From Phlyctochytrium arcticum (taxonomy: Eukaryota; Chytridiomycota; Chytridiomycetes; Chytridiales; Chytridiaceae): 64,000 nt of DNA. Under the pieces are notes generated by a model. It was not told the origin of the DNA and did no database searches. It saw only the letters and a list, made by a program, of their open reading frames with translations. Shown here piece after piece: positions 1 through 64,000 of the stretch; positions within the stretch are counted from its first letter, which is position 1, and the number at the start of each line of letters is the position of its first letter. Made by a program: the position numbers and the translations under genes. The DNA is taken from contig JAHLKI010000023.1 of assembly GCA_025602905.1 (NCBI GenBank), positions 370,576 to 434,575 of the forward strand, read 5' to 3'.

Positions 1-213
1 AAGAAGGATCGCGCCAGCAAGCAAGCGGAACGAGCGGAACAAAACTTTGTGCAAACGGCGGTGTTAGACTTTCTGAAAAAGATGGATGTTGTTTGGAGCA
101 ATGTAGGTGAAAGCCTTACTACCGAATACTCACACATTGATTATGACGCATCGAAGCTTACTGGTAAAAGTTTAGAGATGCCTGGAAGCGGACGCGAAAA
201 TCACCCAGGATGA
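1..213 (+). CDS. 3' part of an unidentified gene, cut by the window edge
   Basis: An open frame runs from base 1 to a TGA at 211-213 (70 codons). It is lysine- and glutamine-rich at first, then predicted helical, which looks like real coding sequence. No family is recognised. It could be the last exon of its own gene. It could also be an upstream exon of the next open frame, because a GT-rich stretch near 160 and AG sites at 342-360 would allow splicing. The true start is outside the window. Confidence 0.35.
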   Translation, partial: KKDRASKQAERAEQNFVQTAVLDFLKKMDVVWSNVGESLTTEYSHIDYDASKLTGKSLEMPGSGRENHPG

Positions 214-351
214 GACGGGAGGGGTCGTGCTGAAAACTATTGCAAAGAGAGTGGCGGAAGTAAGCAATACCAAGTTCGATTTTACTCTGGGAGTGGAATT
301 ACTCATATCCTCTATCTAAAAACAGGTTTACGATGAAAGCAGGAAACGTAG

Positions 352-2163
352 AACACAGCAGAACGCAGCCCTTTCTGGAGTAGCGAGAAACCCTCGACGA
401 GTGCCATTATTATCAAAAAAAGAAATCCGACATGTACAATACCATCTGCTCAGCAGGAATCCGACCCTCCTGGCAAGCTCAAGCCTACAATATCCGACTC
501 TAACCCAATTGGTGGACTTTCTACTTTTACGCATGGCCCACAGGCTCGGCCACCTGCATCTCTCCACCAGGTTGATTCTGATGACGAGCGAACTCTACCG
601 TGTCCGGTGAACTTGGCAGATCTTAACATGAAATTGGTCAAGAAGATAGAAGAGTTGGAACAGCAGCTGAAAAGGACAAAGGAATCGCAAGAAAACGAAC
701 GCCAGCAAGTGGACGACGATGCATTAGACGATCAACCCGACGCACCAATGCCGCCTGTTCCAGCTATCGGACCTGGGTTACCTATCGCGGTGGAAGCCAT
801 TCGACAGGCGCATGAGGATAGTGATGCCCGATATACCCTTTTCTGGAATACTTTAGACTTGCGCGAACCGGATATCCCGCCCTTGGCAGAGAACCCGCGC
901 GCCGACAGCTTCGTTAAAGATTCGCTAGATTTTGAGACGCTGACGCGTGCCCGTGGACGGATGCTGGGGATGGTCGACCGCGCGCGAACGCTGATGTCGG
1001 ACTCTGTACAAGCGTACATGTCTGTTATAACTTCCCTTGTGATGCAAGCGGAAATTTCCATCACCATTGCATCCATTGCAGAAGTCGTCGAAAGTGGTGG
1101 AGTTTCGGGTGTTATAGAGATGCTCAGGACGGAGATCAAGAAATTAGAGGATGAGGAATATGAGGCGCACCTCACTCAACAGATAAGCTTGATTGACCCT
1201 CGCGATTCGGACACCAAATGGGTAAACCATCATTGGGTAAACCTATGTGACGCAATCGAATTAAACATCCGCTATACAAAAGAGAAGACCGTGGATTCGT
1301 ATTTCATTGAAGGATTTTTGAAGAAGCGGCCGATGGCAACTTTATTCGGCGAACTGGCTTCAATGGCCGAGAAGACGGACAAGGCTACGAGAGGCAGTGA
1401 CCTGGGCCGAGCGAAAAAATGTGACTACATATTAGTCGCGCAGAAACAGACTCACCGGAAAATGTTCGTGTACGACGAGTTGAGCGCTGGAGAAAATTCT
1501 GGCCGAATCGCTCGTGACGCGCCGCACTCTGAAGAGAACTTTGTTGATGGTATGAAAGTCGCACGTGCACAATATCGGACTATTACAAGTGCTGTGGACA
1601 GAGCTTTGAAGGGATGCCATGATAGCAATACTGTTGACGGAGATGCCTCGCTGGCTGATGGCGATGAAGCGAGGAATTTACTACTGAATAAGCTCGGAAT
1701 AGTATATCTTCAAGTGGTCGATTTGACTGTCATGTTTCGACTTTTCGTCGGTATACGTACGGAATTGTTTGCCTTTGGGGATATCGGGACTGTCACCCTG
1801 CCAGAGAGAATTGAGGACGTCGATAAAGCAATCGCAGTGATGGATTGCTTTCTGCTCTACCACGTAAGTCTGAATAATCCTCCTTTATTGTTGGAATCAT
1901 ATTCACTGATTTGTCTTTAGAATTTGGCGCGACTTACGTATGAAACTTGGCAAGACGCACTGCGAATTGCGAACTTGCGGTGTCGGGCGACCGCCCCGCA
2001 GAAATCACCGCTTCTCGATCTGTCGACTGCGATGATGCCCAAGAAAGGACTGTTGCTCCGGGCCAGACACAACAAGCAGGTGGCAGCAAGTTCCTCTTCG
2101 TCACCTACATTGCCATTACCGCCCAAAACGCCCTTAAAAGTTCATAAAAGGAGTTCCTCTTGA
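352..2163 (+). CDS. unidentified two-exon (or more) coiled-coil protein
   Basis: The frame is open from 352, has its first ATG at 628, and continues to a donor GTAAGT at 1864. The acceptor TTTAG at 1920 restores the same frame, which ends at 2163. That gives an intron of 57 nt. The open frame upstream of 607 has no ATG and follows a stop at 349, so an upstream exon joined near 352 is likely. The protein starts with a charged heptad-like segment (codons 628-700), then a largely helical body, then a basic Ser/Pro-rich tail. I recognise no domain. Amino-acid composition and the clean intron support a real host gene; the function is unknown. Confidence 0.5.
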
Positions 2164-3432
2164 TTCTGTGAGGCTTTGAGAAGGGAGAGAGCAATTGCAA
2201 ACCGTTTTTAACTATGCCATGTTCATGTGGACGATGTATTAAAATCAGCCTAGAACCAGCTGATGGTATTTCATGGACGCGCTTGACAATGATCCGTTGT
2301 AGTTCCTTCATCTGCGGTCGTGATTAGTGCGTCTGAGAAGCCAGCACCCGGTGGAACCACGCCCTTGGGGTAGATTGCGGTAGGTTTGTACATAATTTTC
2401 TTTGAATTTTCTGTGAATATATATGACATGTTTTTTTTTATTACTTGTAAAGTAACAAAGTACAACATGTATCAAGAGCTTGTGTATAGTTTCGTTTCTG
2501 CAGGATTGGGATCTTGTTTCATCCAACAACAACACGATCCCCTTCTCCGAGCAAGCTAACCTCAAGATCTTGGTGGCTCGAATTGCACCGGGGAACTATA
2601 TACGACTCGTCGACTCCTCTGTGAGACTGTGACCGCTGATTTCGGCGCTGAAGTAATTGAAGGCGGCTGCAAAAGAAGCCACAACTCAACGTTGGCAGGC
2701 AATGGCAGCCGAGCCGAAAGCTGTGGCGCTCTTGAAGACCCGCCTGCCAAGCTTGAAACCTTGGGCTGATGAGGCTCTCTGCCCCGCTCCTTGGCCGAAC
2801 ATGGAACTGGGCAGCTTGCTCCCTTTGGCGATGAATGGCAATGATGGCGGTTCCAGTAACCCAGTTAGTGAAGGTGCTGTTATCATATTGTCTTCGGGAT
2901 GACAGATCCGAACACTCGGGGGACCGGCTGTCGTCCTCCCTCAAAGGCTGAAGACTATCCTCCGACCATAAGTCCCCAAAAGAATCAGCCGATACACTTT
3001 AAAATGCTATTCGTGGCGAGCACAGCTTTGCTTTCTTTTCTGTTTTCAGCTGCTGACAGAGTAGCCGAAATCGAAGGAATGGGGTACTTAAGAGCTGAGG
3101 ATGATCACTCCGCCATGTATCCTTCAGAGCCTTCCCTTGCCAGTTTCCATTGCGCGGCCCCACTTCAGCCAAGAGCCACTGGTTCTTCCTGGGATTGGAA
3201 TTTATAAATACCTCATTGTTGATGGAAAGATCGAAATATCAGTCTCATTGAAAGCTTGAAGCTGCCCCATCACATCGCATTCTCTCGCACGAGCACGAAC
3301 AACTTAGAACTTGGTCTCACACGAATCAGAACAACTTACGACATTCATTACATTTGAAAAGCTGGTATGTTCAAAGATCTGTTACTTTACACCTGGGGAC
3401 GACTGGTTCTAATTCAGTGTTTGATTTTAGAC
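2164..3432. promoter_or_regulatory. intergenic region and chitinase promoter with 5'-UTR intron
   Basis: No gene is recognisable from 2164 to about 3200; short open frames on both strands look like chance. A TATA box (TTTATAAATA) lies at 3201-3210. Within the leader, GTATGT at 3365 and TTTAG ending at 3430 frame a 66-nt intron that stops two bases before the chosen chitinase ATG at 3433. This is the main reason to prefer that ATG over the in-frame one at 3367. Confidence 0.5.
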
Positions 3433-6400
3433 ATGTGGGTTTCTCAAGGAGCCGCCGTGCTCGTAGCTACGCTACTCGGTATCGGACAAGTAGCTGCGCA
3501 GGGCAATTGCACACCGCATACAGTCGTAGGAGGGGATAGCTGTGCCGTTATTACCGCCAAGTACAAAATCTCGCAGCAACAGCTTGAGCAATTCAACCCC
3601 GGACTTCAATGCGACAAAATACAGCCGGGCCAGCGACTCTGCGTCTCCCCTGGAAAGCTTCCCGCCCCTCCAACCGCAGGAGCCAAGCCAGATGGAACTT
3701 GCGAGTCTTACGATGCCGTAGCAAATGACAACTGCTTTTCGATCCCGGGAAAATGCAAGATCAGCCAGGAGGCGTTCGACTTTCTCAATCCCGATTGCCG
3801 TAAAGATCCTATCAAGATCAACCAGCGCTTTTGTTGCTCGCAGGGCAAGAAGGCTACTCGCGCACCCCAACCCAATGGCGATAACTGTGCGCCGTATGCC
3901 GTACAAGAAGGCGACTCGTGCAGCGCCATCGCTGCGAAATTCGATATTACTCAGGCCGACATTGAAAGCTGGAATGCCAAGACTTTTCAGTGGGTCGAGT
4001 GCGGCAAGCTTCAGAAAGGCGCCAACATTTGCGTGTCAAAGGGAAATCCACCCAAACCACAAGTCATCAAAGGTCTTCAATGCGGTCCCCAATCTGAAGG
4101 AAACCTCGAATGCCCTTTGAAAGCCTGCTGTAGTGCTCACGGGTACTGCGGCACGACCAAGGACTTTTGTGAGCCGACTGCACAAGGATTCAAGTGCAAC
4201 TCAAACTGCTTCATGCCCAAGGTCCCCAAGACGGATGGATCCGCTTACAAGCGCAAGATTGCTTACTACCTAGGCGGTGCAGCGTCACGCGGTTGTGATC
4301 GTGTCGAACCTGAAGATCTTGACTTGCTTGGATACACTCATCTTATTTTCGCTTTCGCCACTCTTGCTGATACGGGAGGTGCTGTCGCCTTTACTCTGGA
4401 GGATTACGAAGTCGCTCGTCGCTTGGTTGCGCTAAAGGACAAATGGCCAGGATTGCAAGTCACTTACGCTATTGGAGGTTGGGACTTTTCCGAATCAGAT
4501 GCAACCAAGGCTATTTTCAGTAAAGCCTTTGACGATCCGAAAATCCGTAACTTTCTCATTACATCTATCGTTCGGACCTTTGAATCTCTGAAATGGGACG
4601 GCGTCGACATCGATTTTGAGTACCCGGCGGCTATAGAGCGTCAAGCTCCTCAAAGTGATATCAAGAACTTTGGCACATTCATGCGCGAGTTAAAGGGCCG
4701 CATGCCCAAGGACAAGATTCTCAGTGTTGCCATTCCTGCCAGTTACTGGTTTCTAAAGGGTTTCGATATGGCTGCTATCAAGGAGACTTGTACATTTATC
4801 AATTTGATGAGCTACGACTTCAACGGTGCATGGAATGCGGGACCCGCTGGGCAATCTGATCCAGCGGCATTCTTCAAGACTCAGCCTCATACCGGTATTG
4901 ACAGAATTCAGGAGTCCACTGAGCTGTTGATTCGTGCCGACATCCCCCTCAGTCAGGTCAACCTCGGTATTGGCTTTTATGGACGCACATACGCATTGAC
5001 GGATGCTGGATGCCAAGGTTATGGCTGCGCTATGACTGGTGGTGGTGCCGCCGGAGAGTGCTCAAAACAGGCTGGTGTTTTGTCCAACATGGAAATAAAA
5101 CGTGCTATCGAAGGGGGGGCTGTTCCTACTTTTGACCCCAAGACACAGACAAAGTGGTTCAATCTCAACGGCAAGCAAGTCACCTATGATGACAAAGACA
5201 CGATTGAAGCCAAGAGACAATTTGCAAAGTCTGCAGGATTTGGAGGAGACATGGCATGGTCCATCGACTTGCAATATCAGGCAAACTCGGGTGACAAGGA
5301 TTCCCCTTTCAATACTGATGACAATGACGTCGACTCGGTGGAGGTCTTGGAAGAAATCTGGGATGAGGAAATGCAGGCACTCATAGCTGAGAATGAGGGC
5401 TTGGGTCCTGCCGATCTTGTGACAATCAAACCATTCACTGACAACGATGCGGAGAAGCTCAAGAAGAAGTTCAACCCTGGCAACTTTATTGGTGACACTG
5501 AGTTTTGGAAGAAGCAAGAGGGCGAAAACTTGCCGGACGCAATGGACAAGATTCTGGATGCTGCGATCGACACATCAGATGGTGCTGAGGACTTCTGGCC
5601 CCACCAGCGCATGCAGTTTGGGTGGACTTATATGGAGGCTCTGTGGGATGGCATGGCCAAAACATGGCGAGAGACCCCCGACAAGGAAGCATACGAGGGT
5701 GAAGTTCGCAAGTTGCTCTACAACGACAAGCAAGGGGAGCTATTGGAGTGGCTGGAAAAGAACAATGAAAGATGGTTCACTTGCGCTGTTGAATGGGAAT
5801 TGTCTCCCAGCGGCAAACCGACACAGATCTGCTTCAACCGAGATGGTCTTTTTGGTCGCCCCTCTTCCGTGCGTACACCAAAGAAAATTACCTGGAAGTT
5901 CAAGGATGGTCAAGAAGATGCTTTCTGGCAGGCATTGAGTGACGACTTGGGCTTGGATCAAGATGTTATTTGGTTTGGGGGATCTGGACGGTACCCTGTT
6001 CCAAAAGACATTACTCAAGTTGCTAGGATTGGTATCAACATGCCTGAAGTGGACACCAACAAGTACCCGGTAAAGTTCCTTCCTCTCATCGAAGAGTTCC
6101 TCAACAAAGGCAAACCCGATTACGCTGCCAGGACCACTGAGATTTCCAAGGTTGAGAAATTACCTTGGATGACCGATGACACCTCAGCACTCAACAAGAA
6201 TCTCGACTCTTTCACCATCAACCTGGCCTCGTGGTACAACGTTTACACTTCATGGTGGGTATCCAAGAACCTCGACGCCAAGATTGAAGCCCAACTCGAG
6301 GAGCAAAAGAAGCAAGCTCGCATTCAGCTCATTCTCAGCATGGTCTTCTTGGTCGTCGGCGAACTCATTGCTCCCATTCTGGCGGGTGCTATGGCCGTTG

Positions 6401-8093
6401 CTGGTCGTATCGCCAGTGCGGCCATGCGAGGAATTGGCAAGAACAAGAACTTTGCCAAGCTCATTGATGAGGCCGCCTCGGGTAGTTCAGCTGCGCGGGC
6501 CAGGCTTATTTCCGACAAGGCATGGAAGGAAAGTAGTGTGGTCAAGACCTTCAACAAGATCAAGGACAAGTTCAAGGGCTACAACGATGAAATGGTGTGT
6601 CTGGTTGGCGAAGTCGCGTGGGAAGTTGGATCTGGATACATTCCTACGGGAGCTGCACGACGTTCCGACACCTCCCCTGCAATTATGATGCCACGGCATG
6701 CTCGAGAAGGGGCATACCGGAAAGATTTGACCCTTCCAAAGCCTCACGCTACCTTGGCTGATCCCGTCAACGCTTCACGCTACGGCGCCATTTCTGAGGA
6801 CAACCTTCATCGACGCGATTTCCACGACAAGTACGATCTGTATGATGAGGCCAGCCAGGCTCTTGTTCATTTGTCGGAGCGAGCACCAACATACCCTGCT
6901 ATGGACCGTATTCTCAAGTACACCGAAGCCGTGGCAGCAACAAAGGACTTCGTGAGCGCTGGCAACCGGAACGGCAAATCCTATCAGGCAGTCTGCGAGG
7001 AGAAGTTCAAGAACGATCCTAACGTAAGTACCTGTGCGAGTATTTCCTATCTTGTAGCGCACTTTGCTCATCTTCCTTTCATGTAGCTCAAACCATATCT
7101 CGCGGATGCAAACCTCAACGGCGCTGACACTACCAACAACTACGCGCACTGGCAACAATTTCAGAAGAACGCAGCCAAGGACTGGAAGTGGGGTCTCAAC
7201 GCCGACCATATGGTCGAGAAGTCTGGAGTCGTCACCAAGTTCATTGTGCCCCTTGCTGAGCTAGCAGCAAAGTCTGGATTTTCGGTGAGTTTGACTGTTT
7301 ATCTCATTTCATTTGGAGTCAGCTTCTCATTACTTTCCGATCTCAGGCCGACATCGAAAAAGAACTGAGTGCTTTTGACGGCAGGGACGACAAGGGCAAT
7401 ACTGTCAAGAAGAATTACGCGCTTGAGATGGGAGAAGCTGTTCACGGAAAGGACAACATGCATTTTCTCGACGGCTGCAGCAATGGTGGGAAGGAGATGT
7501 TGGTCGTTGCGGGTGACGAGAGTGGCAAGCGCAAGGTATCCAGCAATGCCGGAAACAAGTACGGCCACAGTGCCGCCGCCAACACGATGAAGAAGTACAT
7601 CGATGATCTGACCCCTCAGATGGAAAAGACTGCTCGCAACATTGCCGCGCTTCAAGATGAGATCATGGAACACATGAAAAAGACCATTCCCAAGCTGGCT
7701 GCAACACCCGAGTTCAAGGCTTATGAGGCGGACATCAACGTCAACAAGAACTTCTTGATCAATCAGTACAAAGCCGGTGGATTCCTGTCCAAGAACGCCG
7801 CCACGTTTGCAACTCGCATGGTCAACAACAAACCCACCGCCCTGGCCAAGCTTTTCATGACTGAGGGTCTCAACTCGGAAAGCAAGGCCATGCTTTTAGC
7901 CAAGGATGACGACCAGAAACTCCCTCCCGGCAGCAACCAGGCGGAAAAGGATGCAAGGGATGCACGCAACGCAGCCAAGAAGGCAGCCAACAAGGCCGCC
8001 AAAGCTCAAGCCAAGACCAACGTTTTGGGGGTTCAAAACCCAAGCAAAGTCACGAAGAAGAAGGTATCCTCCTGCAAGCCCAAGAAGCCTTAG
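3433..8093 (+). CDS. secreted LysM / hevein / GH18 chitinase with a long C-terminal extension
   Basis: Three exons, 3433-7023, 7087-7284 and 7347-8093, give 1511 aa. The start at 3433 yields a signal peptide ending in VAAQG, whereas the in-frame ATG at 3367 lies in a probable leader intron. Domains in order: three Cys-containing LysM-type modules (about residues 25-205), a hevein-like chitin-binding module with the expected cysteines (about 213-260), then a GH18 barrel with the catalytic DGVDIDFEYP motif near residue 390, whose final Glu is the proton donor. After about residue 620 comes a long region with a hydrophobic stretch at about 965-990 and a Lys/Ala-rich end. This layout matches the killer-toxin-alpha-like chitinases of filamentous fungi. 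It should cleave chitin outside the cell or in the wall; the role of the extension is not known. Confidence 0.9.
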
Positions 8094-8481
8094 ATTCGTT
8101 CCGCGTCGCTCGCTCGCTAGAGATTGTCCATAGTTCCTCGCATATTTTACTTTAGAAATGTGCATCATGTATAGTTTGCATTGATTAGATAGATACAAGT
8201 TTTGATTACCTTCAATACAAGTTATTCCTGTGGGTTCCCACAGGGCAAAAGCATCAGCATGCACCTTTTCTGCATTTTGCTTGGCAAAGGTGAAGACTCT
8301 TCGCGGCACCATTATTGATGCAAATGCGGGCAAAATATCGTTCGATTAGAACAATTAGCAAGTTATACAAGCGATAGTACGATTGAGAACTTTTGTTGCG
8401 TGTATTGACCCGCATAGCGATATAGCGAGCAAAGTGGCGTGTATCAATGAATATGTACAAATGACGGGGTGATCTTTTCAA
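8094..8481. other. convergent 3' flank
   Basis: 388 bases lie between the chitinase stop and the GatB stop on the other strand. The sequence is AT-rich and contains no convincing open frame, so it presumably holds the two 3' untranslated regions. Confidence 0.4.
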
Positions 8482-10527
8482 TCACTTCGTCCCTTGACTC
8501 TTGTCGGAAACAGGTAATAATGTCTTAAAAATTTCCGCCAAGAGGACAGGGTTACTCCTTCCCTTGGTCTGCTGCATGATCTGACCCACGAAGAATTTTA
8601 AAACTCGCGACCGCCCGGCTCGAACCTGATCGGCCTAGGTAGATAAAGCTCAGTGACCAAAACCAAAACAAATTCAGCGCTTAGGAGGAGGCTTACCTCG
8701 CTAGGGTGTTTTAATATTAAATTGCGGCACATTTCCTCAAGCGCTGCCTTATCACTATTCTGCAGCCAACCTTCGTCTGTAGCGATGCCCCTGGCGGTAC
8801 GCTTGTCCCCATCTATCAGAAGGTGCAGTATGTCTTTACCGCGCAATGCTGTACATTGAATTGACAGTGAGAGTTCAATCATTTGAGATGCAACGGGAAC
8901 GTTATGTACCTGAAATTTCTGATCCACGAATCAGATTGAGAATTTCAGCCAGTTCGGTAGGAGGAACAGGACACGCTCGTAGTTTGATTCCTCTCATCTT
9001 CAAAAAGCCAACAAGATCTCCCGTGACCCTAAATAATGGAGGCTTAAGTCAAAAGGTATGACATGACTGATTTTGCCATCATATCTACCATTTTGCAACC
9101 AAGGGGCCTTTCTCGTGCTCATGCTGAGACTTGCCTGGGATTTTCACTCCATTCATTGTATCTGTGAAGTATTCCACTCCACCTGGTTCGTCCATCAGAA
9201 GTTCGATTTGTTTACGCGATAGACCATGATCGTTGCTTAATCTTGATCGGCGCAAATCCAGAGATTCCGGTAGTTCAGAAGCTATGGAACGGATCGCATC
9301 CTATACTCACGGTAAGATTCTCAAACACAGCGGCGCATATACATGTCAAGATTTTACCGGTGAGACGTAAAGCGCGGGCAGGTCAGGTTCGGGTAAATAT
9401 CTGGGAGTTGTCTCAAAAAACGAACAATGAAAGAAGGTTTCTCCACAAAAAATTACCGATAATCGGCGGTGTCTTCTTTGGACCGAAGCACTGTCGTGCA
9501 CCCAAGGTTCACGTCAAAGCCCCGAGTTTCTGAAACGACTTTCTTCCCTTGTTCTAATTGGCCGATCTGTCTTGAAATTTCATATTCTGCGCACAGAACA
9601 ATCTTGAGCCAAGCAGCTATACCAGCAGACTGGGAGATTGACACTACCTATTGCAGACTTGATGGATGTAAACTTGACCAGATGTTTGATTTCGACGAGC
9701 TGGCCTAATGGACCATTGGGCTCCCTTACGGAGATATTGACATCACATCGCCACGCGCCCTATAAGCAGACTGTTAAATATTGACAAAAAATAGCAAAAT
9801 CTGGTAAAGCTCATACTTCATCCATATCTGGCGATGATATCCCATTGTACCATAGAAGTCGCTGTAGTTTCTTCAAGAAGATGACTGTTTCCGACGCTGA
9901 TCTGAGATCTGGACGAGTCACAATTTCCAACACACCAACACCTGCGCGATTCAAGTCGACCAAAGTCCTATTGCCTTCCTTCATAGACTTTCCCGAATCG
10001 GTTTCAAGCTGGATCTGCTGGATCTGCACATCTCGCGTATATGCCAATCCATCCTGCTCCGTGACCGCGACCTGACCACCTTTGGCAATAGGTGAGAAGA
10101 ATTGTGTGATCTGATATCCAGCAGGAAGATCCGGATAAAAGTAATGCTTGCGATCAAAGTAAGATGTCGCTTGTGGTTCTGAATTCAAGGCCAGAGCGGC
10201 CCTGATTGCCAGGGCTACGCAGGAAGGATTGATGACTGGGAGGGCACCCGGAAACGCAGCATCAAATGGTGCTATGCAGGTATTTGGAGAAGCTGTAGCT
10301 GCATCCTTCAAAGCAGTTGGGGAAGGCGCGGGAGAGAATAGTTTGCCAGAGGAAAGCAGCTGTGCGTGAATTTCCAACCCAATGACGGCCTCATATTGCC
10401 GACCCGAGGGAGCCTTGACGCAGGGCGCCGAAGCATACAGACGCCGTTTCTTGTGAGTTGTGCCAAGCGTCCGCGGTGGCCATCCTACTGTCTTGGGCGG
10501 CGGATAGGTGCGGAAGATCCGCAACAT
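8482..10527 (-). CDS. PET112: glutamyl-tRNA(Gln) amidotransferase subunit B, mitochondrial
   Basis: The first exon (10527 to about 9818) contains the GatB signature IGLEIHAQL, the DLPAGYQITQ region and DLNRAGVGVLEIVTRPD. The next exons on the minus strand hold the RCDVNISVRE and VEIKHLVKF block near 9756-9660 and the EYEISRQIGQLEQGKK block near 9600. The C-terminal YqeY-like tail ends with FVGQIMQQTKG and a TGA at 8484-8482. GatB with GatA (and GatF or GatC) converts Glu-tRNA(Gln) to Gln-tRNA(Gln) in the mitochondrion. The basic, Arg/Pro-rich first 35 residues fit a targeting peptide. Exact middle exon borders were not all fixed. The gene is divergent from BET5, with 138 bases between the two starts. 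Confidence 0.9.
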
Positions 10528-10665
10528 TTTGGGAGGTCAACGGAAGGAAGTCATCTCAAAATTTGTAGGACGATGGCTGTGAAATCCATTTCGTGTCATG
10601 ATGGGCCGGAGTCTTGGCCAGAGTCCTCGCGCGAAGGCTCGTTTCTACGATACATTCTGGATGCA

Positions 10666-11354
10666 ATGACGGTAAGCCAAAAGACAGAATCCCTGCCACT
10701 TTCCTTCACTCATACCCCCAGCTTATTCTCAGATTTACAATCTCTACATCTTTGACCGACACTGTCACTGTATTTCCTTCACAAGTTGGATCCGGCCCTC
10801 AGCCGCAAATAACACAACTACTTCCAATACCGCAAACTCCAGTTCAGCGGGACCGACCAGTACTTCGACTGGTGCAGGAGGATCTGGGCCGGATGATGCT
10901 CGCCTAGATGCTGTCACAGCTCAGGCTGGGAAAGGTGTGACTTTGGGTGTGACAGGGATGAGCTTAGAAGAGGAAGCAAAGCTCGTTTACGGAGTTGTTT
11001 TCTCGTTACGAAACTTGGTGAACAAACTCATTTCAAAGCCCGGGTGGGTACCTTGTCCTAAGTGGTATGCTGGCGCCTTTCTTACGTACACTTCCCAGGA
11101 GCGAAGGTTTCCTCTCGTATAAGACGAACGCGTATCGGCTGCATTACTTTGAGACTCCCACTGGCTTGAAATTTGTCATGAACACGGATCCTCATATGGA
11201 TTCCATGCGCGAAACACTGCGGACCATTTACTCACATATTTACGTTGAATACGTTACCCGAAATCCCTTACATACCTTTGATACACCAATACGGAACGAT
11301 CTTTTCCGTCAAAACCTACAAAAGTACGTGAGATCACTTCCAGGTTTCGAGTAA
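10666..11354 (+). CDS. BET5: TRAPP complex subunit BET5/TRAPPC1
   Basis: Exons 10666-10671 (only ATG ACG), 10733-11043 and 11099-11354 give 190 aa. The joined N-terminus reads MTIYNLYIFDR, typical of BET5. Later blocks EEAKLVYGVVFSLRN, EGFLSYKT, LHYFETPTGLKFVMNT and YVRSLPGFE are the conserved longin-fold signatures of the family. A Ser/Thr/Gly-rich insert of about 50 residues follows the first strand, as in other fungal forms. BET5 is a core subunit of TRAPP, the tethering and Rab (Ypt1) exchange complex for ER-Golgi transport. Both donors (GTAAGC, GTGGGT) and acceptors are normal. Confidence 0.92.
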
Positions 11355-11455
11355 CCTGCGATCAGACGAAGGCATTGACTAAATAGATATGCTTCATATA
11401 AATATATATATACAAGGGTGACATAAAATAATTACACAAACTGGGAGATTCTAAA

Positions 11456-14400
11456 TTATCGTTTGCCTTTTCCCTTCCCCTTCATCCCGTGTCTACCCGT
11501 CTTCGCTCGGCGTTGCTCTTTTACCTTCCTCTCCTTGGCAATTTGTTGCACTGACTTTAGTTCGCTCCGCACAACGCGCTTGTCCGCGGGATTGGACTCC
11601 TTGGCGACAGTCTTCTTCGCACCACTTGATTTGGTACCAGCCAAACGCGCCTCCTTCTCGATTTTGCCTAGCTTTCGAGCGTAATTCTTGGAGTTGACAT
11701 CTGGTGCGGTAATCTTGTTGTGGCGGTACCTGCGCTCACCGGTTGCGTTACCGGCCGAAGCCGAATGATGTGCCGCGTCTGAAAGTTCCAGTTCACCAGC
11801 TCGAGGAATAGCAACTTTACTTCGCTTTTGCCAATCGGCAAACTTCTTGGTTTTAAAGCTAGCATTGATGACTGCACCGCTCTCCATTCGCATCTTCTTC
11901 TTATTGTCTGCACCGATGGTTGGTCGGACAAAGTCATGCTTCGTCTTGTCCCATACGAGGGCACCGCGCTTCTTTCGAAGTCCATCCCGATCGTCAGCCT
12001 GTAGCTCCAAAGTAGCGGCTTGAGCGCGCTCCATGAACGAACCAGGACCTTCATTGGCGTGCACAGCGTATCCACGCTCGGTCTCGGCATCCGCCTGGCG
12101 GTAGGATATGTAATTCTCTTCGTCACGGAATGATGTTGCGGGCTTTTTCCTCTTGCCATCTGTAACGACACGAGAGAATGACGTCTGCAGCAAATTATTT
12201 AATAAAAATGATAGGTTGAAAGGGAAAACACAGTGACTCACGTTCACATCATCTTCGTTGGCATCCTCCAATTTGCGTTTCGACAAGCTCTCTCTCTGCT
12301 GTTTCACCAGCGCTACATCTTTTTCCGCTCGTTGACGCCTCCATGCGTCCACAGAGTTACCGAATTGGCCTCTCCTCTTTTGCATCAGTATTGCTTCTGG
12401 TGTTCTCAGCCCCTTTTTGGTGGTTTCAAACACCGTCTCAGCGGGTCGGAACTTTGCGATGGATGCAATCATTTCCGCCTGCGCATGTTCCTTGTTACTC
12501 CCTGACTTCACAAAAATAGGATGAATGCCCAAGTACGCATCAGCAATATCTTTGGCGCGGGTGTAGGAATCTTTCGACGCGATCGGTCGAGATCTATGGT
12601 ACATCTTGTAAGCATTCTTAGCTGTAGCGTCCAGATTCTCGAGGGTAACATTGCCCGCGACGGTAGCAGCAACGTGTTCCATGTCCATGGCAATAGCGGA
12701 TGGAGGGATTATGCCAAGAACTAGCTCAGATGTATAATCGGGATCACGGGGGACTGCCTCCTCGTCCGTTGATGGCGCAAAAGTGGAAGCAAAGACCAAT
12801 GGACGACCGGTAAATAGCTGCAAATCCAAAAGGTAGGGCACTTCGTCGGCACCCACAAAAGAGAATGCCTTTCCAACTCTGCCGGCACGAGCCGCACGAC
12901 CAACACGATGCACAAAAATCTTGTTTGAGGCTGGGTAGTCGTAATTGATCACATTATCAAGCAATGGGACATCAATACCACGAGCAGCGACATCGGTCAC
13001 AATCAATGTGCGTACTCGCCCAAGACGAAACTGGGCAAGGTGATATTTTCGTGCAGATTGATCAAGAGTTCCGTAGATGTACGTGTTTGCAATGCCAGCC
13101 GTGGTGAATAGTTCCTGGAGGTACTCGACATGGTGCTTCGTGGAGACAAAGATGATAGTCATCTCCTTCTTTTTGATGTTATTTCGAAACAAGGATAATA
13201 GGGCAGCGTCCTTCTCTTCCTGCTTGAGTGCGAAAAAATACATTTGCAGGTCTTTACTGATCTTGGTGTCGACGTCCAACCGTATGAGGGCCGGGTCTGT
13301 TAAACCAGCCTTTGCAAAGTCGACAAGTAATTTCGGAAGCGTGGCGGAGAAAAGGAGAGTCTGCCGCGCCTCAGGAAGGCGGAACAAGATCTCGCGTAAT
13401 TGCTCGGCAAATCCCATCTCGAAAAGTCTATCAGCTTCATCGAATACAACATATTCGACGGTTTTGAGATTCAAATCCATCTCGATCATCAAGTGCATAA
13501 GTCGTCCTGGCGTCGCGATGATGACATCTGGATTACTAGCGATCGCGGAAAATTGGTCCTCCATATTGTCACCTCCGACCAACACACATGATCGGAGATC
13601 CGTATACTTGCCCAAATCTTTCACAAACTTCAATGTTTGCATAGCAAGCTCACGGGATGGTGATAAGATGAGTGCTCGCGCCCCCACCTTTGCTGAATGG
13701 GCTTTTAGCCGCTCGAGAAGAGGTATAATGAAAGCTGCAGTTTTTCCAGATCCTGTTCGAGCCATTCCTACAACATCTCGACCCTCCATAACAATGGGAA
13801 TTGCCTTTCGCTGAATTGGTGTTGGTACTTTGTAGCCTTTGTGGCCAATCGCCTTGAATACCGGGTAACTCAATCCCATAGACTGGAAGCCCCCGGATTT
13901 CTTGCCTTTCCGGTTCGCAGCTTTGACACGATTCGCAATTTCCCGGTCCTCCATATCATCATCCTCATATTCGTCGACTTCGTCATCTTCATCATCTAGA
14001 CTGGCTCCATCATCCTCATCTACGTCCTGCGCCTCACTTCCCCCATCTACTACACTCTCATCGTCGGCCTCGCTGAAATCGTCTTCGGAACCATGAATGC
14101 TCATATCATCATTGCTAAAGCTGACTTTCGCGTCATCTGAAGCATCAATTTCTGATCCACTTTCCCAGCGGTCGTTATCTTCCTCAGGTTCCATGGGTAC
14201 GGTTTCAAAATCGCTCAGATCATCTGCCTTCTTCTTCTTATCTTTCTTGTCATCATCGTTTTTCTCATTCTTCTTGTCGAACTTTCCCTTCTTGTCAAAC
14301 TTTCCCTTCTTGTCGAATTTTCCATTCTTGTCGAACTTTCCCTTCTTGTTGTCAGGTGCGTCGTCTGCGTCTTTTGACTTTTTGTCGACCTTCTTGATTT

Positions 14401-14626
14401 TTATCTGGTATTTTTCGGGCCATTGAGCTTCTTGATCCGCTTCGAACTGTTTCGAATATTTCTTGCTGGCCCCGTTTCCTTGCTTGCTGACTTTCCCACC
14501 TTTCCCTTGCGTCTTTCGTAAATCACCAGGTAAGACTTTCTTTGCGCCGCGCATAGCAGGAGCTTTGCGGAAGCCTCCGGGCTTGGTACCCCTACTACCT
14601 CCAGGTTTGCGTCCTGATGGCTTCAT
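11456..14626 (-). CDS. DBP10: DEAD-box RNA helicase DBP10 (60S ribosome assembly)
   Basis: Start chosen at 14626 (MKPSGRKPGG); the frame is open further up, but that part does not look conserved. The N-terminus is Lys-rich with four tandem KKGKFD-type repeats and an acidic Asp/Glu/Ser tract. The helicase core follows: Q motif (PTPIQ), ARTGSGKTAAF, PGRLMH, DEADRLFEMGF, FSATLP, TDVAARGIDVP and HRVGRAARAG. The DBP10 C-terminal domain and a basic tail ending MKGKGKGKR complete it. A 57-nt intron at 12241-12185 is in frame and stop-free, so an unspliced reading looks continuous; splicing joins DDVN to TSFSRVV. DBP10 is a nucleolar helicase for 27S pre-rRNA maturation. Confidence 0.93.
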   Translation of the reverse strand: MKPSGRKPGGSRGTKPGGFRKAPAMRGAKKVLPGDLRKTQGKGGKVSKQGNGASKKYSKQFEADQEAQWPEKYQIKIKKVDKKSKDADDAPDNKKGKFDKNGKFDKKGKFDKKGKFDKKNEKNDDDKKDKKKKADDLSDFETVPMEPEEDNDRWESGSEIDASDDAKVSFSNDDMSIHGSEDDFSEADDESVVDGGSEAQDVDEDDGASLDDEDDEVDEYEDDDMEDREIANRVKAANRKGKKSGGFQSMGLSYPVFKAIGHKGYKVPTPIQRKAIPIVMEGRDVVGMARTGSGKTAAFIIPLLERLKAHSAKVGARALILSPSRELAMQTLKFVKDLGKYTDLRSCVLVGGDNMEDQFSAIASNPDVIIATPGRLMHLMIEMDLNLKTVEYVVFDEADRLFEMGFAEQLREILFRLPEARQTLLFSATLPKLLVDFAKAGLTDPALIRLDVDTKISKDLQMYFFALKQEEKDAALLSLFRNNIKKKEMTIIFVSTKHHVEYLQELFTTAGIANTYIYGTLDQSARKYHLAQFRLGRVRTLIVTDVAARGIDVPLLDNVINYDYPASNKIFVHRVGRAARAGRVGKAFSFVGADEVPYLLDLQLFTGRPLVFASTFAPSTDEEAVPRDPDYTSELVLGIIPPSAIAMDMEHVAATVAGNVTLENLDATAKNAYKMYHRSRPIASKDSYTRAKDIADAYLGIHPIFVKSGSNKEHAQAEMIASIAKFRPAETVFETTKKGLRTPEAILMQKRRGQFGNSVDAWRRQRAEKDVALVKQQRESLSKRKLEDANEDDVNVSHCVFPFNLSFLLNNLLQTSFSRVVTDGKRKKPATSFRDEENYISYRQADAETERGYAVHANEGPGSFMERAQAATLELQADDRDGLRKKRGALVWDKTKHDFVRPTIGADNKKKMRMESGAVINASFKTKKFADWQKRSKVAIPRAGELELSDAAHHSASAGNATGERRYRHNKITAPDVNSKNYARKLGKIEKEARLAGTKSSGAKKTVAKESNPADKRVVRSELKSVQQIAKERKVKEQRRAKTGRHGMKGKGKGKR

Positions 14627-15265
14627 TGTTGCAGAATGAGAAATGCTGGTGAGTCTCAATTGGCAATTTTGCCAAATTCTCAAAACCCGAGTGCTCGCCA
14701 AAAACAATCAAATCCTGGATGCAATGAGCATTTCATAATCGGTTCGAACCACGCGTGGTGCGCGAAATTCCCACACATGCAGAACCAGTTATGAGAAACA
14801 GGTTTACAATCTTCTACAAATATTTACATTCATAGCTTTAACGTGGTGAGGCGGTTACTTCCAAAGAATTTGGTAGGCACACTGTCTAAATTTCACCTTG
14901 AAATGAAGAGCAAAATTTACGGGACTTAATTCTGGTGTACAGTAGTAAATTCCGATGTACAAGCTCTGCAGCAGATCCGATACAGAGAAACGTTGTATAA
15001 AGAGAGAAAGAAATCGAAGGAGAATTCCCCTTAATCGCAACGATGGTTTAATTCCAAGGTTGAGCATCATAAATAAAATCTGCGAGCTGGATTTGATACC
15101 GTGTATGACTTGTATTGTCGAAAGCTCTTTGCCCATTGGGTTCATACTCGGGGTTAAAATCCACGTTTGGGCAAAGAAGACAGATTGGCTACATTCAATC
15201 ACGCTCGACACAGTGAACTCTCGCTTCAGACTGACGGAGCTCCTGTAGAAATTGCTGAAAATGCG
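14627..15265. other. region between DBP10 and the channel gene
   Basis: An open frame at 15211-14855 (minus) follows the channel C-linker after a possible splice. It lacks recognisable cyclic-nucleotide-binding motifs and has an unlikely composition. I could not decide whether this is divergent 3' coding sequence or untranslated DNA. No other gene is seen. Confidence 0.3.
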
Positions 15266-16982
15266 TTAATTCAGGAGTCGTACTTTCAATGTAGGTGATT
15301 TTACCTCCCTCAGACTTGGATTAAAATCCTCCAATATCGCTGCCTCGTCAAAGACTTTTCCGTGAAATTTGAGGTGATAAAATTCTCGCACTTTCCGTCG
15401 GGCAGATTCATCCAAGTGTTTACTCATCATATACTCGTTCACCTGATCGACTTTCTCCTTGTACAAACGCCCGGGCGGATCAAGGCCCACGCGTGCTGCC
15501 TGTATCAAACCCGTCAAAGTACCGCAAACTAGAGCGCCTGTAAAAATAAGGATGGAATGAAACAGGCATTCAGCTAGCGTGACCGGACTGCCAGGGCGGG
15601 TCAGCATGTGATAGAAGAAAATCCGTGATCGGACCTTACTTGAACTCAATTGTCAAGGGCCAGCTGTTGCCCACGGCCATCAGAATAGCCCATGCATACT
15701 GATTGAAGGGTCCCGTTACTAGAACCCACGAATGCTCGCCAAATGTCCAGTATCCACTGTAGAATCCGTAAAGAAACGTGAGACAAGCCTCAAAGTGCAA
15801 GAACCACAGAAGTGCAATGGTGCATTCCAGAATTTGGAGAATTCCGTGCCCCAGAAGAAACAACTTTTTAAATCGTGCCGATGCCCAGATATAATAGGAG
15901 TTGTAGTACACGATATTATAGAGCCGGTAAGCGCGCAGAATGCGCAGCAAGCGGAAAATGGCTGATTTGTGAGTTGGGATCGCCTCAAAGGGTAATGCCG
16001 TAAAGGAATCAACGAGAAATCCCACGCTAAACACGTAGCGTGGAATAGATTGTTGCAAAGTCAGGATATTCCGAGATTCACGATCTACTCGTAGAGTCAA
16101 AAGATTCAACACCGTATCGAGCATGAAGAAAGAGGTGATGAATGGGTTGCTTCCCGTCATTGTATTTCGATATATTGGGCTTTGGATGAAAGCGGATGAG
16201 ACCGGGGTTACGAACAGGGCCCACAGATACCAAACTGTAGAGATATTGGTTTAAATCCACATTTCGGTATAGATCCCCACTCACACGACATGAGCACATC
16301 CCAGATGGCTCGAAACTGAGAATCCGGCAATATCCCTAGCTTCGTTATAAGGAGTGGAGTGTACCCCTCAGATAGAGGCTCTGGAACTTTCGGCTCGACT
16401 GTTGGTGGTAGCGGTGGTAAGGGATTCTTCGCCAGTTGCTGGCTTGGATGCCGAGTCTGCTCATTACTAGCCTGATCTCCCCCATGCACATCTCGCGACG
16501 GCTTCAGTGGCACGGATCTAGATTCAATGACATCGTTCCTGCCTAACGTCTTCTCAGCCAGACCAGCATCATCCCCTTCACCACTTCCCTCTCCAGGTTT
16601 GATGATGTCCAGACCCAGCAATATTGAGACGGCTGATTTACTCAAACGTCGCCCACGCAGTAAAGTTCTGGACTTAAAGGACGCTTCCCGTTCGATTAGA
16701 TGACTGGACAAGCAACTCATCGTTCTGTTTTGACTTACATCTGCGGAGACCTGGGCTACTGGCGCGTAGCGCGCTGGGTAGAGCTGGCTTGGCGAGACGC
16801 GACACAGATTTCCCTTTTAAATTACTCTTCAGAGGAACATGAGAGGAGGTGCTTCTCTCCAAAATTTCAAGCAACCAGTGCGATTGCCGTTGCAGGTTGT
16901 CCACCGCATTTATTTGCGCTTGCAGGAGGGTAGATGATTCCTTCATCAGAAGCCCCAAATGAGAGCTTTGTGTTGTATTCAT
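15266..16982 (-). CDS. CNG/HCN-type voltage-sensor cation channel, C-terminal domain not found
   Basis: Minus-strand exons (16982-about 16740, about 16695-16260, 16160-15640, about 15600-15305) encode a Ser/Pro-rich N-terminal region. S1-S3-like segments follow, then an S4 with spaced arginines (FRLLRILRAYRLYN). The pore region reads YAWAILMAVGNSWPLT, followed by S6 and a clear C-linker (KVDQVNEYM, ARRKVREFYHLKFHGKVFDE) as in HCN and CNG channels. The pore has GNSWP where potassium channels have GYG, so selectivity is unclear and probably mixed-cation. The usual cyclic-nucleotide-binding domain should follow the C-linker, but I could not find it. Intron borders are approximate. Such channels are known from zoosporic fungi and absent from most dikarya. 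Confidence 0.65.
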
Positions 16983-17239
16983 TCTCAATTCTGTAGATTT
17001 ACTACCGCCATGCAACGCGCTGCCTCAATGCCAGGCCCAAACCACTGAAATCAGACGATAAACAAAACTCAATACAGTCAGGTCCTAGTCGTAATGGCTG
17101 ACAAATCACCAGTCACTGAAGCATAGTTGACAAAAAAGATACATGTTTTGTTATTCAAGGACTTGCACTAAGTCGCTTAGAGACTGTATATCTTCTGCTT
17201 CAATTCGAGACTACACAATGAATTATTAGGGATATAACT

Positions 17240-19131
17240 CTACGCGCATCTTTCAAAGCTACTTACCCTCCAGGTGGTCACTTCATCAGTATCATCATTT
17301 TCCATCATTTGTGGCTCAACGCCCAGCACCTTGATGCCAAATTTTCCAATTCGCGGGTAATCTTCTAGTAGCTGGACGACGAATGCCCGACCAGTCGCGT
17401 CAATATGTAAAATCAGCTGCAAACTTTCGGATTCCCAGCTTGCACCATCATATTGCTGCAGTAACTCCTCAACTTCCAGCTCCCTCAAAACCAAGTTTCG
17501 TGCCTTTAGTGAGCAGCTGCGCACAAGGGTCGAGAGAGATTCCTCTAGAGACTTGGATCGTTTGTTCACATTTGCCACCAGGTCACTCACGGCACATGAA
17601 TATGGAATTTCAACAAGCTGTTTGCATTGAAATAAGACCGCCAGCGCTGAAATTTAACTCACTGAAACCGCATACCTTGGCCTCTACGCGCCAACCGCTT
17701 AAAACACGGTAGTCTTCGCTGAACTGAACAGATAAAGTACATGAGCACCTTCCGTCAATGTCATAGGTGATCTCCAGACGAGAAGCATCTGGGTGGTTGA
17801 TTTGTTTCACGCCCTGCACATGTCTTAACAGTCTGGTTTGTTCGCGATACCTGCCGGCACCGAATAAGTATGTTTGAGGTAAGTAAGCAAAAGGATAGAT
17901 AGCCTACCATATGCCTAGCTCTTCCATTTTTGGATCTGCGGATTGAGAGATGCGCTGGGCCTCCGCAGCGCAAGCCTCTGCAGCATTCTTCTTCGGTTCG
18001 ATGATGGTAACTCTTTCTTTGAGAGCGCTGTTTTTTGCTTGCTGTGCGTCCAGCTGTTCTTGCAATTGACGAATCTCCTCTTCCATGGCTGCAATTTCAG
18101 TTTCCTGATTTTAAGTCATTATTTTAACATCAAGATGCATTCGGTGGCTGGTGGTTGGAAGTAACCTGGGTCGCAGTCATTTCTCGGTCTTCTTCGATTT
18201 CTTCCTATAGGTCGGGTTCATATGACGCGGATTTAGGCAGGTTGAGAAAGAAGACGAACCTCAAAATCATTGGGATTGGTATTCGACTTTTCCACTTCGT
18301 CCCCCTATAGGTAAATTGTTAAGCAAATGGAACATCTGACAGGGAATCTGGACGTACCAATCGTCGATGCTCTTGCATGATCTCCAAAGCCCTTTCGGCC
18401 TGCTCACGCACGGCGACATGCTCTACGATAGCGGTTGTCAGTGAATACCCCTTTTGGAGAGTATATGAAGCGCACTTTGATGAACCGTTTCAATCAGCAG
18501 CTCCAACTGTTGACGATTCTCCGCAACAGCTGCCTTCTTCATTTTGAGTTGATCTTTCCCCACAACGGATTTCGACTCTGGCAAAGGTTGTGAGGGCTCG
18601 CTCCTCTTCCGTGCAATAGCCAAGTCATACCAATTTCTCGAATTTCCTGTTCCGTTGCGAATTTCGGCGGAATGTCCAATACTCTCTTCAAGAATTCTTT
18701 TTTCGAAGTAAGCTCGACATAAGATTGTTTCAGCTTTCGAAACATATCCTGTTATCCCCGTTTTAGTAGTGATCTTTTATATCTGTACTTTCGGTTTGAC
18801 CTCGTGATAACTCATTTCAACTAGCACATTTTTCGGATTGCAACGTAACACATCTGACACTTCCAGTCGGAACGGATCGTCGTCAGGCTCCGGGAAAGTC
18901 AAGCCTTTCCCCAGATCAACCTCTGCATTGGTTTCCTCGCCCTTGTTCTCATACTTTGCGGTCCAGTGATCTCGAAGTTTGTTTGACCAAAGACTCAGGT
19001 TGGGTACCTCGGCGACCAATCTAAAAGTGTGTTTCAGTATCAACTCGACTGAAGTAATGGTAGTGTCGATCTCACCTTTCGAGCTCCTGGAGGTTTTCAT
19101 GCACTGCTGGGAGCGGCTTTGATACTGTCAT
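17240..19131 (-). CDS. multi-exon coiled-coil protein, possibly kinetochore (Sos7-like)
   Basis: The start is ATG at 19131 (MTVSKPLPAVHENLQELE). The first two introns join cleanly, giving a segment with LVAEVPNLSLWSNKLRDHW and then DMFRKLKQSYVELTSKKEFL followed by LDIPP. The pattern YxELxxKxxFLxxxLxxPP recalls the fungal kinetochore protein Sos7, which partners KNL1/Spc7. Further minus-strand pieces (18623-18438, 18086-17904, 17819-17610, 17590-17240) encode a long coiled coil and two beta-rich segments that may form an RWD-like end. I could not settle every junction, and the family assignment is a memory-based guess. A structure search of the spliced protein would decide. Confidence 0.35.
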
Positions 19132-20082
19132 AGTACTATGATATCGTTGGGGTAATCTTCAGATCGTGAAGCTGATCTGGGGTTTCAACTTGCTAGCAAT
19201 TCAAGCGGGACGGAGGGCAGCTAAGACCAGCTCCGATATCGCAAGAGAGGGGTTTCAACAGCCTGGAAAACCGTTCAAGATCAAGCGCGGATGGCGGATT
19301 CAGCGACCAACAACTCTGTTTATTTTACATCTCTGGAGGTCCAATCGAGCGTATTTTGTATGATGACAATCAATGTGTAGAACGTATGAAAATAAATAGA
19401 TTATTTAGCTATGTACAGGGAGAGCATGGGGCTATAGAAGCCTACAGGACAATGGACTCAATGGCGGTTTGTGTGTGTTGTGGGGAGGAAATGTCGTCGA
19501 ATCACCGGGTGCTGCGTCCATTGCTTCTTGTCGTCTCTCCAAGTCTGGAGGCGGCTGCTGCTTTACGCCTTCTTTCATCGATTGTTGCGGGGTTTGTAGG
19601 ATATGCGACCGTGAAGATAGCCAGGCAGGCTACACCTACGATAAGTGCAACGGTAACTCGCTGCTTTGTGCGGGCGGTGGGATGTCGCAGCATCACACGC
19701 GGGCGAGGCACAAAGACAGGTGCCGAAGGTTGTTCTGTTCCTCGCCAACGAATATAGCTTTCAAATGCACGAAGGCATGGCACGTTCTTGCTGCAAACTC
19801 CGACTTGAGACGGTCGGGCTTTTTATTAGGGGCTTTTCTGGGCTTTTCCTCCATCAGCTGAATCAATTGAAGGTCACGTGCAGAATATCAGCGGATATTA
19901 CCCGATATCGCCGGGTGTCAGATCGTCGCGCGGGGATTCTGGGGGATTCTCCAGAAAAGCTTCGGACACCGGGGACACCGTTCATTTACAGCCCTTTTAC
20001 GGGCGCGTACAGCTAATGTGGACCGGCGAAAGATATATTTGGCGAAATACACTACATGCGACAAAGGCGATGGGTCTATCTG
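19132..20082. other. intergenic region with one possible short membrane-protein ORF
   Basis: Mostly no recognisable gene. On the minus strand, 19783-19502 could encode about 93 residues with a single membrane span (VTVALIVGVACLAIF) followed by a basic tail. It has only a GTG start, so it would need an upstream exon. A longer frame from ATG 19861 overlaps it in another phase. Neither is secure. Confidence 0.25.
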
Positions 20083-20128
20083 GGGTCTGTTCACATCGCG
20101 TGCTAGAGTTCGCGATGTGAATAGACCC
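20083..20128. repeat. imperfect palindrome, 18-bp arms
   Basis: Arms 20083-20100 and 20111-20128 are complementary except one position, with a 10-base loop. It lies just downstream of the broken crinkler fragment on the minus strand. It lacks the TGNNANNGTGCA end shared by the other palindromes in the window, so I do not assign it to the same family. Confidence 0.55.
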
Positions 20129-20154
20129 GTTGGTCTTTCTAAAGCTTCGCTTGT

Positions 20155-20891
20155 TTACTTCTTGAGTGGGTGAGGATTGAGTGCGTAGCCATCGACATAG
20201 TGCACAGGGCCTCTTCCTTCCATGGCCGGCGTGACAATCTCTTTGAAGATCGTGGTTTTTCCGACTCCGGCATATCCGCGCACTAGAACGGAGCCACCGC
20301 CTTGCAAGGTGCTTACGGCGTAGCTGGCATCCTCTTGTCGGTCGACCGAAGACCACGCCTGTCGGAGGCTGTCCGCGTCTGTCAGTGGAAATGGCGATTC
20401 ATCCACGTTGCTGGTGCGTGATGGCGCGATTATGTCGTCGAATGACCAGAGATCGCCAGAGCATGGAATACTTAGCTTCTTGCCAAGCTCCTCGGCTGAA
20501 GCTTGCCAGTTCGCCTTTATAGTCGCACACTCCTCCATTTGAATCCCGACAGCCAAGCCGATTATATGGACACTTACCACGGTGAATCCTACAGGTACTT
20601 TTGTCGCAAGACATTTCGCGACATCTTTTGTGCAAAAGGACTTGATGCTTGCGGGGCGCATTTCTTTCTTGTTGAGTTTGAAAGAGCCAAACAAAAGATG
20701 GACGCGGCGGTATGACAAGTTGCGCTTGGTGGTTGTAGTCCGCGTGGCTTCCTCTTGACAGAGCCCGAGATCTATGTCGAGATCGTCGTAGGTCAGCGAT
20801 ATCTGATACACATTCGCGGCTAGGCTTTGCAGGTCCGGGGCCCACCGGAGTTTAGCATCCGCCGGAGACAGACCTTCTCCATGGGTGTCTT
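20155..20891 (-). pseudogene. crinkler-type NTPase fragment, truncated at a palindrome
   Basis: The frame contains a P-loop (RGYAGVGKTTIF) close to its 3' end, preceded by about 200 residues with WSSVDRQEDASYAV and similar text typical of the middle of CRN-type STAND-like NTPases. Its 5' part stops exactly at the 60-bp palindrome at 20892-20951. The only upstream start codon is a GTG inside that palindrome. No Walker B or C-terminal part follows downstream. It is therefore a remnant of a crinkler-like gene broken by insertion at its 5' side. The missing N-terminal ubiquitin-like CRN domain is not found nearby. Confidence 0.55.
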
Positions 20892-20951
20892 TGTGATAGT
20901 GCACTTAAAATCCCATAGTATATACTATGGGATTTTAAGTGCACTATCACA
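20892..20951. repeat. 60-bp perfect palindrome, terminus of a second virus-like element
   Basis: Two 30-base arms meet without a loop. The outer bases read TGTGATAGTGCA, matching the TGNNANNGTGCA pattern of the 27-kb element's ends. The flank inward is GGGGGAG. To its right comes a homologue of the protein encoded in the 27-kb element's TIR, in the same orientation toward the end. This marks the unit as the left terminus of a related element. Confidence 0.8.
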
Positions 20952-20958
20952 GGGGGAG

Positions 20959-21150
20959 ATTCCAACTATACCCAACTATACCCAACTATGCCCCAACTAT
21001 GCGGCAACTATGTGCCACATTACACCGGACTTTACACCGGACTTTACACCGGGCTTTACACCGTGTAATATACGGGACTTCCAGAAAATTTACAGATTTC
21101 ACACTAGAAATTTCACAAAAATCACACTCGAAAATTTCACACTAGAAAAT
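20959..21150. repeat. subterminal short tandem repeats of element 2
   Basis: Three tracts follow one another: CCAACTAT(AC/GC) repeated near 20964-21010, a 12-mer ACACCGGACTTT-like unit about four times near 21022-21065, and repeats of TTTCACACTAGAAA-like sequence near 21095-21150. Arrays like this just inside a hairpin end parallel the 50-bp tandem repeat inside the TIR of the 27-kb element. Confidence 0.6.
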
Positions 21151-21205
21151 TCACAGATTTCTTCTGTCCTTACATCAATTTATTACAACGATTTATTACA
21201 AGCCT

Positions 21206-21547
21206 TTACTCCAATCTTGTCCTTTTTGGCAGTGGTTCTTCGGCTTCCTCCAATTCCTGTACTGAAACATTTCTCATCCATACATCTGACGCCTTCATAT
21301 GGGCGTCTCGTATATCCATTGGTAAAGACCGCACATCCACTCGGTTCATTTTTCGAATGTTGAAGAATAATGTCTTCATTTCATTCCCATCCTTTATTGA
21401 CACCTTGGTTATTTCGAACTTCTTCATCTCTTCCTTGATAAAATCCAGAGCCGCTGTATGCTTCTTCACGACTCTATCCGCTGCTTTGAATTCCTCCGAC
21501 ATGTCCAAATTGATAAAGTCCAGTACTCGTTGTTCCAATCGCTCCAT
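21206..21547 (-). CDS. homologue of TIR protein B (element 2 copy)
   Basis: 113 aa, transcribed toward the element end. It aligns along its length with the 107-aa TIR protein of the 27-kb element. Shared blocks include MERL, an EFK run, a KEHT/KKHT heptad, RVDV followed by P(E/M)(E/D)(V/I)R and VW(V/M)RN. Start chosen at the ATG opening MERLEQRV; a TATAAA-like box lies about 70 bases upstream (minus), as for its homologue. The helical N-terminal half looks like a coiled coil and the C-terminus is basic. The function is unknown. Position near the end and conservation suggest a role at the termini or early expression. Confidence 0.7.
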   Translation of the reverse strand: MERLEQRVLDFINLDMSEEFKAADRVVKKHTAALDFIKEEMKKFEITKVSIKDGNEMKTLFFNIRKMNRVDVRSLPMDIRDAHMKASDVWMRNVSVQELEEAEEPLPKRTRLE

Positions 21548-21684
21548 TCTTCTCCTGCGATGGTTGGTATTGTCGAATGACTTCTCCGTTATGGAGCGGC
21601 CTCTTTACGGGACTTCCAACCCTTTATAACATTCTCTGTTATCGATATCATTCTGAATTCATTTCTGGATAAGACATATCGATA

Positions 21685-22224
21685 TCAAGATACTGTATCC
21701 ACTGGTGTTGACTGTCTACTCCCGAAACATCGATTTACTTCTGGAAGAAAGTCTCGGGAGAAGTAGTATTGCATAATCTCCTCTTCCGACGGTGGTTTTG
21801 CAGGTAGATCCTTCATGAATCGTGATTGTATAGCATCAATCGAAAGGCGGACTGCAGCAACCAGTCCATTCCACTCATTAATAATGACCTCTTCCAGCGT
21901 TTCATGTTGCAAGTGAGAAGGCAGACCCATAGGTGATCGCAGCAAAATTCGCGCCTCCTCCCGCGAGATTCGCAGTTCTTCCTGTTTCAGCCGCCTCGCT
22001 GACGACAATTCAACGGGACTCAACTGCTGACCCTCCAGCATGTGGGTTGCAGAAATCACAAATTGCACGCCTACGCAAGAAAGCCCTACCACTTTAACGA
22101 AGTCTTCCCAGAATTTTTGATCGCCATAAAGTGCTTGGGCATCATCCAGCCATAAAATCCAATCGCGACTACGGTCCATATAATGCATTCGGTTGAAAGA
22201 GTCCAAAACTCTCCTTTCTTTCAA
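21685..22224 (-). pseudogene. crinkler/STAND NTPase fragment (Walker B half)
   Basis: No ATG opens the frame. It encodes DWILWLDDAQALYGD, a Walker B-like segment, followed by FVISATHML (sensor-like) and an alpha-helical tail. It would fit downstream of a P-loop half, but on this strand it lies upstream of the P-loop fragment at 20891-20155. The two are therefore either pieces of different genes or rearranged pieces of one. Its left border abuts the element-2 remnant near 21690. Confidence 0.45.
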
Positions 22225-22403
22225 CGATACTTAGGGTCTAGAACAACAAGCCAGGAACACGACTTGAGGGAACATTAGCGTTTCTAGAAGGCTACAGAAA
22301 TCAATTTTGTCCACCATGGATGCGTAGCGGTCAAAAAGTCATGACATACCATCGCACATTAATTTCTCAACTTACTGAACACAAATAGCGCTTTCCCTGC
22401 CCA

Positions 22404-22898
22404 TTAATTCCAAGAGTACGTGTTGCTAAAAATGTCCTCCGAGACGTCAATTCGCAAGGCAAACTGTTGGATATCTTCCACAAATCTATCCCGCTTTCTG
22501 TACACCGTCTTTCCTGATGTGTGATATACTTGTCTGGGATAGTTCTCGAAAATGTTCGCCGGGACCACAAAGTACAATCTAACAGGATCGTGTAAGAAAC
22601 TCTGGAAGCGCTTCAATCCATGGACCTGATAAGCATAGTCAGTAGTCTTCCAGATCAGCATAGGGTGGTAATGCGGAATAGAACGTACAAGAATGGGGTG
22701 TGATATTGAAACGGTGATCTGGAACAGAGAATGTGGAGGAATGAGCGAATCGATAGCAGCAAGGTTTGAAATGACAGGCTGATTGTATATATTCTGAACA
22801 GTAACCGGGACAGGCTGCCCGGCAGTGTCAAAAAAGTGACCCTCACCCGAATCGGGGATTGTTGTAGACTCCACTGCCTCAGTTTTCAAGTCCCGAAC
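22404..22898 (-). CDS. crinkler (CRN) gene A, fourth exon
   Basis: This is the C-terminal 164 codons of the crinkler whose first three exons lie at 51481-50010. It begins VRDLKTEAVES right after the acceptor GAAG at 22902-22899 and continues with SLIPPHSLFQITVS, LYFVVPANIF and a final TYSWN stop. These are recognisable C-terminal motifs of CRN proteins with a retrotransposon-hot-spot-like NTPase. The exon is in phase 0 and matches the phase of exon 3. The intron between them now contains the 27-kb element. Confidence 0.75.
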   Translation of the reverse strand, partial: VRDLKTEAVESTTIPDSGEGHFFDTAGQPVPVTVQNIYNQPVISNLAAIDSLIPPHSLFQITVSISHPILVRSIPHYHPMLIWKTTDYAYQVHGLKRFQSFLHDPVRLYFVVPANIFENYPRQVYHTSGKTVYRKRDRFVEDIQQFALRIDVSEDIFSNTYSWN

Positions 22899-22914
22899 CT
22901 TCCAAAGAACAAGC

Positions 22915-22919
22915 GTTAC
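22915..22919. repeat. target-site duplication GTTAC, left
   Basis: The same five bases flank the element on the right at 49968-49972. A five-base stagger fits insertion by a retrovirus-type integrase. Confidence 0.85.
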
Positions 22920-22984
22920 TGCCACGGTGCATAACCGTATACTATGCGCTGGAGGCGCATAGTATACGGTTATGCACCGTGGCA
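22920..22984. repeat. left terminal hairpin of the element
   Basis: 30-base arms (22920-22949 and 22955-22984) are perfectly complementary around the loop TGGAG. The right end carries the same hairpin in inverted orientation, so both read TGGAG from outside in. Such self-complementary termini resemble covalently closed or hairpin viral telomeres, although here they are integrated. Confidence 0.92.
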
Positions 22985-23144
22985 CTGGAAGTTACCCCAT
23001 ATACGGTTTGACCGAATTTGCCCGAAAACAGGCCTAGATGCGAGATCTATCGATAGGATCTCGCCCGAGCTAATAGTATTGTTAATTTGTATATTATAAT
23101 GATGTAATACAGATGTATCCTATTAATAGAATCTTGACCGAACT

Positions 23145-23244
23145 TTGACCGAATATCCGAGCGGCCACATACTCATTCGACGCTAACTCTAATCTTGACC
23201 GAATATCCGAGCGGCCACATACTCATTCGACGCTAACTCTAATC
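23145..23244. repeat. two tandem 50-bp units in the left TIR
   Basis: Two adjacent copies of a 50-base unit start TTGACCGAATATCC and end CTAACTCTAATC. A further partial GACCGAA precedes them, and the same array lies inverted at 49643-49742. It may bind a terminal protein or integrase. Confidence 0.8.
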
Positions 23245-23337
23245 TATCACTATCACCTCTGACTCGATGACGTCATCCGCCCATCTTGCCTTGAATCTCT
23301 TGCCGCTTATTCGCCCCGAAGGTCCCCAGCTACATGT

Positions 23338-23520
23338 CGCTACTTGTCGCTAAACTTTTAGCAAAAAGTCGCAAAAATCCTACATATGTAATAAACGTTT
23401 AAGTGTATTTTACTTTTGTAGGAAAATCACGACTTTTTCAAGTTGCTGAATATTGCTGAATATGATGAAGTGTGTGAAAAGTGTGATTAAATGACCCTCA
23501 CCGCGACAAAACGCAACGGT
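23338..23520. repeat. noncoding module, copy 1 (left TIR)
   Basis: A roughly 180-base stretch starts with GCTAAACTTTTAGC, includes GCTGAATATGATGAAGTGTG and ends with GACCCTCACCGCGA. A second copy is at 24012-24192, both are repeated in the right TIR, and a diverged shorter copy is at 38970-39062. All copies lie between genes. Confidence 0.75.
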
Positions 23521-23533
23521 CTCGATTCTCACA

Positions 23534-23857
23534 CTAATCTATCACTATGACGTCATCCGCCGTCTCTATTATATCTATATTCCGAACCCACACTTCATTC
23601 GTCGTCAGATACAACTCTCTGACTTCCTCTGGCATATTCGTCACGTCTACGCGGCGGGATGTCAAGATCTTGAACTTTAGCTTCTTCAAAACTGATCCTC
23701 GCTTGATTTGATGGCTTGTTATATTCCGCAGCTTCATTGTCTTCTTGATTGTCGCTAACAAGTCTGTATGTTCCTTTATCAGCTTCTGCGCTTTCTTGAA
23801 TTCCTGTGATTGATCCAAGTCTATCAGACGCTCCATCTTCTTCTCAAGGTAATCCAT
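23534..23857 (-). CDS. TIR protein B, left copy (107 aa)
   Basis: Identical to the right copy at 49030-49353. The frame is open to 24010. I start it at 23857 because a TATAAAG box lies about 55 bases upstream of that ATG and the homologue at 21547 starts at the matching point. It is a small, highly charged protein: heptad-like first half (MERLIDLDQSQEFKKAQ), then RRVDVTNMPEEVRE and VWVRNIDI near the end. Family unknown. Genes in TIRs are present twice and may be expressed early. Confidence 0.65.
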   Translation of the reverse strand: MDYLEKKMERLIDLDQSQEFKKAQKLIKEHTDLLATIKKTMKLRNITSHQIKRGSVLKKLKFKILTSRRVDVTNMPEEVRELYLTTNEVWVRNIDIIETADDVIVID

Positions 23858-24011
23858 TGATGCTAACTTGATTCTAACTGAGCATATCTGAGGCAGGTTC
23901 GTCGCTTTATATACTCGTGATTGTATCGATACCTTTTCTTTGTATGGATAGGAAAGAACCAATTGAATCTCTTGCCGCTTATCCGTCCCGAGGTCAATGC
24001 TTCGTACCATG

Positions 24012-24192
24012 CTACATGTCGCTAAACTTTTAGCAAAAAGTAGGAAAAATCCTACATATGTAATAAACGTTTAAGTGTATTTTACTTTTGTAGGAAAATC
24101 ACGACTTTTTCAAATTGCTGAATATTGCTGAATATGATGAAGTGTGTGGAAAACGTGATTAGATGACCCTCACCGCATCAAAACGCAACGGG
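24012..24192. repeat. noncoding module, copy 2 (left TIR)
   Basis: Nearly the same as the module at 23338-23520, with small differences (AAATTGC for AAGTTGC, GTGGAAAACG for GTGAAAAGTG). It separates TIR genes A and B, so it sits downstream of one and upstream of the other. A shared promoter, terminator or packaging signal are all possible. Confidence 0.75.
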
Positions 24193-24314
24193 AATGAAAT
24201 ATCCCGCCCGGGACACTTTTCAGGATCTACCCCTACCCCTATCATCGAGATACGGATACCACTCTTTCGTGATTCTTTCGCTATTCTTTATTGATTCTTT
24301 CGTGATTCGGGCAT

Positions 24315-24770
24315 TTAAAAAATACGCAACTCTCTACCTCCTAACTTGATAATGATTTCATCTTTCTCTTCGTGAAGAAGTAGTTTTATATATTCTGATG
24401 GCGGTAATATAAGCATATTCAAGAATATCTGTTTGGGTACTGCAAGTTTGTCTCCGATAAAGAAACTGACTTTTAAGTGTCGCTCATTAAGAATGAATAC
24501 TGGAAACAAATTAGATCTGTAATCAACACCTTTTTTTCTAAGGTCTTCTAACGGCACTCGAAATGTTTCCAATTGATGATCCAATCTTATATATTCCAAG
24601 ACAACATCGATATTCTTCAAATCAGTTTCATTCAAGCCATCTAGATACAGAGATGAAAAGACTGCGTTTTCTGCTATAGAGACGACATGAAATATTCCGT
24701 CACTATCAGGTTCTATTCTCTTTAATGCGATATCTCCCGTGTCAAATAACAACATTTTCTTGTTTAACAT
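24315..24770 (-). CDS. TIR protein A, left copy (151 aa)
   Basis: Identical to the right copy at 48123-48578. It is predicted to be mostly beta-strand, opening MLNKKMLLFDTGDIALKR and ending with a KLGGRELRIF strand. There is no signal peptide or membrane span. No family is recognised. It is transcribed toward the terminus, like protein B. Confidence 0.65.
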   Translation of the reverse strand: MLNKKMLLFDTGDIALKRIEPDSDGIFHVVSIAENAVFSSLYLDGLNETDLKNIDVVLEYIRLDHQLETFRVPLEDLRKKGVDYRSNLFPVFILNERHLKVSFFIGDKLAVPKQIFLNMLILPPSEYIKLLLHEEKDEIIIKLGGRELRIF

Positions 24771-25006
24771 TCTTCATGTTTTTAAAACTTGGATTGCAAA
24801 CGCAAACGCACCATGTATCATACATTGCATTAATTGAAGCTTTTTATATTTCAAAGTCTGTTATTTTCGGCCGGCAGGGAGTCGAACAATCATGTAGTTA
24901 TAAGTCAAAGAACTCTTTTTTCTTTGAGACACACTGTGAGATGTTATTAGTGTCCAGTTGCAACATTCTTTTACTTTGCAATAGAATAAAAACACGCTAT
25001 GTAAAA

Positions 25007-25402
25007 ATGATCATCGTAGTCGAGGATAACGTTTTCATACGCAAATTGCTGAAGAAGATGATTAATAGTATTACTACAGAACAGGTTCTGTTGTCCTCTA
25101 CAATGTTTTTATTTAATATTTTCAGAGACAATTATGAGGACATTACGTTTGTATTCACTGATATGTTACTTAATGAAAAAATCGAGAGTGATGGATTCGA
25201 ATACAAAGAAGAAGGGCTGAACCTGATAGCGTGGATTCGCCAGGCAGAAAAAGATAACATGGTTACCGACGGCATAAAAATTATAGCTTTTAGTGCCGAT
25301 GCAAGTCTAAAACACAAGGCGCTAGCCGCTGGTGCCGATGCATTCCACATCAAGCCTGTGACAAAACAGATATTGATGGAGATTTTGAAACCTGTAGAGT
25401 AG
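25007..25402 (+). CDS. free-standing response-regulator receiver (REC) domain
   Basis: 131 aa that consist of a REC domain alone. The acidic pair E6-D7 follows a first strand IIVVED, the phospho-acceptor aspartate is D52 in FVFTDML, the conserved Ser/Thr is S96 in IIAFSADAS, and the conserved lysine is K116 in FHIKPVT. All five key positions of a phosphorylatable receiver are present. There is no output domain, as in CheY or Spo0F. In a fungus the natural partner would be a histidine phosphotransfer protein of the HOG-type phosphorelay, so it may tap or drain host stress signalling; this is inference. Start chosen at the ATG opening MIIVVEDN; the longer open frame upstream runs into the TIR boundary. 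Confidence 0.85.
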   Translation: MIIVVEDNVFIRKLLKKMINSITTEQVLLSSTMFLFNIFRDNYEDITFVFTDMLLNEKIESDGFEYKEEGLNLIAWIRQAEKDNMVTDGIKIIAFSADASLKHKALAAGADAFHIKPVTKQILMEILKPVE

Positions 25403-25448
25403 ACGCAAAACAAATAAGCTTTTTTCTATCTTTAAGGTATTCTTGGTC

Positions 25449-25781
25449 ATGAGAAAAAATAAACTTAGAGTCGTTTCAGAATCCGGCGTGGAGATTCTTA
25501 TTTGTAGAATGGTCATTTTTAATGAAGATCAGTTGTCTAGAATTATATACAACTTGAGAGGCAAAGGCGAACATTTTTTCATATTCGTGCCAATTAATGT
25601 ACTTAATCGAAAATTGTTCGAAAAGATTATTTCGATATCAAGCGTACTGACTCCCCGTAATAATAAAAAACTTAGACGTGAATTCCTGGAATCAGGATAC
25701 TTGAATATTTGTGAAAAATGTGTTGCATTGGGTTGCAACAAAGACACTTCAATTGAGTTGCTCGAGTTGGAATATGATTAA
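25449..25781 (+). CDS. small element protein, unknown (110 aa)
   Basis: Follows the receiver gene by 46 bases on the same strand. Start at the ATG opening MRKNKLRVV. A mixed alpha/beta protein with two nearby cysteine-containing segments (NICEKCVALGC) that could bind a metal. Its stop overlaps by four bases with the stop of the fibre gene on the other strand. Being next to the receiver domain, it could share regulation or function with it. No family is recognised. Confidence 0.55.
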   Translation: MRKNKLRVVSESGVEILICRMVIFNEDQLSRIIYNLRGKGEHFFIFVPINVLNRKLFEKIISISSVLTPRNNKKLRREFLESGYLNICEKCVALGCNKDTSIELLELEYD

Positions 25782-28700
25782 TATTCGAGCATCTGCAAGT
25801 CGATGCGAGAATTCCCGTCAAAGCCTAAATTACTACCTGTCCATGTCAAAGTGAAGGTGTGTGCTCCAATAGAAAGCCCTGTAGTAATGAATGACAGTGG
25901 GAATCGCAAAATCTGACCTGTATATCTCCAGAACAAATACATAGTTTTGACAACATTACCATCAATTCTAAGAGAGACATCTATACCGTAATTATCCGAG
26001 TTTGCATACAAGGCGATACTCCCCATATACGTTTGCGTCGTTCGTGTCGTTGTAAAAGCCTTGGAGAAACCACTTGGAATACCCGTTTGACCGGTCCCTG
26101 CGTTATCCCATATGTTCACAACAACAGGTCGAGTCAACAAACCCTGACCATCAAGATATAATCCCGAATCTGCTTTGATGTACATCATGTTTTGATATGG
26201 TGAAGCGGTTGTTGTATTGCCTACTCCTATGTAACCGGAGACAGTAGCATTGTTGTTCTCGAATTGGATGGATGAATAGCCGCTAGTATGTCGATTTTTT
26301 ATTTTAAGGACATTGCCAGCAAAATTTGCTTGTATGACATTTTGGGTTACTGAATTAAACCCGAAGTCGACCTGAGATTGGCTATGGATCAACCCGGCAC
26401 CACCGATTGGGCCTAAGGATAAAGTCAACGTATTGGAATACCAGCCAATGAAGCGGTGGTTCGTAGGGGTGTCAAAGAAATGCAGATCCCCTCTTTCATG
26501 TACAGGTGTACAATTTATATACATGTTGCCCAAGTTGATTTGGCTGAAACCCGTATTCGGAATCTTCAGATAAGACCCATTAATCGTAATGTCTCCAGTT
26601 GTTGTCAAACTGGGCAAAGTTGGTGTTGCACCAGACAAACTTGTAAGATTCGCATGAAGCGGTTGTTTGCTACCAAGAGATGTTGTCAGTGAAGTCCCTG
26701 CGACAAAAACATCAGTACCGACATACAGTTTTTTAGCAATACTTGCTCCGCCTGAAACTCTCAGAGCGCCGCTGTCGAGACCTGTTGCCTCTGTTGTTGG
26801 ATAAACAAATACTGTTGTTGCATCGATCGTGAATGCGTTAAAATTTCCAATACCCGGTGCCGAAGAACCAGTAGCAGTATTACTAGTATTTAGGAAAATA
26901 TCTAGGGCGTTGGTTGACTGTTGTTGTCCATGATGTCTTGACCTTATAAAATGTCGAAATCCCCCATCCTTAAATTGAAACGCGATGCCGCCAGTACCGA
27001 ATGTTCCTTCTGCGGCAGCACCTCCCCCCATCGTAATCCATTTAGAAACACCCATGCCTCCACGAACTTGGAGAGCCCCCGTATCAACAGATGATGAGTC
27101 GGTTGTCGTTGATATGAGTACAGAACCGTCTCCTTTTAGTTGAAGCATATGACTAGATAAACTGAAGTTGTAAAATCCGAGAGATCCGTTTTGAAGTCCT
27201 CCAGTACCTGCAGAACCAGCATGATATATTCCCCATTGACAACTAGAGGAAGCGTTGTTCATAGAAAGAACACCATTTCCTGCCGTTGCAGTAGAAGGCG
27301 CATTTATTGTAATACCAAGTGGTTGATTGCCAGTACCTAAATTCAGTGTGAGAAGTTTGGACGTTATTGAAGTATCGTAACCAGTCAGTTTTGTTTCAAT
27401 TGGTGCAAGACGAGTATTGTAGTCTGAAGTCAGAACATAATTCGGAACGTTTGATATTCTTGAAAAGTTCAGTTGTCCAATCGATTCTGAAGTTGACAAG
27501 TCTACATTATTCTTCAAGGCTAATGAACCGAGTGTCGGTTTACCTGCCAATGTATCCCATTCAATACCTAAAGTAAATTTTATATCATCAGAATTATCAG
27601 TTGTAATCAAAGGCTGAAGTGTCGAAGTATTTACCTTACTGATTGGGAGAATACCAGTTACCTCGGTTGTTGAAAGGTCGATACTATTTTTTAAAGCAAG
27701 TGAACCAAGAGTAGGCCGACCGACTAGCGTATCCCATTCGATGCCTAGAGTTTGTCTAATCTCGTCTTTGTTATAATCTGCTATTAAAGGTTGAAGTTCA
27801 GAAGTATCAATTTTACTAATTGGTAGAATACCGGTTACCTCGGTTGTTGAAAGGTCGATAGAATTCTTCAAGGACAACGAACCGAATACTGGCTTACTTG
27901 TGACATTCCCCCAATCAATATTACCGCTAGATGCCGTACTCGATAATCCCAAAGTTGTCTTGATTGATGCTGCATTTCCCGAGGTGATCAAAGGTTGAAG
28001 TGCCGCGATTTGAGTCGTCACGTATTCTTGGCTTGCAACTAACTTGTTTCCTGCGAGAAATACACCAGTTGATTGAATACGAAGTTGTTCACTTAATGTT
28101 CCATTTAATCCGGTGGAAGATGAGATACTAATAGCGCTTCCATAGTTGTTGTCATCAATTATTGAAATCTGTGAAGAGAGTTTATTAGCAGAGGGTGAAA
28201 AGCGAATATTCTGAGTTGAATCACTGTTTTTAACGACTGTAACGTTATCAACGAGCTTAGATGAACTAAATCCTCCAGAGGAGCCGCGGAATATCACTGG
28301 TACATTACTTGTCAAAGTCCCGGCGTCTGTATTCTGTAAACTAGTGACGAATATATTATTCACAAATACCTCAAGTTTGTCATAAGTGAATACCAGCTTC
28401 ACCGTTATCCAAGTATTTCTTACAAGTGACAAAGGAGGAATCGTTGTTTGATTTACGTTAGAAGGACTCCATATTCTTGTATAATTATAAAAGGAACTAA
28501 ACCCAACTCTCCATCCTCCACATACAATTTCGAGACCTTCATCGTTTCCGCTTCCATAATAAAGATCTGCTTGTAATGTCCAGTATCTTCCTAAAGATGT
28601 GATATTATAGGTTAACGTACCATTTGAATGTGTCTGACCGGCTACTTGTAGATTCACCCACTTGTTTGTTGTATCATACGCTGCAGTTCCCGCCAATGTA

Positions 28701-31180
28701 CCAGTAGGAGCACTTGTGAAATTATCAGTTAGAAGTGAAGTTGAAGTCGAGTCCACACCAGACAATGACAGAATACTAGTGATTGTATTTTGCTTTGTCG
28801 AAATAGATGTATCAATTGCCGTCTGCCGAATATCGTATACTGATTGTGAGACTTTGGTTGCAATAGATGAATTAATATTCGACAAGTCAGTACTCCTATT
28901 CAAATATACACTTAGGTCGGGAGTTCCGGAAATATTCGAATATGGAATTTTGTTCGTACCACTTATTTTCGTCTGGTAATTATTGTTTAGATCTCCTTCA
29001 ATTGACTCTAGCAATGCCTGTTGTGTATCTATAAGATCAGTTATTGGATTCACTAGTTGAGAGACGAGACTCACGGTACTAGGTTGAATTATTTGGGAAT
29101 CATACTGGCGCAACATTTCCAGGTTTATCGCTTGTTGTTTGTATTCACCAGCTATGCCAAGATACGAGCAAGACGGGGGCGTATCAAAGAGAAGCCTCGT
29201 TGCATCACATCCGGTATTATCTGGCATTGTCACTATAACAACATTTGAACCGGGCTCCAAGTCAATGTTTCCATCAGAATCCAGAATTGGATCACCATTA
29301 GTGTCTTCTTTACGCTCGCGCCTCCTGCCAAAAATGGAGATAAAACCGCCCGTGGCTGCAGCTCCTAACAACAACCCTCCAGAACCCGCAATGGCACCAA
29401 TTGCACTTGAAGCTGACCCAATTGCACTGCTGCCTCCCAGAATACCACCAAGTCCAGAAAGCGCCCCGGCCAATCCACCTGTAACTTGAATAATATCGCC
29501 TCCGTTCTTCAACACTTTACCTTCACTCCCTTCAGTTGTTTCTTCATTAGGAGCATCCTCTGCTTTTTCTTGAGTCAGTGTATCAATTGAACTGATTGAA
29601 TATCCTGTACCCGTTGGAGTCACGATTACCCCAGTGCCGCCAACCAGAGTCATAGTGTTATTTATTGAGCGACCAGAAACACTGATGAAATTACCACCTA
29701 TATACGGGCTTTCCTCGGGTGCCTCATATTCGTATGTGCAGGAAATCGTCGAGCCACTAATGGAAATATTCTGGCCCGCTGAATACGCGCCTCGAAAATC
29801 ATTTCCAACTCTTGATATTCCGTTACTAGCGGTCAGGACTTCTTCAATATTCGTGTTGGTGCTATTCATTTGAAGCCCACCTGATACTGTAAGATCCAGG
29901 CTGACCTCATGTGAGGAATTCTGATAAAGACCATTGCTGAAAGAGAGCCCGGATGAAATCTTACCTTGAGAATCGACTCGTATAGACGAGTTGTCTACCA
30001 AGGGACTTGGGTTTACTGAAAGATTCATATTCGTGTCAACCGCTAAACTCGCATCAGTATTCAATTCAACTACTTGGTCTCGAATCACAACTGCTCCACT
30101 CCCCTGGTACACACCCTTCACGTATTCGGCAGTTGTTGCCTCATAGTCACTTGGATTGCTATTTGGTGATAGATTCACATGTCCCACACTAAGTTCATTC
30201 AGTGTCTCTGAATACGTAAAGTCACTAGTTCTATTCAAACCTGCAATCCCGTTGTCATAAGGAATCTGCCCTAATCCCTGACTTCTAAACGCCAGCTTGT
30301 TACCCGTCTGCTGAAAATTTTCATGGTCCACCTCGAGTTTGACAAGTGATCCGTCAATGGATTCGGTAATATCTCGATAAACTGATATGGCGCCGGCTCC
30401 CTTGAGACTCTTGGAGACATCCTGTATTTTTGCTTTTAATTTGTTATCATCTACTTCAAGTGTATCTTCATCAATTCGTAAGGAGACTTGACCATCGATT
30501 TCATCTAATGGGTATTCGAATACCAACTTGTCGGGAATACGGGCCTTCAACTCACCTCCATCAATATCCATAGTCTCGCTGTCTATCTTGAGGGACAATT
30601 TGTGACTATTTAGAACATTGTAATAGAACGGATCAGAGATTTTGAGACTCAACCCTTTTGCAAATAGATTCAAATCACCGTCAAGTATAGATTCTGCGTC
30701 TTCCATATGAGATGCATACCTTAACTCTATTTGGTCATCGTCATTGTAGAAGAGCGGACTGTTCAATTCAGGTGGATCCGGAATTCTGGCTGCTAATTGA
30801 TTCTCTTGATTAACGAATAATGAGTCTTCGTCAATCAAGAGAGCTATGGTCCGTCCATTGTTTGAGTCATTTTCTTCACATGAAAGCGGAACCTCATAAG
30901 AGGGATCAATTGTGGTTAGAAGATTATCTTCTGTTATATTCAGTCGATGAGGATCTATATTCAAGGAAGTGGTTGCCTCCCCCTTGGAAAGACTGGTTGA
31001 AAGTGGTGACTGACTTGAGACGTAGTTTACCTTCATTTCGCCATTAGTATTCGATAGTTTTGCGACATTGATACTACTATATTCGTCTCCTTTTAGCTCT
31101 CCCGAGATGAAGCTGTCGGATATAATCGTGCTATTAAGATTTCTCAATCCATTTGCGGATCTTGAATTTAACCCACTCAT
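25778..31180 (-). CDS. giant fibre/spike-like virion protein (1800 aa)
   Basis: Start at the ATG opening MSGLNSRSANG. Residues of about 60-300 hold four spaced repeats of a pattern like IDxDTLxVxxNKLxAKIxD. A Gly/Ser-rich hydrophobic segment of about 50 residues follows near 570-620 (GGLAGALSGLGGILGG) and is closed by RRRERK, like a membrane or fusion segment. A LamG/concanavalin-like beta sandwich lies near 825-1000. Three 62-residue repeats near 1095-1280 each contain WDTLxGxPTLGSLALKN. Tail-fibre-like, Asn/Thr/Gly-rich text continues to the C-terminal beta domain. The closest analogy is phage tail fibres and giant-virus fibre proteins. It is the largest gene of the element and probably mediates attachment. 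The composition suggests a trimeric beta fibre. Confidence 0.7.
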   Translation of the reverse strand: MSGLNSRSANGLRNLNSTIISDSFISGELKGDEYSSINVAKLSNTNGEMKVNYVSSQSPLSTSLSKGEATTSLNIDPHRLNITEDNLLTTIDPSYEVPLSCEENDSNNGRTIALLIDEDSLFVNQENQLAARIPDPPELNSPLFYNDDDQIELRYASHMEDAESILDGDLNLFAKGLSLKISDPFYYNVLNSHKLSLKIDSETMDIDGGELKARIPDKLVFEYPLDEIDGQVSLRIDEDTLEVDDNKLKAKIQDVSKSLKGAGAISVYRDITESIDGSLVKLEVDHENFQQTGNKLAFRSQGLGQIPYDNGIAGLNRTSDFTYSETLNELSVGHVNLSPNSNPSDYEATTAEYVKGVYQGSGAVVIRDQVVELNTDASLAVDTNMNLSVNPSPLVDNSSIRVDSQGKISSGLSFSNGLYQNSSHEVSLDLTVSGGLQMNSTNTNIEEVLTASNGISRVGNDFRGAYSAGQNISISGSTISCTYEYEAPEESPYIGGNFISVSGRSINNTMTLVGGTGVIVTPTGTGYSISSIDTLTQEKAEDAPNEETTEGSEGKVLKNGGDIIQVTGGLAGALSGLGGILGGSSAIGSASSAIGAIAGSGGLLLGAAATGGFISIFGRRRERKEDTNGDPILDSDGNIDLEPGSNVVIVTMPDNTGCDATRLLFDTPPSCSYLGIAGEYKQQAINLEMLRQYDSQIIQPSTVSLVSQLVNPITDLIDTQQALLESIEGDLNNNYQTKISGTNKIPYSNISGTPDLSVYLNRSTDLSNINSSIATKVSQSVYDIRQTAIDTSISTKQNTITSILSLSGVDSTSTSLLTDNFTSAPTGTLAGTAAYDTTNKWVNLQVAGQTHSNGTLTYNITSLGRYWTLQADLYYGSGNDEGLEIVCGGWRVGFSSFYNYTRIWSPSNVNQTTIPPLSLVRNTWITVKLVFTYDKLEVFVNNIFVTSLQNTDAGTLTSNVPVIFRGSSGGFSSSKLVDNVTVVKNSDSTQNIRFSPSANKLSSQISIIDDNNYGSAISISSSTGLNGTLSEQLRIQSTGVFLAGNKLVASQEYVTTQIAALQPLITSGNAASIKTTLGLSSTASSGNIDWGNVTSKPVFGSLSLKNSIDLSTTEVTGILPISKIDTSELQPLIADYNKDEIRQTLGIEWDTLVGRPTLGSLALKNSIDLSTTEVTGILPISKVNTSTLQPLITTDNSDDIKFTLGIEWDTLAGKPTLGSLALKNNVDLSTSESIGQLNFSRISNVPNYVLTSDYNTRLAPIETKLTGYDTSITSKLLTLNLGTGNQPLGITINAPSTATAGNGVLSMNNASSSCQWGIYHAGSAGTGGLQNGSLGFYNFSLSSHMLQLKGDGSVLISTTTDSSSVDTGALQVRGGMGVSKWITMGGGAAAEGTFGTGGIAFQFKDGGFRHFIRSRHHGQQQSTNALDIFLNTSNTATGSSAPGIGNFNAFTIDATTVFVYPTTEATGLDSGALRVSGGASIAKKLYVGTDVFVAGTSLTTSLGSKQPLHANLTSLSGATPTLPSLTTTGDITINGSYLKIPNTGFSQINLGNMYINCTPVHERGDLHFFDTPTNHRFIGWYSNTLTLSLGPIGGAGLIHSQSQVDFGFNSVTQNVIQANFAGNVLKIKNRHTSGYSSIQFENNNATVSGYIGVGNTTTASPYQNMMYIKADSGLYLDGQGLLTRPVVVNIWDNAGTGQTGIPSGFSKAFTTTRTTQTYMGSIALYANSDNYGIDVSLRIDGNVVKTMYLFWRYTGQILRFPLSFITTGLSIGAHTFTLTWTGSNLGFDGNSRIDLQMLEY

Positions 31181-31212
31181 CTTATTACTTATTGTACACA
31201 AATTCTAATCAT

Positions 31213-31410
31213 TCAATCAAACGTCACTATTTTAGACTTAGGTTTCTCGGGCGTCTTGGGTTGTCGCTTGTTTTGGGTTGCATTAACGTATTCCATCACA
31301 TGCTTAGCAAGCTTGGCAACTTTGTCGCCAATTTCAGTACCTTCTATTTCTTCCAAATAGTTGATTTGATCTTCCTCTGACATCTTATCCAATTTTTGTA
31401 GAACGTCCAT
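31213..31410 (-). CDS. small acidic element protein (65 aa)
   Basis: Start at the ATG opening MDVLQKLDKMSEED. An alpha-helical acidic first half is followed by a Lys/Pro-rich tail ending KIVTFD. It is encoded 32 bases upstream of the fibre gene on the same strand. The size, helix and position would suit a fibre-assembly or scaffold factor, but no family is recognised. Confidence 0.5.
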   Translation of the reverse strand: MDVLQKLDKMSEEDQINYLEEIEGTEIGDKVAKLAKHVMEYVNATQNKRQPKTPEKPKSKIVTFD

Positions 31411-31461
31411 GGTTTTACATTTTAGAAACAAGTTTATTTACAATATTTACACAAATGCGTC

Positions 31462-32382
31462 TCATTGAATACAATCGAATACGGAAACAAACAAAGCCTT
31501 GAGAACATTGACGCTCATTGTGTTTCCAGCTTGTTTCGCCAAGACGCTGTCTGATACTACAATGTTTGTATCAATTACTGAGAATCCTTGTAGGGTGAAC
31601 TTTTCGCGTGGAGTCAAGTCTCGATTCAATTGAGTGACGAATATAGAACAGCTTGTTGTAATACATGGCGCGCATTGTTCAAATATTCCTTCACCACCTC
31701 TATGCTTCACGGCGTAGAGTTTGTTTTTGCGATCCACTGGTAACCTTTCTAAAAGTCGTCTCGGATACTTGTCTAGTGGTAGAAATTCGTTTATTGTTGT
31801 ATCTAAAAATGTTGATAATGGTCGAGGCAGGAATGGTTGGGGAAATTCAAATGGTTTCGTTTGACAGTCTTTCCGTATTCCAACTATATACAAGCGGTGT
31901 CTATTTTGAGGAATGCCGTAGTCTTTGGTATTCAGAATAGCATGATGAATCGAATATTCGTCATCTCTGTTTAACTCCGCAAGCAGATTGTTGAACTTTT
32001 CGCCATTCATAAATGTTTTGAAGCGAGGGACGTTTTCCAGAATGAATATTTTGGGCTTTTTTAATTGAATCGTTTGAATACAATGAATTGAAAGATTGCT
32101 TCTAATGGAATCGTGGTTTTCGGGTATTCTCTGATTCAGAGCTTTCAGACCGGAAAATGATTGGCACGGAAAACCGGCTACATAGACGTCTATTTCTGGT
32201 AACTGACTATGATCTCGCGTCGTGATATCCTCAAACAAACGTTTCGGTGAATGATTCGATTGTATCATTTTGCGGCATTTGGCATCTATTTCGCAACTCC
32301 ATTCATGTGAATATTCTACACCTAGTTGCTGTAATGCAACAATAGGAGCTTCGATACCTGAAAAATCCGTAGCTACTCTCAT
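31462..32382 (-). CDS. DNA (cytosine-5) methyltransferase
   Basis: 306 aa with the ordered C5-methyltransferase motifs: DFSGIEAP (motif I, AdoMet), VYVAGFPCQSFSG with the catalytic Cys near residue 73 (IV), ILENV (VI), QNRHRLYIVG (VIII), a short target-recognition region, then AKQAGNTMSVNV (X). The length is that of bacterial and viral enzymes, without the large regulatory domains of eukaryotic DNMTs. No restriction endonuclease gene is next to it. It would methylate cytosines in element or host DNA. Confidence 0.9.
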   Translation of the reverse strand: MRVATDFSGIEAPIVALQQLGVEYSHEWSCEIDAKCRKMIQSNHSPKRLFEDITTRDHSQLPEIDVYVAGFPCQSFSGLKALNQRIPENHDSIRSNLSIHCIQTIQLKKPKIFILENVPRFKTFMNGEKFNNLLAELNRDDEYSIHHAILNTKDYGIPQNRHRLYIVGIRKDCQTKPFEFPQPFLPRPLSTFLDTTINEFLPLDKYPRRLLERLPVDRKNKLYAVKHRGGEGIFEQCAPCITTSCSIFVTQLNRDLTPREKFTLQGFSVIDTNIVVSDSVLAKQAGNTMSVNVLKALFVSVFDCIQ

Positions 32383-32394
32383 TTGACATGTACA

Positions 32395-33195
32395 CTAGTA
32401 ATTTGTTATGATGATTTCCTTATCCTTGTTTCTCCCATTTGATATGAACGAATGTCTGTCGTATTCGTGAATATTGTACTTGGCAAACCGACGCTTATGA
32501 ATCTCACTGCTATCTAGGGTCAACATCCAGTTAACACCTGCTTGATGCAAGTCGTCACATAGAGCTAGTAATTCATTGTAATTTTTTTCTTGGAATGTCG
32601 AGCTGTAGTATTCATTCACAGATGCTACATTGTAGGGCGGGTCGAGAAACACAAAATCATTTTTCTCAAAGGAGAAACGTTTGATGAATAAGATATAGTC
32701 CAGATTGAAAATATTCACTTGTTGTAGAAATGGCGCAATTCCTTCAATGTGGTCCGGATTGTAAATCTTTTTTGCAGCAGCGTTTCTCGCGGAATACGTC
32801 GGATGAATCCTACCATTCTTGTGCTTCAAATTGTTGTTGAATGACAGTTTCAACAGATACAAATATAGCGCGCTTCTCTTTATGGTATTCAGCTCTACAT
32901 CATTGTTGAATATTTCTACATATTTTATGAATGAACCTTTGTCTTTTGCAAACGGGGAAAGCAGCAATTCTTTCGCGTCTTCTTTTATGGAGAGATACAA
33001 GTTTATCAAATCATCATCCTTGTCATTGATGAAATACTGCTTTATATTCATTTGGTACTTTTCTGCTACGTGAAACAGAACACTTCCACCTCCTACAAAT
33101 GGTTCAAAGTACCGATTAATGACTGGGGGTAGCTTCGCATCAATGTGCTTCATGATTTTTGTCTTTGAACCAACATATGGTACGAATGGCTTCAT
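32395..33195 (-). CDS. DNA adenine-N6 methyltransferase, D12/Dam class
   Basis: 266 aa. Motif X PYVGSKTKIM opens the protein, motif I is FEPFVGGGSVLFH, and the catalytic motif IV is DPPYN near residue 185. A helical target-recognition region lies between (YLYLLKLSFNNN). This order marks the alpha/D12 class that includes Dam. It lies 12 bases upstream of the C5 enzyme on the same strand, so the two may be co-expressed. GATC would be the Dam-type target, but specificity cannot be read from sequence. Confidence 0.9.
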   Translation of the reverse strand: MKPFVPYVGSKTKIMKHIDAKLPPVINRYFEPFVGGGSVLFHVAEKYQMNIKQYFINDKDDDLINLYLSIKEDAKELLLSPFAKDKGSFIKYVEIFNNDVELNTIKRSALYLYLLKLSFNNNLKHKNGRIHPTYSARNAAAKKIYNPDHIEGIAPFLQQVNIFNLDYILFIKRFSFEKNDFVFLDPPYNVASVNEYYSSTFQEKNYNELLALCDDLHQAGVNWMLTLDSSEIHKRRFAKYNIHEYDRHSFISNGRNKDKEIIITNY

Positions 33196-33632
33196 TTCTT
33201 GCTTTATTTGTATTCAACCAAAAAAATGACCCCTATCAAGTCGGGACGGGTCGATCCTTATTTGATAGGTAAGCGCGATTTTCTAGCTAGGATCCTATCT
33301 TTTTTCATATTCGCAACGGGAAGCAAATGTGATTGAAAAAAAAGCTTCCCGTTCTGAATTTCAAAGGCCTTAAATTCCTAGCCCAAATTTCAACAAAACC
33401 TTTTCGTAAATGAGAATCAAAGTTAAAAAAAAAATTTTTTTTCATTCTAAATCTTATATTTTATACCTTAAATTTGGGCTAGAAAGCTAGTATGTAATAT
33501 AAAACGAAACGGTAAAAGAGAAAAACGTTACGGGAAGCAAAAAAGAGGAAAGCTAGAGTTGCGCTAGATTTGGCTAGAACTGGCTAGAACATCTGTATTC
33601 AGAAAAGAAGGCAGCAGAAAGGGGGAAACCAC
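33196..33632. repeat. intergenic repeat with CTAG motifs, copy A
   Basis: No gene is present. The stretch 33283-33575 resembles 37067-37350: both have AGCTAG(G/A)ATCCTAT, CGCAACGGGAAG, AAGCTTCCC, AAATTCCTAGCCCAA, an AT-rich core and then TTTGGGCTAGAA. CCTAGCCCAAATTT and AAATTTGGGCTAG form an inverted repeat around the AT-rich core. GCTAG occurs seven times. This layout suggests a replication origin or a regulatory hub. Confidence 0.65.
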
Positions 33633-36080
33633 CTAATCAGTGACAAAATCCGGATTCACTCTATATCCAACCCATCCTTTTACGTTCTTTCCAGTCTCGT
33701 CTTCACCTACACCTGCTATCCAAATCTGTCTCGTCTTATTTGCAGGTGGGGAAAGCCGGTCCATGTGTTCATGCAAGATACTAATTGTAGTTTGATTACA
33801 GTCTGCCCCAGCATTTTTGCAATAGGATCTAAACAGTGAATTCAGATGAGTAACACCCACGTATTCTCCTTCAGCCTTAATCAATGCACTTTGTTCAAAT
33901 GCTAAAGAGATGTTTTGTGACATTTGGTATTTGTCATGTGCATCACGTACAATTTGAGGCTGTACATTAACTTTGATCCCTTCATTCCTGTATTCGTTTA
34001 GATACACATCGACAAGTAATGCGACAAACGTATCTGCACAATCCAATAATTTCTCCTCAAAACCAGCGATGATTTTCATCTGTTTGGGATCCTTTGAGTC
34101 AGGTTCCATTTCGAATTGTGCTTCGCATGGGATGACAACAACACGGCGCCAAAATCCTTTTGTGTTATCGTGAATCACAGGTAGAGAATTCAACATGATG
34201 AGAGGAACGACCGCGAGCTTAATAGCCTCCATTTTGCCGTCATACAAACTTCGTGCGCTGGTTTCATCCCCACTGCAAATTAACTTTAGAAACTCAGTAT
34301 ATAATGACTTTTGCTCCAATTCCGTCAAGATCCCGCTTCGAATATGTTTCATTGCTACTAAGGCGGGAGTCGCTGCTTGTGCGTTAACGGTTGGCTTAGA
34401 TACTAATGCGCTCGAGATAGGGGCGCTATAATCACCACATGCCATTCGAATGAGTTTGGCTAATAGAGATTTTGCATTTGATCCATATCCATGAAACAAG
34501 AATAGCAACTGATCTACACTCAGCCTGTCCAATATCGATGCCAATACTTTTAATATAAAGCGTTTCAAATCCTCTCGATGACAAGTGAAATCATCGAGAA
34601 ATTTGTGGATAATGTCCTTCTTGACTTGAGCATGCTTTTCATAAGGTTTATATTCCAATTTAGTAGACATAGTAGAATAATCGGTTGGTTCAGAATCTCG
34701 GAATATTCCTTTCTTCAAATCAAACACACCATTAGTAAAATGAAGATTCTGGGGGAAGGCATTGAAGTTGTCAGCCACATTCATGTCGCCAATGAGTTCA
34801 TACAAGGCCTGAATGATGCCTGTTTTAGTTTTGGTAGTTTTGACACTGAATTCGCTTGATTTGGCACATTTACTTCTATTGGACCAAATTGCCCTAGTTG
34901 TATCATCGTTAGCCTCATCATGAAGTTTATTACAAATGAATCCCAGTTGATTTAAACTCTGAGCAAGTTTGTCAAAATAAGGCCGTAATATATAAGTATG
35001 GTACTGTTCCTGCCAAATACCGATCTTGGGGTTAAAATGCTGCCATTTTGATCGCACTGTACAGGGGTATACTTTATTCTCACATAGTTCACACAAGGCT
35101 TTAGACAAAGCCTGATCGCTACAATCTCCACCCTCTACTAATTTCTTGGCAACTTTGTCATCGAACGCGTTCCACATAGCAAGGTAATCTTTATCAATGA
35201 CCACATTATTCCCGGGACCTGAGCGACAAACAAATCTAAGCACTCCATTGTGTCTCACTATAAACGGATGGTTGCTGTTCTTGTTGTGCTTTCGTTTACA
35301 CACTTTGCAATCGTATGGTTTAGTAGCGGTGATCAGAAAGACACAGTTACTATTAACACTCTTATCAATTTGAAAATGGTCTTGGTAGTATTCACTCTCC
35401 TTGAATAGGATTACATCTTCATCAGTGAGACTAGTGTTAGCTACTGGAACAGATGTAAATTCTTGTGATTCAAAATGCTTCTTTGCTTTTTTCATGGTTG
35501 ACAGGATATTATCAAGGATCCATTTCGGAAGGGGCGCCATGTCCTTCCTGTATTCTTGGTTTGAATCATCCCAAGTATACAATCGTGCATTTTTCTTGGA
35601 AGGGGGGCAGGCCACAATGCCCCCTTGCTTGCGAACATCGACGGCTATAAGTTTCTCATCAAGTGTCATGCATACAGCCCAGTTTTTCAATAATGCCTCA
35701 TTTTCTGAACCGGTAAGTCTAAAATAGTAGTGCTTGCCACCCGAGGGAGTTGTAACACTGAGAGTGGAGGGCAGATGCTCATTTTGTCCCACCAAATCTT
35801 GGAAATCTTCAACACCAGTACGTTCAGAATATTTGTTTGTTTTGCTTCTAGTAGCAGGCGGTTTGTTGTCTATATCGAGTACAATATACTGATCATTAAT
35901 AATCAACGCCAAGTTACAGTCTGATCTCTCTCGCTTCCTAAAGTCTTTTTCGAATACATAGTTCCCCTGGCTCCATTTACCGATAGGCATCTTATTTTCT
36001 GGAGAAGCGGGAATGGGAATGAACGCTCTATCATGAGCATGCATCTTTTTGGCGTATTTGAAGAGTTGAGTTTGAGCCAT
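33633..36080 (-). CDS. primase-superfamily 3 helicase (D5-like)
   Basis: 815 aa with start at the ATG opening MAQTQLFKYA; a TATATAAA box lies about 45 bases upstream. The N-terminal archaeo-eukaryotic primase-like domain has IVLDIDNKP (D69, D71) and SGGKHYYF. A cysteine cluster (CKVCKRKHNK) follows in the middle. The D5-type helicase comes next: Walker A GYGSNAKS near residue 530, the acidic Walker B equivalent in GILTELEQKS, and an SF3 motif C in PLIMLNSLPVI. A winged C-terminal region closes it. This is the replicative enzyme expected in Polinton-like viruses and virophages that lack their own polymerase B. Confidence 0.88.
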   Translation of the reverse strand: MAQTQLFKYAKKMHAHDRAFIPIPASPENKMPIGKWSQGNYVFEKDFRKRERSDCNLALIINDQYIVLDIDNKPPATRSKTNKYSERTGVEDFQDLVGQNEHLPSTLSVTTPSGGKHYYFRLTGSENEALLKNWAVCMTLDEKLIAVDVRKQGGIVACPPSKKNARLYTWDDSNQEYRKDMAPLPKWILDNILSTMKKAKKHFESQEFTSVPVANTSLTDEDVILFKESEYYQDHFQIDKSVNSNCVFLITATKPYDCKVCKRKHNKNSNHPFIVRHNGVLRFVCRSGPGNNVVIDKDYLAMWNAFDDKVAKKLVEGGDCSDQALSKALCELCENKVYPCTVRSKWQHFNPKIGIWQEQYHTYILRPYFDKLAQSLNQLGFICNKLHDEANDDTTRAIWSNRSKCAKSSEFSVKTTKTKTGIIQALYELIGDMNVADNFNAFPQNLHFTNGVFDLKKGIFRDSEPTDYSTMSTKLEYKPYEKHAQVKKDIIHKFLDDFTCHREDLKRFILKVLASILDRLSVDQLLFLFHGYGSNAKSLLAKLIRMACGDYSAPISSALVSKPTVNAQAATPALVAMKHIRSGILTELEQKSLYTEFLKLICSGDETSARSLYDGKMEAIKLAVVPLIMLNSLPVIHDNTKGFWRRVVVIPCEAQFEMEPDSKDPKQMKIIAGFEEKLLDCADTFVALLVDVYLNEYRNEGIKVNVQPQIVRDAHDKYQMSQNISLAFEQSALIKAEGEYVGVTHLNSLFRSYCKNAGADCNQTTISILHEHMDRLSPPANKTRQIWIAGVGEDETGKNVKGWVGYRVNPDFVTD

Positions 36081-36204
36081 TTTGTAGTGTACGAAGATTA
36101 GGACGCCGGACTTTACTTGAAGTTTATATAAAAAAAAATAAAGATAGATGTCCCAAACGCAGTACATGAAAAATTATTGATATATGAAGTAATAAGACAC
36201 AACC

Positions 36205-36441
36205 ATGCATTCCGAATTTGTGTATTTTGCCACATTGCGGCGATTTGATTTGGAAAAGGAGTTTACGGCACCGTCTATACGGCAATTGGCAAAACTGTTG
36301 AATATCAGCAAAGATACGGCTATGAAGCTCGTACATGGCAAAAACTCGGTATGGACACCCTACATTACGATTCAGAAGGAACCAAAAATGCGTTTGTCAA
36401 ACGCACCACCAAATTTGCGACAAAAAACTCTGGTGTCCTAA
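36205..36441 (+). CDS. small helix-turn-helix protein (78 aa)
   Basis: The middle contains a helix-turn-helix, SIRQLAKLLNISKDTAMKL, preceded by a short beta-like start. The same segment occurs in the 105-aa protein at 60853-60536 (SIRQLARKLGVSYPTIHKM), so this is a family carried by these elements. It lies divergent from the primase-helicase with 124 bases between the starts, a position typical of a transcriptional regulator. Confidence 0.65.
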   Translation: MHSEFVYFATLRRFDLEKEFTAPSIRQLAKLLNISKDTAMKLVHGKNSVWTPYITIQKEPKMRLSNAPPNLRQKTLVS

Positions 36442-36457
36442 GTTAAGGTCACCAGAA

Positions 36458-37075
36458 ATGCTAGTATTACACGGATCATACGAGGAAAAGTTCAAACAAG
36501 CATTAGTGTACCATTCTGTAGCAAGTGAATATGAAGAAGCTCTTAATGAGTGGATGATTCTCGACGTGGCTTGTGAGCGAGGTTTAACAAAATGTATCTG
36601 TACTCATCCAATTAGTGAGATTTGTCGAATACAGAACCACGAGACTGATAAAGTGTTGATTGTGGGAAATTGTTGCGTCCACAAATGCATGACTGCATCA
36701 CAGGCAACTGATTGTCAGAAAAAATTCAATGAGTTGAAAGCAAAGACCAAACCATGTCTTATTTGTCATATTCGTTTCGACAAGTCTCAACCTGGTGAGA
36801 TATGTCTTCATTGTAAAAAGTGCAACAATCAGTGTTCTCGATGTAAAAAGTACTTTGGGGTGACAGCGGCAACTCGGTGGAAAAAGATGTGTACCCCATG
36901 CTGGCAGATATTAAATAATATTCCAGTGACACAAGTTGCAACACCTGATCTTTATTCAAGACGTAAAACAAAACCATGTCCGACGCAGAAATGTCGCGGC
37001 ACAATTAAAAAAGAAGAGACATGGAAGACTCATTGTAAAATATGCTATATGGAGAATCTCTATAATTCCAGCTAG
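36458..37075 (+). CDS. zinc-ribbon protein (205 aa)
   Basis: Start at the ATG opening MLVLHGSYEE, 17 bases after the helix-turn-helix gene. The first half has CICTHPISEICRI and IVGNCCVHKC, a cysteine pattern seen in proteins of large DNA viruses. The second half has several CxxC pairs (CLICHIRF, CLHCKKC, CSRCKKYF, CTPCW) and a last C..C..H..C knuckle. At least three zinc sites are likely. A nucleic-acid-binding or transcription role is probable; the exact family is not recognised. Confidence 0.65.
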   Translation: MLVLHGSYEEKFKQALVYHSVASEYEEALNEWMILDVACERGLTKCICTHPISEICRIQNHETDKVLIVGNCCVHKCMTASQATDCQKKFNELKAKTKPCLICHIRFDKSQPGEICLHCKKCNNQCSRCKKYFGVTAATRWKKMCTPCWQILNNIPVTQVATPDLYSRRKTKPCPTQKCRGTIKKEETWKTHCKICYMENLYNSS

Positions 37076-37487
37076 AATCCTATTGTTACTTTTTCGCAAC
37101 GGGAAGGAAAAGAAAGCTTCCCCTTCTGATTCTCAAAAGCTCTAAATTCCTAGCCCAATTTTTCAAAAAAGTAGTTCTAATATTGAAAACAAATTCAAAT
37201 TTATTTTTAAAAAAATTTATTTTTCATTTCTGTAAAAAAGTTTGTATTATTTGGGCTAGAACGCTAGGTAGAATATAAAGAGAAGGGGAAGAGGCTTTTT
37301 TTATCAAAAAACGTTCCCTGTACGAATATGAAAAAGCTAGGATTTGGATAGGAAAGCTAGGATTTTCCCTGCTCGACCAGCTAGGTGGGCAACTGCACTC
37401 GGCAGTCGAGGGCAGCCGAACTAGGTGGGGGTCGTGGCTGGTGTACGTCGTTCTATTGTAAGCAACCGGAACCTCCGGTCTCTAGTC
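37076..37487. repeat. intergenic repeat with CTAG motifs, copy B
   Basis: Matches copy A at 33283-33575 in the same orientation over about 280 bases. It continues with AAAGCTAGGATTTGG, a second GCTAGGATTTTCC and CCAGCTAGGTGGG. The two copies bracket the primase-helicase and the two regulators. No gene was seen. Confidence 0.6.
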
Positions 37488-38366
37488 TTATTCAACAAGC
37501 AGCGCCTTGACGACATCCTGAATAGCAATGCTACGTTTATAGAATACCACATCCTCTCTGTACTTCCTCACTTTCTCCACAATACGATTCACTTGTTGCA
37601 TTTCCACGTCATTCTCTAAATATAGAGCAATGTACTCGATATGTGAAGGGACACTCAAATAGTCCTCTGGTTTCCTAACCCAGTACCATCGAAAATCCAC
37701 ATAGTACCGACCGATCAGAATGATATTCTGAGAAATATTACCATAATTATCAACTTTAAACTTGTGAATGGCTATGACCTTCATATTCGGAGCGCATTGT
37801 TCTAATTTTGGAACAATAGGTTGAACGCCTTTTTCGAATACGGACCAGAACGCCGCATAGTTGAAAACCTTACCAGTGCCAAACTTGAAGAAGGATTTTT
37901 CTGCAATATGTTTCCGACAAGCCAGCTTCATACCATCATATCGGGCAACCGTTGCTCGATGAGGCAATATCATTGCAATGAGTTCCGGTTTATATTCAAT
38001 TGCAGCATGTCTGACAAACTTAATCGAAGTGAAGCACCCCGCCCCATATGGTGGATTAAATCCGACCGCGACTCTCCTCATGGTAGGAGATTTCTTAGTC
38101 TGCAGAAAGTCCATATGAATCACATCCGAATACGTGTCTGTTGCGGGAAACAAGTCATAAGACACATAATGAATCTCAGGCAATATTTGCTTCAATCGGA
38201 AAACAACATAGCCATCCCCAGCAGACGAGTCTATATAATGTGTGATGTTCTTCTGCCTCAAAAGCGGTACAAGCTCTTTCTCGATTAGATCATCAATGAC
38301 ATCCTTACTAGTATAATATTGTTCGGCGCTAGACTCTGCGATTAGCTTACGTTTGTTGAAGGACAT
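37488..38366 (-). CDS. adenine-N6 DNA methyltransferase-like protein
   Basis: 292 aa. The AdoMet-binding region reads YIDSSAGDGYVVFRL, and the catalytic motif GFNPPYGAGC (NPPY) follows about 45 residues later, in the gamma-type order. Later text (LIAMILPHRATV, FFKFGTGKVFNYAAFW) fits the remaining Rossmann strands. NPPY can act on adenine in DNA, but some RNA or protein enzymes share it. It is the third methyltransferase of the element. Viral N6-MTase-like proteins of this kind are common in giant viruses and their parasites. Confidence 0.75.
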   Translation of the reverse strand: MSFNKRKLIAESSAEQYYTSKDVIDDLIEKELVPLLRQKNITHYIDSSAGDGYVVFRLKQILPEIHYVSYDLFPATDTYSDVIHMDFLQTKKSPTMRRVAVGFNPPYGAGCFTSIKFVRHAAIEYKPELIAMILPHRATVARYDGMKLACRKHIAEKSFFKFGTGKVFNYAAFWSVFEKGVQPIVPKLEQCAPNMKVIAIHKFKVDNYGNISQNIILIGRYYVDFRWYWVRKPEDYLSVPSHIEYIALYLENDVEMQQVNRIVEKVRKYREDVVFYKRSIAIQDVVKALLVE

Positions 38367-38517
38367 GTTTGACTCTATAGAATATTACCATTGTAGCAAC
38401 CAGAATATATTCTGTCAAGTTGTATCATTAGGTTCACATTGTATCGATAGAGCTCCACATTTGTAATAAACTGCGTTTCAAGTCAGTGACATATTTTTGT
38501 ATTATTGAGAAATAAGA
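38367..38517. promoter_or_regulatory. shared upstream motif of the right-hand accessory genes
   Basis: TTGTATCGATAG followed within 45 bases by CTGCGTTTC precedes the gene at 38518. The same pair, TTGTATCGATAG and ATAAATAGCTGCGTTTC, precedes the recombinase gene at 40004. The spacing suggests a common promoter class. The RING gene between them has its own CTATAAATAA near 39212. Confidence 0.45.
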
Positions 38518-38949
38518 ATGATTGTTGATCCTTCTGTCTATATTGCGATTATTTCCAAATATGAGAGATATACCACAGTAGGCAACACAGAAGTGACAGA
38601 GAATTACAAGAGACTTATAAAAGAAACCTTTAAAATCGATCTACCTATTCGTACACGAGCAGAACAGATTAAACCGGTCATTGCGAAATTAAAGGATGAT
38701 CTGAAAACAGGTATGAACGATTCATGGGAATCTTTTGACTTTTCATTAAACGAAGACGACCTAAAAGAAGAAATCAGACAAGTGTTCAATTCACTTAGGT
38801 GGGTAGATTGGAGTAGAGCGTCATTGTTCTTCTTGAGATTTAAAGATTTAAATCTTTTTACATGTGAAGAGGTTAGAATGATTGTTGAATTAAGGGCTTT
38901 AGAACATATAGTCAGTGAGGTTGAACAACCGCCCGAATATTCCAAGTAA
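38518..38949 (+). CDS. element protein, unknown (143 aa)
   Basis: Helical, acidic, with no cysteine cluster or membrane span (ETFKIDLPIRTRAEQIK, NSLRWVDWSRASLFFLRF). It is preceded by the shared upstream motif. No family recognised. Confidence 0.5.
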   Translation: MIVDPSVYIAIISKYERYTTVGNTEVTENYKRLIKETFKIDLPIRTRAEQIKPVIAKLKDDLKTGMNDSWESFDFSLNEDDLKEEIRQVFNSLRWVDWSRASLFFLRFKDLNLFTCEEVRMIVELRALEHIVSEVEQPPEYSK

Positions 38950-39264
38950 TCTTGCGTCATAATGTATCACTAGCTTACTTTTGTGGAAAAATTTCCTTTT
39001 TTCAAATTGCTGAATATGATGAAGTGTGTGGGAGTGTGCTTCAAAGACCCTCACCGCGATGAGGTCATGAATGACACCCCGCAATACCCGTCCCAACTAG
39101 ATACGGGTTTTGTTTGTGAATCAGTAGTACTGCCGCTTTCTTTTATTTGAAAGGATAAACTTTATTGCAGAGAAAAAAGACTCTTTCCATTTCTATAGAT
39201 AGAACTTTTTCTATAAATAACTTGCTCCAGGTCGCATTTTCCTCAACTTACAAGAGGCACAACA
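38950..39264. repeat. noncoding module, internal copy
   Basis: 38970-39062 matches the TIR module: ACTTTTGTGGAAAAA, CAAATTGCTGAATATGATG, AAGTGTGTG and GACCCTCACCGCGATGA. GCGTCATAATGTATCA at 38953 recurs at 39892, after the next gene. A TATA-like CTATAAATAA lies about 50 bases before the RING gene. No open frame. Confidence 0.6.
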
Positions 39265-39888
39265 ATGGGCAGCGACAGATTCTCACTCTTTCAAGCTGAG
39301 CTGAGCAAGCACGATTATCAACTCGTATCACCAATGCATATTGGATTTACTGCATTAGGAATCACACCCGGGACCGAAATTACCGAGGAAATCAAGGAAA
39401 ACTTGAAATTATGTCACGAAAGATTACATGATGGCTTCAAGAACAAGAAGCGAACTATTCTTTATTTTGACTTGGGTGATATTGTGAGATTTGTTCGCAG
39501 CATCAATGAAAGAGTGGTACAACTAGAATGGAGTACGATCAACAATACGAATATCTATAAACATTTAGAAAGAGCTGGACTTTTCGATGACGCAGATGAT
39601 TGTCCAATTTGCCTCACACGTGACGACAGGATCCGTATAGGTTGCAACAAATGTCAAAAGGCAATCTGTCTTACATGCTATTCAAAGTCGGACCTTTTCT
39701 GTTTAAAGCGTCGTATTCCGTTTCGATGCTCGCTTTGCAACGATTTGAAGTCAGACTACTCGACAATTTGCATCCACACAGTTTGTTTAGACAAAGACGG
39801 CACCACCGACTTTGCTGATGATACTACTGTAACAGATGAATTAGTAGCTAAAAATCGGTCTAGATTGTCAAAGATTTTACATATGTAG
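39265..39888 (+). CDS. RING-type zinc finger protein (207 aa)
   Basis: The second half carries a RING-like array: CPICLTRDD, then GCNKCQKAICLTC, then CSLCN, spaced as in C3HC4-type fingers with a Cys at the usual His position. The N-terminal half is helical and has no known domain. RING proteins usually act as E3 ubiquitin ligases. In a virus-like element this could redirect host ubiquitination. The unusual ligand set makes zinc binding likely but ligase function only probable. Confidence 0.65.
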   Translation: MGSDRFSLFQAELSKHDYQLVSPMHIGFTALGITPGTEITEEIKENLKLCHERLHDGFKNKKRTILYFDLGDIVRFVRSINERVVQLEWSTINNTNIYKHLERAGLFDDADDCPICLTRDDRIRIGCNKCQKAICLTCYSKSDLFCLKRRIPFRCSLCNDLKSDYSTICIHTVCLDKDGTTDFADDTTVTDELVAKNRSRLSKILHM

Positions 39889-40003
39889 TTTAGCGTCATA
39901 ATGTATCAATCCATAGTTTTGTATCGATAGTATTGTTGTGCATAAATAGCTGCGTTTCGGTTACAGTTTCGGTTAAAAATAATAAGTTACTTTATATTAT
40001 AAA

Positions 40004-41449
40004 ATGACCGACATTCTAGAATCCATTAAAAATTATGCAGAATCGCCTTATAGCACGGACGCTTTGATAGCCAAAATCATCAAAAGAGATCCTGACCAAG
40101 AAGCATTTTTCGGCCTATTGTTAGCCAACGCGAGTCCAGAATTGGCCGAATATGTGACAAGTGTCTTTCAAAACAATGAAGCTCCCCAACCGCTACAAAT
40201 GAGTATGGAACCAGAACCGGAACCAGAACCGTTGCACGTAACCCGCGATTTCATCAATATGGTGTTCAGGCGCGAATTGGACAATCCAAACAAGACACGC
40301 CAAGATTCAACGATCAACAGAAGTCGCTATAGTGCTTTGAATGGGCACACCTTGTTTGAGGTAGAGGAAAATGATGGTATTATGGATCATGTAAAAATGA
40401 AGGATATTCTCGATACGACATACGAGAATATTCTGCAATCAACCGATAATAGGCATGAGCACAAGTGTCGAATACGCGCCGTTAAGGATTATTGCACAGG
40501 GATTGCAGTTTTCCTATCGATTCTGACCGACGAGGAAAAGAAACAAGTTGCTTCTTATGACGAGTTGAAAGAGATGATTTCAAAGTATCAAACATTTATC
40601 AATGGCAAAATTAATGAAATCGATGAAGAACAAGAAGCAAATAATGCTCAAATTGAACACTATATTCCGGGGGATGTGACATCCGAAATGGGCAATGATT
40701 TCCTGAATACCATCGATGCGAACACTTGTTCAAAAGAAGAATTTAGAAATGCCATGATTGTAACACTTTACATTAACTACCCTCCTCGCCGTAGTGAAGA
40801 TTATTCGACCATGTCGTTGAATGAAACAGAAAAGAACTACTATAAGGACGGTGTCATTTATCTATCCAAGTACAAGACTTTCTTCTTGTATGGCGAATAC
40901 ATAATGAACCTAAGGAGTGAAGATGTGAAGCTATTTGAAACATATAAGGAACGATTTGGCACTGAGGAGAAAATATTTGGAAAATGGGACTCAAACTGGT
41001 CCAAGAAAGTCGCAAATGTGATGAATCGAATACTAGGCAAACCGTTGACTAGTACAGATCTCCGAAAGAATTACGTGACCTATCATACGTCAATTGGAAC
41101 ACTCAATTACTTGAGTGCGAAGAAAGAAATCGCTAGACAGATGGGACATTCTATTAATTTACAAGTTCTGAACTATACGTTTAAAGTTCCAGAAACACAA
41201 CCAGCAGCACAATTACCAGAAACAACATTAGAGGCAGCTGTACCATCATCATCGACATCGACTTGTCATCATCGTTGGACACCAGAGGAAGACGAAATAC
41301 TTCTTGAAATGATGGAAGATTTTGCAAATAATCCACCAGTACAGGACTCCTTGCAAACATACATTGCAAATTCAAAGCGAGTGGGAGATCTAACACCTGA
41401 ACAGATTCGTTCTAGATTGAGAAACTTGAAAAGACAAAAAAGAATCTAA
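40004..41449 (+). CDS. tyrosine recombinase with C-terminal Myb/SANT-like domain
   Basis: 481 aa. The catalytic domain lies at about residues 240-395: the first arginine is in YPPRRSEDYS (near 262), a lysine-bearing beta turn follows, TSTDLRKNYVTYH supplies the next conserved part, then ARQMGHS (near 377-383) and the nucleophile Tyr in LNYTF. This is the R..(K)..HxxR-like..GHS..Y order of phage-type integrases, with the first H replaced. After a Thr/Pro-rich linker comes HRWTPEEDEILLEMM, a SANT/Myb-like helix set. An acidic repeat (EPEPEPEP) lies near residue 70. Polinton-like viruses often carry a tyrosine recombinase. Its stop touches the stop of the retrovirus-type integrase on the other strand without any gap. 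Confidence 0.82.
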   Translation: MTDILESIKNYAESPYSTDALIAKIIKRDPDQEAFFGLLLANASPELAEYVTSVFQNNEAPQPLQMSMEPEPEPEPLHVTRDFINMVFRRELDNPNKTRQDSTINRSRYSALNGHTLFEVEENDGIMDHVKMKDILDTTYENILQSTDNRHEHKCRIRAVKDYCTGIAVFLSILTDEEKKQVASYDELKEMISKYQTFINGKINEIDEEQEANNAQIEHYIPGDVTSEMGNDFLNTIDANTCSKEEFRNAMIVTLYINYPPRRSEDYSTMSLNETEKNYYKDGVIYLSKYKTFFLYGEYIMNLRSEDVKLFETYKERFGTEEKIFGKWDSNWSKKVANVMNRILGKPLTSTDLRKNYVTYHTSIGTLNYLSAKKEIARQMGHSINLQVLNYTFKVPETQPAAQLPETTLEAAVPSSSTSTCHHRWTPEEDEILLEMMEDFANNPPVQDSLQTYIANSKRVGDLTPEQIRSRLRNLKRQKRI

Positions 41450-42718
41450 TTAGCGATTATATTCTCTTTCGAAATCCTCTATTTCGTCAGCGAAATCGTC
41501 TTCTAAGAGAGATTCTCTCGGTTCCCAGGTGTTGGAATCTTCACTATAGCCCTTCCATTGTATTAAATAAAATATTCTTCTTCTAGACAATTTCTTGTCC
41601 AAAATAGCTTCTACTTCGTATTTCTCAATGTCATCATCTTCTTCATCTTCATTTTCTTCTTCTATAGTTTCAGTATTCGTATTTGCAGGTTCAGGTAAAG
41701 GATTTTCTGACTGATCGACCTTTCGTAATTCATAAGCTGAATACAATCCAAACATATCATTCCCTAACGCATTAGTAATCTTAAAAGCATCTTGATAAGA
41801 TTGGCGTGTGGATTTGATGACCTTGGAGACTGTATATATTTCTTTGCTGAAGTATCCTTTTTTACTACGCTTCTCCACTTTACTAATTTGGGTCAATTTA
41901 CGCACTTTGTCTCCTACTTTAATATCAACTACTAATTTTGCTCCCCTGCCTTTCGTCCTTGCTACTAGTTGTTTCTGATAAGCAACTTCAGGATTATCTA
42001 GAATCTGTTGAGTTGTCATATTCGCACTACCAAAGTGAATAGCGCTAGTATTCAGGTTTTCGACAACCTTTGGCAAGGCTGCAGGCCAATTTAAATCTCC
42101 AAGCTGAATACTTTTGAACAAAATATTCTTAATTGTTGCATTAACGCGTTCGACATGCGAATTCGATTGGGGTCTTCCGGGGCGACTAAAGGTCCACTGA
42201 ATACCATTCTCTTCTGCGAACGTCTGCACCAAACCCTGGAATTCGCTACCGTTATCTCCGTTTATATAGACCATCTCGACACCGTCTTCTAACACATCAT
42301 CGAGAAAGTCTCTAACTTCTTGCTGAGTATTCGCCTTTAGAGATTTTGAATACAGTTTTTTACTAAAGATGTCGATTAAATTCACAATATAATTAAAACC
42401 ATTATACGAATGCGACCTCATATTCACTGTATCGATTTGAAACGTCCCTGGCTTCGAGGACAGGATCGGTCTGATACTACCCTTTGATCCAACAGGACGC
42501 GTCGTTCTCTGCCAAATCTCCTGGCGTCGAAGCCAAGATAATATAGTACGTTGAGACACTTTAGAATCCGGATAGCGTGACCGGAAACTATAATATAATC
42601 GGTCACGGCCATATAAGTTCTTATCGTTGTAGAAAAAGTCTTTCAATCGACGTGCATCTAGATTTGTTAGCTCTTTCGAATATTGTAGACTCCTCGATTT
42701 AATGACAGGTTCTTCCAT
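41450..42718 (-). CDS. retrovirus-type (rve) integrase with chromodomain
   Basis: 422 aa. The catalytic acidic triad is visible: D96 in GTFQIDTVN, D155 in YINGDNGSEF and E190 in SNSHVERVNA. The last two are 34 residues apart. The N-terminal helical region replaces the HHCC finger of retroviruses, and a basic SH3-like part (VGDKVRKLTQ) follows. The C-terminus from about residue 365 is a chromodomain: YEVEAILDKK, FYLIQWKGYSEDSNTWEP. It resembles integrases of Polintons/Mavericks and chromoviruses. The 5-bp GTTAC duplication at the element borders suits this enzyme better than the tyrosine recombinase. The chromodomain may direct insertion to particular histone marks. Confidence 0.9.
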   Translation of the reverse strand: MEEPVIKSRSLQYSKELTNLDARRLKDFFYNDKNLYGRDRLYYSFRSRYPDSKVSQRTILSWLRRQEIWQRTTRPVGSKGSIRPILSSKPGTFQIDTVNMRSHSYNGFNYIVNLIDIFSKKLYSKSLKANTQQEVRDFLDDVLEDGVEMVYINGDNGSEFQGLVQTFAEENGIQWTFSRPGRPQSNSHVERVNATIKNILFKSIQLGDLNWPAALPKVVENLNTSAIHFGSANMTTQQILDNPEVAYQKQLVARTKGRGAKLVVDIKVGDKVRKLTQISKVEKRSKKGYFSKEIYTVSKVIKSTRQSYQDAFKITNALGNDMFGLYSAYELRKVDQSENPLPEPANTNTETIEEENEDEEDDDIEKYEVEAILDKKLSRRRIFYLIQWKGYSEDSNTWEPRESLLEDDFADEIEDFEREYNR

Positions 42719-42742
42719 TTACTATTAATTCATGAGAATCAT

Positions 42743-44263
42743 TTATCGCCGTCTTTGACGTTTCGCCGCAGCTGGCGCAATAAGGTCTCTATCGTATTGC
42801 TCCTGCTGTCTTGCTGCTCTTCGAGGGTTCAAGATGGCCGTACCAGTGGGTTCACCAGGGTTTCGTCGAACTGGTGCAATTCTTCGTGTTGACACAACTG
42901 TTGGTGCCGGTGGTACTACTACAACTGGTCTAGGGTTGAATTGAAACGGTTGTGAAAATTCAGCAGGACGTGCACTTGGTGTCCGTTCAATATTCACAAA
43001 ACCTGGTGGTTCGAGTCTAGTATTCTTCTTGCGACGTTTTGGAGTCGGTGCCATTTGATCTCGGTTATATTGTTCTTGCTGACGCAAAGCTCGACCTGGG
43101 TTAAGGATCGCTGTGCCTGTAGGTTCCCCTGGTTGTCGTCTTAGTTCAGTAATAGGTCGCAAAGTTGAGGACGGTGTAGGTGCTGGTGCTACTGGCGCTG
43201 GTACGACTTCATTTTCAACTGTATCGACTTCTACAATACGAGGCGGAGCAGGAGCAGGAGCAGGAGTTATAGTTATCTCACGTGGACGTACAACTTCCTC
43301 GACACTGGGACGAACAACTTCCTCGACACCTGGACGTACAACTACTGCTGGAGTCATCGGAACCAATCTTCTCGGTCTCCGCGGGGGAACGGGATTCACT
43401 CGATTAGGAGTACGATTCGGTCGATCAACAAATGGTGAAAGATAATTAGGTACAATCTCTGTCCTGTTGGGTTCAACATGAACAGGATCGACAATGATGA
43501 TGGGAGGAACTGGTCCGGGGATTGGAGAAGGCGGTTCCGGTTCCGGTTCAATTGGCGAGGGAATTGGTACCGGTTCGGGTGACGGTATTCGAGGAAACCC
43601 TCCTGGCAACTCAACTACTCTTTCTCTTTCTCTATCAATTCGAATCGGGTTGGGATTCAAGGTTCCCGCTGCGTCTGATGCGAATGTTTGTCCCGTTTCA
43701 TTGTCTTGTCGAATAACTGTTTGCAATGTTTCAACCATGGGAGGCGGTACTGAATCAGTTCCTTGTGGCGGTCGTTGGAATTCCCTAATATTACGAGGCG
43801 GCTCGAAGCGAATACCGCTCATGCCAGCTACTTCATCGCTGTAATGCGGTACGACTCCATTGACAGATGGAATCGGCATGAAGGAACGATTAGTACCTGA
43901 AAGTGATTTCTCTGGAATGAGTGAATCAAGAAAGTCTTTTTGTTTTTTATAAGACAACTCAATGTTCTTATATTCCGAATAATCCTTATAAGCCTTTGTA
44001 GCATAGACTGTGTTGGCCATATTCGTCACAGACAGTGACGGTTTAGCAACATTGTTGTTCATCATACGTTCGACTGTACTGTATTTCCCATTATCCAATC
44101 TTTGTGTGAGGTGATTCCATGTTTTTACAATCTTCCCAGGTCGTCCAAATGAATCATACTTATACCCATCGACAATATTCGTAATGAGATTGTCTTGAGC
44201 ATTCACTTGGCCGGGTGTATCATTGACACCCATGAACTCTAACGTATTCGTTCTGTACACCAT
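42743..44263 (-). CDS. proline-rich element protein, probable virion component (506 aa)
   Basis: The first 130 residues are folded-looking (LITNIVDGYKYDSFGRP, KYSTVERMMNN). Pro/Val/Arg-rich low-complexity sequence follows, with PEPEP, PAPAP and VVRPGVEEVVRP runs. Two copies of GEPTGTAILNP followed by RQQEQY lie near 380 and 470, with a third related RRQPGEPTG. The C-terminus is RRR. Lying among capsid genes, it could be an internal DNA-binding or scaffold protein. No family recognised. Confidence 0.55.
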   Translation of the reverse strand: MVYRTNTLEFMGVNDTPGQVNAQDNLITNIVDGYKYDSFGRPGKIVKTWNHLTQRLDNGKYSTVERMMNNNVAKPSLSVTNMANTVYATKAYKDYSEYKNIELSYKKQKDFLDSLIPEKSLSGTNRSFMPIPSVNGVVPHYSDEVAGMSGIRFEPPRNIREFQRPPQGTDSVPPPMVETLQTVIRQDNETGQTFASDAAGTLNPNPIRIDRERERVVELPGGFPRIPSPEPVPIPSPIEPEPEPPSPIPGPVPPIIIVDPVHVEPNRTEIVPNYLSPFVDRPNRTPNRVNPVPPRRPRRLVPMTPAVVVRPGVEEVVRPSVEEVVRPREITITPAPAPAPPRIVEVDTVENEVVPAPVAPAPTPSSTLRPITELRRQPGEPTGTAILNPGRALRQQEQYNRDQMAPTPKRRKKNTRLEPPGFVNIERTPSARPAEFSQPFQFNPRPVVVVPPAPTVVSTRRIAPVRRNPGEPTGTAILNPRRAARQQEQYDRDLIAPAAAKRQRRR

Positions 44264-44352
44264 ATGTTAGGCGCTCTGTATCTTTCTTTATCTAATTGAA
44301 ATTTTATTAAAAATTTTACTCTGTAATAGGTAAACTCTCCCATTATACGAAT

Positions 44353-44664
44353 ATGAGCTTCGGCAAGTTCTTAACCAATGGAAGGAAGACTCTCAAGACG
44401 TTTTGGAATAACGCTCCCTCTCATTTAAAAAGTGCACGCGGTTTCGCTGCAAGTGCTGTCGGATTCGCTAACAAAGGAAGCAAACTGATACAAGGTGTCA
44501 ATAAGTCGATTCAAGAAAGCCCAGAGCTCTTCAACGAGAAGATTCGATCAACAGCGGATGATCTAACCAACAAGACGGGAAAAGGCGTAAAGAAACTAAG
44601 TGATCTTCATGCCTCAAGTGACAAGTTTGTGGATCGACTAAGTACTAATTTAAGCGGTGACTAA
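44353..44664 (+). CDS. small amphipathic virion-type protein (103 aa)
   Basis: A basic protein with an amphipathic first helix (FGKFLTNGRKTLKTFW) and a Gly/Ala-rich middle (SARGFAASAVGFANKGS). Its size, charge and place in the capsid gene block recall the small membrane-acting or DNA-condensing virion proteins of Polintons and adenoviruses. This is by position only. The stop overlaps the ATPase stop on the other strand by four bases. Confidence 0.5.
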   Translation: MSFGKFLTNGRKTLKTFWNNAPSHLKSARGFAASAVGFANKGSKLIQGVNKSIQESPELFNEKIRSTADDLTNKTGKGVKKLSDLHASSDKFVDRLSTNLSGD

Positions 44665-45371
44665 AAGTAGTCTTTGAATACGTTACCTTCGCAATACTTG
44701 TATATATCTTTAGCTGTATTCTTTGAGAGATCGACAAAGCAGAATGAATATGGTGTTTTAGTACAGTCAATCAAATACTCAAGAACTTCACCTTTTGTCG
44801 CGTGAGAGGTCACAAGCGTCTCCGATAGCGCTTGAAGATCCTTCTGATTGTTCTTGAATATGAACCATTCCGTTGTACAATTTTTTTGCTTCCCTGAAAG
44901 CTGACTCTTAATTGACTGGCAACAGACGATAATGCTGATATTGAAGTGACGTCCCTTGGTGAATAAGAGGTCAAGCTGTTTTGCCAAATGTTTCGATCGC
45001 GCACCGTCCGCCGCATCGTCGATGAACAGCAGTATTCGATCCTCGCAATTATTGTCCTGTTGTTCCTTCACAATAGCGGCAATACTCTCATTAGAGACAT
45101 CATCAGTGAAATAGATATTATTGTGTTTCGTGGTCTTGGCTAGCTGTTGAATACAAGTATCATACCTAACAGTGTCTGACATAACGATAACCTTGTCGAA
45201 TACTCTGGCGTAGACATCTTGAATCAAACCCGAAACTAACGCCGATTTTCCACTTTTCCGGGGTGCCACAAGAGTGCAACACAACGGATGACTTGGTAAC
45301 GGCTCAGGGACGCGAGGATCCCTTTCAATAGCTTTCGGATTGTATATGGGCTTTACCTTGTACGTCGTCAT
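44661..45371 (-). CDS. A32-type genome-packaging ATPase (FtsK-HerA)
   Basis: 236 aa. Walker A is APRKSGKS (residues 36-43), Walker B is RILLFIDDAAD, and a sensor-like SIIVCCQS follows after a GRHFNI segment. Length and motif order fit the packaging ATPases of Polintons, virophages and nucleocytoplasmic large DNA viruses. It would pump the genome into the capsid. It is convergent with 44353-44664 and divergent from the penton-like gene (30 bases between starts). Confidence 0.88.
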   Translation of the reverse strand: MTTYKVKPIYNPKAIERDPRVPEPLPSHPLCCTLVAPRKSGKSALVSGLIQDVYARVFDKVIVMSDTVRYDTCIQQLAKTTKHNNIYFTDDVSNESIAAIVKEQQDNNCEDRILLFIDDAADGARSKHLAKQLDLLFTKGRHFNISIIVCCQSIKSQLSGKQKNCTTEWFIFKNNQKDLQALSETLVTSHATKGEVLEYLIDCTKTPYSFCFVDLSKNTAKDIYKYCEGNVFKDYF

Positions 45372-45401
45372 TTATTTATTACTTAGATAATAACAAACGA
45401 T

Positions 45402-46118
45402 ATGATTAACGAGTTGACGTACTGTTCCCTTAAGCGGCGCTCGTTCAACATTGAGAAGCGGAACGTTTCATTTGTGAAAATCTTGTCAGTCAGTTTCCTT
45501 CAAGATTACGATTTGATCAACAATACTAACAACATATTCGCCTTCAATGAGGACGGGAATACCGACACGATTAAAGCCAGTATTCCTCATGGCAACTACA
45601 CTGTAGCAAACTACCCACAAGCTGTTGCCGCTGCGATGACTACAGCAGGGAGCCAAGCGTATTCTTCAAGTTACAATCAAATTACTCGAAAGATTACTAT
45701 AACAGCGGTGGACAAAGACTTTTCAATTCTACCAGGTGTTGAGGGTACCAATGCGTATTCAGTTAGCGGCATGTCGAATCGAACTGCATCGCCTATGGCA
45801 AAGACTGTCACATTTAAAAATAGTGTCAATTTATCTGGTAGCTATCCGATTCTATTGACATCGAATATCAATGTTCCAAGCGTTAGATATCTATCTGATT
45901 ACAATGATACCGCGAGTACTATTATAGCGACCGTCGTTCCCGATTCGTTTGGGGACGTCATTACATTCACCAATGACTCTGAATGGTTACCCTGTAATGA
46001 CACTATCAGCAAAGTGGAGTTTCATCTAATTGATTCACAAACAGGTGAAGAACTTGCATTGAATTCACCATTAACAGTGAGATTCTTGATAGCCGACGAC
46101 ATTTCAGATGTTCAATAA
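45402..46118 (+). CDS. penton-like minor capsid protein (238 aa)
   Basis: A beta-rich protein of jelly-roll size. HGNYTVANYPQAVAAAM near residue 65 resembles the conserved G-x-Y-T motif of Polinton and Polinton-like virus penton proteins. ITITAVDKDFSILPG and TASTIIATVVPDSFGDV fit later strands, and the end (LTVRFLIAD) is a final strand. It lies directly before the coiled-coil gene and the major capsid gene, the usual block. A single jelly roll forming the fivefold vertices is expected. Assignment rests on motif, size and neighbours. Confidence 0.7.
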   Translation: MINELTYCSLKRRSFNIEKRNVSFVKILSVSFLQDYDLINNTNNIFAFNEDGNTDTIKASIPHGNYTVANYPQAVAAAMTTAGSQAYSSSYNQITRKITITAVDKDFSILPGVEGTNAYSVSGMSNRTASPMAKTVTFKNSVNLSGSYPILLTSNINVPSVRYLSDYNDTASTIIATVVPDSFGDVITFTNDSEWLPCNDTISKVEFHLIDSQTGEELALNSPLTVRFLIADDISDVQ

Positions 46119-46147
46119 ATTATTTTTTTTGTAGAATACAAGTAACA

Positions 46148-46603
46148 ATGTCGGACCATAACGAAAATGAGCTACCAATCGAGCCTGAGCAACCCATTGA
46201 AGAAGAAGTTGAACAAGAAATTGAACAACCCGTTGAACCTTCACCTCCACCTGAACCAATTCAAGAAGTGAAGAAAAAGAAACAAACAGCGAATATGATC
46301 AAAGCGCAAAAAGAACGGACTCGACAATTAAGAGAGATGCAGCAGAAGCGAGATGAAGAGAAACGTATTCAAGATGAAAGAACACGTATTCAAAATGCCT
46401 ATGATTTGGTCAATGAATTAGAAGAGAAAAAGAGACAAGAAAAGCAACAAAAGAAAGAAGAAAGAGCGCGTAAAAAAGCGGAACGTTCTTCAACAGCGAA
46501 TACCAAAAAGAAGGCTGTTGCTCCCAAGAAACCAGTTAGTACAAGAAAAGCAACACCTGTTCCACAATATTCAAATGATGACTTTGGAGGAATATTCGGA
46601 TAA
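46148..46603 (+). CDS. charged coiled-coil protein (151 aa)
   Basis: Acidic Glu/Pro-rich N-terminus (EEEVEQEIEQPVEPSPPP), then a long basic coiled coil (RQLREMQQKRDEEKRIQ), a Lys/Ala-rich stretch and a C-terminal FGGIFG. The gene is 29 bases after the penton-like gene. It could be a scaffold or core protein. No family recognised. Confidence 0.5.
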   Translation: MSDHNENELPIEPEQPIEEEVEQEIEQPVEPSPPPEPIQEVKKKKQTANMIKAQKERTRQLREMQQKRDEEKRIQDERTRIQNAYDLVNELEEKKRQEKQQKKEERARKKAERSSTANTKKKAVAPKKPVSTRKATPVPQYSNDDFGGIFG

Positions 46604-46650
46604 GTGTTTTTTATTTTTTCTTCATATAGTAAACAACCACAACATCAATC

Positions 46651-47895
46651 ATGTCAGAAGTACCTAAGAACTGGCTTGTCGGCTCCTCGAGGTTCGCTGT
46701 CCCATACAGCAATCCTCGCCTTGAATCAATTAATAAATGGTACCCCATCGGGCAAGATACGTTTACGTCCAAGAATCGGCAAGCAGCACCTATTAAAATC
46801 TCGTTGCACGACGCTTCTCGATCCCTTCAATTGCAGAATCTTCTGTTGAATTTCAAAGTTCAAATATTCAAAAATGGGCAACCAGTTTCAGGGAATACGG
46901 TCATCAACAGCAGTATCGGTTTAGAAGGTTTGATTCAATCGGTACGAGTCTGTATCGGTAGTAAAGAATTGCAGAAAATCGACAATTATCCTAAATACCT
47001 CAAGACTGTCTATAAGTATCTACCAAAGACGCAAAAGACATTCTTGAAGTCATTATCTGGATATGGAGTTAAAAATATTTTTGAAACTGGCAGTGTGGCA
47101 GGATGTTCTACACACCTTCCTATAGGATTCCACCATCCAGATAATGACTCATTATTCCACGTGTGGGGTACACCGGGACAATCCCTTGAATACTATATAA
47201 CCCTGCGCGATCCTGCTCTAGTATTCTTAAACAATACTGTTGATGAAGTGAAATTCAGTGAAACTTCCATCATGGTTCCGACATTCCAGCCGCCCCCTGA
47301 GTTCCAATTGGCGGTACAGCGTTCGATTGCGGCTGGTAAAGAACTGTTCTACGATTACACACGGTATTCTACTCAAGAGTTGGCCTGTAATGGTTCCACT
47401 CGTCAAACTTACCGTATTCACATGAATGGTGTTCGAAGTTTGAAGGCCTTTGACTTTTCTTTTGTTGATGAAGACCTATTAGCAAATCCTGCACTTGACA
47501 AGAATGAAATTTCGTTTAGTAAGGGCTTGAAAGAGTGGTTCATCCAAATCGGTAACCTTGTCACGCCTAATGGTACTACTGGATTTTTGAACGGTCCTAC
47601 CAATCCAGAAACACTGCTCATTTCGCAGATTAAAGGCAACTACTTGTCAGCTGTGGGTGAGATGGATTTACCCTCACTGCCTGACTACCAGAACAAGGAC
47701 TTTAGCGCAGGTTTCTCATATCAGAGTATCGATGAATCTTCTAGTGCGGCCTTGTCATTTGTTGGTACTGACAGTATTATGGAAATTACAACCATCCACG
47801 AGGCAGGTCAACAGCCTTCTACCAACTGTCGCATGGAATTCCAATATTCTGAGAACGTCACACTCTCAATCAGTACACTAGTCGATGTGATCTAG
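46651..47895 (+). CDS. major capsid protein candidate (double jelly roll)
   Basis: 414 aa, 47 bases after the coiled-coil gene. Regular beta-strand text (LQNLLLNFKVQIFKNGQ, LEYYITLRDPAL, SIMVPTFQPPP) occurs in two similar halves, with RQTYRIHMNGVRSLKAFDFSF near 250 and a final strand set (ATLSFVG-like, FQYSENVTLSISTL). The length is close to that of Polinton-like virus capsid proteins and shorter than the roughly 600 aa of classical Polintons. It sits in the expected block with penton, coiled-coil and packaging ATPase genes. Assignment is by composition, size and neighbours; a structure prediction would settle it. Confidence 0.75.
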   Translation: MSEVPKNWLVGSSRFAVPYSNPRLESINKWYPIGQDTFTSKNRQAAPIKISLHDASRSLQLQNLLLNFKVQIFKNGQPVSGNTVINSSIGLEGLIQSVRVCIGSKELQKIDNYPKYLKTVYKYLPKTQKTFLKSLSGYGVKNIFETGSVAGCSTHLPIGFHHPDNDSLFHVWGTPGQSLEYYITLRDPALVFLNNTVDEVKFSETSIMVPTFQPPPEFQLAVQRSIAAGKELFYDYTRYSTQELACNGSTRQTYRIHMNGVRSLKAFDFSFVDEDLLANPALDKNEISFSKGLKEWFIQIGNLVTPNGTTGFLNGPTNPETLLISQIKGNYLSAVGEMDLPSLPDYQNKDFSAGFSYQSIDESSSAALSFVGTDSIMEITTIHEAGQQPSTNCRMEFQYSENVTLSISTLVDVI

Positions 47896-47950
47896 ACGAA
47901 CAATTGAATATTTAAAAAAAAACATAAAGATAAGAATATAATCATAAAAA

Positions 47951-48026
47951 TCCGGCTGTAGTGTAAAGGTTATCATAAGGTTTCTTCATCGCATTCCCGA
48001 TGCAGGGTTCGACTCCCTGCCGGCCG
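47951..48026 (+). tRNA. tRNA-like sequence at the inner edge of the right TIR
   Basis: TAGTGTAAAGG fits the A box and GGTTCGACTCC the B box of RNA polymerase III promoters. CAGGG/CCCTG closes a normal T arm, and the order resembles eukaryotic tRNA-Glu. However, the acceptor strands (CCGGCTG near 47952 and CCGGCCG near 48019) pair only partly, and I cannot place a proper anticodon loop. It is either a degraded or intron-bearing tRNA, or a tRNA-derived promoter. The last 20 bases belong to the TIR. Confidence 0.3.
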
Positions 48027-48122
48027 AAAATAACAGACTTTGAAATATAAAAGCTTCAATTAATGCAATGTATGATACATGGTGCGTTTGCGTTTGCAAT
48101 CCAAGTTTTAAAAACATGAAGA

Positions 48123-48578
48123 ATGTTAAACAAGAAAATGTTGTTATTTGACACGGGAGATATCGCATTAAAGAGAATAGAACCTGATAGTGACGGAATA
48201 TTTCATGTCGTCTCTATAGCAGAAAACGCAGTCTTTTCATCTCTGTATCTAGATGGCTTGAATGAAACTGATTTGAAGAATATCGATGTTGTCTTGGAAT
48301 ATATAAGATTGGATCATCAATTGGAAACATTTCGAGTGCCGTTAGAAGACCTTAGAAAAAAAGGTGTTGATTACAGATCTAATTTGTTTCCAGTATTCAT
48401 TCTTAATGAGCGACACTTAAAAGTCAGTTTCTTTATCGGAGACAAACTTGCAGTACCCAAACAGATATTCTTGAATATGCTTATATTACCGCCATCAGAA
48501 TATATAAAACTACTTCTTCACGAAGAGAAAGATGAAATCATTATCAAGTTAGGAGGTAGAGAGTTGCGTATTTTTTAA
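48123..48578 (+). CDS. TIR protein A, right copy (151 aa)
   Basis: Same protein as at 24770-24315, transcribed toward the right terminus. The ATG at 48123 follows the tRNA-like sequence by about 95 bases. The function is unknown. Identity of the two copies indicates either recent insertion or copy correction between TIRs. Confidence 0.65.
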   Translation: MLNKKMLLFDTGDIALKRIEPDSDGIFHVVSIAENAVFSSLYLDGLNETDLKNIDVVLEYIRLDHQLETFRVPLEDLRKKGVDYRSNLFPVFILNERHLKVSFFIGDKLAVPKQIFLNMLILPPSEYIKLLLHEEKDEIIIKLGGRELRIF

Positions 48579-49029
48579 ATGCCCGAATCACGAAAGAATC
48601 AATAAAGAATAGCGAAAGAATCACGAAAGAGTGGTATCCGTATCTCGATGATAGGGGTAGATCCTGAAAAGTGTCCCGGGCGGGATATTTCATTCCCGTT
48701 GCGTTTTGATGCGGTGAGGGTCATCTAATCACGTTTTCCACACACTTCATCATATTCAGCAATATTCAGCAATTTGAAAAAGTCGTGATTTTCCTACAAA
48801 AGTAAAATACACTTAAACGTTTATTACATATGTAGGATTTTTCCTACTTTTTGCTAAAAGTTTAGCGACATGTAGCATGGTACGAAGCATTGACCTCGGG
48901 ACGGATAAGCGGCAAGAGATTCAATTGGTTCTTTCCTATCCATACAAAGAAAAGGTATCGATACAATCACGAGTATATAAAGCGACGAACCTGCCTCAGA
49001 TATGCTCAGTTAGAATCAAGTTAGCATCA

Positions 49030-49353
49030 ATGGATTACCTTGAGAAGAAGATGGAGCGTCTGATAGACTTGGATCAATCACAGGAATTCAAGAAAGCGCA
49101 GAAGCTGATAAAGGAACATACAGACTTGTTAGCGACAATCAAGAAGACAATGAAGCTGCGGAATATAACAAGCCATCAAATCAAGCGAGGATCAGTTTTG
49201 AAGAAGCTAAAGTTCAAGATCTTGACATCCCGCCGCGTAGACGTGACGAATATGCCAGAGGAAGTCAGAGAGTTGTATCTGACGACGAATGAAGTGTGGG
49301 TTCGGAATATAGATATAATAGAGACGGCGGATGACGTCATAGTGATAGATTAG
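49030..49353 (+). CDS. TIR protein B, right copy (107 aa)
   Basis: Same protein as at 23857-23534. TATAAAG at 48977 lies 53 bases upstream of the chosen ATG. The longer frame from 48877 would put that TATA box inside the coding region. A homologue is in the element-2 remnant at 21547-21206. It is a charged, probably coiled-coil protein that ends 614 bases from the terminus. Confidence 0.65.
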   Translation: MDYLEKKMERLIDLDQSQEFKKAQKLIKEHTDLLATIKKTMKLRNITSHQIKRGSVLKKLKFKILTSRRVDVTNMPEEVRELYLTTNEVWVRNIDIIETADDVIVID

Positions 49354-49902
49354 TGTGAGAATCGAGACCGTTGCGTTTTGTCGCGGTGAGGGTCATTTAA
49401 TCACACTTTTCACACACTTCATCATATTCAGCAATATTCAGCAACTTGAAAAAGTCGTGATTTTCCTACAAAAGTAAAATACACTTAAACGTTTATTACA
49501 TATGTAGGATTTTTGCGACTTTTTGCTAAAAGTTTAGCGACAAGTAGCGACATGTAGCTGGGGACCTTCGGGGCGAATAAGCGGCAAGAGATTCAAGGCA
49601 AGATGGGCGGATGACGTCATCGAGTCAGAGGTGATAGTGATAGATTAGAGTTAGCGTCGAATGAGTATGTGGCCGCTCGGATATTCGGTCAAGATTAGAG
49701 TTAGCGTCGAATGAGTATGTGGCCGCTCGGATATTCGGTCAAAGTTCGGTCAAGATTCTATTAATAGGATACATCTGTATTACATCATTATAATATACAA
49801 ATTAACAATACTATTAGCTCGGGCGAGATCCTATCGATAGATCTCGCATCTAGGCCTGTTTTCGGGCAAATTCGGTCAAACCGTATATGGGGTAACTTCC
49901 AG

Positions 49903-49967
49903 TGCCACGGTGCATAACCGTATACTATGCGCCTCCAGCGCATAGTATACGGTTATGCACCGTGGCA
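49903..49967. repeat. right terminal hairpin of the element
   Basis: Perfect palindrome with 30-base arms and loop CTCCA, the exact inverse of the left end. The next five bases are the GTTAC duplication (49968-49972). Confidence 0.92.
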
Positions 49968-50009
49968 GTTACCGACAATAGGATTGAGCGACAAGAACAA
50001 TGAATATAC

Positions 50010-51481
50010 CTGGAAAGTTCCACCGGCACGGAGTCGATGATGAGCCAAGTTCTCGAATATCGCTCCCCTCAATCCACTGAACATCGTGTTGTCAGAGGCC
50101 GCGGTGAACAATCTCAAGATATCGTTCTTCAATTCGGCGCCAAACTTGCGAAGAAGGACGTCCGCTACTTTGTTCGACGCAAACCGAACCACGGCGTCTT
50201 CGTATGGGTCTTCAGTGCGTAAGTGCAGAATTCGTCCGCTTACAGCGGCACTTGGGTACAGATCCTTCCCCTCAGATTCAAAACATTTTCGGAGGTCGGA
50301 AAGACCAAGAAATTTTCCGTCTAGGACATCAGTCTTGGCAGATTCGCCTCTCGCCTTAACCAGTACCGTTCGCGGCACCCCGCCCCAGAAAGCCGTTCGC
50401 GCCACTACATCCTCCCAGGCCATTTCCGGAAACGCCAATGCGTGCAGACTTTGCAATTCATCAAGATCCCACGTGGGCATCCACCGAATTTCAGTGTGAT
50501 CCTGCTTCTCAAATTCTTTAAACCGCTCGAAGCGTGGAGATGTTACAAGCACGGTGCGCGCAGGAACTACAAACGATGGCGTAACAGCATCCGCGATATA
50601 CCAGTTGCTCTTAATTGCCAGATATCTATCGGCTTTAATCGGATCGGTCGGAGCAAACGTTAGGCATGTCCCATCGGGACAGAATGCTAGACATGGCAAG
50701 TTTGCTCTCTCCCACACTATCGTTGCTTCAGGATACGTTTTTTGAATCACCCAGAGCAGATACATGCTGAAATAGGTCTTCCCCACGCCTGACCCAATAA
50801 CCAAATAAGTCTAGGCATCCCACGAAATTCGCACAAACAACCCACCTGGAGTTCCGCATATAATAAAATCCTCCGTCGATATCCGAATCTGATCCCACAG
50901 AGTTTCATATGCTTTGCGAACTAGTAAAGCGCTTCCACTTTTCGTATTTCCAAACCACGAAACCTCATGCGGGAGACGCAGCCAGTTCTGGTGGTACATA
51001 TCCTTTGCATGGGAGACACCTCCAAGATTCTGCCAAAATTCGATAACGTGCTTGTCTTCCGATTCGGTAGCGCCTCTCAAAGTCATACCTAGGATCAGAT
51101 AAGTCAATTGCGCAATGAATGATCCTCGACTTGAAACACTTCCTTACCATTCGTTGTCGACTGAACTCGATCCGGCACCACAATCAACAGCGGGTTCTCA
51201 TCCGAGTGGTCTTTTGCTTTTTCCAGTACCGATTCCAGCGTTTTCCCCGCTTTCAACCAGTGCTTGGGTTCGGGTTCGTCTTTGTCTTTCTCTAGTGCTT
51301 CTGCGCTGGCGTAGACGAGGAGGTCGGCAGCGTCATAGTCCCGCAGGCGGTTCCCAAACTCCTTTTTCACTTGCTTTCGCAGATTGTCCACAGTCGAGGT
51401 TTCTGAGACAGAAATGGAGGTGGCGGTTCCAGGTACTCTCTTGCCGTTGGCATTCGTTAGTTGAAACCAAATTGTCGCCAT
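50010..51481 (-). CDS. crinkler (CRN) gene A, exons 1-3
   Basis: Exons 51481-51148, 51088-50846 and 50788-50010, completed by 22898-22404, total 1851 bases or 616 aa, and all joins keep frame. Exon 1 is the ubiquitin-like CRN header (MATIWFQLTNANGKRV ... NPLLIVVPD). The second junction builds the Walker A motif GTPGVGKTYF from both exons. Exon 3 has VLVTSPRFERFKEF, WMPTWDLDEL and WGGVPRTVL, typical of the CRN/retrotransposon-hot-spot NTPase. Exon 3 ends at GGTFQ with donor GTATAT at 50009. The third intron was 58 nt and now holds the 27-kb element 37 bases after its donor. Whether a 27-kb intron is still spliced is unknown. Crinklers are secreted or intracellular effectors in oomycetes and occur in several early fungi. 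Confidence 0.8.
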
Positions 51482-51789
51482 GGTTGTTTCCTGAATCATG
51501 CTTGCGGTATTTTGCCGTATTTCGGCTACTGGAATGGTCGGTCAGTCAACAACTGCAGGTGGCTTATGTCAGTGGCACAGATATCAAAAAGTAGCGCGTG
51601 GGCGGCGTGAAAACAATGTTAGCGGCAGCACTAGAACCAGCACAGTGCATTCATATAGATTCTCAAGGAAAACGCCCTCCAGGGACTTTTTCCAGCATAC
51701 ACTTTGCCGGCTTGTTCCAACACAAACGACTCCATTACCCGCTCAGCCCGTCAATCCTCCACCAACCCAGGAAGGATATTACGAGGTAG
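51482..51789 (+). pseudogene. upstream remnant of the chromodomain gene hit by the retrotransposon
   Basis: The frame ending NPPTQEGYYE just before 51790 continues, after removal of the retrotransposon and one GGTAG copy, into the chromodomain at 58785. Only about 30 residues before the join look coding. The rest up to 51482 is probably crinkler promoter or decayed sequence. Confidence 0.4.
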
Positions 51790-52025
51790 TGCAGCGGGCT
51801 CGTGGTTCGCTGCGCATTGTCCGCACCACTGCGCAAACAGCGCAGTGCCGTGCCACATCACACGTGTTGTTTTGTTTTTCTTTTTGTATATCCCATCCTG
51901 CACTGTACATTTTCAGACTCTTTACGCTTTCTCTTTACTCTGCGCTAAAGCAATACACAACCCGACTCACGCACCCTGGGAAGGTGCATTACCGTCCATA
52001 CCACTTTTTACCCGAAAACGCTACA
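51790..52025 (+). repeat. 5' LTR
   Basis: 236 bases, begins TGCAGCGGGC and ends CGCTACA. Immediately followed by the primer-binding site. Confidence 0.93.
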
Positions 52026-52148
52026 TGGTAGCACCACCCCATCAGCAATCCTACTAGCCTCAAACCGTCCGTTTACCCTTTCGACTCGACCTTTCGCTTC
52101 TACCTCTTTCGCTTCTTTTACTTCTTTCTACTCTTTGTTCCGTTCAAC

Positions 52149-53549
52149 ATGGGTTCTGGACAAAAGCAGGCTGTGGCGCGCAAGACCAAAAGCAAAGGCA
52201 AGCCGAGTGAAGAGGGCCCCGTCTCTAGTACTATAGAGAGCGGACCTCCTCTCCTGGGTGAAGACCAAACTGAGGCTGGAGAGATCGGCCAGCATTCTGA
52301 GACATCCTCCATTGCTGGAGAAAGAGATGCTCAGGAGACTGGTTCGACCAGCACAGACAACCATGCGGGAGGCGTCGTACCCATGATGGTCGACGAAGAG
52401 CCCCCGAGAGACGTGGTTAGGCCCTCTGAGGGACCTACGGGGATGACTGGTGTTTCCCTCTCGGGTAATGCCACCCCCGCGGCGTCCGCTCTTGGAGGAG
52501 CCATCGCTGACGTCGCGGACAAGCAACAGCTTACGGCAATTCTCACATCCTTGACGGAGGAGATTGCTTCGCTCAAAACTGACGTGGCCGCTCGCGATGG
52601 CAATGGCCAACAAGGAAACTTGTTTGATTCAATGCAAAACAAGTCACTCCAGCGCAAAGCTGAAAATGCCATGTTCTCGGGAGAGGGTAGTGACGTTGCG
52701 TCACACAAGAAGATCCGTGACTTCTTGGATAAGCATTATGCTTTCCTTGACCATTCTCCCGCCAACGAGGACCAGCGCGCGGGGCGATCGTTCGTGGATT
52801 ACATGGAACGCGCCCTTGAGGGAACAGCCAAGGACTGGTTTTCCTCCATGACCCTGGCCGAGAGACCCGCAAACCGGGAGGAGTTTGAAGCGAAGCTCAG
52901 GGAGCGCTTCGAGCCACGAAACCCGCGGGACGCCATTTTGGCCAGGCTCCGTCAGCTCACGTGCCGAAATTACTCGGCCTATATCTCCGCCTTCAACAGG
53001 ATCACTGGCGAATTGAGAACCACCAGCACCGCCCGTAGCCCCATTGACGAAGATCAGATGCGACGCTACTTTCGTGACGGACTGGAACGGGGAGGGGAAT
53101 TTTGGAGTCGCCTGATGCAGGCTGTTTTCGGAATGCATCCCGACGCCAACCTCACCCAGATCCAAACGGCTACCACCCAAACCCTCCAAGCGTGGGGATG
53201 CGACAATGACGGGGTCTATGTCCCTGTCGCGGGTGGAACCGGAAAAGGCAAGGGTCCCGCCTCCGTGCCGGCTGCCAATAATGGCCCGGCGAAGAACGGT
53301 GGTGGAAAGAGTCCCAAAGCCAACGTCTCTGCGGCAAATGGCAAAACCCACAACCATGGTAAGCCCTATGCTTACCAAGGGCGTGGAGCCAACGCTGGAG
53401 CCAGCGGATCCGGGTCAAGTTCATCTCCCGGACTTCGCAAAAACAACCAGCAGGCCGAGTCAGACCGCATCTGGTGCTACTGCTGCGGTAGTGGCGACCA
53501 TTGGTCTGCCAGATGTCCCAATGCCAAACGCCGCGATCCAAAAAACTAG
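52149..53549 (+). CDS. Gag polyprotein
   Basis: 466 aa. A disordered acidic N-terminus leads into a retrotransposon-gag helical domain (FVDYMERALEGTAKDWFSSM, RLRQLTCRNYSAYISAF), then a Gly/Asn/Lys-rich linker. A C-terminal zinc knuckle CYCCGSGDHWSARC follows (CX2CX4HX4C). It packages the retrotransposon RNA. It overlaps Pol by 49 bases in the -1 frame. Confidence 0.92.
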   Translation: MGSGQKQAVARKTKSKGKPSEEGPVSSTIESGPPLLGEDQTEAGEIGQHSETSSIAGERDAQETGSTSTDNHAGGVVPMMVDEEPPRDVVRPSEGPTGMTGVSLSGNATPAASALGGAIADVADKQQLTAILTSLTEEIASLKTDVAARDGNGQQGNLFDSMQNKSLQRKAENAMFSGEGSDVASHKKIRDFLDKHYAFLDHSPANEDQRAGRSFVDYMERALEGTAKDWFSSMTLAERPANREEFEAKLRERFEPRNPRDAILARLRQLTCRNYSAYISAFNRITGELRTTSTARSPIDEDQMRRYFRDGLERGGEFWSRLMQAVFGMHPDANLTQIQTATTQTLQAWGCDNDGVYVPVAGGTGKGKGPASVPAANNGPAKNGGGKSPKANVSAANGKTHNHGKPYAYQGRGANAGASGSGSSSSPGLRKNNQQAESDRIWCYCCGSGDHWSARCPNAKRRDPKN

Positions 53550-56500
53550 ATCCGGCAAGCAATAACGACACAGGTCGTTTGCCGCAGGATGGTTCGGTCA
53601 GATTAGATAATCCTTTTGTTTTTAATAACTTTTCTAATTCAAATACAACCGTATCCATCAATACTGTGTCCACTTTTACATTTACCGAAGAAGTTCAGTC
53701 CTCGAGTCCACAATCACAAGCTACGCAACGAGGAGATACACGATCGGAGGTCAAGGAATCATCAAAACCGATGCAGCCGTCTGGCGTTGTTCGGGTTGCA
53801 CCGATTGGAGGTTCCTTGGATGAAGATCGTTATGCTCCACGCCGTGTTGCTTGTGGACCTGAACCGGTAATTGCTCAAAATGCCTTTGTCGTTCATGCGA
53901 AGTTGAATGGCAAGATGGCCCGTATTTTTGTCGACACCGGGTGCGATACCCTGATGATCAACGACAAGTGGGTCAGGCAACATAAGTTCCCAACCTATCA
54001 ACCCAGCTCTACTATCGAAGTAGAATGGGGAGACGACGGAGAAACCTTCAAGTCGAATCGAATGATGCTAGGAGCCCTGGACCTCTACTGCGATCACAAC
54101 AAATGTTCCTTCGGTGAGCTACCGTTCATTGTTGCGCCATTACGCGTAGATGCCATTGTGGGACTACCTTTCATTCTCGGCCTTGAAGGACTCCAGATTG
54201 ACAAGGTTGATGAACGTCCTCGCATGTCTTTCATGTTTGAAGGCGTTCGTCGCCTATGCGAAGCAAGACCGGTTTCACGAAAACGTGAGCAACAACCATC
54301 CTGCAATGCTGCCCACTTACGTGCGTTTGACTGCAATCTCGACTCGCCTCGCCTTCAATCACCTCTCGCCTCGGTCAAGGACGTCAAGACCCACCTCAAG
54401 GCTGAAAAATTTCTCCGAGCGATGCGAAAGAAGGAGTTCACATCAGTTTTTGCAGTCAATGTCAACGTACTCCAGTGGATAGATGGCAACGGACATATCC
54501 GCGAGGCACCGGCCTCCGCGCGAGTTACCGCGGCTGCAAGTACAAGTAGTACCGACAGCGCGGCCAATGGACAAAAAGCTCCGGACGAAGATCCGCTAGC
54601 GTCCATTCCGGAAGACAATCCGTTACTGCCAATCTTACGAAAGTTCAAGAAGACAGTTTTCACAGAGCTACGCACGTTACCACCTTCTCGGGGCGAAGAC
54701 GACTTCAAAATTGAAATCGACGGCGTAGAAAGACCTCTGTCGGTGCCCTTGCGTGCAATGGGCCCGAAGGAACTGGAAGAACTTCAACGGCAAATTACAA
54801 CGTTGCTTGCCAAAGGGTGGATTCGACACTCGTCCAGCCCGTGGGGTGCAGCAGTTCTCTTTGCGCCAAAGAAAGACGGCACTCTTCGTTGTTGTATCGA
54901 CTACCGAGGGTTGAATAAACAAACGAAAAAAGACCGAACACCTTTGCCGCATCTTGGAGAATTGCGACACCGCACCGTTGGCAAGAAATACTTCTCCTCT
55001 CTTGACATTAAGGAGGCCTATCACTGCGTTCGGATTCGCGAAGGTGATATCCAGAAGACGGCTTTCAAGACGCGTTTTGGACATTTCGAGTATGTTGTCA
55101 TGCCATTTGGGTTGACTAATGCACCCGCAACGTTCCAACGCATCATGAACAAAGTCTTCGGGAACATGTACGACGACTATGTTATCTCGTACCTTGACGA
55201 TATCCTCGTTTTTTCAGATACGCTTGAAGAACATCAAAAGCACGTCGAAACTGTTTTGGCAACTCTTGAATCAAGCGCTCTGTACGTCAAACCATCCAAA
55301 TGCTCGTGGGCAGTACAGGAGGTTGAATTTTGCGGTCATATGTTGGGAACATCCGGTGTGCGAATCTCGGACAGCAAAGTTGCTGCCGTGAACAATTTCG
55401 CCACTCCCAAGAACTTCAAAGATATTCAATCCTTCCTCGGTTTGACGAATTACTTGTCATCTTACATTGACGAGTACGCAAGGATCGCGCATCCCCTATC
55501 GGAGCTACAGTCTGGCAATAACCCGTGGAAATGGGGCGATGCGGAGATATCAGCGTTTAAAACACTGAAAGAAAAAATCTCAACGGCTCCTGTTTTGACG
55601 CCGTACGATCCTGCCAAAGAAGTCTATGTGTTTTCGGACGCATCCGGCTTCGCCATCGGTGGATGGCTTGCTCAGCCAGTTGACGCAGACGACCCCATGC
55701 CCTCTCCGTTACCTACGACGGTACATGGATTCAAAAACCTGCCCAAACTGCGACCGGTCTTGTATTTTTCCCGAAAATTACAAGATGCGGAGACACGGTA
55801 CCCGGTCCACGAACAGGAACTCCTCGCCCTCGTCAAAACGTTGAAAGCCAACCGACAGTTCCTTTTGGGACGCCATTTCCGCGCGTTCGTCGATCACAAA
55901 TCTCTGATCTATTTACAGGATCAGCAGCATTTGAGTCGACGACAAGCGAATTGGGTCGAGTTCCTTCAACAATTTGACTTTGACATTGAGTATCTCCCTG
56001 GCGAATGGAACACGGTGGCCGATGTCCTGAGCCGAAACCCCTATTATGCCCCGCGATGTGCTGATTGCGCCCAGCGTGTTACGATCAACGCCATCGCCGT
56101 GCATTCCGCCAGCACTCCGAGCGACAAGTCTAATCTTGTTGTGTCGGTCAACGCTGCGCGTGCCAAGAAACGTGCCAAGAAGCAACTTGCACAGGCAACA
56201 CAACAACTCGAGCTCCCCGTTGACCTGACGGTTTGGGCCGAATTGTTGCTTACAGACGACTTCGCTCTTCAAATGCAAAAGACACTTGAAGACAAGGCAT
56301 CGGCGCCGCACACCTTGACGGTCCCTGAACGGCGTTATTCCGTGGAAGTCCTTCCGGAGAAAAGCAAAAACGGTGAAACCCTCACCTTGCTCCGTTACGA
56401 AGATCGCCTGTATGTACCCGATGCCCTCCGAAGTGCATTGCTCGCGCAATATCACGATACGTTGGTTACGGGTGGCCACACTGGTAAACATTCGACATAT

Positions 56501-57865
56501 GGTCGTCTGCTGCAAGAATACCATTGGCCGACTATGGAACGCGACGTTGCAGCTTATGTTCGCACATGTGCAACTTGTCAACGCTTCCGAAGTCCCGCAC
56601 GAGGTGTCGGACTATTACGCTCGCTCCCAGTGCCTGATAAGCGCTGGCACACCATCGGCATGGATCTAGTCTCACTACCTAGGACGGAATCGTGGGGGGG
56701 GAAACCTAGCCATAACGGCGACTACTACGATGCCGCCCTGGTCATAGTCGACTATCTGTCAGGACGTGTGTACCTCATCCCTTGCAACATGGAGGTTTCG
56801 AGTCAAGAGCTTGCGTATCTCTTCACCCAGCACTTCTTCAAGAACGAAGGTGCTCCCAAGGTCATTGTCAGCGATCGCGACAGCCGCATCTTAGCCGAAT
56901 TTTGGCAATCTTTTACCGCTGCTCTCGGTATCAAGTTAGAGGTGGCGACCGCTCGACATCAGCAGACAGACGGCAAATGCGAACGCAAAATCAAGTCTGT
57001 CAAAAACGTGCTGAAGGCCTACATAGACGGCGATGGCAAGAACTGGGTTGATATCCTACCCTTGGTTGAGTTTCACCACAACTCAACACCATCAAATACC
57101 GGCTATGCCCCGTTCATGATCGACAAAGGCCGCCTCCCACAGGTCAATGGTGGACACCATACCAGGGAAGGTCTGCAGGAGATATCACAGCCAACAAATC
57201 GGCAAGTAGCCAAGTTTGTTGATACTCTCCATGAGATCGAACGGGTGGTACAACAACGGTTACGCGATGCACAAGATGTGCAAGCAAGGAACCATGACAA
57301 GGGTCGGCGGACGCTCATCTTCGAGAAGGGCGATTCAGTTTTACTCAAACGCAAAGGGATCCACATTCCAGCTTTGGGTAAGCTTCCGGAGAAACTTCGC
57401 CAGGATTGGCTTGGTCCATTCAAGGTCAAAGGAACCGGACCGCACCCTGATACCTACACGCTGGAACTACCTCATCCAATGCGTATGGTACATCCGACAT
57501 TTCATGTCGACATTCTGAAGCCGTGGCACAAACCTGGCTCTATTACCCATCGTGCCACGAAGGATGCGCCGGAGCCTGTGCTGGTCAACAGCGAGGAACT
57601 TTGGCTCATCGACCGTATTCTGGACGAGCGGATCCGTCACAAGAAGCGGAAATACTTGGTTCAATGGGAAGGCTTCGGGCCAGAGGACTCAACTTGGGAA
57701 CCGCGGGAACACCTTGAGCAAACCGACGCGCTGAAAGCATGGGAACTAGCACGCCCCTCAGCACCCAAGAGTTCAAAGCGAAAGAAAGCCCAAAACGAAG
57801 CATCGGCAACTGACATTTCGTCTACAGCCGAGCCCCCATCGAAACGTTCACAACGCAAACGCTAG
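53501..57865 (+). CDS. Pol polyprotein (protease, RT, RNase H, integrase, chromodomain)
   Basis: 1454 codons read in the -1 frame relative to Gag, so translation probably needs a -1 frameshift within 53501-53549. Aspartic protease FVDTGCDTLM near residue 145. Reverse transcriptase with LRCCIDYRGLNK and the YLDDILVF active site near 565. RNase H with FSDASGFAIGGW. Integrase with an HHCC finger (TGGHTGKHSTYG, CATCQRF), a DDE core including the final glutamate in QTDGKCERKIK, and a GPF-like KLRQDWLGPFKVK. C-terminal chromodomain WLIDRILDERIRHKKR, LVQWEGFGPEDSTWEP. This order defines chromoviruses, whose chromodomain guides integration into heterochromatin. Confidence 0.95.
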   Translation: MVCQMSQCQTPRSKKLDPASNNDTGRLPQDGSVRLDNPFVFNNFSNSNTTVSINTVSTFTFTEEVQSSSPQSQATQRGDTRSEVKESSKPMQPSGVVRVAPIGGSLDEDRYAPRRVACGPEPVIAQNAFVVHAKLNGKMARIFVDTGCDTLMINDKWVRQHKFPTYQPSSTIEVEWGDDGETFKSNRMMLGALDLYCDHNKCSFGELPFIVAPLRVDAIVGLPFILGLEGLQIDKVDERPRMSFMFEGVRRLCEARPVSRKREQQPSCNAAHLRAFDCNLDSPRLQSPLASVKDVKTHLKAEKFLRAMRKKEFTSVFAVNVNVLQWIDGNGHIREAPASARVTAAASTSSTDSAANGQKAPDEDPLASIPEDNPLLPILRKFKKTVFTELRTLPPSRGEDDFKIEIDGVERPLSVPLRAMGPKELEELQRQITTLLAKGWIRHSSSPWGAAVLFAPKKDGTLRCCIDYRGLNKQTKKDRTPLPHLGELRHRTVGKKYFSSLDIKEAYHCVRIREGDIQKTAFKTRFGHFEYVVMPFGLTNAPATFQRIMNKVFGNMYDDYVISYLDDILVFSDTLEEHQKHVETVLATLESSALYVKPSKCSWAVQEVEFCGHMLGTSGVRISDSKVAAVNNFATPKNFKDIQSFLGLTNYLSSYIDEYARIAHPLSELQSGNNPWKWGDAEISAFKTLKEKISTAPVLTPYDPAKEVYVFSDASGFAIGGWLAQPVDADDPMPSPLPTTVHGFKNLPKLRPVLYFSRKLQDAETRYPVHEQELLALVKTLKANRQFLLGRHFRAFVDHKSLIYLQDQQHLSRRQANWVEFLQQFDFDIEYLPGEWNTVADVLSRNPYYAPRCADCAQRVTINAIAVHSASTPSDKSNLVVSVNAARAKKRAKKQLAQATQQLELPVDLTVWAELLLTDDFALQMQKTLEDKASAPHTLTVPERRYSVEVLPEKSKNGETLTLLRYEDRLYVPDALRSALLAQYHDTLVTGGHTGKHSTYGRLLQEYHWPTMERDVAAYVRTCATCQRFRSPARGVGLLRSLPVPDKRWHTIGMDLVSLPRTESWGGKPSHNGDYYDAALVIVDYLSGRVYLIPCNMEVSSQELAYLFTQHFFKNEGAPKVIVSDRDSRILAEFWQSFTAALGIKLEVATARHQQTDGKCERKIKSVKNVLKAYIDGDGKNWVDILPLVEFHHNSTPSNTGYAPFMIDKGRLPQVNGGHHTREGLQEISQPTNRQVAKFVDTLHEIERVVQQRLRDAQDVQARNHDKGRRTLIFEKGDSVLLKRKGIHIPALGKLPEKLRQDWLGPFKVKGTGPHPDTYTLELPHPMRMVHPTFHVDILKPWHKPGSITHRATKDAPEPVLVNSEELWLIDRILDERIRHKKRKYLVQWEGFGPEDSTWEPREHLEQTDALKAWELARPSAPKSSKRKKAQNEASATDISSTAEPPSKRSQRKR

Positions 57866-58548
57866 TGACGTCAAGGAAGATGTGTTTCATATTCAAAGTA
57901 TCACATTCTCAATGAGAGAATACCGCATGACTGCTATCAAAGCAACGAGTGTCCTCTTGCAACACTTCACGTCATTCATTACTATTCGGGACCTCCCATC
58001 CCATATCTTGATACTACCTACGCGCGCGCACCATCTCAACACTTTGAGACCCACATCCAAGGTTGCTCCTTGCTGACGACGCGTCTCGCACGTCAGAACT
58101 CCGGTAGGCCTGATCAGCCTGAGCTGAGTTGATGCATCATCTATGCATAGGTGATGAGAGGCCGGGGAAACATTTATCTCCGTCATTACGCGTAATTTCC
58201 TTCAACGCAAGGAAACACATCCTTACCTTCGTACCTGTGCGAACATGCGCACACGGTTGTTGCACAATCTGCAACGAGAGTCTCGGGGAAGCTGCAAGTA
58301 GCAGCTATTCATGCCTGTGACAACAGTGAAATTGACTTGGAGGTGATCCAACACAATTCAGGTGACCAAACGTCTGGCGTTGTTCGGTTTGTTCACTTGC
58401 ACCGCTGGCTTCTATACACGTCTGGCGTGTTCGGTGTATAGTTGCCCGGTGAGGTTGTGCTGGTGACCTGATACTTCAATCTTTCTGCTGACACACGAAC
58501 CCTGATCTGAAGCCTCGCTCCTCTTTCCAGCATCGAGTCTGAGGGGGG

Positions 58549-58784
58549 TGCAGCGGGCTCGTGGTTCGCTGCGCATTGTCCGCACCACTGCGCAAACAGC
58601 GCAGTGCCGTGCCACATCACACGTGTTGTTTTGTTTTTCTTTTTGTATATCCCATCCTGCACTGTACATTTTCAGACTCTTTACGCTTTCTCTTTACTCT
58701 GCGCTAAAGCAATACACAACCCGACTCACGCACCCTGGGAAGGTGCATTACCGTCCATACCACTTTTTACCCGAAAACGCTACA
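58549..58784 (+). repeat. 3' LTR
   Basis: Same 236 bases as the 5' LTR. The polypurine tract GAGGGGGG ends at 58548. Confidence 0.93.
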
Positions 58785-58953
58785 GGTAGACTACATCATT
58801 GACAAGCGAACTCGCATGGTAGATGGAGAGGAAGGGGTCGAATTCCTTGTAAAGTGGGTCGGGTATAACAACCCACAAGACAATTCGTGGGTTCCACTTG
58901 GAGATTTTGGAGACAATAGGGAAGCAATTTACGAGTTTGAACCGAATAATTGA
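58785..58953 (+). pseudogene. chromodomain of an interrupted integrase gene
   Basis: The frame reads VDYIIDKRTRMVDG, EFLVKWVGYNNPQDNSW and ends EFEPNN with TGA at 58951-58953. This is a chromodomain tail like that of the 27-kb element's integrase (ILDKKLSRRR, LIQWKGYSEDSNTW) but clearly a different copy. The retrotransposon separates it from NPPTQEGYYE at 51789. It most likely belonged to an integrase of another element of this kind. Confidence 0.7.
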
Positions 58954-59021
58954 TCATTTACATACGAAAGATCACAATACATTTGATTTATACAATCCAC
59001 ACAACATTCTACATTTCATCC

Positions 59022-59370
59022 ATGTCGCTAAAAGGATATGCTGCTCCACTTAGAGGCGAAAGTGAAGAAGAAGTGACCGAAGCATTAAAGAAGTGCCTTG
59101 GCAAGGGTCGACGAGAAGGAAGGAAAATCTCAATAATGAACGGATCAAGGCGCGCATTTTCAACAAATCGTCAAAAGGGAACTCGGTGATAGTGGAATCA
59201 AACATTTTTATTCACAAGTAGCCAGACCGCAAAGTAATGCGTACGTTGAGAGAAGAGGAGGCGATATTAAACGTCAGTTAGACCAAATCATGGGGTCAAA
59301 TAATGATAAAAAATGGGTTAATAATCTTCAGACAGTTAAGGGTTTCTCCAAACGAAATGGAGCGGGGTGA
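59022..59370 (+). pseudogene. integrase catalytic core, frameshifted relic
   Basis: From the ATG at 59022 one frame gives SLKGYAAPLRGESEEEV and KKCLGKG. Near 59140 the frame shifts, and another reads TDQGAHFQQIVKREL, ARPQSNAYVERRGGDIKRQ and KKWVNNLQTVKGF before a TGA at 59368. The second and third catalytic acids (D in TDQG, E in YVERR) are visible, but the first D is missing upstream. It is the core of an rve integrase, decayed and 5'-truncated. It lies after a chromodomain tail on the same strand, so at least two integrase copies contributed. Confidence 0.65.
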
Positions 59371-59410
59371 TGAAAATATTTCGGCAGAAGCAAAAGCACG
59401 ATTTATGGGG

Positions 59411-59501
59411 GATAGGGGGTTATCTCGATAATCCTAATGTTCCTGATAATCCTAGATTATCGAGATTATCAAGATTATCAAGATTATCGATTTGACCCCC
59501 C
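59411..59501. repeat. GATTATC iterons, copy 1
   Basis: Repeats of GATTATC(A/G)A spaced about 9-10 bases (59456-59490) are preceded by CGATAATCCTAATGTTCCT and closed by GATTTGACCCCCC. The same layout recurs at 60550-60630 and, more loosely, at 63876-63915. Confidence 0.65.
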
Positions 59502-59525
59502 GTTCTCAAGCCTTGAAACTACCTT

Positions 59526-60395
59526 TCAACATTTTCCCCATTTTGCGCCTTCGCGACAATGCTCATGAAACTTGTCTGGAAAACATGCATTCTTGACAAT
59601 CCACAGTCGATTTCCACGAGTTGACTTTTTGTACTTATCGCAGCATCCTCTTTTCCAGAAATTGTCACATTCTTTGCAGAAATACTGATGAACTTGTACA
59701 AATCCGTCCGTTTCCATCACTGTTTCGTATAGTCTCCAAACCGATTCTTTGGTGATCTTCTTATTGGTGCCTCGTGATTTTGTATGTGTTGACAGATTGA
59801 GAAAGAAAAAGCGTTTGAAATTCTCCTGGCTCTCGTAATGTCCATCCATTTTAAAAGATTTGACAACATTTCGCATGGTGTCTACCAGACTCTCTCTTTC
59901 CTTTTGAAAACGTTCCCTTTTCTTCAGTTCATGTTTACTTGGCGAAGGGTGTGGATTCTCAATCTCTTGTATGGGGTCGGGCACAGGCATTTGTTGAAGT
60001 ACTGGCTGGGTTGAAGGGAGTGGTGCTGGTGTTGGTGCTGGTGTAGGTGTCGGCGGTTTTTTAAACATGTCCGGTGAAACCGAGTCAATGTTTGCCACAA
60101 TATCAAATACTAGGAGTTCCGTTTCATTGTAGAGATGTCTTGCCTCATCCTCTTCTTCTTCGTCAAACTCCAAGGGAATCTTCATAAGTTGGTCAAAAGA
60201 CTTTTGAATTTCGCGAATAGAATCCAAATGTTCGAATATGTACTGTCCGGTTTCATGAATTGGAGCCCATCTTTCGATAATCTCACTCATTGGTTCAGCC
60301 CTTTCACCAATTGCCCAAACAGAATCGTCTATTTTCTTCAAGTTCTTGTACACATTCTCGATGAGATTTGGAGTTTGTAGAGCCGTGCGGTACAT
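59526..60395 (-). CDS. element protein with Pro-rich linker and cysteine-rich C-terminus (289 aa)
   Basis: Helical acidic first half (EFDEEEEDEARHLYNETE), a TPTPAPTPAPLP linker and a basic helical region follow. A C-terminal cysteine/histidine cluster (YFCKECDNFWKRGCCDKYKK, FHEHCREGAKWGKC) probably binds zinc. Intact frame with a good ATG. Iterons lie at both sides. No family recognised; the gene neighbourhood (integrase relic, helix-turn-helix gene) assigns it to a virus-like element. Confidence 0.55.
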   Translation of the reverse strand: MYRTALQTPNLIENVYKNLKKIDDSVWAIGERAEPMSEIIERWAPIHETGQYIFEHLDSIREIQKSFDQLMKIPLEFDEEEEDEARHLYNETELLVFDIVANIDSVSPDMFKKPPTPTPAPTPAPLPSTQPVLQQMPVPDPIQEIENPHPSPSKHELKKRERFQKERESLVDTMRNVVKSFKMDGHYESQENFKRFFFLNLSTHTKSRGTNKKITKESVWRLYETVMETDGFVQVHQYFCKECDNFWKRGCCDKYKKSTRGNRLWIVKNACFPDKFHEHCREGAKWGKC

Positions 60396-60535
60396 TCTGA
60401 ATGGGGGGTTAAAGCAATGATTCTGGTCGTCTTGTTGTTCTTTTGTATCCTGATAAGTCTAGCAAATAACACAAACTTTAAAAATGTCCGACATTATGTC
60501 AGAGTTTGGACTTTGTTTTTACAAAATGTCCCATG

Positions 60536-60853
60536 TCATTTATGGGAGGTGGGGGGTAATATCGATAATCTTAATGTTCCTAATGTTCCTACACGATCGA
60601 GATTATCAAGAATATCGATTTGACCCCCCCTTTTCCTCATAGCCCTTAAAGATATCACTTTTCTGTATTCTTTGGTCTTTCTGTGATTACAGCCTTCATC
60701 CAGAGTAGTTTCGCGATTGTTGAGCATTTTATGAATTGTTGGATAGGACACACCGAGTTTCCTAGCCAATTGTCGAATGCTTCGTGCTTCGACCGTTCGT
60801 TCTTCTCCCAGAAAGGTTACAACTGCTGTATAAATGCTTTTTGACCCAGTCAT
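60536..60853 (-). CDS. helix-turn-helix protein, relative of the one at 36205
   Basis: 105 aa. SIRQLARKLGVSYPTIHKM is the helix-turn-helix shared with the 78-aa protein of the 27-kb element. The last 30 residues are encoded by iteron copy 2, so the natural end may have been lost. It probably binds DNA and could regulate the element through the iterons. Confidence 0.6.
   Translation of the reverse strand: MTGSKSIYTAVVTFLGEERTVEARSIRQLARKLGVSYPTIHKMLNNRETTLDEGCNHRKTKEYRKVISLRAMRKRGGQIDILDNLDRVGTLGTLRLSILPPTSHK
60550..60630. repeat. GATTATC iterons, copy 2
   Basis: TAATATCGATAATC, CTAATGTTCC twice, CGAGATTATCAAGAATATC and GATTTGACCCCCC lie in the same order as at 59411-59501. It overlaps the 3' end of the helix-turn-helix gene. 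Confidence 0.6.
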
Positions 60854-60945
60854 TGCGAGAATATTACAATAATGCTATACTATTTTACTATCTTTTTAAA
60901 TATGAATCAATATTTCATTTGTTGCGTTTGAAAGAGTCATCGTCT

Positions 60946-61095
60946 ACATCGGAATTTCTCGAATTTCGATGTATGTGATTGATTATGACCAATACCGTTT
61001 TGAATGTCGATGTTGCGTTTACATCGGAATTTCTCGAATTTCGATGTATGTGATGGATTATGACCAATACCGTTTTGAATGTCGATGTTGCGTTT
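60946..61095. repeat. two tandem 75-bp units
   Basis: 60946-61020 and 61021-61095 match except at one base (GTGATTGATT versus GTGATGGATT). Each begins ACATCGGAATTTCTCGAA, with an internal TCGAATTTCGA-like palindrome. Function unknown. Confidence 0.8.
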
Positions 61096-62140
61096 AATTG
61101 TTATTTAAAGAAATAAAACTCTTGTTTAAAGAAGGAAAGTTACTAAACATTCAATAACTGACAAGAATGGTTATGATAGTGTCGCGTCTGCCACTGACAG
61201 GTGTCATTCCTGAGCACCACGGATACCACCACATGGTTACCCTTGGCCGTTCGCACAGCATTCCTACATCATTGCTGTGCTTTATGTCTTTCATCATGTA
61301 TCACATAGACCTATGTTTCCTGTATATATTGGGAGCCTTGAGGTGCTCCCGGAACTAAGAGATCCGAGTTTTTTACTCAAGTTCTAGTTTTTTTCGTTCT
61401 AGTTTCTTTAGTGTTAGTCTGTTCTTTTCTTCATTTTTACGTAATCATTCATTCAAATTATATTGCTGTCGCTCATACATCATACAATATTCCACATCAT
61501 TCTGTCTGATCAGTCTCTGTCACTCTCTGGACTCCTGTTCATGTTACCGCGAGGCGCCATTCCATTCGAGTAACAGTCGATACATGCCTTCAATGGCTGA
61601 CCAAAATGTATAGATAGACCTGATAATGAGGTTCTAATGAGTCTCCTGCTTGCGCTGTTGATAGTATATGGCTCCCGAGTCAGGTCAAGGAAGGCAAGAT
61701 GGTGCAATTCGCGCAAGTCTCAAAGACTCCGCTGAGAGTCTCGCCCAGCACACAACTGCCTTTTTCACCGAAATGAACATACCAGCCTTGCTGAGGTAAT
61801 CAGAGTTTTGACGCGCTCCGCCAACTCAACTTGCGAAATCAATATGGACCTGTCAGTGGCCAAAAAATGTAGTAAAGTTGCGCTTAAACCTCTCGAAGTT
61901 CAAGTATGAGTATGCTAGTTTAGAGATGTGACAATTCGGGCGGGAAACTGTAGCCATGACATCAGTTGTGTGCACTTTTTCGACCGCAATTGCCATTTTA
62001 GATGACCCCCCCTTCCAGGACCTGTAACTTGGTTGCACTGCACAGTGAGGTGACGAGAATACTCAGATCCTCCCAACCACCACCTAACCTCGCTCTCTTT
62101 CAATTTTGAAGCATATTCACCGGGACACATCCGAGCAATC
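61096..62140. other. intergenic region without recognised gene
   Basis: Short chance frames only. 61990-62140 precedes the gene at 62141 and presumably contains its promoter; I see no clear TATA box. Confidence 0.35.
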
Positions 62141-62616
62141 ATGGCGGGTAGCCCCCCCAAAAATCAGTCGCCGCTACGACGTGGAGGCAGATTTGTCTCA
62201 CCCAACGGTGCTGCATCATCACGCAAATCAAAAACTCCCGATCGTAAACGAACGGATGCCTTCGCCCCTGGGTGTATCAAGTGTAGGACCAAGAGCAGTC
62301 CACAATTCTATCATCGCGATCTAGCCCTACTCAGTCATATCCAAGCCGAGGGCATCAAATTTCACTTTAACACTGATGCTGGCCACGAGAAGGCCTCGCT
62401 ATGCAAGACTTGCTGGGCTTTTCTGGATCGAAATCATCCACACCCACTTCTCAGATCTACCCAAGAACAACCACAAAATCCGTTTGCCGACGCAGAGATT
62501 ATTTCAGATGTTGGCCGCCAAGATCAAGTAAATGTCGAGTTGAATCTAGAATGTGAGTGGGCCCGTTTATTATGATGGAATCTGTTACCAACAGTATACC
62601 AGCAGCTACCGGTCCC
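62141..62616 (+). pseudogene. 5' half of a host gene broken at a palindrome
   Basis: ATG at 62141 opens a basic protein with a cysteine pair set (CIKCRTKS ... CKTCWAFLDR) that suggests a zinc finger. A donor GTGAGT at 62551 and several acceptors before 62611 lead to a frame ending ATGP at GTCCC (62612-62616), where the palindrome begins. The sequence that would continue this frame, starting GTCCCATTGC, is found inverted at 63505 downward. No family recognised. Confidence 0.55.
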
Positions 62617-62669
62617 TGTGACAGTGCATTGTTCATAAACCGTTGGTTTATGAACAATGCACTGTCACA
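62617..62669. repeat. 53-bp palindrome, family TGNNANNGTGCA, left
   Basis: 25-base arms around GTT; outer bases TGTGACAGTGCA. Preceded by GTCCC. The flank to the right is the inverted host-gene piece. Confidence 0.88.
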
Positions 62670-63505
62670 AGCATTCATTTCATTTTGGTGAAATATCGGT
62701 GCCACGTACATCTTTTTCTTTGCGTCGGAATTGAGAGCCGCCCAGTCGACATACGGTCTGGCCAGGAATGGCATCGGCAGCGCTTGCTGCACAACCCGAT
62801 CATTCTCATCCCGGAATGATTCCCCTTTCGGGTAGAACTTCACGGCCAGGTTGGCTTGCGTGTGACAAGTGGAGAATTTCCCAGAGTTGGCGGAACCAGG
62901 GGTTCCGTGTATAGAAACACGGTTGAAGTCATCCATTTTGATGACAGGGACCACTGTCCCGCTACCCATCTCCCGTGTCAGTTCCTCGTACGCGTTTTCA
63001 TTGGCCATCTTCATTTTTTCTTTAGCGACATCCGGACTGTAGGTTAGGTTGAAGGACGACAGAACCCTGCGACTGCTATCCGAAATCCCTAACGTTGTCG
63101 ACAACACCGCATCTTTCATAAAGTTGATGCTCGGATTAAGAAATGCTGCCTTTTGAATTGTGAGGGAAGCAATCATTCTTCTTTGCCTTTCCGAGAGCGT
63201 TAATTTCCAGTCATTGGCTGAGAATAAGGATTAGAGTGAGATTTTCTGGTAGATGAAGGGTCCCACAATACCTGAAAGATGCAAATCAACTGCTGTCTTT
63301 GTAGCAAGTTGGTCGCAAGTATCAAGGTGTTTGATAAAACCCTCTAAGTCTGTTGAAAAGGGCATTTTACCCTCAAACTCGGAATCTGCGAGCTTCTGAA
63401 CACCGCTGTTGAAATGAAGTTGATCCACAAGTTCAACTGGGAGAGAAGAAGAAGATGTGGTTTGCGTGGATGTCGATTGGAAGGTCTTGTTGACAGCAAT
63501 GGGAC
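62670..63505 (-). pseudogene. inverted 3' part of the host gene at 62141
   Basis: Reading the minus strand from 63505: GTCCC ATTGCTGTC encodes PIAVNKTFQST, then QLHFNSGVQKL and KHLDTCDQLATK. An intron (about 63269-63216) joins to DWKLTLSERQRRMIASL. A further 170 residues include VIKMDDFNRVSIHG and ARPYVDWAALNSD. The frame at GTCCC matches that of the 5' half on the plus strand. The downstream side is cut at AATGCT by the left palindrome. Such multi-copy proteins occur in repeat-rich fungal genomes, but I cannot name the family. Confidence 0.55.
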
Positions 63506-63558
63506 TGTGACAGTGCGTTGTTCATAAACCAACGGTTTATGAACAACGCACTGTCACA
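63506..63558. repeat. 53-bp palindrome, family TGNNANNGTGCA, right
   Basis: 25-base arms around AAC. The arms differ from the left copy at one base in each arm, in a compensating way (GCATTG versus GCGTTG), so pairing stays perfect. GGGAC precedes it and GGGGGG follows, as after the element-2 palindrome, so the DNA to the right is probably element interior. Confidence 0.88.
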
Positions 63559-63658
63559 GGGGGGTTTTACATTAATAAGGAATAAACCATGGTTTACTAT
63601 GATTAGGGCTTTTTGGCATCTTTAGGCTCTCAAAAACACCCATTTTTCGACATTCCCG

Positions 63659-63868
63659 TTACACAGCATACCACAAGATAATCCCTGGTTTACACAGGAT
63701 TAAAAATAATCCTCTCCATAATCCAACAATCGGGTCAACATTCACAAACCGAATCATCTCGCTCCACAATTCATCGACTGAAGCCGCTGCCTTCGGCACT
63801 ACGGGAATTCCAATTCCAATCACAAAAACATAAAACAATCCGTTCGGATTACCCGACCTTACTCCCAT
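63659..63868 (-). CDS. small membrane-type element ORF (69 aa)
   Basis: ATG at 63868 (MGVRSGNPNGLFYVF). A hydrophobic segment, GLFYVFVIGIGIPVV, and a second near the C-terminus suggest two membrane-associated helices. It follows the right palindrome and an iteron-like tract. No family recognised; it may be a chance frame. Confidence 0.35.
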   Translation of the reverse strand: MGVRSGNPNGLFYVFVIGIGIPVVPKAAASVDELWSEMIRFVNVDPIVGLWRGLFLILCKPGIILWYAV

Positions 63869-63875
63869 CTGGAGA

Positions 63876-63915
63876 TCATCAAGAGGATCAAGATCATCAG
63901 TTTTACCCCCTACTT
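63876..63915. repeat. GATCATC/GATCAAG iteron tract
   Basis: AGATCATCAAGAGGATCAAG followed by ATCATCAG and TTTTACCCCC resembles the GATTATC..GATTTGACCCCC tracts at 59.4 and 60.6 kb. This links the right-hand element to that remnant. Confidence 0.4.
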
Positions 63916-64000
63916 CAAAACTCACAAATTGTTTCTAGGTTTTTATGGACTTTGCAGAAATTCCCTAAATTGTAGCATCTTCAGCCCATCTATCAAGACC

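Follow-up and report, generated by a model that had tools for sequence, protein, structure and literature searches.

Giant viruses and adenoviruses are regarded as having had ancestors related to polinton-like viruses (PLVs); we know of no settled account of how PLVs without PolB replicate their ends. Parvovirus (AAV) inverted terminal repeats and the hairpin telomeres of poxviruses and ASFV are fold-back termini with flip and flop loops. Poxviruses also carry a D5-type primase-helicase. TelN of phage N15 is a tyrosine-type enzyme, and the active site of tyrosine recombinases is R-K-(H/x)xxR-H-Y on a YR fold. According to the available text of PMC7805220, one integrated PLV is present in Spizellomyces punctatus, PLV genes occur in Allomyces macrogynus, and among fungal and oomycete elements seven have TIRs and three have target-site duplications (TSDs) of 5-7 bp. 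Fungi were left out of a 2023 protist survey, as its available text indicates (PMC10120064).

The window analysed here, a stretch of 64,000 nt, contains an insertion of 27,048 bp (22920-49967) in a chromosome of the chytrid fungus Phlyctochytrium arcticum, with the following features.

22915..22919, no strand: left target-site duplication, GTTAC
22920..24887, plus: left TIR
22920..22984, no strand: left terminal palindrome, 30-nt arms, 5-nt loop TGGAG
23145..23245, no strand: tandem repeat, 2 x 50 bp, by the left end; mirror at 49642-49742
23534..24010, minus: telomere-proximal gene, left TIR copy, 158 aa, no assigned fold, pointing to the end
24315..24770, minus: second TIR-encoded ORF, 151 aa, copy at 48123-48578 (plus); no assigned function
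24725..25402, plus: response-regulator receiver domain (residues 96-221), slightly under the Pfam cut-off; no PDB match for this piece at E <= 0.01
25449..25781, plus: ORF, 110 aa, no assigned function
25778..31180, minus: fibre-like protein, 1800 aa, weak match to the avian-adenovirus fibre N terminus (E 4.3e-5, no individual stretch significant); no PDB match at E <= 0.1
31462..32382, minus: C5-cytosine DNA methyltransferase (Pfam E 3.5e-49)
32395..33195, minus: D12-class N6-adenine DNA methyltransferase (Pfam E 1.5e-28)
33633..36167, minus: PrimPol plus D5/P4-type primase-helicase (Prim-Pol 3.4e-18, D5_N 1.6e-9)
36335..37075, plus: cysteine-rich protein, 246 aa, no assigned function
37488..38366, minus: perhaps a third DNA methyltransferase: NPPY motif seen by eye, PHROG match weak (E 7.4e-4)
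38518..38949, plus: ORF, 143 aa, no assigned function
39265..39888, plus: zinc-finger protein, 207 aa, RING-like by eye
40004..41449, plus: tyrosine-recombinase-like (YR-like) protein, by motif only; C-terminal Myb-like match slightly under cut-off
41450..42718, minus: rve (retroviral-type) integrase with C-terminal chromodomain (Pfam rve E 2.2e-12)
42743..44263, minus: proline-rich protein, 506 aa, possibly a minor virion protein
44353..44664, plus: ORF, 103 aa, no assigned function
44661..45371, minus: A32-type genome-packaging ATPase (Pox_A32 E 2.7e-8, over the curated cut-off)
45402..46118, plus: candidate minor capsid/penton protein, by position only; no Pfam match, no PDB profile match
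46148..46603, plus: charged protein, 151 aa, no assigned function
46651..47895, plus: major capsid protein, double jelly-roll in a predicted fold (low-confidence model)
48007..49967, minus: right TIR
48877..49353, plus: telomere-proximal gene, right TIR copy, identical to the left
49903..49967, no strand: right terminal palindrome, same arms as the left, loop TGGAG read from outside inwards
49968..49972, no strand: right target-site duplication, GTTAC

A preliminary description had proposed a precise insertion with a 5-bp duplication, near-identical 1.96-kb TIRs and about 20 intact genes, and each of these is borne out. GTTAC flanks both sides of the element, and the two TIRs align over 1,968 columns with no mismatch and seven gap positions in two indels. 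Within the element, 26 ORFs start with ATG and reach at least 100 aa; 22 are retained after dropping four overlapped by larger ones, with a summed length of about 85% of the element, and 20 are distinct, two being present in both TIRs. The GC content is mostly 35-46% (a single 1-kb block reaches 48%), that of most flank blocks, though not of every one, is about 43-55%, and Rfam gave no match at gathering score within the window. The packaging ATPase and primase-helicase that had been proposed are confirmed by Pfam, as are the chromodomain-bearing rve integrase and two methyltransferases, while the proposed capsid protein adopts a double jelly-roll in a predicted structure of low confidence (pLDDT 59.5; TM-scores of 0.26-0.36 among the matches listed). 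The single-jelly-roll penton protein proposed at 45402-46118 is not confirmed, Pfam and PDB profile searches having given no match. Sequence and structural models together support the proposed identity as a PLV in a chytrid chromosome: the element encodes a protein with the capsid fold, an A32 ATPase, a primase-helicase and an rve integrase, and has TIRs and a TSD. The supposed rarity of fungal PLVs fits the Spizellomyces and Allomyces reports in the available text of PMC7805220. An assembly chimera is unlikely because the right-terminal 2,212 nt recur at 99.7% identity on contig C45 with a different flank, and related insertions carry 5-bp duplications of their own. That near-identical second insertion and the open frames are at most consistent with an element that may still be functional. 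The preliminary description did not cover the palindromic termini, the flip/flop copy or the numerous related copies described below.

How does this element compare with its nearest counterparts? The S. punctatus PLV is likewise integrated in a chytrid; set side by side by published description, it differs in that one copy is reported, as opposed to many related insertions in P. arcticum, and in that 52% of the S. punctatus group have a chitinase, whereas Pfam scans found none in our element (PMC7805220, available text). A GH18/LysM gene at 3358-7086 sits in the host flank and was rejected as a viral chitinase. Searches with the capsid protein gave named matches in Powellomyces hirtus and P. 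arcticum, with no S. punctatus protein among them. IMG/VR scans with the ATPase, an MCP alignment, the primase-helicase and the integrase yielded no relatives; the sole IMG/VR stretch with an outer-motif palindrome, L076, was dropped as chance because none of 17 tested window proteins matches it and its ORFs are not PLV-like in appearance. The cryptophyte PLVs resemble the P. arcticum elements in their expansion within one lineage, TIRs, TSDs and use of an rve integrase or YREC; there, according to the available text, the two are alternative integrases (PMC12220804), whereas in our element the YR-like gene is a direct neighbour of the rve integrase gene. Polintons/Mavericks share the rve integrase, double jelly-roll capsid, packaging ATPase and TIRs, but have a protein-primed PolB, in place of which our element has PrimPol-D5: no PolB match was obtained with Pfam among the 20 distinct ORFs (four overlapping ORFs of up to 126 aa lay outside the scan). 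The TSD is 5 bp, compared with typically 6 bp for rve integrases (PMC12220804, available text), and the TG...CA ends are palindromic.

Each terminus is a 65-nt palindrome with 30-nt arms and a 5-nt loop, placed exactly at the TSD boundary. As DNA hairpins the terminal palindromes have a z of about -14, the left one folding at -40.1 kcal/mol, a value reached by none of 200 shuffles. Comparison of the element (C23) with the C45 insertion over the shared 2,212 nt reveals seven differing positions: two bases next to each other, plus the whole 5-nt loop, which in C45 is the exact reverse complement of the C23 loop (flip/flop). A loop reversed at one tip of a near-identical copy suggests that ends are copied by fold-back. 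This pair of ends is the only clean inversion on the same inner sequence. An insertion on C1 has opposite loops on identical arms at its two ends, and the inner sequences of these ends are unrelated. No inversion is seen between the two ends of C23, those of C6:775917 (bar one missing base) or the three ATATGT-type ends (C2, C7 left and C7 right). In family B (families A-D are our own grouping by capsid identity) the loop contrasts comprise one central base each and could be point mutations. Palindromes able to fold back and loop inversion, which mark hairpin-telomere replicons, are thus found here in integrated copies of one assembly, from which all terminus data derive, with one clean contrast.

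The element has many relatives. Matches across the assembly, fragments included, number 51 for the ATPase and 59 for the capsid protein, and the palindrome pattern finds 86 sites compared with one for the reversed control pattern; 45 of the 50 sites listed are palindromes or near-palindromes by eye. These other copies end in palindromes of different sequence; across the termini, perfect arms measure about 28-52 nt. Where both ends were read (11 pairs, the duplicate locus C3:1361088-1387132 not counted), nine insertions have perfect 5-bp TSDs, one matches at four of five bases and one, C6:103482, has none. Two palindrome-bounded insertions, C6:775917-792674 and C7:648173-652802, are devoid of capsid, ATPase, YR, integrase and primase-helicase matches. 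Outside the centre, arms are fully complementary in 36 of 37 termini, and pairwise arm differences are mirrored in 282 of 284 cases, the pairs not being independent (the central nine positions and pairs differing at >45% were skipped). The set of 37 omits C3:1361088 and C3:1387068, which duplicate the C1 locus (C3:1361088 has a single mismatch between its arms), as well as C4:1443607, which equals C5. For C40 and C6:103482 the second end is excluded, as are the family-C palindromes of 102-104 nt, which lack GTGCATA. The telomere-proximal 158-aa protein has 83 matches genome-wide, fragments included. Across C1-C17, 21 of 34 matches (six short fragments and C17:708639 left out) have a listed palindrome no more than 1.5 kb away, and all 21 point to it; the other 13 have no listed palindrome nearby. 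Conversely, 22 of the 45 palindromes adjoin such a gene and 23 do not.

Based on these observations, we consider it likely that the elements are hairpin-telomere PLVs, whose ends invert during replication in the manner of parvoviruses or poxviruses and whose integration proceeds through the rve integrase; the window element is one of a large set in P. arcticum that probably keep their linear genomes as hairpin-ended DNA. The linear genome would be copied by the PrimPol-D5 primase-helicase together with a host or helper polymerase. Each fold-back end would template its own copying, so that the arms stay symmetric while the loop is turned over. The hairpins would be opened and copied into full-length ends, 5'-TG...CA-3', which the rve integrase would join to the chromosome with a 5-bp stagger, and particles would be built from the capsid protein, ATPase and fibre. 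Candidates for end processing are the YR-like protein and the telomere-proximal 158-aa protein.

An ordinary PLV might offer a different, rather improbable explanation, in which the palindromes are only dimeric integrase sites whose symmetry is maintained by the bound protein, and cruciform extrusion and repair in the chromosome turned the loop over. Relatives of the rve integrase do occur at many places in the genome, most loops compared show no inversion, and the 37 termini share the outer motif TGNNAYRGTGCATA, as this explanation expects, but GTGCATA was within the search pattern that found most of them. However, integrase sites need no perfect arms with mirrored, changing inner sequence, and two near-identical insertions at different sites that differ almost only by loop orientation arise most easily via replication.

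Hairpin telomeres could instead be made by a telomere resolvase, the YR-like protein cutting the palindromic junctions of replicated dimers so that, as with TelN or TelA, covalently closed hairpins result; we regard this as rather improbable. The motif residues R262/R263, K291, TDLR354, GH382 and Y391 would fit such an enzyme: R, K, GH and Y are invariant in five of five homologues and the second Arg is kept in four. The gene adjoins the integrase gene in families A and B, and a family-C element has a 342-aa ORF in the corresponding place. The N15 cut site, telRL, carries the annotation of an inverted repeat of 56 bp. On the other hand, the YR-like protein shows no detectable sequence relation to TelN, hhalign with TelN and lambda Int being insignificant; at E <= 0.001 the protein database gives no homologue, sequence and profile searches of PDB give no match, none of Pfam, NCBIfam and PHROGs shows a match to a recombinase, and the structure model, with a pLDDT of 40, is too poor to use. 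Because every profile test failed, we keep the YR assignment as motif-based only. The family-C ORF shares only 18% identity with it and, as aligned, retains R263, R354 and Y391 but not K291 and GH382; palindrome-bounded C4:348968-373844 has no YR match (nor an integrase match). The substrates of TelA have particular palindromic sequences as their central 6 bp, most altered ones giving no hairpins (PMC3558466, available text), whereas the ends in our window have a 5-nt asymmetric centre. Counting against the favoured hairpin-telomere model, Pfam scans of the element ORFs revealed no nickase or junction resolvase of known type. Unlike parvoviruses, poxviruses and ASFV, the element is integrated via a retroviral-type integrase and has no Pfam match to Rep or an A22-type resolvase.

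Read or polishing errors are a very improbable source of the palindromes and inverted loop: long palindromes are error-prone and the mirror-image layouts at C40 and C6:103482 could be fold-back assembly errors, but the palindromes are many and different, most TSD pairs are perfect, and just two non-loop differences over 2,212 nt suggest accurate ends.

What would hairpin ends imply for this family? Fungal PLVs have a precedent in Spizellomyces (2021); what appears to be new is the hairpin ends. No description of hairpin or palindromic PLV ends was found in the available open-access text of PMC7805220, PMC12220804, PMC10120064, PMC11071308 and PMC6723459; the word 'hairpin' does not occur in that of the first, nor 'hairpin' or 'palindrom' in that of the second. 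If true, hairpin ends with loop inversion would provide a concrete end-replication mechanism for PolB-less PLVs, link PrimPol-D5 PLVs to the replication mode of poxviruses and ASFV, and open the question of where hairpin telomeres came from to tests across chytrid genomes. To our knowledge, no YR-type telomere resolvase has been found in a eukaryotic virus, and it seems unlikely that chytrid PLVs combine hairpin telomeres with a dedicated terminal module made of such a resolvase and a new telomere-proximal protein. Were this module real, large nucleocytoplasmic DNA viruses could have inherited their hairpin telomeres from PLV-like ancestors in which a D5-type primase was already combined with fold-back ends. 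As P. arcticum shows, a true fungus can harbour integrated dsDNA virus elements in a large set that is partly recent.

The virus-like insertion at 22920-49967 is a polinton-like virus (PLV) of 27,048 bp, directly flanked on either side by GTTAC and lower in GC content than most flank blocks. Its terminal inverted repeats (TIRs) are free of mismatches across 1,968 aligned columns and contain seven gap positions (two indels). Twenty-six open reading frames (ORFs) of at least 100 aa are present, four overlapping larger ones; the remaining 22, whose summed length is about 85% of the element, represent 20 distinct ORFs, two being doubled with one copy per TIR. Pfam profiles identify PrimPol and D5_N domains, an A32-like ATPase, a retroviral-type integrase (rve) with a chromodomain, C5 and D12 methyltransferases and, weakly, an adenovirus fibre in an 1800-aa protein, with no PolB match among the 20 distinct ORFs. 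The host, Phlyctochytrium arcticum, is listed under Chytridiomycota, Fungi, and the left flank encodes a GH18-LysM-chitin-binding protein and a DBP10-type helicase. Further features of the window are as follows.

20892-20951: a further terminal palindrome of 60 nt, TGTGATAGTGCACTTAAAATCCC..., 2 kb left of the element
24725-25402: virus-encoded response-regulator receiver domain, Pfam score just under the cut-off
52032-57865: Ty3-type retroelement in the right flank, its gag-like and pol-like frames open, also encoding a chromodomain
62613-62673 and 63505-63559: a further pair of hairpin palindromes, TGTGACAGTGCRTTGTTCATAAACC, also in the right flank and separated by about 0.9 kb

The receiver domain may give the virus access to the host phosphorelay. 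Next to the palindrome at 20892-20951 are tandem repeats and then (21206-21547) a 113-aa ORF related to the telomere-proximal gene in the TIRs; together they look like the left end of a different element. Fungal PLVs are already known: one study reports a PLV in a single Spizellomyces genome, together with PLV genes in Allomyces (PMC7805220), and a 2023 survey left out Fungi (PMC10120064). For hairpin or palindromic PLV ends we found no description in the open-access literature searched, to the extent of its available text.

A 65-nt palindrome occupies each end of the element, its first base exactly abutting the duplication. As single-stranded DNA the termini fold at about -40 kcal/mol, and none of 200 shuffles does as well. 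The pattern GTGCATA-N16-46-TATGCAC is found at 86 sites in the genome, against one for the reversed pattern; inspected by eye, the 50 listed sites comprise 45 palindromes or near-palindromes and five that are neither. We compared 37 excised termini, to which GTGCATA is common partly by choice, since most were found through that pattern. Beyond it they have in common an outer TGNNAYRG, a TG start and a CA end, while the inner arms differ and lengths vary from 56 to 69 nt. Ends of family C (families A-D group related elements by capsid identity) have arms of 51-52 nt without GTGCATA. The arms evolve as mirror images: when termini of the same length are compared in pairs, 282 of 284 arm differences, which are not independent events, recur in the opposite arm. 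One broken arm pair in the right terminus of the C7 insertion is as expected of post-insertion mutation, and likewise that at C3:1361088. The C2 insertion (target-site duplication AGCTC) has a different palindrome at each of its two ends.

Does the hairpin loop turn over? A near-identical second copy on contig C45, truncated by the contig start, matches the window element perfectly over 3,708 nt around the ATPase. Across the last 2,212 aligned nt of the right end the two differ at seven positions, made up of two adjacent bases and the whole five-base loop, which in C45 is the exact reverse complement of its counterpart. The differing flanks (GTCAC... in C45, GTTAC... in the window) indicate separate insertions. 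The C1 insertion (duplication TGCCG) has identical arms with opposite loops at its two ends, where the inner sequences are unrelated. In family B, identical arms enclose TAA or TTA (C18 versus C17/C26, and C16 versus C41), a single-base difference for which point mutation is possible. Contrary to such flip/flop inversion, the loops agree at both ends of the window element, at the ends of C6:775917 (bar one missing base) and in three of three ATATGT-type ends.

Eleven palindrome-bounded pairs were read at both ends, and a perfect 5-bp duplication recurs in nine (C23, the window element; C1, C6:775917, C15, C4:348968, C2, C3:238225, C13 and C7). The C4:900741 pair matches at four of five bases, and the C6:103482 pair has inverted copies of one flank in place of a duplication. 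On family grounds, the combination of TG...CA termini and a 5-bp duplication accords with rve as the integrating enzyme rather than with the protein at 40004-41449, which on its sequence is a candidate tyrosine recombinase. The latter displays the residue pattern R262/R263, K291, TDLR354, GH382, Y391 and a Myb-like tail; none of the profile tests supports the assignment, its family is otherwise unmatched and one of five homologues lacks the second Arg. In one family-C element a 342-aa ORF adjoins the integrase in the corresponding position, 18% identical and keeping only part of the residue pattern. A family-C element (stretch L044) has an HNH endonuclease gene near its end (L044:7340-7813; AP2 match below cut-off) and a SET-domain gene (L044:3031-3642). 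A 16.7-kb insertion at G000:C6:775917-792674 (stretches L023-L025) has palindromic ends, the duplication AACGT and a MULE transposase domain, with no capsid, ATPase or integrase match inside and no TIR beside the palindromes.

The assembly (31.5 Mb, 91 contigs) contains 59 capsid matches (24-100% identity, at least four families), 51 ATPase, 40 primase-helicase and 105 integrase matches, many of the last chromodomain-only; a single gene may account for several matches through its fragments, so the figures do not give numbers of elements. On C26 the primase-helicase is identical to that of the window element over 844 aa but the capsid is only 51% alike, which probably reflects recent exchange of modules between virus families. 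Mirror-image layouts are seen on C40 (an inverted element pair) and at C6:103482-127750 (inverted flanks), and may be either biological or assembly fold-backs.

The 158-aa protein encoded in the TIRs, which has no Pfam match, gives 83 genome matches, fragments included. On C1-C17, 21 of 34 are found at a distance of 0.25-0.8 kb from one of the listed palindromes, all 21 oriented towards it, and 13 have none nearby; conversely, 22 of the 45 listed palindromes have a match within 1.5 kb and 23 do not. A 4.6-kb insertion (L080, G000:C7:648160-652815) with palindromic ends, the duplication ACAGA and an 11-bp tandem array encodes a related protein, 38% identical across 95 residues, and no capsid, ATPase, recombinase-like, integrase or primase-helicase match; it is probably a non-autonomous derivative. 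Proximity to palindromes and retention in this insertion make the protein a candidate telomere protein.

What might palindromic ends mean for the viral cycle? We propose that the genome is linear with fold-back ends and that PrimPol-D5 would prime its replication. Copying through the hairpin would restore arm symmetry and turn the loop, and opening of the hairpin to blunt TG...CA ends would precede integration by rve. The free ends may be either covalently closed, as in poxviruses, or open fold-backs of the parvovirus kind.
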